A stretch of 64,000 nt of DNA, taken from Erodium maritimum. Lineage: Eukaryota; Streptophyta; Magnoliopsida; Geraniales; Geraniaceae. Positions 1-64,000 of the stretch are shown here, piece by piece. The notes below the pieces were generated by a model. That model saw only the letters and a list, made by a program, of their open reading frames with translations. It made no database searches and was not told where the DNA came from. The position numbers and the translations under genes are program-made. Each line of letters opens with the position of its first letter. Positions within the stretch are counted from its first letter, which is position 1. The DNA lies in assembly GCA_963921825.1 (NCBI GenBank), contig OY997591.1, forward strand, positions 39,143,825-39,207,824. Reading direction: 5' to 3'.

Positions 1-3000
1 CAAGTTACTAGGTGTAAGATATCAGGACAAGTAATTTGTTTTATTAGAATTGAAAGGTCGCCTAGTCAAATATTGGTCGGTCTGCTGGGAAAGTGGCCAA
101 CCGCGGCATAATGTGCCGCAAAAAATGTCGACCGACGCGAGGTCTAGGATGGCCCTGCTCAAACGTATCTCGACCAACCCGCAAGACTGATTGGCAATAA
201 ATATTGGCCGACCCACCTCTAGTGTGTCTCGACCAACCTCAAAACAACGGTCGTCCACCGTTAACTCTCCATGAACACTACTCAACATTACCCTTTTCAT
301 CCAACCTATCCTCCAAGGGGTCATCCAAGACTAACCTTCCGACCCTACTGCATAACATCCTCCTCTATGAACTCTTTCGCGAATCCACTACCACCCACAT
401 GCACTAGTCCAACTCCAAAATTGAACTACCTCATCCCAAGTCCCAAGTGTAATTTTAAATTTCAGAGGTGTAAGGGTAGAGAACACGTTACTAGGTGTAA
501 GATATCAATACAAGTAATTTTTTTTATTAGAATTGAAAAGTCGCCCAGTCAAATATTGGTTGGTCTGCTGGGAAAGTGGCCGACCGCGCCATAATGTGCC
601 GCAAAAAATGTCCACCGATGCTAGGTGTAGGAAGGCCCAGCTCAAACGTGTCTCGACCAACCCGCAAGACCAACCGGCAATAAATATTGGTCGGCCCACC
701 TCTAGAGTTTCTCGACCAAGCTCAAAACAACGGTTGTCCACCGTTAACTCTCCATGAACACTACTCAATATTACCCTTATCATCCAACCTATCCTCCAAG
801 GGGTTATCCAAGACTAACCTTCCGACCCTACTGCATAACCTCTTCCTCTATGAACTCTTTCGCGAATCCACTACCACCCACATGCTCTAGTCCAACTCCA
901 ACATGGAACAACCTCATCCCAAGTCCCAAGCGTACTTCTAAATTTCAAAGGTGTAAGGGTAGAGAACACGTTACCAGGTGTAAGATATCAAGACAAGTAA
1001 ATCGTTTTATTAGAATTAAAAGGTCGCCTAGTCAAATATTGGTCGGTCTGCTGGGAAAGTGGCCGACCGCGCCATAATGTGCCGCAAAAAATGTCGATCG
1101 ACGCGAGGTCTAGGACGGCCCTGCTCAAACGTGTCTCAACCAACCCACAAGACCGACCGGCAATAAATATTGGCCGACCCACCTCTAGTGTGTCTCGACC
1201 AACTTGAAAACAACAGTCGTCCACCGTTAACTCTCCCTGAACACTACTCCACATTACCCTTTTCATCCAACCTATACTCCAAGGGGTCCTCCAAGACTAA
1301 CCTTCCGACTCTACTGCATACCATCCTCCTCTATGAACTCTTTCGCGAATCCACTAGCTCCCACATGTACTAGTCCAACTCCAAAATCGAACAACCTCAT
1401 CCCAGGTCCCAAGCGTACTTCTAAATTTCAAATGGAAAGGTTGCCTAGTCAATAATTTGTCGGTCTGCTGGGAAAGTGGCCGACCGAGCCATAGTGTGTC
1501 GCAAAAAATGTCGACCAACGCGAGGTCTAGGAAGGCCCTGCTCAAACGTGTCTCGACCAACCCGCAAGACCGACCGACAATAAATATTGGCCACCTCTAG
1601 TGTGTCTCGACCAACCTCAAAACAACGGTCGTCCACCGTTAACTCTCCATGAACAGTACTCCACATGACCCTTTTCATCCAACCTATCCTCCAAGGGGTC
1701 TTCCAAGACTAACCTTCCGACCCTGCTCCATGACATCCTCCATTATGAACTCTTTCACGAATCCACTACCACCCACATGCACTAGTGCAACTCCAAAATG
1801 CAACAACCTCATCCTAAGTCCCAAGCGTACTTCTAAATTTCAAAGGTGTAAAGGTAGAGAACACGTTACTAGGTGTAAGATTTTAAGACATGTAATTTGT
1901 TTTATTAGAATTGAAAGGTCGCCTACTCAAATATTGGTCGGTCTGCTGGGAAAGTGGCCGACCGCGCCATAATGTGCCCAAAAAATGTCGACCGACGCGA
2001 TATCTAGGAAGGCCCTACTCAAACGTGTCTCGACCAACCCGCATGACCGATCGGCAATAAATATTGGTCGACCCACCTCTAGTGTGTCTCGACCAACCTC
2101 AAAATAACGGTCGTCCACCGTTAACTCTCAATGAACACTACTCCACATTACCCTTTTCATCCAACCTATACTCCAAGGGGTCCTCCAAGACTAACCTTCC
2201 GACTCTACAGCATACCATCCTCCTCTATGAACTCTTTCGCGAAACCACTACCACCCACATGCACTAGTCCAACTCCAAAATGGAACAACCTCATCCCAGG
2301 TCCCAAGCGTACTTCTAAATTTCAAAGGTGTAAGGGTAGAGAACACGTTACTAGGTGTACAATATCAACACAAGTAATTTGTTTTATTGGAATAGAAAGG
2401 TCGCCTAACCAAATATTGGTCGGTTTGCTGGGAAAGTGGCCGAGCGCGCCATAATGTGCCGCAAAAAATGTCGACCAACGCAAGGTCTAGGACGGCCCAG
2501 CTCAAACGTGTCTCGACCAACCCGCAAGACCGACCGGCAATAAATATTGGCCGACCCACCTCTAGTGTGTCTCGACCAACCTCAAAACAACGGTCGTACA
2601 CCGTTAATTCTCCATGAACACTACTCCATATTACCCTTTTTTCAAACCTATCCTACAAGTGGTCCTCCATAACTAACCTTTCGAACCTACTACATAACAT
2701 CCTCCTCCATGAACTCTTTCGCGAATCCACTACCACCCACATGCACTAGTCAAACTCCAAAATGGAACAACCTCATCCCAAGTCCCAAGCGTACTTCTAA
2801 ATTTCAAAGGTGCAAGGGTAGAGAACACGTTACTAGGTGTAAGACATCAAGACAAGTAATTTATTTTATTAGAATTGAAAGGTCGCGTAGTCAAATATTG
2901 GTCGGCCTGCTGGGAAAGTGGCCGACCGCGCCATAATGTGCCGCAAAAAATGTCGACCGACGCGAGGTCTAGGAAGGCCCAGCTCAAACCTGTCTCGACC

Positions 3001-5850
3001 AACCCGCAAGACCGACCGGCAATAAAAATTGGTCGGCCCACCTATAGTGTGTCTCGATCAACCTCAAAACAACGGTCGTCCACCGTTAACTCTCCATGAA
3101 CACTACTCCACATTACCCTTTTCATCCAACCTATCCTCCAAGACTAACCTTCCGACCCTGCTCCGTGACATCCTCCTCTATGAACTCTTTCGCGAATCCA
3201 CTACCACCCACATGCACTAGTCCAACTCTAAAATGGAACAACCTCATCCCAAGTCCCAAGCGTACTTCTAAATTTCAAAGGTGTAAAGGTAGAGAACACG
3301 TTACTAGGTGTAAGATATCAAGACATGTAATTTGTTTTATTAGAATTGAAAGGTCGCCTACTCAAATATTGGTCGGTCTGCTTGGAAAAGTGGCTGACCG
3401 CGCCATAATGTGCCCAAAAAATGTCGACCGACGCGATATCTAGGAAGGCGCTGCTCAAACGTGTCTCGACCAACCCGAATGACCGACCGGCAATAAATAT
3501 TGTTCGACCCACCTCTAGTGTGTCTCGACCTACCTTAAAACAACGGTCGTCCATCGTTAACTCTCCATGAACACTACTCCACATTACCCTTTTCATCCAA
3601 CCTATTCTCCAAGGGGTCCTCCAAGACTAAGCTTTCGACCCTACTGCATAACATCCTTCTCTATGAACTCTTTCGCGAATCCATTACCACGCACATGCTC
3701 TAGGCCAACTCCAAAATAGAACAACCTCATCCCAAGTCCCAAGCGTACTTTTAAATTTCAAAGGTGTAAGGGTAGAGAACACGTTACTAAGTGTAAGATA
3801 TCAAGACAAGTAATTTGTTTTACTGGAATTGAAAGGTCGCCTAATCAAATATTGGTCGGTTTGTTGGGAAAGTGCCGACGGCGCCATAATGTGCCGCATA
3901 AAATGTCGACCAGCGCGAGGTCTAGGACGGCCCAGCTGAAACGTGTCCTGACCAACCCGCAACACCGACCGGCAATAAATATTGGCCGACCCACCTCTAG
4001 TGTGCCTCGACCAACCTCAAATCAACGGTCGGCCACCGTTAACTCTCCATGAACACTACTCCACATTACACTTTTCATCCAACCTATCCTCCAAGGGGTC
4101 CTCCAAGACTAACCTTCCGACCCTGCTCCGTGACATCCTCCTCTATGAACTTTTTCGCGAATCCATTACCACCCACATGCACTAGTCCAGCTCCAAAATG
4201 GAACAACCTCATCCCAAGTCCCAAGTGTACTTCTAAATTTCAAAGGTGTAAAGGTAGAGAACACGTTACTAGGTGTAAGTTATCAAGACATGTAATCTGT
4301 TTTATTGGAATTGAAAGGTCGCCTAGTCAAATATTGGTCGCTTTGCTGGGAAAGTGGCCGACCGCGCCATAATGTGCCCAAAAAATGTCGACCGATGTGA
4401 TATCTAGGAAGGCCCTGCTCAAACGTGTCTCGACCAACCCGCAAGACCGACCGGCAATAAATATTGGCCGACCCACCTCTAGTGTGTCTCGGCCAACCTC
4501 AAAACAACGGTCGTCCACCGTTAACTCTCGATGAACACTACTCCACATTAACATTTTTATCCAACATATCCTCCAAGGGGACCTCCAAGATTAACCTTCC
4601 GACCCTATTGCATAACATCCTCCTCTATGAACTCTTTCGCGAATCCACTACATCCCACATGCACTAGTCCAACTCCAAAATGGAACTACCTCATCCCAAG
4701 TCCCAAGCGTACTTCTAAATTTCAAAGGTGTAAGGGTAGAGAACACGTTACTAGGTGTAAGATATCAAGACAAGTAATTTGTTTTATTCGAATTGAAAGG
4801 ATGCCTAGTCAAATATTGGTCGGTGTGCTGGGAAAGTGGCCGACCGCGCAATAGTGTACCGCAAAAAATGTCGACCGACGCGAGGTCTAGGACGGCCGTG
4901 CTTAAATGTGTCTCGACCAACCCGCAAGACCGACCGACAATAATAATTGGCCACCTCTAGTGTGTCTCGACCAACCTCAAAACAACGGTCGTCCACCGTT
5001 AACTCTACATGAACACTACTCCACATTACCCTTTTCATCCAACCTATCATCCAAGGGATCTTCCAAGACTAACCTTCCGACCATGCTCCATGACATCCTC
5101 CTCTATGAACTCTTTTGCGAATCCACTACCACCCACATGCACTAGTCCAACTCCAAAATGCAACAACCTCATCACAAGTCCCAAGCGTACTTCTAAATTT
5201 CAAAGGCGTAAAGGTAAAGAACACGTTACTAGGTTTAAGATATCAGGACATGTAATTTGTTTTATTAGAATTGAAACGTCGCGTACTCAAATATTGGTCG
5301 GTCTGGTGGGAAAGTGGCCGACCGCGCCATAATGTGCCCAAAAAATGTCGACCGACGCGATATCTAGGAAGGGCATGCTCAAACGTGTCTCGACCAGCCC
5401 GCATGACCGACCGGCAATAAATATTTTCCGACCCACCTCTAGTGTGTCTCGACCAACCTCAAAACAACGGTCGTCCACCGTTAATTCTCCATGAACACTA
5501 CTCCATATTACCCTTTTTTCAAACCTATCCTACAAGTGGTCCTCCAAAACTATCCTTTCGAACCTACTACATAACATCTTCCTCTATGAACTAGGTGTAA
5601 GATATCAAGACAAGTAATTTGGTTTATTAGAATTGAAAGGTCGCTAAGTCAAATATTGGTTGGTCTGCTGGGAAAGTGGCTGACCGCGCCATAATGTGCC
5701 GCAAAAAATGTCGACCGACGCGAGGTCTAGGACGTCCCAGCTCAATCGTGTCTCGACCAACCCGCAAGACCGACCGGCAATAAATATTTGTCGGCCCACC
5801 TCTAGTGTGTCTCGACCAACCTCAAAACAACGGTCGTCCACCGTTAATTC
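1..5850 (+). repeat. Satellite array block S1, ~483-bp monomers (divergent)
   Basis: About twelve head-to-tail copies of a ~483-bp monomer. Landmarks recur at this spacing: the ATGAACACTACTCC string at 271, 754, 1649, 2131, 3096, 4049 and 5009. Each monomer has a GC-rich half full of GGTCGG/CGACC motifs and a C-rich, G-poor half. Copies differ visibly from one another, more than in the blocks further right. Some are irregular: about 70 bp missing near 1430, 12 bp missing near 3140 between two CCTCCAAG repeats, and about 120 bp missing near 5590. Monomers near 1445-2118 resemble those near 4805-5478, a spacing of 3360 bp or seven monomers, hinting at an older higher-order period. Open frames on both strands repeat with the monomer and are not genes. 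Confidence 0.95.
5846..5850. other. Target-site duplication, left of copia element 1
   Basis: AATTC directly before the TGTTGG start of the 5' LTR. It matches the AATTC at 15225-15229. It lies in the satellite string ACCGTTAATTCTCC. Confidence 0.93.
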
Positions 5851-6492
5851 TGTTGGTTTTTGTGCCCTAGGCCAATCGTGATTATGGACGGAATTATCAT
5901 TTCATTAATACATCGGCACTACTATTATCATTTGTTAAATGTTAATAGTGTGAATAATACTCTTTCATAAGATCATCGGGTTGAGGACCTGATAGTAAAA
6001 CTTTTAGAAGTAATAGAGTATTATTCAGTTGATCCCTGGTCTTACTGATATACTAAGACTAGTATGATGTTTGCTGATAGATCACGTTTTACTGATCATA
6101 CATATTGGATATGAAGTCAAATCATAGATGTCATTTAGGAAAATGACATTGGATGACCCACTGTGAGAATACTACATAGGAACTGTCATGAGTATTTCTC
6201 AATACCGTAATATGACTTAAGTCCTCTGACCTTATAGTCATCATGATTTCTACATAGGTAGCTGTGTGCTTTGACACAGTTATACGTTATCTTTAAACGA
6301 GCAATTATAAAGGTTGTGATTGGGTGCATAAGTGTCTATGTAAGAGATATGGTTGAGTGATAAGGGATCTGTCACTCATAGAATTATGAGAGATATCGTT
6401 TGGGCCCCTTGATAAGTGAGACTACAGAAAAAGCATGGCCATGCGAATTGATAGAGTTATCACTAGCAGTGTACTTAAGATCACGAAACAGC

Positions 6493-6535
6493 GATCGAAT
6501 AAAATAAGGATGACGGCCCTATGCCTTATTCGATC
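6493..6535 (+). other. Conserved LTR stem-loop (element 1, 5' LTR)
   Basis: Outer stem GATCGA/TCGATC, a five-base bulge, inner stem ATAAGG/CCTTAT and loop ATGACGGCCCTATG. The same plan is present in the 3' LTR (13202-13244) and in the other copia family, where the outer stem reads GATTGAG/CTCAATC. That is a compensating change of one base pair. Confidence 0.75.
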
Positions 6536-7091
6536 GAGATATCGTTGACATAAGGGTTAGGATATTAGCGGTTAAAGGTTAAGTCGGATTAACGATCATC
6601 ATAAACGTTTAGGTAGTCATAATGCCTTGCTAGAGGCCAACTATGACATGTGGGCGAAACGAGGATTTCGGGCCCAGTGCCAACACGTGTTATGAGCCTA
6701 CAGGGTCGCACACAACAACGAGCCCAAAATCGAATTGGACTTTTGAAGTCCCTCAAGTGAATAAAATAATATATTATGTATGATATAATATTTATTTATT
6801 CATTAACTCGTTTTTCGAATTACCAATATAATAAAGATTATGTTGGGCAATTAAAATGCAAAAATGACTCTTGAATTTTTGAAATTCAAAGAGGGTATTT
6901 TTGCATGAGCACTACTCCTAAAATGAGACAGTTGTCATAAAAGAAAGTCCAAGAGTTGGACTTGCTTGAAATGACTTAGTGGAGTCATGTTTAGGAATAG
7001 TAAGCATGCAAAACCTAAGTGAGACACTTGTCCAAGTTGGAAGTCCAAGTGTTTGGTTTTTCCAAATAAAACAAATGTGGTCATGTTGGGT

Positions 7092-7099
7092 TATATAAG
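7092..7099 (+). promoter_or_regulatory. Putative TATA box of the 5' LTR
   Basis: TATATAAG about 590 bp before the LTR end. It is the only strong TATA-like string in a suitable position, and a purine-rich AGAGAG stretch follows it. Transcription would be expected to start some 25-35 bp downstream; that is inferred from the usual spacing and not visible directly. Confidence 0.6.
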
Positions 7100-7687
7100 C
7101 ATGCAAGAGAGAGAAGCAAAATCAGAATTTTCATTGTGTTTAGAATAGTTCTCAAAGGGTAGAGAGAGAAACGAGTTAGAAAGAAAGAGAGGAAGAAGTG
7201 TTCTTCGTTTGTGCTAGCACACAAGTGATTTCGGATATCTTGTTGGTGTGGATACCGGTAGAGGACGGATCCTTTTGGAAACGTCTCAACTCACACTTAA
7301 TCCACCAAATCCATTTGTTTCGGTGTTGTTTGTTTGCAAGAAGAGAAGAAAAATCTGCCCAGATTTTTCTGCCCAGAATCTGTCCGACCAGCCACTGTAA
7401 AGTGCCCGATCGGAGGTTCATCTGAGGTCCGATCGTTCTGATTTTTGGTGTGAACGTTCTACACATATTGGACTTCAATATGACTGGAGGTATTTGGATT
7501 CCAACGGTTTGTTGCTGAGATATACGAGCTGCAAGTTGGTCCCTGTCTCGAACCAAGCTGAAAATTGAAAGAGGTAATCTCTCCTTTAATTATTATTTGT
7601 CGGTTTACTCGGAATTACATGGATCGCGAGGCTATTCTAGGGAAAGTTTTTAATTTCCGCTGCTTTTGCTCCCTAGAATTCAAACAG

Positions 7688-7700
7688 TGGTATCAGAGCC
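7688..7700 (+). other. Primer-binding site (initiator Met-tRNA type), element 1
   Basis: TGGTATCAGAGCC lies one base after the 5' LTR. This is the classic plant copia primer site, complementary to the 3' end of initiator methionine tRNA. Confidence 0.93.
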
Positions 7701-7976
7701 TCTTGTAATTCATTTAAACCGACCATGCATGCATGGTTATTGTATGAGCTTTCGTGTTTAAGAGGTTTTTGTTGTTCCATGTTGATGCATGATTGATTGT
7801 AGGCCGAATTTGCATGATTTAGGCATGTTGGATAATAGGATTATATAACATGTGTTATAGTTATGAACTATGATTATGCAAATTAGTTTTCTAATGGGGT
7901 GCACGGTTATGAACCGTCAAAATAATATATTGTGAATGTATAATTGATTTCATAATGTGATTATGGAATATTGATG

Positions 7977-8080
7977 GTGCTAGTAGCACGCATGCATGAG
8001 TACTAGTAGCATATTTTGCAAGTGCTAGTAGCATGCATGCATAAGTGCTAGTATCATCCTAGTTCAAGTGATGATAGCAT
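7977..8080 (+). repeat. Degenerate short tandem repeat in the element 1 leader
   Basis: Three to four imperfect units of about 33 bp built on GTGCTAGTAGCA followed by GCATGCAT, itself a palindrome. It lies inside the leader upstream of gag. Function unknown. Confidence 0.7.
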
Positions 8081-8890
8081 CCTTTTGGGGGCACTAATAC
8101 TTTGTAATACTATGTTATGAACATATTGTTTAATTCACAATATGATTGTGATTTGTTAATCAAATTGTGGCCATTCGAGTTGTTTTAAAACAATTTCGAA
8201 TATCATAAAATCCAATGGTTGGATTAATTCCAATAAGGTTTTTCTTTGGCAATTCAAATGCCTTAGTGAAAAATTATCCGAACCCCTTCACCCCGTTAGA
8301 GGCGCTACAATTATCATTGGGTAAATTGTTTACTCGAAAGTGTGTTAATTTGTTTCTTATGATATGTTAATATTATATGCGTATTGCTTGATGCATGGTG
8401 CATAGCATAGCTCATCCCGACCAATTTGCTTACTTTAATTTTATTTGGGTTTGTAATTTAAATACGGCCTGCGTGTTGTTATTTTTATTGTAATAAGTTC
8501 TTTGTAACAAGAGAAGCCCAAGACGGTGTTTTTCAAGAGAAGCAATTTTTGAAGGAAGGTCAAAAAGGAAATTTGGAGGTTGAACTCAAAGATGGAGGTT
8601 CAAGATGAAGAGTTCTCTTGAAGGCTTGTTTTTGTTTCACCACTAGGATTGACTTTTGGTCTTCATATGGGCTTATGAAGACCAACTTTGTAATGGGCTA
8701 TGCTTTGACACGTTTACTTTTATGCTTATGCATGGTATTGCATGACTTATTTATTGTTAAAGTGCTTAGACCGTTTGTATATGATACAACGGACCTTTTG
8801 TATATGATACAATAAGGAAAAATCAACCCTAAACTAAATATTAAGTCGGTGAGATGCCTTCCATATTGGTCCACCTATCGAACCTTAGAC

Positions 8891-9155
8891 CTATGTGTAG
8901 GTTATGCCAAAGCGTGGTGCACATAGTCCTCTAAGCTAGATGAGATGGATTAAGCACTTATCCAACCTTAGAACGTTGTGTGTAGGTTATGCCAAAGCGT
9001 GGTGCTCACAATTGTCTAACGTTAGATGGATCAAACCTTAAATTACTATGTGTAGGTTATGCCAAAGCGTGGTGCACATAGTCGTTTAAGTTTGATGGCA
9101 TGGAGTGAAATTTTTGTTGCTATGTGTAGGTTATGCCAAAGCGTGGTGCGCATAG
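8891..9155 (+). repeat. Four-copy hairpin repeat in the element 1 leader
   Basis: Four 36-base units at 8891-8926, 8976-9011, 9046-9081 and 9120-9155 share the core GGTTATGCCAAAGCGTGGTG. The unit ends pair: CTATGTG with CACATAG in copies 1 and 3, TTGTGTG with CTCACAA in copy 2, and CTATGTG with CGCATAG in copy 4. Copy 2 changes both sides of the stem, and copy 4 keeps pairing through a G-U. The spacers between units are unrelated in sequence. Confidence 0.85.
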
Positions 9156-9463
9156 TAGTCAAGGTTTCATATCCGGATATGATTGAACTTTTCTAGGTTT
9201 TACAAAAAGGTTTTGGACCTAGGGCATCAGATAGAATTTGTGCCAACACATATGATGTGTTTATTCTATCCAAGAGTTGCATATTGATGCAATTGGTAAA
9301 GAGTTACCTACCTAATTAATTCTACATGGGGCGATTAAGCCAACGCTTACTCTAAGTGGAATTCAATATGGATCTTGGCTTTTAATGTATCCTGAAGATA
9401 CAACAAAGGGTTGATTGTTTTATATCTGTATTAATGACTTTGCATATATATCTGTTGTAGATC

Positions 9464-9905
9464 ATGTCTTCAAACAATTCACATAATTTATCGATACGAT
9501 CGATCCTTGAGAAGGATAAGCTCAATGGGACAAATTTTCTAGATTGGGCCAGAAACCTGAGAATTGTTCTCATGCAGGAAAGAAAAGAGTATATCTTGGA
9601 TGAGCCAGTTCTTGAGGAACCAACCTCAAATGCTTCGAAATCCATTAGAGATGGTTGGACCAGACATTTTGATGACTCTATTGATGTCACTTGTATAATG
9701 CTTGGTTCCATGGAGGCTGATCTCAAGAAGCAAAATGATGGATGAGGATGTGTATGACATGATGGTTCAACTCAAGTAAATGTTCCAAGAGAAGGCCAAG
9801 ATTGAAAGGTTCAATACTGTCAAGAACCTCATGTCATATAAGATGCCTATTGGGAAGAGGAACTGCAAGAATTATAAAGATGATCCAAAGAAGAACAAGG
9901 GTAGT
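9464..9905 (+). pseudogene. gag region of copia element 1
   Basis: Starts at an ATG and encodes a typical plant copia Gag N-terminus, including LDGTN-like KLNGTNFLDWARNLRIVL. This is the region that in the family builds the virus-like particle around the RNA. Downstream, the string KRNCKNYKDDPKK matches the sequence around the copia Gag zinc knuckle. The region is broken and is scored as a fossil. Confidence 0.85.
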
Positions 9906-9919
9906 GTACCCAGCTCTTC

Positions 9920-10172
9920 AGGTATTCATGTTATAGAGCTCAATGCATTTACTTTTGGTTCTTGGATATTGGATATTGGATCCGAATCACACATTTGTAT
10001 AAATGTGCAAGGACTCAAAAGTAGGAGAGCATTGAAGGAAGGCATGGTGGACCTACGAGTTGGGGATGACCATGGAGTCATTGCCTTAGTTGTGGGGACA
10101 TACGAATTAGACTTGCCTAGTGGGCTTGTTTTTCATTTTGAACGATGTTATCATGTACCTACGTTTTTGTAG
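9920..10172 (+). pseudogene. Protease region of copia element 1
   Basis: Encodes SWILDIGSESHICINVQGLK, which aligns with the aspartic-protease active-site region of plant copia polyproteins (family form SWILDTG..SHIC). After it come a GDDHGVIALVVGTYELDLPSG stretch in two parts and a CYHVP string, as usual at the end of this domain. In intact relatives it cleaves the Gag-Pol precursor. Fossil. Confidence 0.8.
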
Positions 10173-10379
10173 GAGTACCGTCTCCATTTCGTGTTTGGAC
10201 AAAGAAGGCTATAAGTTTGCTATTGAGAATAGTAAGTTTAGTCTTTCTCATGATAACGTTCATCATCCAAATGCTTCTTGAGTTAGAGGTCTTTAAGTTT
10301 TGAACATAGAAGACTCTAATGAGAAGTCCCTCTATAACATTGATACAAGAGGGTTTAAGTCTGATGAGACAAACCCTAT

Positions 10380-11110
10380 ATTCCTCTAGCACTGTCGCTT
10401 GATTCATGTAAATAAGAAACGCATATCAAAACTCCAATTTCAAGGACTTTTGGATTCTTTTATGAAACATTTGAAACGTGCAAATCTTATTTAATGGACA
10501 AGATGACAAAGACACCTTTTTTCTGAAACGGTGAGAGAGCTAGTGGCTTATTGGGGATTATACATTCGGATGTATGTGGTCCAATAAGTACAACTGCTAG
10601 AGGAGGATTTGGGTACTTCATAAAAAATCGAAAGTTTTGTAGGGTTCAAAATTTTCAAGAATGAAGTACAAAATCAACTTGGTCAAAATATTAAGGCACT
10701 ACGATATGATCGAAGTCGTGAATATTTGAGCCAAGAGTTCGTAGATCATCTGAAAGATTGTGAGATTATTTCTCAACTAACTTCCCCGGGAACACCACAT
10801 TGGAATGGTGTGTATGAACGGAGGAATCGAACCTTATAGGATATGGTTCGGTCTATGATGAGTAACATTGATCTCCCAATCTCGTTTTGGAGATATGCTC
10901 TGGAAACTACTACATTCGTCTTGAACAGAGTACCACCAAAGGCAGTAGATAAGACACTGTATGAGATATGGACAGGAAAGGTTCCTGATTTGTCTTTTCT
11001 AAATATAAGGGGATGTATAACTTATGTGAAGCGTCTAAGGACGAATAAGTTAGCCCCAAATCAGAGAAGTTCCTCTTTGTAGGATATCCTAAGGAAACTA
11101 AAGGATATTA
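10380..11110 (+). pseudogene. Integrase region of copia element 1
   Basis: Contains the copia integrase landmarks: IIHSDVCGPI near 10560, RYDRSREYLSQEFVDHLK near 10700, SPGTPHWNGVYERRNRTL near 10790, then NIDLPISFWRYALETTTFVLN and the NKLAP-type C-terminal part. In the family this protein inserts the DNA copy into the host chromosome. It is broken. Confidence 0.85.
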
Positions 11111-11424
11111 CTTCTACAACGCTAAGGAGAACAAAATGTTTGTTGCTCGGGGTGGAGTATTTTGGAAAGAGAGTTTATTTCCAAAGGAAACAGTGGGAGG
11201 GCTTTTGAACTTAAAGAAGTTACAGACCCACAAGTAGTGTTGTGCCTAAAATGGTTACTCAAGTACATGAACAAGAAAATGTAGTACATGAGGTTGTACC
11301 ACAAGTACAAAGGAGGTCTGATAGGACACGTCAAGCCCCTATCAGATATGGGTTTCTCACTTCAGAGATTAATGACGTGATAGCTGCGGATCAAGTTGAA
11401 TTCACATCCTCTCAAGAGACCATT

Positions 11425-12040
11425 GACTAGCTGCAGAGATCCATTCATGGATTAAAGCAGGCTTGTCAAAGTTGGAATCTTTGTTTTGATGAATAAGTCA
11501 AAGGGTTTGACTTCATCAAGAACAAAGATGGGCCTTGTGTGTACAAGAAGGTTAGTGGGAGCGCGATCGTATTCTTAGTGCTGTATGTAGATGACATACT
11601 GGTCATTGAAAATGACATCCCTATCTTGAAAGATGTTAAGGCGTGGTTAGGGCAATGTTTTTCAATGAAGGACCTAGGCGAAGCTGCCTATGTATTAGGT
11701 AGCAAAATCTATGGAGATAGATCTAGAAAGCTTATGGGCCTAAGTCAGAGCACTTACATTGACAAGGTGTTGTCAAGGTTTAGTATGCAGGACTCTAAAA
11801 GAGGGTTTTTGTCAATGTCTCATGGCATTAGTCTCAGCAAGACTCACTGTCTTATGACACTTGATGAGCGAGACCGCATAAGTAAAATCCCATATGCGTC
11901 TGATACTGGATTTATCATATATGCGATGTTGTGTACTAAACTCAATATCTCGTATGCATTAAGTGCAACGAGTAGATACCAGGTAGGTCCATGTGAAGGT
12001 CACTGGACGACAGTTAAAGGATCCTTAAGTACTTGAGAAG
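11425..12040 (+). pseudogene. Reverse transcriptase region of copia element 1
   Basis: Carries the IHGLKQACQSWN motif, the catalytic FLVLYVDDILVI motif near 11580, and the downstream GLSQSTYIDKVLSRFSMQDS and SYALSATSRYQ landmarks of plant copia RT. In working elements this enzyme copies element RNA to DNA. Fossil. Confidence 0.88.
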
Positions 12041-12540
12041 GACTAAGGATGCCTTTATGCTGTATGGCGGTCAGAAAAGTGAATTAGCTGTAAAGAGTTA
12101 CATAGATGCTAGCTTCCAGACCGACATAGATGATTTGAAATCATAGTCTGGTTATGTGTTTTTGTTTGAATGAAGGTGGGTTCAGCTTAAGAAGCTCGGA
12201 GCTGAACACTGTTGCTGCAAAAAAAGACGAGTAGTTAGCTGCATCGGATGCATCTAAATAAAGTGTTTGGATCCGGCTTGGGAATTATCCATAGTATATC
12301 AGATCCGATAAACATGTATTGTGATAAATGTGGCGCGATAGCATAAGACAAGGAGCCTAGATTTCACCAGAAATCCAAACACATCCTAAGTCGTTAACAT
12401 CTCATTCAATGAGAGGAAACGCTAAGATATGCAAAGTATCTACAAATGATAATGTGGCTGATCCTATAACCAAGGCGCTTCCACACCTTGGACATGAGTG
12501 TCATGTCAGGACAATGTGCATTACTTGTAATGTTGACTGG
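12041..12540 (+). pseudogene. RNase H region of copia element 1
   Basis: Remnants of the copia RNase H domain: YIDASFQTDIDD, then SGYVFLF, then a degraded tail ending near the polypurine tract. In the family this domain removes the RNA template strand. Heavily decayed. Confidence 0.7.
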
Positions 12541-12548
12541 ACCTAATG

Positions 12549-12558
12549 CAAGTGGGAG
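12549..12558 (+). other. Polypurine tract of element 1
   Basis: CAAGTGGGAG immediately before the TGTTG start of the 3' LTR. This is the expected second-strand primer and is shared with elements 2 and 3. Confidence 0.85.
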
Positions 12559-13201
12559 TGTTGATTTTTGTGCCCTAGGCCAATCGTGATTATGGACGGC
12601 ATTATCATTTCATTAGTACATCGACACTACTATTATCATTTGTGAAATGTTAATAGTGTGAATAATACTCTTTCTTAAGATCATCGGGTTGAGGACCTGA
12701 TAGTAAAACTCTTAGAAGTAATAGAGTATTATTCACTTGATCCCTGGTCTTACTGATATACTAAGACTAGTATGATGTTGGCTGATGATCACGTTTTACT
12801 GATCATACATATTGGATATGAAGTCAAATCATAGATGTCATTTAGGGAAATGACATTGGATGACCCACTGTGGGAATACTACATAGGAACTGTCATGAGT
12901 ATTTCTCAGTATCGTAATATGACTGAAGTCCTCTGACCTTATAGTCATCATGATTTCTACATAGGTAGTTGTGTGCTTTGACACAGTTAAACGTTGTCTT
13001 TAACCGGGAAATTATAAAGGCTGTGATTGGGTGCATAAGTGTCTATGTGAGAGATATGGTTGACTGATAAGGGATCTGTCACTCATAGAATTATGAGAGA
13101 TATCGTTTGGCCCCCTTGATATGTGAGACTGCAGAAAAAGAATGGCCATGAGAATTGATAAAGAGTTATCACTAGCAGTCTACTTAAGATCAAGAAACAG
13201 C

Positions 13202-13244
13202 GATCGAATAAAATAAGGATGACGGTCCTATGCCTTATTCGATC
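13202..13244 (+). other. Conserved LTR stem-loop (element 1, 3' LTR)
   Basis: Same two-part stem and ATGACGG..CTATG loop as at 6493-6535. The single loop difference leaves the stem intact. Confidence 0.72.
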
Positions 13245-13800
13245 GAGATATCGTTGACAGAAGGGTTATCATATTAGCGGTTAAAGGTTAAGTCGGATTA
13301 ACGATCATCATAAACGTTTGGGTAGTCATAATGCCTTGCTAGAGGCCAACTATGACATGTGGACGAAACGAGGATTTTGGGCCCACTGCCAACATGTGTT
13401 ATGAGCCTACAGGGTCGCACGCAACAACGAGCCCAAAATCGAATCGGACTTTTGAAGTCCCTCAAGTGAATAAAATAATATATTATATATGATATAATAT
13501 TTATTTATTCATTAACTCGTTTTTCGAATTACCAATATAATAAAGATTATGTTGGGCAATTAAAATGCAAAAATGACTCTTGAATTTTTGAAATTCAAAG
13601 AGGGTATTTTTGCATGAGCACTACTCCTAAAATGAGACACTTGTCATAAAAGAAAGTCCAAGAGTTGGACTTGCTTGAAATGACTTAGTGGAGTCATGTT
13701 TAGGAATAGTAAGCTTGCAAAACTTAAGTGAGACACTTGTCCAAGTTGGAAGTCCAAGTGTTGGGTTTTTCCAAATAAAATAAGTGTGGTCATGTTAGGT

Positions 13801-13808
13801 TATATAAG
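13801..13808 (+). promoter_or_regulatory. TATA box, first copy in the 3' LTR
   Basis: TATATAAG at the position homologous to 7092-7099, in the first duplicate of the 3' LTR. Confidence 0.55.
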
Positions 13809-14629
13809 CATGCAAGAGAGAGAAGCAAAATCAGATTTTTCATTGTGTTGAGAGTGGTTCACAAAGGGTAGAGAGAGAAACGAGTTAGAGATAAAGAGAG
13901 GAAGAAGTGTTCTTCCTTTGTGGTAGCACACATGCGATTTGCGATATCTTGTTGGTGTGGATACCGGTAGAGGAAGGATCCTTTTGGAAACGTCTCAACT
14001 CACACTTAATCCACCAAATCCATTTGTTTCGGTGTTGTTTGTTTGCAAGAAGAGAAGAAAAATCTGCCTAGATTTTTCTGCCCAGAATCTGTACGACCAG
14101 CCACTGTAAAGTGCCCGATCGGTGGTTCATCCGAGGTCCGATCTTGCTGATTTTTGGTGTAAACGTTCTACACATATTGGACTACAGTATGACCGCAGGG
14201 AGCCCAAAATTGAACACAACAACATGTGTTATGAGCCTACAGGGTCGCACACAACAACGAGCCCAAAATCGAATCGGACTTTTGAAGTCCCTCAAGTGAA
14301 TAAAATAATATATTATATATGATATAATATTTATTTATTCATTAACTCGTTTTTCGAATTACCAATATAATAAATATTATGTTGGGCAATTAAAATGCAA
14401 AAATGACTCTTGAATTTTTGAAATTCAAAGAGGGTATTTTTGCATGAGCACTACTCCTAAAATGAGACACTTGTCATAAAAGAAAGTCTAAGATTTGGAC
14501 TTGCTTGAAATGACTTAGTGGAGTCATGTTTAGGAATAGTAAGCTTGCAAAACTTAAGTAAGACACTTGTCCAAGTTGGAAGTCCAAGTGTTGGTTTTTC
14601 CAAATAAAATAAGTGTGGTCATGTTAGGT

Positions 14630-14637
14630 TATATAAG
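14630..14637 (+). promoter_or_regulatory. TATA box, second copy in the 3' LTR
   Basis: TATATAAG repeated by the 830-bp duplication. This LTR therefore has two candidate core promoters pointing right into the satellite. Confidence 0.55.
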
Positions 14638-15224
14638 CATGCAAGGGAGAGAAGCAAAATCAGATTTTTCATTGTGTTGAGAGTGGTTCACAAAGTGTAG
14701 AGAGAGAAACGAGTTAGAGAGAAAGAGAGGAAGAAGTGTTCTTCCTTTGTGGTAGCACACATGCGATTTGCGATATCTTGTTGGTGTGGATACCGGTAGA
14801 GGAAGGATACTTTTGGAAACGTCTCAACTCACACTTAATCCACCAAATCCATTTGTTTCGGTGTTGTTTGTTTGCAAGAAGAGAAGAAAAATCTGCCCAG
14901 ATTTTTCTGCCCAGAATCTGTACGACCAGCCACTGTAAAGTGCCCGATCGGTGGTTCATCCGAGGTCCGATCTTGCTGATTTTTGGTGTGAACGTTCTAC
15001 ACATATTGGACTTCAGTATGACCGCAGGGATTTGGATTCCAACGGTTTGTTGCTGACATATACGACCTGCAAGTTGGTCCCTGTCTCGAACCAAGCTGAA
15101 AATTGAAAGAGGTAATCTCTCCTTTAATTATTATTCGTCGGTTTACTCAGAATTACATTGATCCTGAGGCTATTCTAGAGAAAGTTTTTAATTTCCGCTT
15201 CTTTTTCTCCCTCGAATTCCAACA

Positions 15225-15229
15225 AATTC
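15225..15229. other. Target-site duplication, right of copia element 1
   Basis: AATTC directly after the AACA end of the 3' LTR, matching 5846-5850. Satellite sequence resumes at once (TCATGAACACTACTCC). Confidence 0.93.
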
Positions 15230-18200
15230 TCATGAACACTACTCCATATTACCCTTTGCTTCCAACCTATCCTCCAAGTTGTCCACCAAAACTAACCTTC
15301 CAACCCTCCTCCATGACATCCTCCTCTATGAACTCTTTCGCGAATCCACTAGCACCCACATGCACTAGTCCAACTCGAAAAGGGGAACAACCTCATCCCA
15401 AGTCCCAAGCGTACTTCTAAATTTCAAAGGTGTAAAGGTAGAGAACACGTTACTAGGTGTAAGATATCAAGACAAGTAATTTGTTTTATTAGAATTGAAA
15501 GGTCGCATAGTCAAATATTGGTCGGTCTGCTGGGAAAGTGGCCGACCGCGCCATAATGTGCCACAAAAAATGTCGACCGACGGGAGGTCTAGGACGGCCC
15601 AGCTCAAACGTGTCTCGACCAACCAGCAAGACCGACCGGCAATAAATATTGGCCGACCCACCTCTAGTGTGTCTAGACCAACCTCAAAAAAACGGTCGTC
15701 CACCGTTAATTCTCCATGAACACTACTCCATATTACCCTTTTCTTCAAACCTATCCTCCAAGTGGTCCTCCAAAACTAACCTTCCGACCCTGCTCCATGA
15801 CATCCTCTATGAACTCTTTCGCGAATCCACTACCACCGACATGCATTAGTCCAACTCCAAAATGGAACTACCTCATCCCAAGTCCCAAGCGTACTTCTAA
15901 ATTTAAAAGGTGTAAGGGTAGAGAACACGTTACTAGGTCTAAGATAACAAGACAAGTAATTTGTTTTATTAGAATTGAAAGGTCGCCTAGTCAAATATTG
16001 GTCGGTCTGTTGGGAAAGTGGCAGACCGCGCCATAGTGTGCCGCAAAAAATGTCGACAGATGCGAGGTCTAGGAAGGCCAACCTCAAACGTGTCTCGACC
16101 AACCCGCAAGACCGACCGACAATAAATATTGGTCGGCCCACCTCTAGTGTGTCTTGACAACTCTCAAAACAACGGTCGTCCACCGTTAATTCTCCATGAA
16201 CACTACTACATATTACCCTTTGCTTCCAACCTATCCTCCAAGTGGTCCTCTAAAACTAACCTTCCAACCCTGCTCCATGACATGCTATTCTATGAACTCT
16301 TTCGCGAATCCACTACAACTCACATGCACTAGTCGAACTCCAAAATGGAACAACCTCATCCAAAGTCCCAAGCGTACTTCTAAATTTCAAAGGTGTAAGG
16401 GTAGAGAACACGTTACTAGGTGTAAGAAGATATAAAGACAAGTAATTTGTTTTATTAGAATTGAAAGGTCGCCTAGTGAATTATTGGTCGGTCTGCTGGG
16501 AAAGTGGCCGACCGCGCCATAATATGCCGCAAAATATGTCGACCGACGCGATATCTAGGAAGGCCCTGCTCAAACGTGTCTCGACCAACCCGCAAGACCG
16601 ACTGGCAATAAATATTGCCCGACCCACTAGTGTGTCTCGACCAACCTCAAAACAACGGTCGTCCACCGTCAACTCTCCATGAACACTACTTCACATTACC
16701 CTATTCATCCGACCGCGCAATAATGCGCCGCAAAAAATGGCGACTGACGCGAGGTCTAGGACGGCCCAACTCAAACGTGTCTCGACCAACCGGCTAGACC
16801 GACCGGCAATAAATATTGGCCGGGTCACCTTTAGTGTGTCTCGACCAACCTCAAAACAACGGCCGTCCATCGTTAATTCTCCATGAAGACTACTCCACAT
16901 TACCCTTTTCATCCAACCTATCCTCCAAGGGGTCCTCCAAGACTAACCTTCCGACCCTACTGCGTAGCATCCTCCTCTATGAACTCTTTCGCGAATCCAC
17001 TACCACCGACATGCATTAGTCCAACTCCAAAATGGAACTACCTCATCCCAAGACCCAAGCGTACTTCTAAATTTCAAAGGTGTAAGGGTATAGAACACGT
17101 TACTAGGTGTATGACATCAAGACAAGTAATTTGTTTTATTAGGATTGAAAGGTCGCGTAGTCAAATATTGGTCGGTCTGCTAGGAAAGTGGCCGACCGCG
17201 CCATAATGTGCCGCAAAAATTGTCGACCGACGCGAGGTCTAGGAAGGCCCAGCTCAAACGTGTCTCGACCAACCCGCAAGACCGACTGGCAATAAATATT
17301 GGCCGGCCCATCTCTAGTGCGTCTCGACCAACCGCAAAACAACGGTCGTCCACCGTTACTTCTCCATGAATACTACTCCATATTATTACCCTTTTCTTCC
17401 AACCTATCCTCCAAGTGGTCCTCCAAAACTAATCTTCCGACCCTGCTCCATGACATCCTCCTCTATGAACTCTTTCGCGAATCCACTAGCACCCACATGC
17501 ACTAGTCCAACTCGAAAAGGGGAACAACCTCATCCCAAGTCCCAAGCGTACTTCTAAATTTCAAAGGTGTAAAGGTAGAGAACACGTTACTAGGTGTAAG
17601 ATATCAAGACAAGTAATTTGTTTTATTAGAATTGAAAGGTCGCATAGTCAAATATTGGTCGGTCTGCTGGGAAAGTGGCCGACCGCGCCATAATGTGCCA
17701 CAAAAAATGTCGACCGACGGGAGGTCTAGGACGGCCCAGCTCAAACGTGTCTCGACCAACCAGCAAGACCGACCGGCAATAAATATTGGCCGACCCACCT
17801 CTAGTGTGTCTAGACCAACCTCAAAAAAACGGTCGTCCACCGTTAATTCTCCATGAACACTACTCCATATTACCCTTTTCTTCAAACCTATCCTCCAAGT
17901 GGTCCTCCAAAACTAACCTTCCGACCCTGCTCCATGACATCCTCTATGAACTCTTTCGCGAATCCACTACCACCGACATGCATTAGTCCAACTCCAAAAT
18001 GGAACTACCTCATCCCAAGTCCCAAGCGTACTTCTAAATTTAAAAGGTGTAAGGGTAGAGAACACGTTACTAGGTCTAAGATAACAAGACAAGTAATTTG
18101 TTTTATTAGAATTGAAAGGTCGCCTAGTCAAATATTGGTCGGTCTGTTGGGAAAGTGGCAGACCGCGCCATAGTGTGCCGCAAAAAATGTAGACAGATGC

Positions 18201-19612
18201 GAGGTCTAGGAAGGCCAACCTCAAACGTGTCTCGACCAACCCGCAAGACCGACCGACAATAAATATTGGTCGGCCCACCTCTAGTGTGTCTTGACAACTC
18301 TCAAAACAACGGTCGTCCACCGTTAATTCTCCATGAACACTACTACATATTACCCTTTGCTTCCAACCTATCCTCCAAGTGGTCCTCTAAAACTAACCTT
18401 CCAACCCTGCTCCATGACATGCTATTCTATGAACTCTTTCGCGAATCCACTACAACTCACATGCACTAGTCGAACTCCAAAATGGAACAACCTCATCCAA
18501 AGTCCCAAGCGTACTTCTAAATTTCAAAGGTGTAAGGGTAGAGAACACGTTACTAGGTGTAAGATATAAAGACAAGTAATTTGTTTTATTAGAATTGAAA
18601 GGTCGCCTAGTGAATTATTGGTCGGTCTGCTGGGAAAGTGGCCGACCGCGCCATAATATGCCGCAAAATATGTCGACCGACGCGATATCTAGGAAGGCCC
18701 TGCTCAAACGTGTCTCGACCAACCCGCAAGACCGACTGGCAATAAATATTGCCCGACCCACTAGTGTGTCTCGACCAACCTCAAAACAACGGTCGTCCAC
18801 CGTCAACTCTCCATGAATACTACTTCACATTACCCTATTCATCCGACCGCGCAATAATGCGCCGCAAAAAATGGCGACTGACGCGAGGTCTAGGACGGCC
18901 CAACTCAAACGTGTCTCGACCAACCGGCTAGACCGACCGGCAATAAATATTGGCCGGGTCACCTTTAGTGTGTCTCGACCAACCTCAAAACAACGGCCGT
19001 CCATCGTTAATTCTCCATGAAGACTACTCCACATTACCCTTTTCATCCAACCTATCCTCCAAGGGGTCCTCCAAGACTAACCTTCCGACCCTACTGCGTA
19101 ACATCCTCCTCTATGAACTCTTTCGCGAATCCACTACCACCGACATGCATTAGTCCAACTCCAAAATGGAACTACCTCATCCCAAGACCCAAGCGTACTT
19201 CTAAATTTCAAAGGTGTAAGGGTATAGAACACGTTACTAGGTGTAAGACATCAAGACAAGTAATTTGTTTTATTAGGATTGAAAGGTCGCGTAGTCAAAT
19301 ATTGGTCGGTCTGCTAGGAAAGTGGCCGACCGCGCCATAATGTGCCGCAAAAATTGTCGACCGACGCGAGGTCTAGGAAGGCCCAGCTCAAACGTGTCTC
19401 GACCAACCCGCAAGACCGACTGGCAATAAATATTGGCCGGCCCATCTCTAGTGCGTCTCGACCAACCGCAAAACAACGGTCGTCCACCGTTACTTCTCCA
19501 TGAATACTACTCCATATTATTACCCTTTTCTTCCAACCTATCCTCCAAGTGGTCCTCCAAAACTAATCTTCCGACCCTGCTCCATGACATCCTCCTCTAT
19601 GAACTCTTTCGC
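15230..19612 (+). repeat. Satellite block S2: two copies of a ~2137-bp higher-order unit
   Basis: About 15340-17476 and 17477-19612 are near-identical, each holding four full monomers and one strongly shortened one. Shared private marks include CTCGAAAAGGGGAAC at 15374 and 17511, and the shortened monomer near 16680-16816 and 18815-18950. One visible difference is an extra GAA near 16427 relative to 18563. The first copy begins just to the right of element 1. Confidence 0.9.
16680..16882 (+). repeat. Shortened satellite monomer (about 204 bp)
   Basis: Spacing between successive ATGAA.ACTACT landmarks falls from 483 to 204 bp because the pyrimidine half joins directly to the CCGACCGCGC region. 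The joint (CATCCGACCGCG) lies where the two parent sequences share a few bases. The same variant is repeated at about 18814-19016 by the 2137-bp duplication. Confidence 0.85.
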
Positions 19613-22310
19613 GAATCCACTACCACCCACATGCACTAGTCCGACTACAAAATGGAACAACCTCAACCCAAGTCCCAAGCGTACTTCTAAATTTCAAAGG
19701 TGTAAGGGTAGAGAACACGTTACTAGGTGTAAGATATCAAGACAAGTAATTTGTTTTATTAGAATTGAAAGGTCGCCTCGTCAAATATTGGTCGGTCTGT
19801 TCGGAAAGTGGCCGACCGCACCATAATGTGCCGCACAAAATGTCGACTGACGCGAGGTGTAATACGGCCCAGCTCAATCATGTCTCGACCAACCCCAAAA
19901 CAACGGTCGTCCACCGTTAACTCTCCATGAACACTACTCCACATTACCCTTTTCATCCAACCTATTCTCTATGGGGTTTTCCATGACTAACCTTCCGACA
20001 CTACTGCATAACATCCTCCTATATGAACTCTTTCGCAAACCCACTATCACCCACATGCACTAGTCCAACTCCAAAATAGAACAACCTCATCACAAGTCCC
20101 AAGCGTACTTCCAAACTTCAATGGTGTAAGGGTAGAGAACATGTTACTAGGTGTAAGATATCAAGACAAGTAATTTGTTTTATTAGAATTGAAAGGTCGC
20201 CTAGTCAAATATTGGTCGGTCTGCTGGGTAAGTGGCCGACCGCACCATAATGTGCCGCAGAAAATGTCGACCGACGCGAGGTCTAACACGGCCCAGCTCA
20301 ATCGTGTCTCGACCAACCGGCAAGACCGACCGGCAATAAATATTGGCCGACCAACCTCTAGCGTGTCTCATCCAACCTCAAAACAACGGTCGTCCACCGT
20401 TAACTCTCCATGAACAATACCCCACATTACCCTTTTCATCCAAAATATCCTTATAGGGGTCGTCCAAGACTAACCTTCCGACCCTACTGCATAACATCCT
20501 CCTCTATGAACACTACTCCATATTACCCTTTTCTTCCAACCTATCCTCCAAGTGGTCCTCCAAAACTAATCTTCCGACCCTGTTCGATGACATCCTCCTC
20601 CATGAACACTTTCGCGAATCCACTACCACCCACATGCACTAGTCCGACTCCCAAATGGAACAACCTCATCCCAAGTCCCAAGCGTACTTCTAAATTTCAA
20701 AGGTGTAAGGGTATAGAACACGTTACTAGGTGTAAGACATCAAGACAAGTAATTTGTTTTATTAGGATTGAAAGGTCGCGAAGTCGAATATTGGTCGGTC
20801 TGCTAGGAAAGTGGCCGACCGCGCCATAATGTGCCGCAAAAATTGTCGACCGACGCGAGGTCTAGGAAGGCCCAGCTCAAACGTGTCTCGACCAAACCGC
20901 AAGACCGACCGGAAATAAATATTGGCCGGCCCATCTCTAGTGCGTCTTGACCAACCGCAAAACAACGGTCGTCCACCGTTACTTCTCCATGAATACTACT
21001 CCATATTACCCTTTTCTTCCAACCTATCCTCCAAGTGGTCCTCCAAACCTAATCTTCCGACCCTGCTCCATGACATCCTCCTCTATGAACTCTTTCGCGA
21101 ATCCACTACCACCCACATGCACTAGTCCGACTACAAAATGGAACAACCTCAACCCAAGTCCCAAGCGTACTTCTAAATTTCAAAGGTGTAAGGGTAGAGA
21201 ACACGTTACTAGGTGTAAGATATCAAGACAAGTAATTTGTTTTATTAGAATTGAAAGGTCGCCTCGTCAAATATTGGTCGGTCTGTTCGGAAAGTGGCCG
21301 ACCGCACCATAATGTGCCGCACAAAATGTCGACTGACGCGAGGTGTAATACGGCCCAGCTCAATCATGTCTCGACCAACCCCAAAACAACGGTCGTCCAC
21401 CGTTAACTCTCCATGAACACTACTCCACATTACCCTTTTCATCCAACCTATTCTCTAAGGGGTTTTCCATGACTAACCTTCCGACACTACTGCATAACAT
21501 CCTCCTATATGAACTCTTTCGCAAACCCACTATCACCCACATGCACTAGTCCAACTCCAAAATAGAACAACCTCATCACAAGTCCCAAGCGTACTTCCAA
21601 ACTTCAATGGTGTAAGGGTAGAGAACACGTTACTAGGTGTAAGATATCAAGACAAGTAATTTGTTTTATTAGGATTGAAAGGTCGCCTAGTCAAATATTG
21701 GTCGGTCTGCTGGGTAAGTGGCCGACCGCACCATAATGTGCCGCAGAAAATGTCGACCGACGCGAGGTCTAACACGGCCCAGCTCAATCGTGTCTCGACC
21801 AACCGGCAAGACCGACCGGCAATAAATATTGGCCGACCAACCTCTAGCGTGTCTCATCCAACCTCAAAACAACGGTCGTCCACCGTTAACTCTCCATGAA
21901 CAATACCCCACATTACCCTTTTCATCCAAAATATCCTTATAGGGGTCCTCCAAGACTAACCTTCCGACCCTACTGCATAACATCCTCCTCTATGAACACT
22001 ACTCCATATTACCCTTTTCTTCCAACCTATCCTCCAAGTGGTCCTCCAAAACTAATCTTCCGACCCTGTTCGATGACATCCTCCTCCATGAACTCTTTCG
22101 CGAATCCACTACCACCCACATGCACTAGTCCGACTCCCAAATGGAACAACCTCATCCCAAGTCCCAAGCGTACTTCTAAATTTCAAAGGTGTAAGGGTAT
22201 AGAACACGTTACTAGGTGTAAGACATCAAGACAAGTAATTTGTTTTATTAGGATTGAAAGGTCGCGTAGTCAAATATTGGTCGGTCTGCTAGGAAAGTGG
22301 CCGACCGAGC
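19270..22310 (+). repeat. Satellite block S3: two copies of a ~1487-bp higher-order unit
   Basis: About 19270-20756 and 20757-22245, with similarity fading by 22310. Marks repeat at 1486-1489 bp. One monomer in each unit lacks about 59 bp near 19885 and 21370, exactly between two TCTCGACCAAC copies. Another contains an extra ~96 bp near 20505 and 21990. The left end overlaps the right end of block S2 because neighbouring units share monomers. Confidence 0.87.
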
Positions 22311-22399
22311 CATAATGTGCCGCAAAAAATGTCGACCGACGCTTGGCCTTGGATGGCCCAGCTCAATCGTGTCTCGACCAACGCCCAAGACCGACCGAC

Positions 22400-25300
22400 A
22401 ATAAATATTGGCCGGCCCACTTCTAGTGTGTCTCGACCAACATCAAATTATCAATCGTCCACCGCTAAATCTCCATGAACACTACTCCATATTACCCTTT
22501 TCTTCCAACCTATCCTCCAAGTGGTCCTCCAAGACTAACCTTCCGACCCTGCTCCATGACATCCTCCTCTATGAACACTACTCCACATTACCCTTTTCAT
22601 CAAACCTATCCTCCTAGGGGTCCTCCAAGACTAACCTTCCGACCCTACTGCATAACATCCTCCACTATGAACTCTTTCGCGAATCCATTACCACCCACAT
22701 GCACTAGTCCAACTCCAAAATGGAACTACCTCATCCCAAGTCCCAAGCGTACTTCTAAATTTCAAAGGTTTAAGTGTAGAGGACACGTTACTAGGTGTAA
22801 GATCTCAAGACAAGTAATTTCTTTTATTAGAAATAAAGGTCGCCTAATCAAATATTGGTCGGTCTACTGGGAAAGTGGCCGACAGCGCCATAATGTGCCG
22901 CAAAGAATGTCGACCGACGCGAGGTCTAGGACGGCCCAGCTCAAACGGGTATCGACCAACCCGCAAGACCAACCAGCATTAAATATTGGCCGGCCCACCT
23001 CTAGTGTGTCTCGACCAAACTCAACACAACGGTCGTCCACCGTTAATTCTCCATGAACACTACTCCATATTACCCTTTTCTTCAAACCTATCCTCCAAGG
23101 GGTCCTCCAAAACTAACCTTCTGACCCTGCTCCATGACATCCTCCTCTATGAACTCTTTCGCGAATCCACTACCACCCACATGCACTAGTCCAACTCCAA
23201 AATGGAACTACCTCATCCCAAGTCCCAAGCGTACTTCTAAATTTCAAAGGTTTAAGTGTAGAGAACACGTTACTAAGTGTAAGATATCAAGACAAGTAAT
23301 TTCTTTTATTAGAAATGAAAGGTCGCCTAATCAAATATTGGTCGGTCTGCTGGGAAAGTGGCCGACCGCGCCATAATGTGCCGCAAAAAATGTCGACCGA
23401 CGCGAGGTCTAGGACGGCCCAGCTCAAACATGTATCGACCAACCCGCAAGACCGACCGGCATTAAATATTGGCCGGGTCACCTCTAGTGTGTCTCGACCA
23501 AACTCAACACAGCGGTCGTCCACCGTTAATTCTCCATGAAGAGTACTCCACATTACCCTTTTCTTCGAACCTATCCTCCAAGGGGTCCTCCAATACTAAC
23601 CTTCCGACCCTATCCATAACATCCTCCTCTATGAACTCTTTCCCGAATCCACTACCACCCACATGCACTAGTCCAACTCCAAAATGGAACTACCTCATCC
23701 CAAGTCCCAAGCGTACTTCTAAATTTCAAAGGTTTAAGTGTAGCGAACACGTTACTAGGTTTAAGATATCAAGATAAGTAATTTCTTTTATTAGAAATGA
23801 AAGGTCGCCTAATCAAATATTGGTCGGTCTGCTGGGAAACTGGCCGACCGAGCCATAATGTGCCGCAAAAAATGTCGACCGACACTTGGTCTACGACGGA
23901 CCAGCTCAAACGTGTCTCGACCAACCCGCAAGACCGGCCGACAATAAATATTGGCCGGCCCACCTCTAGTGTGTCTCGACCAACCTCAAATTATCAATCG
24001 TCCACCGCTAAATCTCCATGAACACTACTCCATATTAACCTTTTCTTCCAACCTATCCTCCAAGTGGTCCTCCAAAACTAACCTTCCGACCCTGCTCCAT
24101 GACATCCTCCTCTATGAACACTACTCCACATTACCCTTTTCATCAAACCTATCCTCCTAGGGGTCCTCCAAGACTAACCTTCCGACCCTACTGCATAACA
24201 TCCTCCACTATGAACTCTTTCGCGAATCCATTACCACCCACATGCACTAGTCCAACTCCAAAATGGAACTACCTCATCCCAAGTCCCAAGCGTACTTCTA
24301 AATTTCAAAGGTGTGAGGGAAGAGAACACGTTACTAGGTGTAAGATATCAAGACAAGTAATTTGTTTTATTAGAACTGAAAGGTCGCCTAGTCAAATATT
24401 GGTCGGTCTGTTGGGAAAGTGGCCGACAGCGCCATAATGTGCCGCAAAGAATGTCGACCGACGCGAGGTCTAGGACGGCCCAGCTCAAACGTGTATCGAC
24501 CAACCCGCAAGACCGACCAGCATTAAATATTGGCCGGCCCACCTCTAGTGTGTCTCGACCAAACTCAACACAACGGTCGTCCACCGTTAATTCTCCATGA
24601 ACACTACTCCATACCCTTTTCTTCCAACCTATCCTCCAAGGGGTCCTCCAAAACTAACCTTCTGACCCTGCTCCATGACATCCTCCTCTATGAACTCTTT
24701 CGCGAATCCACTACCACCCACATGCACTAGTCCAACTCAAAAATGGAACTACCTCATCCCAAGTCCCAAGCGTACTTCTAAATTTCAAAGGTTTAAGTGT
24801 AGCGAACACGTTACTAGGTTTAAGATATCAAGACAAGTAATTCCTTTTATTAGAAATGAAAGGTCGCCTAATCAAATATTGGTCGGTCTGCTGGGAAAAT
24901 GGCCGACCGAGCCATAATGTGCCGCAAAAAATGTCGACCGACACTTGGTCTAGGACGGACCAGCTCAAACGTGTCTCGACCAACCCAAAAGACTGACCGA
25001 CAATAAATATTGGCCGGCCCACCTCTAGTGTGTCTCGACCAACCTCAAATTATCAATCGTCCACCGCTAAATCTCCATGAACACTACTCCATATTAACCT
25101 TTTCTTCCAACCTATCCTCCAAGTGGTCCTCCAAAACTAACCTTCCGACCCTGCTCCATGACATCCTCCTCTATGAACACTACTCCACATTGCCCTTTCA
25201 TCAAACCTATCCTCCTAGGGGTCCTCCAAGACTAACCTTCCGACCCTACTGCATAACATCCTCCACTATGAACTCTTTCGCGAATCCATTACCACCCACA

Positions 25301-26700
25301 TGCACTAGTCCAACTCCAAAATGGAACTACCTCATCCCAAGTCCCAAGCGTACTTCTAAATTTCAAAGGTTTAAGTGTAGAGAACACGTTACTAGGTGTA
25401 AGATCTCAAGACAAGTAATTTCTTTTATTAGAAATGAAAGGTCGCCTAATTAAATATTGGTCGGTCTGCTGGGAAAGTGGCCGACCGCGCCATAATGTGC
25501 CGCAAAAAATGTCGACCGACGCGAGGTCTAGGACGGCCCAGCTCAAACGTGTATCGACCAACCCGCAAGACCGACCGGCATTAAATATTGGCCGGCCCAC
25601 CTCTAGTGTGTCTCGACCAAACTCAACACAACGGTCGTCCAACGTAAATTCTCCATGAACAGTACTCCATATTACTCTTTTCATTCAACCAATCCTCCAA
25701 GGGGTCCTCCAATACTGACATTCCGACCCTATCCATAACATCCTCCTCTATGAACTCTTTCGCGAATCCACTACCACCCACATGCACTAGTCCAACTCAA
25801 AAATGGAACTACCTCATCCCAAGTCCCAACCGTACTTCTAAATTTCAAAGGTTTAAGTGTAGCGAACACGTTACTAGGTTTAAGATATCAAGACAAGTAA
25901 TTCCTTTTATTAGAAATGAAAGGTCGCCTAATCAAATATTGGTCGGTCTACTGGGAAAATGGCCGACCGAGCCATAATGTGCCGCAAAAAATGTCGACCG
26001 ACACTTGGTCTAGGACGGACCAGCTCAAACGTGTCTCGACCAACCCAAAAGACTGACCGACAATAAATATTGGCCGGCCCACCTCTAGTGTGTCTCGACC
26101 AACCTCAAATTATCAATCGTCCACCGCTAAATCTCCATGAACACTACTCCATATTAACCTTTTCTTCCAACCTATCCTCCAAGTGGTCCTCCAAAACTAA
26201 CCTTCCGACCCTGCTCCATGACATCCTCCTCTATGAACACTACTCCACATTGCCCTTTCATCAAACCTATCCTCCTAGGGGTCCTCCAAGACTAACCTTC
26301 CGACCCTACTGCATAACATCCTCCACTATGAACTCTTTCGCGAATCCATTACCACCCACATGCACTAGTCCAACTCCAAAATGGAACTACCTCATCCCAA
26401 GTCCCAAGCGTACTTCTAAATTTCAAAGGTTTAAGTGTAGAGAACACGTTACTAGGTGTAAGATATCAAGACAAGTAATTTCTTTTATTAGAAATGAAAG
26501 GTCACCTAATCAAATATTGGTCGGTCTGCTGGGAAAGTGGCCGACCGCGCCATAATGTGCCGCAAAATATGTGGACCGATGCGAGGTCTAGGACGGCCCA
26601 GCTCATACGTGTCTCGACCAACCCGCAAGACCGACCGGCAATAAATATTGGCCGACCCACCTCTAATATGTCTCGACCAAACTCAAAACAACGACCGTCC
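22400..26700 (+). repeat. Satellite block S4: ~1060-bp units containing a long hybrid monomer
   Basis: A long (~577-bp) monomer alternates with ordinary 481-483-bp ones. Long copies start near 22408, 23951, 25010 and 26070, so the last three are spaced 1059-1060 bp. The extra ~96 bp arises because the string CTCTATGAAC is followed by ACTACTCC, restarting the pyrimidine half, instead of by TCTTTCGCG. The long monomer is marked by ATTATCAATCGTCCACCGCTAA in place of the usual ACGGTCGTCCACCGTTAA. Confidence 0.87.
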
Positions 26701-27470
26701 ACCATTAACTCTCCACATTACCCTTTTCTTCCAACCTATCCTCCAAGAGGTCCTCCAAAACTAACCTTCTGACCCTGCTCCATGACATCCTCCTCTATGA
26801 ACTCTTTCGCGAATCCACTACAACCCACATGCACTAGTCCAACTCCAAAATGGAACTACCTCATCCCAAGTCCCAAGCGTACTTCTAAATTTCAAAGGTG
26901 TAAGGGAAGAGAACACGTTACTAGGTGTAAGATATCAAGACAAGTAATTTGTTTTATTAGAACTGAAACGTCGCCTAGTCAAATATTGGTCGGTCTGCTG
27001 GGAAAGTGGCCGACAGCGCCATAATGTGCCGCAAAGAATGTCGACCGACGCGAGGTCTAGGACGGCCCAACTCAAACGTGTCTCGACCAACACGCTAACC
27101 GACCTGCAATAAATGTCGTCCACCGTTAATTCTCCATGAACACTACTCCACATTACCCTTTTCAACCAACCTATCCTCCAAGGGGTCCTACAATACTAAC
27201 CTTCTGACCCTATCCATAACATCCTCCTCTATGAACTCTTTCGCGAATCCACTACCACCCACATACACTAGTCCAACTCTAAAATGGAACTACCTCATCC
27301 CAAGTCCCAAGCGTACTTCTAAATTTCAAATGTGTAAGTATAGAGAACACGTTACTAGGTGTAGGATATCAAGACAAGTAATTTCTTTTATTAGAAATGA
27401 AAGGTCGCCTAATCAAATATTGGTCGGTCTGCTGGGGAAGTGGCCGACCGCGCCATAATGTGCGCAAAAA
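26700..27470 (+). repeat. Irregular satellite monomers between blocks
   Basis: Monomers with short losses near 26712 (between two CTCCA strings) and near 27115 (about 60 bp), joining block S4 to the regular 481-bp block. No other content seen. Confidence 0.8.
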
Positions 27471-30300
27471 ATGTCGACGGATGCGAGGTCTAGGACGGCC
27501 CTGCTCAAACGTGTCTCGACCAACCAGCTAGACCGACCGGCAATAAATATTGGCCGGGCCACCTCTAGTGTGTCTCGACCAACGTCAAAACAACGGTCGT
27601 CCACCGTTAATTCTCAATGAACACTACTCCACATTACCATTTTCAACCAACCTATCCTCCAAGGGGTCCTACAATACTAACCTTCCGACCCTATCCATAA
27701 CATCCTGCTCTATGAACTCTTTCGCGAATCCACTACCACCCACATGCACTAGTCCAACTCCAAAATGGAACTACCTCATCCCAAGTCCCAACCGTACTTC
27801 TAAATTTCAAAGGTGTAAGTGTAGAGAACACGTTAGTAGGTGTAAGATATCAAGACAAGTAATTTCTTTTATTAGAAATGAAAGGTCGCCTAATAAAATA
27901 TTGGTCGGTCTGCTGGGAAAGTGGCCGACCGCGCCATAATGTGCGCAAAAAATGTCGACGGATGCGAGGTCTAGGACGGCCCTGCTCAAACGTGTCTCGA
28001 CCAACCAGCTAGACCGACCGGCAATAAATATTGGCCGGGTCACCTCTAGTGTGTCTCGACCAACGTCAAAACAACGGTCGTCCACCGTTAATTCTCAATG
28101 AACACTACTCCACATTACCATTTTCAACCAACCTATCCTCCAAGGGGTCCTACAATACTAACCTTCCGACCCTATCCATAACATCCTGCTCTATGAACTC
28201 TTTCGCGAATCCACTACCACCCACATGCACTAGTCCAACTCCAAAATGGAACTACCTCATCCCAAGTCCCAACCGTACTTCTAAATTTCAAAGGTGTAAG
28301 TGTAGAGAACACGTTACTAGGTGTAAGATATCAAGACAAGTAATTTCTTTTATTAGAAATGAAAGGTCGCCTAATAAAATATTGGTCGGTCTGCTGGGAA
28401 AGTTGCCGACCGCGGCATAATGTGCGCAAAAAATGTCGACGGACGCGAGGTCTAGGACGGCCCTGCTCAAACGTGTCTCGACCAACCAGCTAGACCGACC
28501 GGCAATAAATATTGGCCGGGCTACCTGTAGTGTGTCACGACCAACGTCAAAACAACGGTCGTCCACCGTTAATTCTCAATGAACACTACTCCACATTACC
28601 ATTTTCAACTAACCTATCCTCCAAGGGGTCCTACAATACTAAACTTCCGACCCTATCCATAACATCCTCCTCTATGAACTCTTTCGCGAATCCACTACCA
28701 CCCACATACACTAGTCCAACTCCAAAATGGAACTACCTCATCCCAAGTCCCAAGCGTACTTCTAAATTTCATAGGTGTAAGTGTAGAGAATACGTTACTA
28801 GGTGTAAGATATCAAGACAAGTAATTTCTTTTATTAGAAATGAAAGGTCGCCTAATAAAATATTGGACGGTCTGCTGGGAAAGTGGCCGACCGCGCCATA
28901 ATGTGCGCAAAAAATGTCGACGGATGCGAGGTCTAGGACGGCCCTGCTCAAACGTGTCTCGACCAACCAGCTAGACCGACCGGCAATAAATATTGGCCGG
29001 GTCACCTCTAGTGTGTCTCGACCAACGTCAAAACAACGGTCGTCCACCGTTAATTCTCAATGAACACTACTCCACATTACCATTTTCAACCAACCTATCC
29101 TCCAAGGGGTCCTACAATACTAACCTTCCGACCCTATCCATAACATCCTGCTCTATGAACTCTTTCGCGAATCCACTACCACCCACATGCACTAGTCCAA
29201 CTCCAAAATGGAACTACCTCATCCCAAGTCCCAACCGTACTTCTAAATTTCAAAGGTGTAAGTGTAGAGAACACGTTACTAGGTGTAAGATATCAAGACA
29301 AGTAATTTCTTTTATTAGAAATGAAAGGTCGCCTAATAAAATATTGGTCGGTCTGCTGGGAAAGTTGCCGACCGCGGCATAATGTGCGCAAAAAATGTCG
29401 ACGGACGCGAGGTCTAGGACGGCCCTGCTCAAACGTGTCTCGACCAACCAGCTAGACCGACCGGCAATAAATATTGGCCGGGCCACCTGTAGTGTGTCAC
29501 GACCAACGTCAAAACAACGGTCGTCCACCGTTAATTCTCAATGAACACTACTCCACATTACCATTTTCAACCAACCTATCCTCCAAGGGGTCCTACAATA
29601 CTAACCTTCCGACCCTATCCATAACATCCTGCTCTATGAACTCTTTCGCGAATCCACTACCACCCACATGCACTAGTCCAACTCCAAAATGGAACTACCT
29701 CATCCCAAGTCCCAACCGTACTTCTAAATTTCAAAGGTGTAAGTGTAGAGAACACGTTACTAGGTGTAAGATATCAAGACAAGTAATTTCTTTTATTAGA
29801 AATGAAAGGTCGCCTAATAAAATATTGGTCGGTCTGCTGGGAAAGTGGCCGACCGCGCCATAATGTGCGCAAAAAATGTCGACGGATGCGAGGTCTAGGA
29901 CGGCCCTGCTCAAACGTGTCTCGACCAACCAGCTAGACCGACCGGCAATAAATATTGGCCGGGCCACCTCTAGTGTGTCTCGACCAACGTCAAAACAACG
30001 GTCGTCCACCGTTAATTCTCAATGAACAGTACTCCACATTACCAGTTTCAACCAACCTATCCTCCAAGGGGTCTTACAATACAAACCTTCCGACCCTATC
30101 CATAACAGGCTCTATGAACTCTTTCGCGAATCCACTACCACCCACATACACTAGTCCAACTCCAAAATGGAACTACCTCATCCCAAGTCCCAAGCGTACT
30201 TCTAAATTTCAAAGGTGTAAGTGTAGAGAACACGTTACTAGGTGTAAGATATCAAGACAAGTAATTTCTTTTATTAGAAATGAAAGGTCGCCTAATCAAA
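27470..30300 (+). repeat. Satellite block S5: regular 481-bp monomers with a 962-bp dimer
   Basis: Six monomers at exact 481-bp spacing (landmarks at 27550, 28031, 28512, 28993, 29474, 29955). The pair at 28031-28992 is repeated at 28993-29954, distinguished by the alternating marks GGCCGGGTCACCTC and CACGACCAACG. All share a GTGCGCAAAAAATG variant. Confidence 0.9.
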
Positions 30301-33300
30301 TATTGGTCGGTCTGCTGGGAAAGTGGCCGATCGCGCCATAATGTGCCGCAAAAAATGTCGAGCGACGCGAAGTCTAAGACGGCCCACCTCAAACGTGTCT
30401 CGACCAACCCGCTAGATCGAACGATAATAAATATTGGCCGGCCCACCTCTTGTGTGTATCGACCAACATCAAAGCAACGGTCGTCCACCGTTAAGTCTCC
30501 ATGAGTACTACTCCATATTACCCTTTTCACCCAACCTATCCTCCAAGTGGTCCTTTAAAACTAAACTTCCGACCCTGCTCCATGACATCCTCCTCTATGA
30601 ACTCTTTCGCGAATCCACTACCACCCACATGCACTAGTCGAACTCCAAAATGGAACAACCTCATCGCAAGTCCCAAGCGTACTTCTAAATTTTAAATGTG
30701 TAAGGGTATGGAACACGTTACTAGGTGTGTAAGATATCAACACAAGTAATTTGTTTTATTAGAAATGAAAGGTCGCCTAATTAAATATTGGTCGGTCTGC
30801 TGGGACAGTGGTCGACTGGGCCATAATGTGCCGCAAAAAAATGTCGACCGACGCGAGGTCTATGATGGCCCTGCTCAAACGTGTCTCGACCAACCCGCAA
30901 GAGCGACCAAAAATAAATATTGGCCGGCCCACCTCTAGTATGTCTCGACCAACCTCAAAACAACGGTCGTCCACCGTTAATTCTCTATGAACACTACTCC
31001 ACGTTACCCTTTTCATCGAACCTGTCCTCCAAGGGGTCCTCCAAGACTAACCTTCCGACCCTACTCCATAACATCCTCCTCTATGAACTCTTTCGCTAAT
31101 CCACTACCACCCACATGCACTAGTCCAACTCCAAAATGGAACTACCTCATCCCAAGTCCCAAACGTACTTCTAAATTTCAAAGGTGTAAGTGTAGAGAAC
31201 ACGTTACTAGGTGTAAGATATCAAGACAAGTAATTTCTTTTATTAGAAATGAAAGGTCGCCTAATCAAATATTGGTCGGTCTGCTGGGAAAGTGGCCGAC
31301 CACGCCATAATGTGCCGCAAAAAAATGTCGACCGACGCGAGGTCTATGATGGCCCTGCTCAAACGTGTCTCGACCAACCCGCAAGAGCGACCAAAAATAA
31401 ATATTGGCCGGCCCACCTCTAGTATGTCTCGACCAACCTCAAAACAACGGTCGTCCACCGTTAATTCTCCATGAACACTACTCCACGTTACCCTTTTCAT
31501 CGAACCTGTCCTCCAAGGGGTCCTCCAAGACTAACCTTCCGACCCTACTCCATAACATCCTCCTCTATGAACTCTTTCGCTAATCCACTACCACCCACAT
31601 GCACTAGTCCAACTCCAAAATGGAACTACCTCATCCCAAGTCCCAAACGTACTTCTAAATTTCAAAGGTGTAAGTGTAGAGAACACGTTACTAGGTGTAA
31701 GATATCAAGACAAGTAATTTCTTTTATTAGAAATGAAAGGTCGCCTAATCAAATATTGGTCGGTCTGCTGGGAAAGTGGCCGATCGCGCCATAATGTGCC
31801 GCAAAAAATGTCGAGCGACGCGAAGTCTAAGACGGCCCACCTCAAACGTGTCTCGACCAACCCGCTAGACCGAACGATAATAAATATTGGCCGGCCCACC
31901 TCTTGTGTGTATCGACCAACATCAAAGCAACGGTCGTCCACCGTTAAGTCTCCATGAGTACTACTCCATATTACCCTTTTCACCCAACCTATCCTCCAAG
32001 TGGTCCTTTAAAACTAAACTTCCGACCCTGCTCCATGACATCCTCCTCTATGAACTCTTTCGCGAATCCACTACCACCCACATGCACTAGTCGAACTCCA
32101 AAATGGAACAACCTCATCGCAAGTCCCAAGCGTACTTCTAAATTTTAAATGTGTAAGGGTATGGAACACGTTACTAGGTGTGTAAGATATCAACACAAGT
32201 AATTTGTTTTATTAGAAATGAAAGGTCGCCTAATTAAATATTGGTCGGTCTGCTGGGACAGTGGTCGACTGGGCCATAATGTGCCGCAAAAAAATGTCGA
32301 CCGACGCGAGGTCTATGATGGCCCTGCTCAAACGTGTCTCGACCAACCCGCAAGAGCGACCAAAAATAAATATTGGCCGGCCCACCTCTAGTATGTCTCG
32401 ACCAACCTCAAAACAACGGTCGTCCACCGTTAATTCTCCATGAACACTACTCCACGTTACCCTTTTCATCGAACCTGTCCTCCAAGGGGTCCTCCAAGAC
32501 TAACCTTCCGACCCTACTCCATAACATCCTCCTCTATGAACTCTTTCGCTAATCCACTACCACCCACATGCACTAGTCCAACTCCAAAATGGAACTACCT
32601 CATCCCAAGTCCCAAACGTACTTCTAAATTTCAAAGGTGTAAGTGTAGAGAACACGTTACTAGGTGTAAGATATCAAGACAAGTAATTTCTTTTATTAGA
32701 AATGAAAGGTCGCCTAATCAAATATTGGTCGGTCTGCTGGGAAAGTGGCCGACCACGCCATAATGTGCCACAAAACATGTCGACCGACGCGAGGTCTAGG
32801 ACGCCCCAGCTCAAACGTGTCTCGACCAACCCGCTAGACCGGCCGGCAATAAATATTGGCCGGGCCACCTCTAGTGTGTCTCGACCAACCTCAAAACAAC
32901 GGTCGTCCACCGTTAATTTTCCATGAAAACTACTCCACATTACCCTTTTCAACCAACCTATCCTCCAAAGGGTCCTCCAATACTAACCTTGTGACCCTAT
33001 CCATAACATCCTCCTCTATGAACTCTTTCGCGAATCCACTACCACCCACATGCACTAGTCCAACTCCAAAATGGAACTACCTCATCCCAAGTCCCAAGCG
33101 TACTTCTAAATTTCAAAGTTGTAAGTGTAGAGAACACGTTACTAGGTGTAAGATATCAAGACAAGTAATTTCTTTTATTAGAAATGAAAGGTCGCCTAAT
33201 CAAATATTGGTCGGTCTGCTGGGAAAGTGGCCGATCGCGCCATAATGTGCCGCAAAAAATGTCGAGCGACGCGAAGTCTAAGACGGCCCACCTCAAACGT

Positions 33301-36300
33301 GTCTCGACCAACCCGCTAGACCGAACGATAATAAATATTGGCCGGCCCACCTCTTGTGTGTATCGACCAACATCAAAGCAACGGTCGTCCACCGTTAAGT
33401 CTCCATGAGTACTACTCCATATTACCCTTTTCACCCAACCTATCCTCCAAGTGGTCCTTTAAAACTAAACTTCCGACCCTGCTCCATGACATCCTCCTCT
33501 ATGAACTCTTTCGCGAATCCACTACCACCCACATGCACTAGTCGAACTCCAAAATGGAACAACCTCATCGCAAGTCCCAAGCGTACTTCTAAATTTTAAA
33601 TGTGTAAGGGTATGGAACACGTTACTAGGTGTGTAAGATATCAACACAAGTAATTTGTTTTATTAGAAATGAAAGGTCGCCTAATTAAATATTGGTCGGT
33701 CTGCTGGGACAGTGGTCGACTGGGCCATAATGTGCCGCAAAAAAATGTCGACCGACGCGAGGTCTATGATGGCCCTGCTCAAACGTGTCTCGACCAACCC
33801 GCAAGAGCGACCAAAAATAAATATTGGCCGGCCCACCTCTAGTATGTCTCGACCAACCTCAAAACAACGGTCGTCCACCGTTAATTCTCCATGAACACTA
33901 CTCCACGTTACCCTTTTCATCGAACCTGTCCTCCAAGGGGTCCTCCAAGACTAACCTTCCGACCCTACTCCATAACATCCTCCTCTATGAACTCTTTCGC
34001 TAATCCACTACCACCCACATGCACTAGTCCAACTCCAAAATGGAACTACCTCATCCCAAGTCCCAAACGTACTTCTAAATTTCAAAGGTGTAAGTGTAGA
34101 GAACACGTTACTAGGTGTAAGATATCAAGACAAGTAATTTCTTTTATTAGAAATGAAAGGTCGCCTAATCAAATATTGGTCGGTCTGCTGGGAAAGTGGC
34201 CGACCACGCCATAATGTGCCACAAAACATGTCGACCGACGCGAGGTCTAGGACGCCCCAGCTCAAACGTGTCTCGACCAACCCGCTAGACCGGCCGGCAA
34301 TAAATATTGGCCGGGCCACCTCTAGTGTGTCTCGACCAACCTCAAAACAACGGTCGTCCACCGTTAATTTTCCATGAAAACTACTCCACATTACCCTTTT
34401 CAACCAACCTATCCTCCAAAGGGTCCTCCAATACTAACCTTGTGACCCTATCCATAACATCCTCCTCTATGAACTCTTTCGCGAATCCACTACCACCCAC
34501 ATGCACTAGTCCAACTCCAAAATGGAACTACCTCATCCCAAGTCCCAAGCGTACTTCTAAATTTCAAAGTTGTAAGTGTAGAGAACACGTTACTAGGTGT
34601 AAGATATCAAGACAAGTAATTTCTTTTATTAGAAATGAAAGGTCGCCTAATCAAATATTGGTCGGTCTGTTGGGAAAGTGGCCGATCGCGCCATAATGTG
34701 CCGCAAAAAATGTCGAGCGACGCGAAGTCTAAGACGGCCCACCTCAAACGTGTCTCGACCAACCCGCTAGACCGAACGATAATAAATATTGGCCGGCCCA
34801 CCTCTTGTGTGTATCGACCAACATCAAAGCAACGGTCGTCCACCGTTAAGTCTCCATGAGTACTACTCCATATTACCCTTTTCACCCAACCTATCCTCCA
34901 AGTGGTCCTTTAAAACTAAACTTCCGACCCTGCTCCATGACATCCTCCTCTATGAACTCTTTCGCGAATCCACTACCACCCACATGCACTAGTCGAACTC
35001 CAAAATGGAACAACCTCATCGCAAGTCCCAAGCGTACTTCTAAATTTTAAATGTGTAAGGGTATGGAACACGTTACTAGGTGTGTAAGATATCAACACAA
35101 GTAATTTGTTTTATTAGAAATGAAAGGTCGCCTAATTAAATATTGGTCGGTCTGCTGGGACAGTGGTCGACTGGGCCATAATGTGCCGCAAAAAAATGTC
35201 GACCGACGCGAGGTCTATGATGGCCCTGCTCAAACGTGTCTCGACCAACCCGCAAGAGCGACCAAAAATAAATATTGGCCGGCCCACCTCTAGTATGTCT
35301 CGACCAACCTCAAAACAACGGTCGTCCACCGTTAATTCTCCATGAACACTACTCCACGTTACCCTTTTCATCGAACCTGTCCTCCAAGGGGTCCTCCAAG
35401 ACTAACCTTCCGACCCTACTCCATAACATCCTCCTCTATGAACTCTTTCGCAAATCCACTACCACCCACATGCACTAGTCCAACTCCAAAATGGAACTAC
35501 CTCATCCCAAGTCCCAAACGTACTTCTAAATTTCAAAGGTGTAAGTGTAGAGAACACGTTACTAGGTGTAAGATATCAAGACAAGTAATTTCTTTTATTA
35601 GAAATGAAAGGTCGCCTAATCAAATATTGGTCGGTCTGCTGGGAAAGTGGCCGACCACGCCATAATGTGCCACAAAACATGTCGACCGACGCGAGGTCTA
35701 GGACGCCCCAGCTCAAACGTGTCTCGACCAACCCGCTAGACCGGCCGGCAATAAATATTGGCCGGGCCACCTCTAGTGTGTCTCGACCAACCTCAAAACA
35801 ACGGTCGTCCACCGTTAATTTTCCATGAAAACTACTCCACATTACCCTTTTCAACCAACCTATCCTCCAAAGGGTCCTCCAATACTAACCTTGTGACCCT
35901 ATCCATAACATCCTCCTCTATGAACTCTTTCGTGAATCCACTACCACCCACATGCACTAGTCCAACTCCAAAATGGAACTACCTCATCCCAAGTCCCAAG
36001 CGTACTTCTAAATTTCAAAGTTGTAAGTGTAGAGAACACGTTACTAGGTGTAAGATATCAAGACAAGTAATTTCTTTTATTAGAAATGAAAGGTCGCCTA
36101 ATCAAATATTGGTCGGTCTGTTGGGAAAGTGGCCGATCGCGCCATAATGTGCCGCAAAAAATGTCGAGCGACGCGAAGTCTAAGACGGCCCACCTCAAAC
36201 GTGTCTCGACCAACCCGCTAGACCGAACGATAATAAATATTGGCCGGCCCACCTCTTGTGTGTATCGACCAACATCAAAGCAACGGTCGTCCACCGTTAA

Positions 36301-39300
36301 GTCTCCATGAGTACTACTCCATATTACCCTTTTCACCCAACCTATCCTCCAAGTGGTCCTTTAAAACTAAACTTCCGACCCTGCTCCATGACATCCTCCT
36401 CTATGAACTCTTTCGCGAATCCACTACCACCCACATGCACTAGTCGAACTCCAAAATGGAACAACCTCATCGCAAGTCCCAAGCGTACTTCTAAATTTTA
36501 AATGTGTAAGGGTATGGAACACGTTACTAGGTGTGTAAGATATCAACACAAGTAATTTGTTTTATTAGAAATGAAAGGTCGCCTAATTAAATATTGGTCG
36601 GTCTGCTGGGACAGTGGTCGACTGGGCCATAATGTGCCGCAAAAAATGTCGACCGACGCGAGGTCTATGATGGCCCTGCTCAAACGTGTCTCGACCAACC
36701 CGCAAGAGCGACCAAAAATAAATATTGGCCGGCCCACCTCTAGTATGTCTCGACCAACCTCAAAACAACGGTCGTCCACCGTTAATTCTCCATGAACACT
36801 ACTCCACGTTACCCTTTTCATCGAACCTGTCCTCCAAGGGGTCCTCCAAGACTAACCTTCCGACCCTACTCCATAACATCCTCCTCTATGAACTCTTTCG
36901 CTAATCCACTACCACCCACATGCACTAGTCCAACTCCAAAATGGAACTACCTCATCCCAAGTCCCAAACGTACTTCTAAATTTCAAAGGTGTAAGTGTAG
37001 AGAACACGTTACTAGGTGTAAGATATCAAGACAAGTAATTTCTTTTATTAGAAATGAAAGGTCGCCTAATCAAATATTGGTCGGTCTGCTGGGAAAGTGG
37101 CCGACCACGCCATAATGTGCCACAAAACATGTCGACCGACGCGAGGTCTAGGACGCCCCAGCTCAAACGTGTCTCGACCAACCCGCTAGACCGGCCGGCA
37201 ATAAATATTGGCCGGGCCACCTCTAGTGTGTCTCGACCAACCTCAAAACAACGGTCGTCCACCGTTAATTTTCCATGAAAACTACTCCACATTACCCTTT
37301 TCAACCAACCTATCCTCCAAAGGGTCCTCCAATACTAACCTTGTGACCCTATCCATAACATCCTCCTCTATGAACTCTTTCGCGAATCCACTACCACCCA
37401 CATGCACTAGTCCAACTCCAAAATGGAACTACCTCATCCCAAGTCCCAAGCGTACTTCTAAATTTCAAAGTTGTAAGTGTAGAGAACACGTTACTAGGTG
37501 TAAGATATCAAGACAAGTAATTTCTTTTATTAGAAATGAAAGGTCGCCTAATCAAATATTGGTCGGTCTGTTGGGAAAGTGGCCGATCGCGCCATAATGT
37601 GCCGCAAAAAATGTCGAGCGACGCGAAGTCTAAGACGGCCCACCTCAAACGTGTCTCGACCAACCCGCTAGACCGAACGATAATAAATATTGGCCGGCCC
37701 ACCTCTTGTGTGTATCGACCAACATCAAAGCAACGGTCGTCCACCGTTAAGTCTCCATGAGTACTACTCCATATTACCCTTTTCACCCAACCTATCCTCC
37801 AAGTGGTCCTTTAAAACTAAACTTCCGACCCTGCTCCATGACATCCTCCTCTATGAACTCTTTCGCGAATCCACTACCACCCACATGCACTAGTCGAACT
37901 CCAAAATGGAACAACCTCATCGCAAGTCCCAAGCGTACTTCTAAATTTTAAATGTGTAAGGGTATGGAACACGTTACTAGGTGTGTAAGATATCAACACA
38001 AGTAATTTGTTTTATTAGAAATGAAAGGTCGCCTAATTAAATATTGGTCGGTCTGCTGGGACAGTGGTCGACTGGGCCATAATGTGCCGCAAAAAATGTC
38101 GACCGACGCGAGGTCTATGATGGCCCTGCTCAAACGTGTCTCGACCAACCCGCAAGAGCGACCAAAAATAAATATTGGCCGGCCCACCTCTAGTATGTCT
38201 CGACCAACCTCAAAACAACGGTCGTCCACCGTTAATTCTCCATGAACACTACTCCACGTTACCCTTTTCATCGAACCTGTCCTCCAAGGGGTCCTCCAAG
38301 ACTAACCTTCCGACCCTACTCCATAACATCCTCCTCTATGAACTCTTTCGCTAATCCACTACCACCCACATGCACTAGTCCAACTCCAAAATGGAACTAC
38401 CTCATCCCAAGTCCCAAACGTACTTCTAAATTTCAAAGGTGTAAGTGTAGAGAACACGTTACTAGGTGTAAGATATCAAGACAAGTAATTTCTTTTATTA
38501 GAAATGAAAGGTCGCCTAATCAAATATTGGTCGGTCTGCTGGGAAAGTGGCCGACCACGCCATAATGTGCCACAAAACATGTCGACCGACGCGAGGTCTA
38601 GGACGCCCCAGCTCAAACGTGTCTCGACCAACCCGCTAGACCGGCCGGCAATAAATATTGGCCGGGCCACCTCTAGTGTGTCTCGACCAACCTCAAAACA
38701 ACGGTCGTCCACCGTTAATTTTCCATGAAAACTACTCCACATTACCCTTTTCAACCAACCTATCCTCCAAAGGGTCCTCCAATACTAACCTTGTGACCCT
38801 ATCCATAACATCCTCCTCTATGAACTCTTTCGCGAATCCACTACCACCCACATGCACTAGTCCAACTCCAAAATGGAACTACCTCATCCCAAGTCCCAAG
38901 CGTACTTCTAAATTTCAAAGTTGTAAGTGTAGAGAACACGTTACTAGGTGTACGATATCAAGACAAGTAATTTCTTTTATTAGAAATGAAAGGTCGCCTA
39001 ATCAAATATTGGTCGGTCTGTTGGTAAAGTGGCCGATCGCGCCATAATGTGCCGCAAAAAATGTCGAGCGACGCGAAGTCTAAGACGGCCCACCTCAAAC
39101 GTGTCTCGACCAACCCGCTAGACCGAACGATAATAAATATTGGCCGGCCCACCTCTTGTGTGTATCGACCAACATCAAAGCAACGGTCGTCCACCGTTAA
39201 GTCTCCATGAGTACTACTCCATATTACCCTTTTCACCCAACCTATCCTCCAAGTGGTCCTTTAAAACTAAACTTCCGACCCTGCTCCATGACATCCTCCT

Positions 39301-42300
39301 CTATGAACTCTTTCGCGAATCCACTACCACCCACATGCACTAGTCGAACTCCAAAATGGAACAACCTCATCGCAAGTCCCAAGCGTACTTCTAAATTTTA
39401 AATGTGTGAGGGTATGGAACACGTTACTAGGTGTGTAAGATATCAACACAAGTAATTTGTTTTATTAGAAATGAAAGGTCGCCTAATTAAATATTGGTCG
39501 GTCTGCTGGGACAGTGGTCGACTGGGCCATAATGTGCCGCAAAAAAATGTCGACCGACGCGAGGTCTATGATGGCCCTGCTCAAACGTGTCTCGACCAAC
39601 CCGCAAGAGCGACCAAAAATAAATATTGGCCGGCCCACCTCTAGTATGTCTCGACCAACCTCAAAAAAACGGTCGTCCACCGTTAATTCTCCATGAACAC
39701 TACTCCACGTTACCCTTTTCATCGAACCTGTCCTCCAAGGGGTCCTCCAAGACTAACCTTCCGACCCTACTCCATAACATCCTCCTCTATGAACTCTTTC
39801 GCTAATCCACTACCACCCACATGCACTAGTCCAACTCCAAAATGGAACTACCTCATCCCAAGTCCCAAACGTACTTCTAAATTTCAAAGGTGTAAGTGTA
39901 GAGAACACGTTACTAGGTGTAAGATATCAAGACAAGTAATTTCTTTTATTAGAAATGAAAGGTCGCCTAATCAAATATTGGTCGGTCTGCTGGGAAAGTG
40001 GCCGACCACGCCATAATGTGCCACAAAACATGTCGACCGACGCGAGGTCTAGGACGCCCCAGCTCAAACGTGTCTCGACCAACCCGCTAGACCGGCCGGC
40101 AATAAATATTGGCCGGGCCACCTCTAGTGTGTCTCGACCAACCTCAAAACAACGGTCGTCCACCGTTAATTTTCCATGAAAACTACTCCACATTACCCTT
40201 TTCAACCAACCTATCCTCCAAAGGGTCCTCCAATACTAACCTTGTGACCCTATCCATAACATCCTCCTCTATGAACTCTTTCGCGAATCCACTACCACCC
40301 ACATGCACTAGTCCAACTCCAAAATGGAACTACCTCATCCCAAGTCCCAAGCGTACTTCTAAATTTCAAAGTTGTAAGTGTAGAGAACACGTTACTAGGT
40401 GTACGATATCAAGACAAGTAATTTCTTTTATTAGAAATGAAAGGTCGCCTAATCAAATATTGGTCGGTCTGTTGGTAAAGTGGCCGATCGCGCCATAATG
40501 TGCCGCAAAAAATGTCGAGCGACGCGAAGTCTAAGACGGCCCACCTCAAACGTGTCTCGACCAACCCGCTAGACCGAACGATAATAAATATTGGCCGGCC
40601 CACCTCTTGTGTGTATCGACCAACATCAAAGCAACGGTCGTCCACCGTTAAGTCTCCATGAGTACTACTCCATATTACCCTTTTCACCCAACCTATCCTC
40701 CAAGTGGTCCTTTAAAACTAAACTTCCGACCCTGCTCCATGACATCCTCCTCTATGAACTCTTTCGCGAATCCACTACCACCCACATGCACTAGTCGAAC
40801 TCCAAAATGGAACAACCTCATCGCAAGTCCCAAGCGTACTTCTAAATTTTAAATGTGTGAGGGTATGGAACACGTTACTAGGTGTGTAAGATATCAACAC
40901 AAGTAATTTGTTTTATTAGAAATGAAAGGTCGCCTAATTAAATATTGGTCGGTCTGCTGGGACAGTGGTCGACTGGGCCATAATGTGCCGCAAAAAAATG
41001 TCGACCGACGCGAGGTCTATGATGGCCCTGCTCAAACGTGTCTCGACCAACCCGCAAGAGCGACCAAAAATAAATATTGGCCGGCCCACCTCTAGTATGT
41101 CTCGACCAACCTCAAAAAAACGGTCGTCCACCGTTAATTCTCCATGAACACTACTCCACGTTACCCTTTTCATCGAACCTGTCCTCCAAGGGGTCCTCCA
41201 AGACTAACCTTCCGACCCTACTCCATAACATCCTCCTCTATGAACTCTTTCGCTAATCCACTACCACCCACATGCACTAGTCCAACTCCAAAATGGAACT
41301 ACCTCATCCCAAGTCCCAAACGTACTTCTAAATTTCAAAGGTGTAAGTGTAGAGAACACGTTACTAGGTGTAAGATATCAAGACAAGTAATTTCTTTTAT
41401 TAGAAATGAAAGGTCGCCTAATCAAATATTGGTCGGTCTGCTGGGAAAGTGGCCGACCACGCCATAATGTGCCACAAAACATGTCGACCGACGCGAGGTC
41501 TAGGACGCCCCAGCTCAAACGTGTCTCGACCAACCCGCTAGACCGGCCGGCAATAAATATTGGCCGGGCCACCTCTAGTGTGTCTCGACCAACCTCAAAA
41601 CAACGGTCGTCCACCGTTAATTTTCCATGAAAACTACTCCACATTACCCTTTTCAACCAACCTATCCTCCAAAGGGTCCTCCAATACTAACCTTGTGACC
41701 CTATCCATAACATCCTCCTCTATGAACTCTTTCGCGAATCCACTACCACCCACATGCACTAGTCCAACTCCAAAATGGAACTACCTCATCCCAAGTCCCA
41801 AGCGTACTTCTAAATTTCAAAGTTGTAAGTGTAGAGAACACGTTACTAGGTGTAAGATATCAAGACAAGTAATTTCTTTTATTAGAAATGAAAGGTCGCC
41901 TAATCAAATATTGGTCGGTCTGTTGGGAAAGTGGCCGATCGCGCCATAATGTGCCGCAAAAAATGTCGAGCGACGCGAAGTCTAAGACGGCCCACCTCAA
42001 ACGTGTCTCGACCAACCCGCTAGACCGAACGATAATAAATATTGGCCGGCCCACCTCTTGTGTGTATCGACCAACATCAAAGCAACGGTCGTGCACCGTT
42101 AAGTCTCCATGAGTACTACTCCATATTACCCTTTTCACCCAACCTATCCTCCAAGTGGTCCTTTAAAACTAAACTTCCGACCCTGCTCCATGACATCCTC
42201 CTCTATGAACTCTTTCGCGAATCCACTACCACCCACATGCACTAGTCGAACTCCAAAATGGAACAACCTCATCGCAAGTCCCAAGCGTACTTCTAAATTT

Positions 42301-45300
42301 TAAATGTGTAAGGGTATGGAACACGTTACTAGGTGTGTAAGATATCAACACAAGTAATTTGTTTTATTAGAAATGAAAGGTCGCCTAATTAAATATTGGT
42401 CGGTCTGCTGGGACAGTGGTCGACTGGGCCATAATGTGCCGCAAAAAAATGTCGACCGACGCGAGGTCTATGATGGCCCTGCTCAAACGTGTCTCGACCA
42501 ACCCGCAAGAGCGACCAAAAATAAATATTGGCCGGCCCACCTCTAGTATGTCTCGACCAACCTCAAAACAACGGTCGTCCACCGTTAATTCTCCATGAAC
42601 ACTACTCCACGTTACCCTTTTCATCGAACCTGTCCTCCAAGGGGTCCTCCAAGACTAACCTTCCGACCCTACTCCATAACATCCTCCTCTATGAACTCTT
42701 TCGCTAATCCACTACCACCCACATGCACTAGTCCAACTCCAAAATGGAACTACCTCATCCCAAGTCCCAAACGTACTTCTAAATTTCAAAGGTGTAAGTG
42801 TAGAGAACACGTTACTAGGTGTAAGATATCAAGACAAGTAATTTCTTTTATTAGAAATGAAAGGTCGCCTAATCAAATATTGGTCGGTCTGCTGGGAAAG
42901 TGGCCGACCACGCCATAATGTGCCACAAAACATGTCGACCGACGCGAGGTCTAGGACGCCCCAGCTCAAACGTGTCTCGACCAACCCGCTAGACCGGCCG
43001 GCAATAAATATTGGCCGGGCCACCTCTAGTGTGTCTCGACCAACCTCAAAACAACGGTCGTCCACCGTTAATTTTCCATGAAAACTACTCCACATTACCC
43101 TTTTCAACCAACCTATCCTCCAAAGGGTCCTCCAATACTAACCTTGTGACCCTATCCATAACATCCTCCTCTATGAACTCTTTCGCGAATCCACTACCAC
43201 CCACATGCACTAGTCCAACTCCAAAATGGAACTACCTCATCCCAAGTCCCAAGCGTACTTCTAAATTTCAAAGTTGTAAGTGTAGAGAACACGTTACTAG
43301 GTGTAAGATATCAAGACAAGTAATTTCTTTTATTAGAAATGAAAGGTCGCCTAATCAAATATTGGTCGGTCTGTTGGGAAAGTGGCCGATCGCGCCATAA
43401 TGTGCCGCAAAAAATGTCGAGCGACGCGAAGTCTAAGACGGCCCACCTCAAACGTGTCTCGACCAACCCGCTAGACCGAACGATAATAAATATTGGCCGG
43501 CCCACCTCTTGTGTGTATCGACCAACATCAAAGCAACGGTCGTGCACCGTTAAGTCTCCATGAGTACTACTCCATATTACCCTTTTCACCCAACCTATCC
43601 TCCAAGTGGTCCTTTAAAACTAAACTTCCGACCCTGCTCCATGACATCCTCCTCTATGAACTCTTTCGCGAATCCACTACCACCCACATGCACTAGTCGA
43701 ACTCCAAAATGGAACAACCTCATCGCAAGTCCCAAGCGTACTTCTAAATTTTAAATGTGTAAGGGTATGGAACACGTTACTAGGTGTGTAAGATATCAAC
43801 ACAAGTAATTTGTTTTATTAGAAATGAAAGGTCGCCTAATTAAATATTGGTCGGTCTGCTGGGACAGTGGTCGACTGGGCCATAATGTGCCGCAAAAAAA
43901 TGTCGACCGACGCGAGGTCTATGATGGCCCTGCTCAAACGTGTCTCGACCAACCCGCAAGAGCGACCAAAAATAAATATTGGCCGGCCCACCTCTAGTAT
44001 GTCTCGACCAACCTCAAAACAACGGTCGTCCACCGTTAATTCTCCATGAACACTACTCCACGTTACCCTTTTCATCGAACCTGTCCTCCAAGGGGTCCTC
44101 CAAGACTAACCTTCCGACCCTACTCCATAACATCCTCCTCTATGAACTCTTTCGCTAATCCACTACCACCCACATGCACTAGTCCAACTCCAAAATGGAA
44201 CTACCTCATCCCAAGTCCCAAACGTACTTCTAAATTTCAAAGGTGTAAGTGTAGAGAACACGTTACTAGGTGTAAGATATCAAGACAAGTAATTTCTTTT
44301 ATTAGAAATGAAAGGTCGTCTAATCAAATATTGGTCGGTCTGCTGGGAAAGTGGCCGACCACGCCATAATGTGCCACAAAACATGTCGACCGACGCGAGG
44401 TCTAGGACGCCCCAGCTCAAACGTGTCTCGACCAACCCGCTAGACCGGCCGGCAATAAATATTGGCCGGGCCACCTCTAGTGTGTCTCGACCAACCTCAA
44501 AACAACGGTCGTCCACCGTTAATTTTCCATGAAAACTACTCCACATTACCCTTTTCAACCAACCTATCCTCCAAAGGGTCCTCCAATACTAACCTTGTGA
44601 CCCTATCCATAACATCCTCCTCTATGAACTCTTTCGCGAATCCACTACCACCCACATGCACTAGTCCAACTCCAAAATGGAACTACCTCATCCCAAGTCC
44701 CAAGCGTACTTCTAAATTTCAAAGTTGTAAGTGTAGAGAACACGTTACTAGGTGTAAGATATCAAGACAAGTAATTTCTTTTATTAGAAATGAAAGGTCG
44801 CCTAATCAAATATTGGTCGGTCTGTTGGGAAAGTGGCCGATCGCGCCATAATGTGCCGCAAAAAATGTCGAGCGACGCGAAGTCTAAGACGGCCCACCTC
44901 AAACGTGTCTCGACCAACCCGCTAGACCGAACGATAATAAATATTGGCCGGCCCACCTCTTGTGTGTATCGACCAACATCAAAGCAACGGTCGTCCACCG
45001 TTAAGTCTCCATGAGTACTACTCCATATTACCCTTTTCACCCAACCTATCCTCCAAGTGGTCCTTTAAAACTAAACTTCCGACCCTGCTCCATGACATCC
45101 TCCTCTATGAACTCTTTCGCGAATCCACTACCACCCACATGCACTAGTCGAACTCCAAAATGGAACAACCTCATCGCAAGTCCCAAGCGTACTTCTAAAT
45201 TTTAAATGTGTAAGGGTATGGAACACGTTACTAGGTGTGTAAGATATCAACACAAGTAATTTGTTTTATTAGAAATGAAAGGTCGCCTAATTAAATATTG

Positions 45301-45430
45301 GTCGGTCTGCTGGGACAGTGGTCGACTGGGCCATAATGTGCCGCAAAAAAATGTCGACCGACGCGAGGTCTATGATGGCCCTGCTCAAACGTGTCTCGAC
45401 CAACCCGCAAGAGCGACCAAAAATAAATAT
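30300..45430 (+). repeat. Satellite block S6: trimeric 1451-bp higher-order repeat, about ten copies
   Basis: Three monomer types A, B and C repeat in order. Type A landmarks lie at 30501, 31954, 33405, 34856, 36307, 37757, 39207, 40658, 42109, 43560 and 45011, giving spacings of 1450-1453 bp. Units differ by only a few bases, well over 99% identical by eye. The first unit is A-B-B instead of A-B-C, and the last is cut short after A and part of B. This is the youngest and most homogeneous part of the window. Its period equals three 484-bp monomers. Confidence 0.96.
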
Positions 45431-45975
45431 TGGTCGGCCCACCTCTAGTATGTCTCGACCAACCTCAAAACAACGGTCGTCCACCGTTAATTCTCCATGA
45501 ACACTACTCCACGTTACCCTTTTCATCCAACCTATCCTCGAAGGGGTCCTCCAAGACTAACCTTCCGACCCTACTCCATAACATCCTCCTCTATGAACTC
45601 TTTCGTAATCCATTAACACCCACATGCACTAGTCCAACTCTAAAATGGAACAACCTCATCCCAAGTCTCAAGCGTACTTCTAAATTTCAAAGGTGTAAGT
45701 GTAGAGAACACGTTACTAGGTGTAAGATATCAAGACAAGTAATTTGTTTTATTAGAATTGAAAGGTCGTCTATTCAAATATTGGTCGGTCTGCTGGGAAA
45801 GTGGCCGACCACGCCATAATGTGCCGCAAAACATGTCGACCGACGCGAGGTCTAGGACGGCCCAGCTCAAACGTGTCTCGACCAACCCACAAGACTGATC
45901 GACAATAAATATTGGCATGCCCACCTCTAGTGTGTCTCGACCAACCTCTAAGCAACGGTCGTCCACCATTAATTC
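45431..45975 (+). repeat. Edge satellite monomer left of element 2, with target duplication AATTC
   Basis: A diverged monomer that no longer follows the 1451-bp unit (for example CATCCAACCTATCCTCG replaces the type B form). It ends at AATTC (45971-45975), the left target duplication of element 2, directly preceded by AACGGT..ACCATT. Confidence 0.9.
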
Positions 45976-47713
45976 TGTTAGCATCAGTGCCCATAGTCCA
46001 ATCGTAAACGTCCAAATTATAAATATCATCGTTGTCAATATAATAAAGCGGCTTCTAATATTACTTAAGTGGTTGAGTAATATGTCATGTGTGTTTCCGA
46101 TCTATGCCCACGACGGGGTCCCTAGTCAATAGTCTTCGCTAGAAGTGACTAGTATGAAATAGTCTTCGCTTGAAGCAACTAGTATAAAATATGACTCTTG
46201 ATGGCTTACGTTCTATTGGTCATTGGAAAGGTTTCCAGAGTCTGATCATACACATCCTGTGGGACATGATGCTGGACGACCCGACATGAATATGTTCCAT
46301 AGATTGAGTCATGAACATGTTCAGAGTCGTTGCTTGTCAGGTATCCTTAGACCTAGGAGTCTATATGATTGCTATGCAGTAAACAATCAAGTTTGACCTA
46401 AAGCCCAACTTTGCACCGTGACTGGGCTTCCATAACTACATGATTTACATGTTAGGTGGCTAAGGGATGTATCCATCATACTGTGGTATGGGAAAGAAAT
46501 CTGGTTCACCATCGCTTAATCGAGAGTGACTGACAGGAAAAGCATGGCCATGCGCATGATATGAGATATCATAAGGGTCAGTCATCTCATATATCAAGGA
46601 ACAGTGATTGAGAATAATAAGGATGACGACTCTATGGCTTATCTCAATAAGGATATCAGAGATAAGGGATAATGACAAGGACGGCCGAAGGGTCAGAATC
46701 AACAGGGGACAATTCGTTATGCAGGGTCAGGCAATACTGAGTCTCGTCAGTCGCCACATTAGTAAGATCAAGTAAAATGGGGTTTTACGTTGATCTTACC
46801 GACATGCATAGACTTAAGGGTCACACCATAAGTTTGTAACTCGATAGAAACACAAGTGGATTGGCTTGGAGGGAGTCGTGTCGGGAATTGCCATAGTGGA
46901 CGGGCTAGCATGGTGGGCTCGGTATGGGCTCTCTTGGATAGGCCCATGACCGGCCCACATGGGCTAGGCACAACAAGAACCAAAGGTGAAAGGTTGACTA
47001 AGTGGTCTTGTTAAACTATGTGGGTTGGACCCACTTTCCACTAGTTAATAAACTAGCTTAGTTTATTAAGTCTACCATGCAAACTAGTATAGACACTTGG
47101 CAACTTGATGGAGATTAAGTGAGGTGACCTCTTCCACTTAAGTCTACATGAAAGGGGTGTTGGCAAGACACAACATTCAAATAAGAGAAGAAAATTTCAG
47201 CACAAATTGTTGAACTCTCCCAAATTTGCAAATTCCTCCAAGAAGGTCCAAGCTCCATTGTTGCATGTTCTTGAGTTTACAAACTCAAGAACTAAGTTGG
47301 ATTTGATTCCGTTAAGAATACGTAGGCGTCCAAGGGGCTCAATCCATTCAAAGTTTGGTTTTATTGAACAAATTTCGGACAAGTAGAAGGTGCTGATTTT
47401 CAGCACAGTTTTGTCCGACCAGTCACTTTCAAGAGCACGATCGGAGGTTCATCCCAGGTCCGATGAAGCTTATTTTTGGAGTGAACGTTCTCCACATATG
47501 GGTCTTCAATGTGACTGAAGGGATTTGAGTTTCAACGGTTCGTTTTGAAGATACACCAGCTGCAAGATGAGGCACTCGCGAAGGTGATGTACAGATACCT
47601 TTGCTGAATTTTCAGACTTGTTTTTCACATTTGGTAGATTCATCTTGATTAATTCGTGGTTAATATTCCGCTGCATTTTTTGTTTAACATGTCGACGACA
47701 TCGAGTTACAACA
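45976..47713 (+). repeat. 5' LTR of element 2 (1738 bp)
   Basis: Starts TGTTAGC and ends TTACAACA before the primer site. It has a short inverted repeat ATATTACT/AGTAATAT (46059-46083) near its start and a stem-loop homologous to that of element 1 at 46606-46648. Confidence 0.92.
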
Positions 47714-47714
47714 G

Positions 47715-47726
47715 TGGTATCAAAGC
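47715..47726 (+). other. Primer-binding site of element 2
   Basis: TGGTATCAAAGC one base after the 5' LTR; Met-tRNA type. Confidence 0.9.
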
Positions 47727-49320
47727 TTGACTACCAACGGGAAAAACAAGAGCTGAAATTTTCAGTTTTGGTGCTGGAAATTTTGAAGTGCTAGCGGGTT
47801 TTTTATTTAAAGTGCTTAAATATGCATTTTAGCTTCTTAATTTCATGGTTTTGCAAATTTGGTTGCATGCTTGATTGATAACATGTTTTAATTTCTTGCA
47901 TGTGGATTTTATGCATGAAATTGGTGATTTTCGAAATAAAATCAAATCTGATTTTTTTCGAACAAAGTTTAATTTTCGAGGTCACGAGATCGGGACTCTC
48001 TAGGAGCCGATCTCGTGACCGGATGGGGCTCCGTTGGACGGAGCTAGGACGAGTCGTGACTATTGGATAGTCACAACGCCGGGGCTAAATCATTTGGGGA
48101 ATTGGGACGAGTTGCGAACCGTCTTGATGAACCACAAAATTAAATGTTCGGAAAATTCATTTTTGAAACCGGTTTCGATAAACCGTGTAATAATTTTCGA
48201 AACTTGGAAGCTAATTAAAATCAGTCATATCTCGTTGTTTGATAACACACTGTATGATGTGATGATTATGCATGGTGCACGTCATTACGCCCCGGGTAGT
48301 TTTATCGCTTTTTTCGGACTGCGTGCCGATAGTGTTAGCGTGTAACTATTCTTTTAAAGGTGTGGTCGTCGTACCACTTGTGTGTAATAATTATTATTTC
48401 CCGACCTGCGAGTCGTGTATTTTATTGTAACCGTTATTGCCGGCTTGGAGACGAAGAAGCTCAAGAGGCAATTGGGAGACCACTGGAAGCGTCTTGGAGT
48501 AGATGAACGTCTAGAGGAGAGTGGGAGGCCCACGTCGTCGGCTTGAAGTCAAGATTGCTCAAGACCGGGTTGGGAATAGTTTAGGGGGCTTTGACGTGCA
48601 CGTCTTTATGCTTGATGCTAGGTTTAATTATGCATGATTGTATGGTTAGAATGCATGCTCAGATTTAAATTTCAAGCAAATCACCTCACATGCAAAGATA
48701 AAATTGGTTTTAATCGTTTGTTTGTGAGCCGTTGAACCGTCTTTACATTTGATATAGTAGACGGGTTTGAAGGAAGAATTACATTGGATGTAATTAGAGA
48801 AGTCATTACATTTGGAATGTAGTTGACGTTCTCATCGCATCGATGATGTGCAAAAAGTTCAAACACGACAAGACAAGTAAAAACGGGTCATGTCAGATAC
48901 CTCCCAATTTATCGACAACTTCCTACTTCATCGACCTATGGGTGTCGTGCGCCTTCGCGGAGCATCCATGGGAAGGCGTTGTAGCAAGTTTGGTCTGCAT
49001 ATGTGGGTGTTGTGCGCCTCCGCGGAGCACCTGTATAGTGACAGGCCATAGTTTAAAATTGGTGGACCTGGCAACGATTCTCAGCTAGGGCTGAGCTAGG
49101 GTATCAAATAGGGTAAGCCGTGTACTTCAAGTACATACCCTAGCCAAGAGTCACATTGGATGTGATCGGATGGAGTCCGGCCTACATAGCTCGATTGAGT
49201 GGTAAACCTTCGTTCAGCTCAGTCGAGTGAATCAAGGTTCTTGGTTTAAGATTCTATAGGTTTGGAATCGACTGTCGGTGTTTGAACTCGATTGAGTGGT
49301 AAGCCTTCCAAAGATTCATG
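47727..49320 (+). other. Long leader of element 2
   Basis: About 1.6 kb without a supported gene. It is shared, in opposite orientation, with element 3 (about 60500-61995). It includes a small GCTCCG/CGGAGC hairpin at 48028-48044 and a pair of hairpin repeats at 48938-49034. Short open frames here, such as 48034-48345, also occur in element 3, but the copies are close enough that this is expected without coding. Confidence 0.65.
48938..49034 (+). repeat. Two hairpin repeats in the element 2 leader
   Basis: Two related units share GGTGTYGTGCGCCTYCGCGG. In the first, ATGGGTGT (48938-48945) can pair with GCATCCAT (48962-48969). The second holds the perfect palindrome CTCCGCGGAG (49018-49027). 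The counterpart in element 3 lies at 60815-60909. Confidence 0.75.
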
Positions 49321-49639
49321 GGTATTGAATACCGAGTGTGAATCTCACATATGCACTAACGTGCAGTTGTTGGAAGGTAGGAGAGGCTTGGAGGAGAACA
49401 GACTGGACCTCAGAGTGGACAACAATTGAGGGTTGTAGCGACTGTTGTAGGATCCATGGGTCTTCATCATCCAAATGGACTTGTTGTGTTCTAAACAATA
49501 TATATTGCATACCTATTAGGATCATTTTATCTATATCCGTGTTAGACACCGAAGGATAGAATATGGATATTGGAAATTGGTTTTTCAATATTCTATGCAA
49601 TGATATGTTTAAACAAGCATGGTCGGAGGATTGTACATA

Positions 49640-50610
49640 TTGGATATGGTGACAATGCCTCAAGCTCTATTTATTAGGTTGATACCAAAAGGTCTAAATC
49701 CGATAATTTAGACCATACTCTGTTAAGGCACTGTCATTTAGGTCTCATAATCAAGAGATGCGTATCAGCACTTCACAAGTGCGGACATTGACGTCCATTC
49801 GAATTTCATTCGAATAATAAGTGCAAGGCTTGTTTGTTGAGAAAAATGACTAAAGCGCCCTTCATCGATCGCGGTGAAAGGGCGGGTGAATTATTGGGAT
49901 GATACACTCGGATGTGTATAGACCAATAAGTTCGCTTGCCAGTAGGGGTTTTAGCTACTTTATCACATTTACTGATGGTTGTGGTAAATATGATTATGTC
50001 TATTCAAACAGACATAAGTCTAACAGTTTTGATAAATTAAAAGAGTTCAAGACTGAAGTAGAAAACCAGCTCGGGAAAAGTATTAAGGCTGTTCGATTGA
50101 GTCGAGGAGGAGAATACTTAACTACAAAGTTTTTAGATCATCTAAAAGAGAATGGGATCTTTCGGAATGGACTCCTCCTGGGACACCATAGTTGAGAGGT
50201 GTAGCCGAACGGAGAAATCGGACATTGTTGGACAATGGTCTTATCCATGGTCAGTTGGACCGATCTCCCTATCTTTTTCTGGGGTTTTGCTCTAGAGACG
50301 GCCGCATTCATTTTGAATCGGGCTCCAACGAAGGCTGTGGAAGGGACACCATTTGAGAAATAGCACGGGCGGAAGCCTGTTTTGTCCTTCCTAAAGATTT
50401 GGGGTTGCGAGGCTTATGTGAAGCGGTTAGTTCATAGTAAGCTCGAACCAAGATCTGATAAATGCACCTTCATGGGGTATCTCAAGGAAACAAGGGGATA
50501 CTACTTCTACATACCTAGTGAGAACGTGGTGTTCGTCACTCGGATGGGGTCTTTGTGCAAAGGGAATTTTTTTTCAAAGACGTCAGTGGGAGGGCTGTAC
50601 ATCTAGAAGA
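49640..50610 (+). pseudogene. Pre-integrase and integrase region of element 2
   Basis: Landmarks in order: LRHCHLG near 49720, KCKACLLRKMTKAPF near 49825, MIHSDVYRPISSLASRGFSYF from 49899, and FLKIWGCEAYVKRLVHSKL followed by TRGYYFY to about 50520. These match the zinc-binding, core and C-terminal parts of copia integrase. Broken fossil. Confidence 0.85.
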
Positions 50611-50929
50611 AGTCTAAGATGGTACATATGCCTCTGAACCACGTGACAACCCAGTAGAGGAGCCTGAATGGGTCATAGAGCAAGAACCAATTGCTATAAC
50701 AATTCCTGAAGGTCTGAGGTAGTCTAGAAGGATTAATCACCCACCTTCGAGATATGGTTGTCTTGTATCTGGAGTTGACAGTGAGCTAATGGTGGATCAT
50801 GTGTATCCAGCTACCTTTCCAAGAGGCCGTGGATGGGCCCGACTCCGAGTTATAGCTGGGAGCCATGAGTGTGGAAATGCGATTCATGTCGGATAACCAA
50901 GTCTAGGAACTGGTTGATCCCATCGATGG

Positions 50930-51780
50930 TGTGAGGACCATCGGATGGAAATGGATCTTCAAGGTGAAGATGGACATGGATGGCAAGCCCTTGACCTACA
51001 AAGTCCGACTGGTTGTAAAAGGTTATAGGCATATCCAAGGGATTGACTATGAGGAAACCTTCTCACCAGTGGCCATGGTCAAATCTATCTAGATTCTTCT
51101 TGACATATTCTCGTATCTTGATTACGAGATACGGCGAGTGGATGTCAACACCGCTTTTAAACGAGAATTTGACTGAGGACGTTTTATATCTCAGCCCGAA
51201 GGTTTTGACGATCCGAAGAATAAAGGATAGATTTATAAGTTGTTAAAATCCATTTGTGGATTGAAATAAGCTTCTCGGAGTTGGAATCTTAGTTTTGATG
51301 AAGCTGTAATTGGATTCGGCTTTGTCAAGAATAAAAGGTGAGCCTTGCGTTTATAAGAAGGCTATTGGGAGTAAGATTTCCTTTCTGGTGCTGTATGTCG
51401 ATGACATACTACTTATCGGAAACGAAGTCCCTGCTTTAAACGAGACCAAAAGCTTGGAGGTGACATGTTTCGCGATGGACTTAGGCGAGTCTGCTTATAT
51501 CTTAGGGATTAAGATATATAGAGATCACACCAAGAGGGTCTTGGGGTTAAGTTAGAGCACCTATGTGAACAATGCATTGAGTAGGTTCTCAATGCTCGAT
51601 TCAAAGAAAGGATTCTTACCCGTTCGTTATGACATTAATCTCAGCAAGACTCAGTGTCCTAAAACATATGATGAGCTGAAAAGGATGATGTGAATCCCAT
51701 GCGCCTGGGAATGGCAGGATAGATCATATATTCCATGACATATACGAGACTGGATGTCTTGTATGCCTTGTGTTGTACCA
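50930..51780 (+). pseudogene. Reverse transcriptase region of element 2
   Basis: Contains WIFKVKMDMDGK, YRHIQGIDYEETFSPVAMV near 51040, and the catalytic FLVLYVDDILLIGN near 51385, followed by the DSKKGFLP region. Typical of plant copia RT. Broken fossil. Confidence 0.87.
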
Positions 51781-51789
51781 ACAGACATC

Positions 51790-52305
51790 AGTCTGACCCT
51801 TGAGGAAAGATGATGATGAACTAGTCGTCGAAGGATATGTTGACGCTAGTTTCTAAACAGATCTAGATGACTTTAGAAGTTACTCAAGATATATGTTTGC
51901 GCTGAATGGCGGTGCTTTCAGCTAGAAGAGAGTCAAGCAAGATACCGCCGCTGACTCCACGACAGAGGCCGAATACATAGTGGCTGCAGGGGCAGCCAAG
52001 GAGGTTATATGGAATTGGAAATTCACGGCAGGGTTATGCGTAATTAAAAACCTGCCCAAGCCCGGTGAACCTATTTTGCGACAACACTAGGGCCATTGCT
52101 CAAGCTAAAGAGCCCAGATCGCATAAAAAATCCAAACATGTACTGCGGGGAAATCACCTAATCAGAGAGATTCTAAACAGAGGTGATGTGAAGATCACGT
52201 ATATTGCAACGGATAATATCATAGCCGACCCGTTGGACAAAGCGCTCTCGTTACCCAAGCACGAGAGACATGTAAGGCAATGTGATTATATTGGATTTTA
52301 GATTG
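51790..52305 (+). pseudogene. RNase H region of element 2
   Basis: Contains TTEAEYIVAAGAAKEVIWN near 51960 and NLFCDNTRAIAQAKEP from 52065, then HVLRGNHLIREIL and ADPLDKALSLPKHE, the normal end of a copia polyprotein. It closes just before the polypurine tract. Confidence 0.85.
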
Positions 52306-52315
52306 GAGCTAGGGC

Positions 52316-52325
52316 AAGTGGGAGT
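52316..52325 (+). other. Polypurine tract of element 2
   Basis: AAGTGGGAGT directly before the TGTTAGC start of the 3' LTR. Confidence 0.85.
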
Positions 52326-54007
52326 TGTTAGCAGCAATGCCCGTAGTCCAATCGTAAACGTCAAAATTATAAATATGATCGTTGGCAATGTAATAAAGCG
52401 GCTTCTAATATTACTTAAGTGTTGGAGTAATATGTCGTGTGTGTTTCCGATCTATGCCCACGATGCGAATAAAACCATAGATCAGAATGGATCACACTCG
52501 ACGGGGTCCCTAGTCAATAGTCTTCGCTAGAAGCGACTAGTATGAAATATGACTCTTGATGGCTTACGTTCTATTGGTCGTTGGAAAGGTTTCCGGAGTC
52601 TGAACATAGACATCATGTGGGACATGATGTAGGACGACCCGACCTGAATATGTTCCCTAGATTGAGTCATGAACATGTTCAGAGTCGTTGCTTGTCAGGT
52701 ATCCTTAGACCGAGGAGTCTATATGATTGTTATGCAATAAACAAACAAGTTTGACCTGAAAGCCCAACATTGCACCGTGACTGGGCTTCCATAACGGCCA
52801 GGATTGTCTTGGGGAATGACTGCATGAGTGACATGATAGGCGGCTAAGGGATGTATCCATCATATTGCGGTATGGGAAAGATATCTGGTTCACGGGCGCT
52901 TGATCGAGAGTGACTGACAGGAAAAGCATGGCCATGCGCATGATATGGGATATATCATAAGGGTCAGTCATCTCATATATCAAGGAACAGAGATTGAGAA
53001 TAATAAGGATGACGGCTCTATGCCTTATCTCAATCAGGATATCAGAGATAAGAGATAATGACAAGGACGTTAGTCGCCACATTACTAAGATCAAGTAAAA
53101 TGGGGTTTTACTTTGATCTTACCGACATGAATAGACCTAAGGGTCACACCATAAGTTTGTAACTCGATAAGAACGCAAGTGGATTGGCGTGGAGGAAGTC
53201 GTGTCGGTAATTGCCATAGTGGACGGGCTAGCATGGTGGGCTCAGTATGGACTCTCTTGGAGAGGCCCATGACCGGCCCACATGGGCTAGGCCCAACAAG
53301 AACCAAAGGTCAAAGGTTGACTTAGTGGTCTTGTTAAACTAAGTGGGTTGTACCCACTTTCCAATATTTTATAAACTATCTTAGTTTATTAAGTTTACCA
53401 TGCAAACTAGTATGGACACTTGGCAACTTGATGGAGATTAAGTGAGGTGACCTCTTCCACTTAATTCTACATGCAAGGGGTGTTGGCAAGACACAACATG
53501 AAAATAAAAGAAGAAAATTTCAGAACAAATTGTTGAATTCTCACAACTTTGCTAACTCCTCCAAGAAGGTCCAAGCTCCACTATTGCATGTTCTTGAGTT
53601 TAAAAACTCAATAACTACGTTAGCTTTGATTCCGTTAAGGATACATAGGCGTCCAAGAGGCTCAAGCCATTCAAAGTTTGGTGTTATTGATTTTCAGCAC
53701 AGTTTTGTCCGACCAGTCACTTTCAATAGCACGATCAAAGGTTCATCCCAAGTCCGATGAAGCTGATTTTTGGAGTTAACGTTCTCCACATAGGGGTCTT
53801 CAATGTAACCGAATGGATTTGAGTTTCAACGGTTCGTCTTTGAGATACACCAGCTGAAAGATGAGGCACTTGGAAAGGTGATGTACACATACCTTTGCTA
53901 AATTTTCAGACTTGTTTTTCACATTTGCTAGATTCATCTTGGTTGATTCGTGGTTAATCTTCCGCTGCATTTTGTGTTTAACATGTCCACGACATCCTGT
54001 TCCAACA
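52326..54007 (+). repeat. 3' LTR of element 2 (1682 bp)
   Basis: Matches 45976-47713; ends TTCCAACA and is followed by AATTC. The conserved stem-loop is at 52992-53035, with outer stem GATTGAG/CTCAATC and inner ATAAGG/CCTTAT. Confidence 0.92.
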
Positions 54008-54459
54008 AATTCTCAATGAACACTACTCCACATTACCCTCTTCATCCAACCTATCCTCCAAGGGGTCCTCCAAGACTAACCTTCCGACCTTACTCCATAA
54101 CATCCTCATCTCTGAACTCTTTCGCGAATCCACTACCACCCACATGCACTAGTCCAACTCCATAATGGAACTACCTCATCCCAAGTCCCACGCGTACTTC
54201 TAAATTTCAAAGGTGTAAGGGTGAAGAACACGTTACTAGGTGTAAGATATCAAGACAAGTAATTTGTTTTATTAGAATTGAAAGGTCGCCTAGTCAAATA
54301 TTGGTCGGTCTGTTGGGAAAGTGGCCGAACGTGCCATAATGTGCCACAAAGCATGTCAACCGACGCGAACTCTAGGACCGCCCAACTCAAACGTGTCTCG
54401 ACCAACCCGCAAGTCCGACCGACAATAAATATCTCCCGGCCCACCTCAAACGTGTCACT
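54008..54459 (+). repeat. Satellite remnant between elements 2 and 3
   Basis: Begins with the right target duplication AATTC (54008-54012). It continues as a single monomer up to about CGGCCCACCTC, after which antisense LTR sequence takes over. Confidence 0.88.
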
Positions 54460-54534
54460 CATGTAGCCCATCCCCAAGCCAATCCTGGCGTTATGGAAGC
54501 CCTGTTACGGACAACGTTAGGCTCAGGTCAAACT
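54460..54534 (-). repeat. Antisense LTR fragment, part 1
   Basis: A 75-bp piece matching the U3 part of the element 2/3 LTR in reverse (CCAAGCCAATCCTGGC, GGTCAAACT). It is interrupted by the solo LTR at 54535 and continues at 55955. It ends with AAACT, the left target duplication of that solo LTR. Confidence 0.8.
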
Positions 54535-55949
54535 TGTTAGCCTCGGTGCCCGTAGTCCGATCGTAAATGTCCAATTGTAATTATCATCGTTGGCAATATA
54601 AATAAAGCGTATTTTATATTACTTAAGTGTTGGAGTAATATGTCGTGTGTGTTTCCGATCTATGCCCACCATGCGAATAGAACCATAGATCAGGATGGAT
54701 CACATTCGATGAGGTCCCTAGTCAATAGTCTTCGCTGGAAGCGACTAGTATGAGATATGACTCTTGATGGCTTACGTTCTATTAGCCATAGGAAAGGGTT
54801 CCGGAGTCTGATCATAAACATCATGTGGGACATGATGTTGGACGACCCGACCTGAATATGTTCCATAGATTAAGTCATGAACATGTTCAGAGTCGTAGCT
54901 TGTCAGGTATCCTTAGACCGAGGAGTCTATATGATTGCTATGCCGTAAACAACCAAGTTTGACCTGAAAGCCCAACGTTGCACCGTGACTGGGCTTCCAT
55001 AACGGCCAGGATTGGCTTGGGGAATGACTGCATGAGTGACATGATAGACGGCTAAGGGATTTATCCCTCATACTACGGTATGGGAAAGATATCTGGTTCA
55101 CGGCCGCTTGATCGAGAATGACTGACAAGAAAGCATGGCCATGCACATGATACTGGGTATCATAAGGTCAGTCATCTCACATATCAAGGAACATGGATTG
55201 AGGATAATAAGGATGACGGCTCTATGCCTTATCTCAATCCGGACATCGGTGATAAAGGGATAATAACAAGGACGACTGAAAGGTCAGAATCGACAGGGCG
55301 CGATTCGTTATGCGGGGTCGGGCAATACTGAGTCTCGTCAGTCGCCACTTTGGTAAGATCAAGTAAAATGAGATTTTACGTTGATCTTACCGACATGCAT
55401 AGACCTAAGGGTCACACCTACAGTTCGATACTCGATAAGAACATGACGAACCTCCCAACTTTGCAAACTCCTCCAAGAGGTTCCAAGTTCCATTGTTGCA
55501 TGTTCTTGAGTTCACAAACTCAAGAACTACGTTGGCTTTGATTCCTTTAAGGATACGTAGGCAACCAAGGGGCTCAAGCCATTCAAAGTTGGGTGTTATT
55601 GAACCAATTTCGGACAAGTAGAGGGTGCTGATTTTCAGCACAGTTTTGTCCGACCAGTCACTTTGAGGAGCTCGATCGGAGGTTCATCCGATGTCCGATG
55701 AAGCTGATTTTTTGGAGTGAACGTTTTCCACATATGGGACTTCAATCTGACCAAAGGGATTTGAGTTTCAACGGTTCGTTTGCGAGATACACGAGCTGCA
55801 AGACGAGGCACTAGAAAAGGTGATGTGCTCAAACCTTTGTTGAATTTTCAGACTTGTTTTTCATATTTGGTAGATTCATCTCGATTGTCTCGTGGTTAAT
55901 CTTCCGCTGCATTTTGTGTTTAACATGTCCACGACATCGAGACCCAACA
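54535..55949 (+). mobile_element. Nested solo LTR of the element 2/3 family (1415 bp)
   Basis: Runs TGTTAGC...CCCAACA with matching AAACT at 54530-54534 and 55950-55954. It has no internal region, so it is a solo LTR left by recombination. It sits inside an antisense LTR fragment of the same family. It is shorter than the full LTRs of about 1.7 kb. Its stem-loop is at 55196-55239. Confidence 0.88.
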
Positions 55950-55954
55950 AAACT

Positions 55955-56374
55955 CAGTTGTTGACTACATAGCGATCACAAAGACTCCTTGGTCTAAGGA
56001 TACATGACAAGCTATGACAGTGAATATGTTCATGACTTGATCTATGGCACATATTCAGGGCGGGTCGTCCAATATCATGTCCCACATGATGTCTATGATC
56101 AGACTCCAGAATCCCATTCCAATGACTAACAGAACGTAAGCCATAAAGAGCCATCTTTCATACTAGTCGCTTCTAGTGAAGCTTTGTTGACTAGGGACCC
56201 ATCTAGTGTGATCTATCTCGATCTATGGTTCTATTCGCATGGTGGGCATAGATCAGAGCATACGTCGATATATTACTCCAACACATAAGTAATATAACGC
56301 CGCTTTAATTTATTGCTAACGATGATATATACATTTGGACATTTAGGATTGAACTACGGGCACTAAGACTAATA
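55955..56374 (-). repeat. Antisense LTR fragment, part 2
   Basis: Continues the interrupted antisense U3 piece from CAGTTGTTGACTACATAG to the decayed LTR terminus ...CTAATA at 56374. With 54460-54534 it makes up about 495 bp of U3, ending where the element 3 LTR fragment begins. Confidence 0.82.
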
Positions 56375-56894
56375 TAGCCGCCTATCATGTCACTCATGCA
56401 GTCATTCCCCAAGCCAATCCTGGCCGTTATGGAAGCCCAGTCACGGTGCAACGTTGGGCTTTCAGGTCAAACTTGGTTGTTTACTTCATAGCAATCATAT
56501 AGACTCCTCGGTCTAAGGATACCTAACAAGCAACGACTCTGAACATGTTCATCACTCAATCTATGTAACATATTCAGGTCGGGTCGTCCTACATCATGTC
56601 CCACATGATGTCTATGATCAGACTCCAGAAACATTTCCAATGACCAATAGAACGTAAGCCATCAAGAGTCATCTTTCATACTAGTCGCTTCTAAAGAAGA
56701 CTATTGACTAGGGACCCCGTCGAGTGTGATCCATCCTGATCTATGGTTCTATTCGCAACGTGGGCATAGATCGGAAACACACACGACATATTACTCCAAC
56801 ACTTAAGTAATATCAAAAGCCGCTTTGTTATATTGCCAACGATGATATTTACATTTGGACATTTACGATTGGGCTACGGGCATAAATGCTAACA
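56375..56894 (-). repeat. Partial 3' LTR of element 3
   Basis: About 520 bp of U3 in reverse, ending GCTAACA next to the polypurine tract. The preceding antisense fragment (54460-54534 plus 55955-56374) covers nearly the same LTR segment, so this part of the LTR is present twice in a row. Confidence 0.88.
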
Positions 56895-56908
56895 ATCTCC
56901 CACTTACC
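56895..56908 (-). other. Polypurine tract of element 3
   Basis: On the - strand the sequence reads GTAAGTGGGAGAT before the LTR start TGTTAGC, matching the tracts of elements 1 and 2. Confidence 0.8.
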
Positions 56909-56909
56909 C

Positions 56910-57350
56910 TAGCTCCAATCTAAATTCCAATATAATCCCATTGCCTTATATGTCTATCGTGCTTGGGTAACGAGAGCGCTTTGGCCAACGGGTCGGCTAT
57001 GATATCATCTGTTGCAATATACGTGATCTTCACATCACCTCTATTCAGAATCTCTCTGATCAGGTGATATCCCCGCAGTACATGTTTGGATTTGTTATGC
57101 GATCTGGGCTCTTTAGCTTGAGCAATGGCCCCAGTGTTGTCGCAAAATCGGTTCACCGGGCTTAGGCGGGTTTTTAATTACACCTAACCCTGCCGTGAAT
57201 TTCCAAATCCATATAGCCTCCTTGGCTGCCCCTACAGCCGCTATGTACTCGGCCTCTGTCGTGGAGTCAACGACGGTATCTTGCTTCTGAAGTCATCTTA
57301 ATCTATTTGGAAACTAGCGTCAACATATCCTTCGACGACTAGTTCAACAT
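56910..57350 (-). pseudogene. RNase H region of element 3
   Basis: Encodes NRFCDNTGAIAQAKEPRSHN, HVLRGYHLIREIL and IADPLAKALSLPKHD in the reverse direction. Equivalent to 51790-52305 in element 2. Fossil. Confidence 0.85.
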
Positions 57351-57439
57351 CATCTTTCCCCAAGGGTCAGACTGATGTCTGCTGGTACCACACAAGGCAT
57401 ACAAGACATCCAGTCTCGTATATGTCATGCATATATGAT

Positions 57440-58250
57440 CGATCCTGCCCCTCCTAGGCGCATGGGATTCGCATCATCCTTTTCAGCTCATCAGGTGTTT
57501 TAGGACACTGAGTCTTACTGAGATTAATGCCATGACGAGCGGGTAAGAATCCTTTCTTTGAATCGAGCATTGAGAACCTACTCAATGCATTGTTCACATA
57601 GGTGCTCTGACTTAATCCCAAGACCCTCTTGGTGCGATCTCTATATACCTTAATCCCTAAGATATAAGCAGCCTCGCCTAAGTCCATCGCGAAACACGTC
57701 CCCTCCAAGCTTTTGGTCTCGTTTAAAACAGGGACGTTGTTTCCGATAAGTAGTATGTTATCGACATACAGCACCAGAAAGGCAATCTTACTCCCACTAG
57801 CCTTCTTGTAAACACAAGGCTCATCTTCGTTCTTGACAAAACCTAATCCAATTACAGCTTCATCAAAACGAAGATTCCAACTCCGAGAAACTTGTTTCAA
57901 TCCACAAATGGATTTCAACAACTTATAAATCTATCCCTTATTCTTCGGATCGTCAAAACCTTCGGGCTGAGACATAAAACGTCCTCAGTCAAATTCCCGG
58001 TTAAAAGTGGTTTTGACATCCACTTGCCATATCTCGTAATAAAGATATGAGACTATGTCAAGAATAATTTAGATAGATTTGACCATAGCCACTGGTGAGA
58101 AGGTTGCCTCATAGTCAATCCACAGGATCTCCCTATAACCTTTTGCAACCAGTCAGGCTTTGTAGGGCAGAGGTTGCCATCCATGTCCATCTTCACCTTG
58201 AAGATCCATTTTCATCCGATGGTCCTCACACCATCGATGGGATCAACCAG
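57440..58250 (-). pseudogene. Reverse transcriptase region of element 3
   Basis: Encodes SICGLKQVSRSWNLRFDEAV, FLVLYVDNILLIGNNVPVLN and a long run through GLSQSTYVNNALSRFSMLDS and the KKGFLPARHGINLSKTQ region, typical of plant copia RT. The longest uninterrupted part is 57454-57921. Fossil. Confidence 0.87.
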
Positions 58251-58553
58251 TTCCTAGACTTGGTTATCCGACATGGATTGCATTTCCTCCCTCATGGCTC
58301 CGAGCCATAACTCGGAGTCGGGCCCATCCACGGCTTCCTGAAAAGGTGGCTGGATCCTCATGATCCACCATTAGCTCACTGTCACCTCCAAATACAAAAC
58401 AACCATATCTCAAAGGTGGGTGACTAATCCTTTCAGATTGCCTCGGACCTTCAAGAATTGTTACAGGAATTGGTTCTTGCTCCACGACCCTTTTAGGCTC
58501 CTCTAATGCGTTGTCATGTGGTTCAGAGGCATCTGTACCATCTTGAACTTCAT

Positions 58554-59590
58554 CTAGATGTACAACCCTCCCACTAAGGTCTTTGAGAACAAACTCCTTT
58601 TGCACAAAGACCCCATCCGAGTGACGAACACCATGTTCTCACTAGGTTTGTAGAAGTAGTATCCCCTTGTTTCCTTGGGATAGCCCACGAAGATGCATTT
58701 CTTAGATATTGGTTTGAGCTTACTGTGAACTAACCGCTTCATATAAGCCTCGTAACCCCAAATCTTTAGGAAGAACAAAACGGGCTTCCTCCCGTGCTAT
58801 TTTTCAAATGGTGTCCCTTCCACAGCCTTTGTCGGAGCCCGATTCAAAATGAATACGGTCGTCTCTAGAGCATAACCCCAGAAACAGATTGGGAGATCAG
58901 TTCAACTGACCATGGATCAGACCATTGTCCAACAATGTCTGATTTCTCCGTTCGGCTACACCTCTGAACTACGGTGTCCCGGGAGGAGTCAATTCCGAAG
59001 GATCCCATTCTCTCTTAGATGATCTAAAAACTCTGTAGTTAAGTATACTCCTCCTCGATCCAATCGAAGAGGCTTAATACTTTTCCCGAGCTGGTTTTCT
59101 ACTTTAGTCTTGAACTCTTTGAATTTATCAAAAGTTTTAGACTTATGTCTGATCGAATAGACATAATCATATTTTACTGCAATTGCCAGTAAATGTGATA
59201 AAGTAGCTAAACCCCTCCTGGCAAGCGAACTTATTGGTCTACACATCCGAGTGTGTCATTCCAATAATTCACCCGTCCTTTCACCGCGATCGATGTAGGG
59301 CGCTTTAGTCATTTTGTATCAAGAAACAAGCCTTGCATTTATTATTCGAATGAAATTCGAATGGACCTCAATGTCCGCACTTGTGAAGTGCTGATATGTG
59401 TTTCTTGTTTATGTGGCCTAAATGACAGTGCCTTAACAGAGTATGGTCTAAATTATCGGATTTAGACCTTTTGGTATCAACCTTATAAATAGAGCTTGAG
59501 GCATTGTCACCATATCCAATATGTACAATCCTCCGACCATGTTTGTTTAAACATATCATTGCATAGAATATTGAAAATCCAATTTCCAAT
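58554..59590 (-). pseudogene. Pre-integrase and integrase region of element 3
   Basis: Encodes in reverse LLRHCHLGHINKKHISALHK (zinc-binding part, near 59410), CRPISSLARRG, VKYDYVYSIRHKSKTFDKFK and LDRGGVYLTTEFLDHLREN (core, near 59040-59240), and KIWGYEAYMKRLVHSKLKP with TRGYYFYKPSEN (C-terminal part, 58554-58778). This corresponds to 49640-50610 in element 2. Fossil. Confidence 0.86.
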
Positions 59591-59639
59591 ATCCATATTA
59601 TATCCTTCGGTGTTTAACACGGATACAGATATAATGATC

Positions 59640-59880
59640 CTAATAGGTATGCAATATATTGTTCAAAACCCAACAAGGCTATTTGGATTATGAAGACCCA
59701 TGGATCCTACAACAGTTGCTACATCCCTTATTTGTTGTCCACTCTGAGGTCCAATTTGTTCTTCTCCAAGCATCTCCTACCTTCCAACCACTACAAGTTA
59801 GTTCGCATGTGAGATTCACCATTGGTATCCAATACCCATGAATCTTTGGAAGTAGCGAGATGTAGCTCTATTAGGTTAAT
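59640..59880 (-). pseudogene. Protease region of element 3
   Basis: Encodes SWVLDTNGESHMRTNL, matching the copia protease active-site region (family form SWVLDTG.GSHI.TN). It lies between the Gag zinc-knuckle remnant and the pre-integrase part, as expected. Fossil. Confidence 0.75.
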
Positions 59881-60503
59881 ACCTAAAGATGGCGCAGTCC
59901 CACTGCCCTTCTTTAGATCATCCTGGTTTTTCCCGCAATTCCAAATCCAATGATTAGGCTTCTGGCAATAGAACCAGACAATCTCATCCTCCTTAGCCAT
60001 CCTTTAGGACCCTCGGTCCTTGGAGGGTTAGGAGCGATCGTGTGTCTCATCTTTCTTGCCAAGTGCACAAGGGCCTTGCCCTTGCCACTACCAGTTTCCC
60101 TCCCGAAACTGGATCCCTTTCTGACCATCAGAATATCCTTGGATCCTAGATCCCTGATATTCTTCTCATCAGTTCATGTAACTCTGACTTGGTCTTGTCC
60201 ATATCATGCATATGATAGCTCACGATGAAATCATCATACACACGAGAAAGCGAGCGCAGACCCATGTCTGTTTCTATCTCCGACACTATCTTAAGACCCA
60301 GTCAATGAAGATGTTCGAGATGCCCCTTCATTTTCTGGACATAAGGGATAGCCTTATCAAGGATATTTCCTTTGCGTTTAGAATTTGAGGACTATCCTCA
60401 AAACTCTGTACCAGTCTAGATAGTTTGTCCCATCAAGCTTGACCCCGTCAAGTATGGTTTTCAATGACAAACTACCGTTGTTCGCTGATGTGTTAGCCAT
60501 TTT
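59880..60503 (-). pseudogene. gag region of element 3
   Basis: In reverse it begins at about 60501 with MANTSANNGSLSLKTILDG and the KLDGTNYLDWYRVLRIVL string, the conserved start of plant copia Gag. It ends with a zinc-knuckle-like CQKPNHWIWNCGKNQDDLKK near 59930-59975. This is the most complete gag of the element 2/3 family in the window. Broken. Confidence 0.82.
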
Positions 60504-60504
60504 G

Positions 60505-61995
60505 ATCCACAGGACAAAGTGAATTTATTCAGCAAACTGAATAAATCATGAAGATCGAGTTCAAACACCGACAGTCGATTCTAAACCTATAGAATCTTGA
60601 ACCAAGAACCTTGATTCACTCGATTGAGCTGAACGAAGGCTCACCACTCACTCGAGCTATGTAGGTCGGGCTCCATCCGATCACATTCAATGTGACTCTT
60701 GGCTAGGGTATGTACTTTACGTACACGGCTTACCCTATCTGATACCCTAGCTCAGCCCTAGCTGAGAATCGTAGTCGGGTCCACCAATTTTCAACTATGG
60801 CCTGTCACTATGTAGGTGCTCCGCGGAGGCGCACGACACCCACATAAGCAGACCAAACTTGCTACAACGCCTTTTCATGGATGCTCCGCGAAGGCGCACG
60901 ACACCCATAGGTCGATGAAGTAGAAGTTGTCGATAAATTGGGAGGTATCTGAAATGACCCGTTTTTACTTGTCTTGTCGTGTTTGAACTTTTGGCACATC
61001 ATTGATGCGATGAGAACGTCAACTACATTCCAAATGTAATGACTTCTCCAATTACATCCAATGTAATTCTCCCTTCGAACCCGTCTACTACATCCAATGC
61101 AAAGACGGTTCAAGGGCTCACAAACAAATGATTAAAACCAACTATTATCTTTGCATGTGAGGTGATTTGCTTGAAAGTTTAAATCTAAGCATGCAATCTA
61201 ACCATACAATCATGCATAATTTAAACCAAGCATCAAGCAAAAAGACGTGCATGTTATAGCCCCTTAAACTAATCCCAACCCGGTCTTGAGCAATCTTGAC
61301 TTCAAGCTGACGACATGGGCCTCTCACTCGCCTCTTGACGTCCATTTACTCCATACCGTTTACTACGACCACACCTTTAAAAGAATAGTTACACACTAAC
61401 ACTATCGGCACGCAGTCCGAGAAAAGCGATAAAACTACCCGGGGCTTAATAACGTGCACCATGCATAATCATCACATCATACAACATGTTATCAAACAGC
61501 GTGTCATCAAACAGCGAGATATGACTGAATTTAATTAGCTTCCAAGTTTCGAAAATTATTACACGGTTTATCGAAACCGGTTTCAAAAATGAATTTTCCG
61601 AACGTTTAATTTTGTGGTTCATCATGACGGTTCCAAACTCGTCACAATTCTCCAAATGGTTTAGCCCCGGCAATCTGACTATCCAATAGTCACGACTCGG
61701 CCTAGCTCCGTCCAACGGAGCCCCATCCGATCACGGGACCCAAAAAATTAAACTTTGTCCGAAAAATCAGATTTGATTTTATTTCGAAAATCACCAATTT
61801 CATGCATAATAACCACATGCAAGAAATTAAATCATGTTATCAATCAAGCATACAACCATATATGCAAAAACATGAAATTAAGAAGCCAACATGCATATTT
61901 AAGCACTTTAAATAAATAAAAAACCAGCAAGCACTTCAAAATTTCCAGCACCAAAACTGAAAATTTCAGCTCTTCTTTTTCCTGTTGGTAGCCAT
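60505..61995 (-). other. Long leader of element 3
   Basis: About 1.5 kb between the primer site and gag, homologous to 47727-49320 in element 2. It contains the two hairpin repeats at about 60815-60909 with the palindrome CTCCGCGGAG at 60819-60828. No supported gene. Confidence 0.65.
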
Positions 61996-62007
61996 GCTCT
62001 GATACCA
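61996..62007 (-). other. Primer-binding site of element 3
   Basis: Reads TGGTATCAGAGC on the - strand, one base inside the 5' LTR. Confidence 0.92.
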
Positions 62008-62008
62008 C

Positions 62009-63779
62009 TGTTGGAACTCGATGTCGTGGACATGTTAAATACAAAACGCAGCGGAAGATTAACCACGAATCAATCGAGATGAATCTACCAAATATGAAAA
62101 ACAAGTCTGAAAATTCAGCAAAGGTTTGTGTACATCACCTTTGCAAGTGCCTCATCTTGCAGCACGTGTATCTCGCAAACCAACCGTTGAAATTCAAATC
62201 CCTTTAGTCAGATTGAAGACCCATATGTGGAGAACGCTCACTCCAAAATTCAGCTTCATCGGACATCGGATAAACCTCCGATCGAGCTCTTGAAAGTGAC
62301 TGGTCGGACAAAACTGTGCTGAAAATCAGCACTCTCTACTTGTCCGGAATTGGTTCAATAACACCAAACTTTGAATGGCTTGAGCCCCTTGGTTGCCTAC
62401 GTATCCTTAAAGGAATCAAAGCCAACGTAGTTCTTGAGTTTGTGAACTCAAGAACATGCAACAATGGAACTTGGAACCTCTTGGAGGAGTTTGCAAAGTT
62501 GGGAGAGGATTAGTAGTTGTGCTGAAATTTTCTGCTCTTATTTGCATGTTTTGTCTTGCCAACACCCCTTGCATGTAGACTTAAGTGGAAGTGGTCATCT
62601 CACTTAATCTACATCAAGTTGCCAAGTGTCCATGCTACTTTGCATGGTAGACTTAATAAACTAAGCTAGTTTATTAACTAGTGGAAAGTGGGTCCAACCC
62701 ACTTAGTTTAACAAGACCACTTAGTCAACCTTTGACCTTTGGTTCTTGTTGGGCCTAGCCCATGTGATCCGGTCATGGGCCTCTCCAAGATAGCCCATAC
62801 CGAGCCCACCATGCTAGCACGTCCACTATGGCAATTCCCGACACGACTCCCTCCAAGCCAATCCACTTGCGTTCTTATCGAGTTACAAACTTATGGTGTG
62901 ACACTTAGGTCTATGCATGTCGGTAAGATCAACGTAAAATCCCATTTTACTTGATCTTACTAATGTGGCGACTGACGATACTCAGTATCGCCCGACCCTG
63001 CATAACGAATCGCCCCTTGTCGATTCTGACCTTTCAGCCGTCCTTTTCATTGTCCCTTATCACTGATATCCTGATTGAGATAAGGCATAGAGCCGTCATC
63101 CTTCTTATCCTCAATCATTGTTCCTTGATATGTGAGATGACTGACCCTTATGATGTCCCATATCATGCGCATGGCCATGCTTTTTCCGTCAGTCACTCTC
63201 GATAAAGCGGCCGTGAACTAGATATCTTTCCCATACCGTAGTATGAGGGATAAATCCCTTAGCCGCCTATCATGTCACTCATGCAGTCATTCCCCAAGCC
63301 AATCCTGGCCGTTATGGAAGCCCAGTCACGGTGCAACGTTGGGCTTTCAGGTCAAACTTGGTTGTTTACTGCATAGCAATCATATAGACTCCTCGGTCTA
63401 AGGATACCTAACAAGCAACGACTCTGAACATGTTCATGACTCAATCTATGGAACATATTCAGGTCGGGTCGTCCAACATCATGTCCCCCACATGATGTCT
63501 ATGATCAAACTCCGGAAACCTTTCCAATGACCAATAGAACGTAAGCCATCAATAGTCATCTTTCATACTAGTCACTTCTAACGAAGACTATTGACTAGGG
63601 ACCCCGTCGAGTGTGATCCATCCTGGTCTATGGTTCTATTCGCATAGTGGGCATAGATCGGAAACACACACGACATATTACTCCAACACTTAACTAATAT
63701 CAAAACCGCTTTGTTATATTGCCAACGATGATATTTACATTTGGACATTTACGATTGGGCTATGGCATAAATGCTAACA
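62009..63779 (-). repeat. 5' LTR of element 3 (1771 bp, antisense)
   Basis: Reads TGTTAGC...TCCAACA on the - strand. It carries the conserved stem-loop at 63073-63116 with outer arms GATTGAG/CTCAATC. The satellite follows directly after 63779. Confidence 0.92.
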
Positions 63780-64000
63780 AAAACATGTCGACCGACGCGA
63801 GGTCTAGGACGGCCCAACTCAAATGTGTCTCGACCAACCCGCAAGACAGACCGAACGGAAATAAATATTGGCCGGCCCACCTCTAGTATGTCTCGACCAA
63901 CCTCAAAACAACGGTCGTCCACCGTTAATTCTCAATGAACACTACTCCACATTACCCTTTTCATCCAACCTATCCTCCAAGTGGTCCTCCAAAACTAACC
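63780..64000 (+). repeat. Satellite array resumes
   Basis: Part of a ~483-bp monomer from AAAACATGTCGACCGACG to the window end, including the AACGGT/ACCGTT hairpin and an empty AATTC site near 63926-63930. The orientation is the same as in all other satellite blocks. Confidence 0.93.

What the first reader, a model, noticed from the sequence alone, without database searches (positions are those of the whole stretch)
5829..45975. Two different copia families inserted at the identical base of the satellite monomer
Element 1 (5851-15224) and element 2 (45976-54007) have clearly different LTRs, yet both sit in ACCRTT-AATTC-|-TCC.ATGAAC and both duplicate AATTC. For a 483-bp monomer a chance coincidence is roughly one in several hundred. 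This suggests integration guided by the local DNA sequence or structure, or by phased chromatin on the satellite. Some plant copia elements, such as Tal1 of Arabidopsis lyrata, are known to favour centromeric satellite; choosing a single base within a monomer would be a much sharper preference.
Basis: partly seen in the sequence, partly recalled or inferred. Interest (0 to 1): 0.8.

Follow-up and report, generated by a model that had tools for sequence, protein, structure and literature searches.

The report
Retrotransposons sharing one satellite insertion site
Two different plant retrotransposons did land at the same base of a repeated DNA unit, but a survey of related insertions in the same genome shows them spread along the unit with a mild, ordinary preference for certain letters, so this coincidence needs no single-base targeting.

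Summary
Elements 1 (5851-15224) and 2 (45976-54007) both follow ACCRTTAATTC, both duplicate AATTC, and sit at monomer position 246 of separate host monomers. Single-base choice is not supported. I found 21 satellite insertions of these families and a very abundant relative (e4) on C4, C1 and C8; they occupy 18 monomer positions, with three same-position pairs (246, 327, 377). At least 1,174 copies of the target site are uninterrupted; only these two were found occupied. Among 84 flanks outside the satellite, G stands three bases before the duplication in 48 and T in 3. Mirrored models built on such flanks predict the satellite sites and expect 1.0-1.7 same-position pairs; uniform choice expects 0.44. 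With 210 possible pairs, one coincidence is unremarkable (36% even under uniform choice), though three are rare under uniform choice (1.1%). Against this, the letters now flanking elements 1 and 2 fit the preference poorly, and its mirror half is assumed. Best reading: independent insertions, chance plus an ordinary weak integrase preference like that reported for Tos17.

The parts
27845..28327 (+). reference monomer (483 bp) used for numbering
   Evidence: Tandem Repeats Finder rows
5846..5850 (+). target site duplication AATTC, left copy, element 1 (monomer 246-250)
5851..15224 (+). element 1: Ty1/copia-type LTR retrotransposon without a long reading frame; 5' LTR 5851-7686
12559..15224 (+). 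element 1, 3' side: LTR copy 1-1634 followed by a second partial LTR copy 831-1836 (compound 3' end)
15225..15229 (+). target site duplication AATTC, right copy, element 1
45971..45975 (+). target site duplication AATTC, left copy, element 2 (monomer 246-250)
45976..54007 (+). element 2: Ty1/copia-type LTR retrotransposon of a related family without a long reading frame; LTR about 1.74 kb
54008..54012 (+). target site duplication AATTC, right copy, element 2
54433..63779 (-). element 3: rearranged copy of the element-2 family; its 5' LTR end meets the satellite at monomer about 103; left end rearranged, its limit approximate

Best explanation
Elements 1 and 2 are two independent, differently aged insertions of related Ty1/copia families. 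Their integrases cut target DNA with a 5-bp stagger and have only a weak letter preference (G favoured and T avoided three bases before the duplicated pentamer; by assumed symmetry C favoured and A avoided three bases after it). Position 246 of the satellite, usually CCGTT-AATTC-TCC, carries that signature on both sides and is one of a few dozen moderately favoured positions. These families have inserted many times into a satellite with over a thousand copies, so some positions are hit twice. Shown: the junctions, independence of the host monomers, spread of sites, the upstream preference and its predictive power. Inferred: that the integrase causes the preference, and that the downstream half mirrors the upstream half.
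For: Junctions and duplications. The two host monomers are not each other's closest relatives (14th to 55th among 70-72 other monomers) and LTR divergence differs (K2P 0.045 and 0.097), so neither insertion looks like a copy of the other. 21 satellite insertions occupy 18 positions; all 8 read on both sides have matching 5-bp duplications. Of 74 non-satellite 5' flanks G stands at -3 in 41 and T in 3, chi-square p = 3e-12, element-1 family 23 of 45 G and element-2 family 18 of 29 G; e4 7 of 10 G. None of 84 duplications is AATTC. Models from these flanks give the 21 satellite sites far more weight than random positions (P 0.00005 or less in 20,000 draws); the four mirrored models expect 1.0-1.7 same-position pairs, P(3 or more) 0.09-0.23. 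In the satellite, the letter actually read at -3 in element orientation is G 7, C 7, A 1, T 1 of 16 (tallied by hand; G or C 14 of 16, P 0.0008). Only 2 of at least 1,176 copies of the site were found occupied.
Against: Read on the letters that flank them today, the two hosts fit poorly: element 1 has G at -3 but A at +3 (39th percentile of array bases), element 2 has A and A (7th percentile) in the -3/+3 model; in the longest model they stand at the 24th and 18th. Later mutation or a host variant may explain this but was not shown. The mirrored half is assumed: at +3 in element orientation the satellite insertions show C 6, G 3, A 3, T 1 of 13 (hand tally), and A should be rare. With the one-sided model only 0.55 pairs are expected and P(3 or more) is 0.02; under uniform choice 0.011. 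Of two mock models built from letters 25 bp away, the longer gave P 0.55 but the single-position one gave P 0.0003 with a much smaller effect, so base composition contributes.
Confidence: 0.87

Rival explanations
1. Single-base targeting: the integrase or a tethering factor recognises the satellite and chooses position 246.
For: Two different families, same base, same orientation.
Against: 19 of 21 insertions lie elsewhere, including four of the element-2 family; 2 of at least 1,176 site copies found occupied. Patterns for element-2- and e4-type LTRs at the site gave, besides element 2, one row with one mismatch (C7:55466341, not checked for satellite context) in the + orientation and none with 0 or 1 mismatch in the - orientation.
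Confidence: 0.03
2. Phased chromatin on the satellite (for example nucleosome-bound DNA) concentrates insertions into windows of the monomer.
For: Three same-position pairs in 21 (uniform P 0.011); PMC6911290 reports predicted nucleosome occupancy around plant LTR insertions (passages).
Against: Pairs within 10 bp are no more frequent than expected (11 seen; P 0.29 uniform, 0.40-0.56 with the mirrored models). No nucleosome map was available.
Confidence: 0.06
3. One insertion arose from the other by recombination or array duplication, with later replacement of the element.
For: Local duplications are common in this array, and the two LTRs share termini.
Against: Each element has its own intact pair of duplications and its own host monomer; the hosts are not closest relatives; the LTRs differ at K2P 0.74 and have different within-element divergence.
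Confidence: 0.02
4. Pure chance with no sequence preference at all.
For: At least one same-position pair is expected in 36% of simulations with 21 uniform insertions, and the present flanks of elements 1 and 2 do not fit the preference well.
Against: A preference at -3 is clear and predicts the satellite sites as a set; three pairs would be rare under uniform choice (0.011).
Confidence: 0.05

Closest known systems
Tos17 (rice Ty1/copia) target consensus ANGTT-TSD-AACNT
   Same: G three bases before a 5-bp duplication; the usual satellite site reads CCGTT-AATTC. The Tos17 consensus was read as quoted in the discussion of PMC6911290 (passages); the primary Tos17 paper was not seen.
   Different: Different families; here the other letters of the Tos17 motif are weak (at -1 T 29 and at -2 T 29, C 24 of 84) and the downstream half was not measured outside the satellite.
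General flank bias of plant LTR retrotransposons (Jedlicka et al. 2019, PMC6911290)
   Same: [quoted passage not shown] here T at -3 is 3 of 84.
   Different: That study pooled many lineages and found only a slight palindrome effect; here three families of one genome are measured and applied to a satellite.
Tal1 of Arabidopsis lyrata (centrophilic LTR retrotransposon)
   Same: Insertions in satellite arrays.
   Different: Tal1 is reported to integrate into CENH3-occupied regions through its integrase C-terminal region (one passage of a meeting report, PMC12859917). The present families are spread along chromosomes and no CENH3 data exist here.

Membership tests
Ty1/copia LTR retrotransposon | LTRs with TG...CA ends and 5-bp target duplication | tested here: met
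   TGTTRG...CCAACA and AATTC on both sides of both elements
Ty1/copia LTR retrotransposon | RVT_2-type reverse transcriptase downstream of integrase | tested here: met
   Element 1: RVT_2 E 1.1e-13 (11497-12033), weak rve piece upstream (E 0.003, below Pfam's cut-off). Element 2: RVT_2 E 4.4e-6 (below cut-off), SH3_retrovirus E 1.2e-19, weak rve upstream (E 0.003, below cut-off); 9 pieces given (one of element 3), 6 with a hit
Angela/BARE-like lineage | clade membership of the reverse transcriptase | not tested
   Only suggested by recalled features (LTR about 1.8 kb, TGTTRG...CCAACA ends)
Tal1-like centromere-targeting element | insertions concentrated in centromeric satellite | tested here: not met
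   Rows listed for the element-1 and element-2 families (292 and 616 LTR starts in all) lie on many chromosomes. Of 98 flanks fetched for them, 75 were informative 5' flanks and 1 of these lies in the satellite (L129). The flanks were taken from capped lists, not at random
Tal1-like centromere-targeting element | dependence on CENH3 chromatin and integrase C-terminus | not testable with these tools
   no chromatin data
Tos17-like weak palindromic target preference | G at -3 before the duplication | tested here: met
   48 of 84 flanks
Tos17-like weak palindromic target preference | mirror-image C at +3 after the duplication | tested here: inconclusive
   In element orientation C 6, A 3 of 13 satellite insertions (hand tally); ten e4 3' ends were sought outside the satellite and missed

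The most novel reading that the evidence does not exclude
Related copia families share a small set of satellite positions (246, 327, 377 each hit twice by different insertions, two of the pairs across chromosomes) more often than their letter preference predicts, because the satellite presents a reproducible DNA shape or nucleosome arrangement to the integrase.
Probability: 0.07. Interest if true: 0.55.

Novelty: new member of a known kind. Interest (0 to 1): 0.2.

Why it matters
If single-base targeting were real it would be a far sharper preference than any I can recall for a plant retrotransposon. The result instead is a caution: satellites are natural target-site assays with over a thousand near-identical targets, but coincidences must be judged against the number of insertions and the integrase's ordinary letter preference. 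The same approach, run on complete arrays, could separate intrinsic preference from chromatin effects.

Tried and rejected
Rejected: recombination between the two sites; AATTC as the families' preferred pentamer (0 of 84 duplications); a strict satellite-seeking habit; clustering of insertions beyond the preference (no excess of near pairs). Led nowhere: paper searches for studies of insertion points along a satellite monomer (listings only) showed none by title or abstract start; this covers only that open library and those terms. Ten e4 3' ends were aimed at by assumed LTR length and missed.

Errors corrected: in the notes I read insertion u as position 330; one search shows 327, as one search had mapped it; one search used 330. 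In one search the right-hand offsets of rows a, d and e were wrong; only rows e1, e2, b and c and the array frequencies of that call stand, and one search gives the corrected contexts. One search ended with an error after printing its table; the table was used.

Choices: the 21 are the junctions, in the loci fetched, where an LTR terminus of these families meets satellite directly. Dropped: array edges, internal deletions and junctions without such a terminus (L041, L043, L044, L046, L048, L049, L051-L054, L056-L058, L062-L066, L068, L069, L071, L072, L074-L080, the right-hand end of the element in L181, and L185). Insertions i and j may be the two ends of one rearranged element (C4:39119042-39127333) and were counted as two. 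Arrays on C6 and C9, and much of C1 and C8, were not examined for insertions. From the 98 element-1 and element-2 flanks fetched, 23 preceded by the polypurine tract (3' LTR starts) and 1 in satellite were dropped, leaving 74; 10 e4 flanks make 84. L180 was fetched and not used; L179 is satellite insertion u.

Full report
What is there. The window lies in a 763-Mb genome of 40 contigs, at C4:39143825-39207824. It is an array of a 483-bp satellite interrupted by three LTR retrotransposons. Element 1 (5851-15224) and element 2 (45976-54007) are flanked by AATTC on both sides, and both duplications map to monomer positions 246-250. Pfam finds copia-type reverse transcriptase pieces in both and weak integrase pieces upstream; the internal regions hold no long frame (longest stop-to-stop pieces 179 and 116 codons). 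The LTRs begin TGTTRG and end CCAACA and are otherwise strongly diverged. Element 3 (about 54433-63779), of the element-2 family and in minus orientation, meets the satellite at about position 103.

Independence. The host halves of the two elements are 89.6-91.7% identical to each other, ranking 14th to 55th among 70-72 other monomers of the window, so the hosts are not close duplicates. LTR divergence is 0.045 (0.051 for the second 3' copy) inside element 1 and 0.097 inside element 2. The two insertions look like separate events of different age.

How many insertions has the satellite received? I located arrays on C4, C1 and C8 and fetched pieces and edges. Besides the two families there is a third relative, here called e4, with 14,416 LTR starts in the genome at up to 3 mismatches, against 616 for the element-2 family at up to 2 mismatches and 292 for the element-1 family at up to 3; 5' and 3' LTRs are counted apart. 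In all, 21 junctions have an LTR terminus of these families directly against satellite. Duplication starts: 36, 52, 103, 123, 127, 130, 187, 197, 231, 236, 246, 246, 259, 274, 327, 327, 346, 377, 377, 469, 479. Eight were read on both sides and all eight have matching 5-bp duplications; 13 were read on one side only. The same-position pairs are 246 (elements 1 and 2, C4, same orientation), 327 (an element-2-family copy on C4 and an e4 copy on C1, both minus) and 377 (e4 copies on C1 and C8, opposite orientations); the members of the last pair and the C1 member of the 327 pair were read on one side only.

Is it more than chance? With 21 insertions there are 210 pairs. Uniform choice over 483 positions expects 0.44 same-position pairs; at least one occurs in 36% of simulations and three or more in 1.1%.

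The preference. I fetched flanks of 60 element-1-family and 38 element-2-family LTR starts. After dropping 23 that follow the polypurine tract and one in satellite, 74 remain. Three bases before the duplication G occurs in 41 and T in 3 (chi-square p = 3e-12), in both families. Ten e4 flanks give G 7, T 0. Together: A 12, C 21, G 48, T 3 of 84, and no AATTC duplication among 84. This resembles the Tos17 consensus ANGTT-TSD-AACNT as quoted in PMC6911290 (passages) and the depletion of T to the left and A to the right of 5-bp duplications reported there (section 8).

Does it explain the satellite sites? In the satellite stretches sampled (178 monomer pieces), position 246 has G at -3 in 94% and C at +3 in 73% of copies; such double matches make up 4.8% of positions in the 15225-45975 array. 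Models trained only on non-satellite flanks give the 21 satellite sites much higher weight than random positions (P 0.00005 or less); the four mirrored models expect 1.0-1.7 same-position pairs, with three or more in 9-23% of draws, and pairs within 10 bp are not in excess (P 0.40-0.56). Position 246 is weighted 2.1 (one-sided) to 4.5 times the average, not hundreds of times.

Results against. The mirrored downstream half is an assumption; a one-sided model expects only 0.55 pairs and leaves P = 0.02 for three. In element orientation the satellite insertions show C 6, G 3, A 3, T 1 at +3 (13 read; hand tally), where the mirror would make A rare. The present flanks of elements 1 and 2 themselves score low (39th and 7th percentile): element 1 has G at -3 but A at +3, element 2 has A at both. 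Of two mock controls from letters 25 bp away, the longer gave P 0.55, but the single-position one gave P 0.0003 with a small effect, so base composition contributes. A modest extra effect, from DNA shape or chromatin, is therefore not excluded.

Is the site a hotspot? At least 1,174 uninterrupted copies of the target region exist at up to 3 mismatches, on C1, C4, C6, C8 and C9 among the rows listed. The exact junction ACCRTTAAYTC-TGTTRG occurs twice in the genome, both in this window (664 matches at up to 2 mismatches against 579 for the reversed control, only the first places listed, and the one-mismatch rows not followed up). Patterns with a longer LTR start found element 2 and one one-mismatch row (C7:55466341, not checked for satellite context) in the + orientation, and no row with 0 or 1 mismatch in the - orientation; these two patterns fit element-2 and e4 LTRs, not element 1. 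About 0.2% occupancy, in a genome with about 15,000 LTR starts of these families, is not single-base targeting.

Mechanism. Most likely each element was integrated by a copia integrase acting on a 5-bp stagger with a weak letter preference; the satellite, with each position repeated over a thousand times, then records the preference as repeated use of favoured positions. Independence, spread and the upstream preference are shown; the integrase as cause and the mirror half are inferred. Whether this satellite is centromeric was not tested.

Verdict. A correct observation with an ordinary explanation. I rate interest 0.2.

Noticed in passing
C1 of G000 (158.6 Mb), 43.1-43.9 Mb and 98.7-99.3 Mb: C1 is about twice the length of C2-C8 (69-87 Mb) and carries two separate clusters of this satellite, as a fused chromosome with a relict second centromere might. 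Inference only.
   Followed up: no
window 30247-45238: Higher-order repeat: groups of three monomers (about 1,451 bp) recur about ten times, seen as a repeating identity pattern to the reference monomer.
   Followed up: no
window 18843-27548: Irregular stretch with shortened monomers and an extra copy of the block around 250-354 (96-bp and 412-434-bp periods).
   Followed up: no
window 12559-15224: Element 1 has a compound 3' end: one LTR copy followed by a second partial copy; the two copies differ by 0.015, less than they differ from the 5' LTR (0.045-0.051), so the duplication is probably later than the insertion.
   Followed up: partly
window 54433-63779: Element 3 is a rearranged element-2-family copy with inverted LTR pieces at its left end and no matching duplication seen.
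   Followed up: partly
G000 genome-wide: The e4 family has 14,416 LTR starts at up to 3 mismatches, and several solo LTRs of it sit in the satellite.
   Followed up: partly
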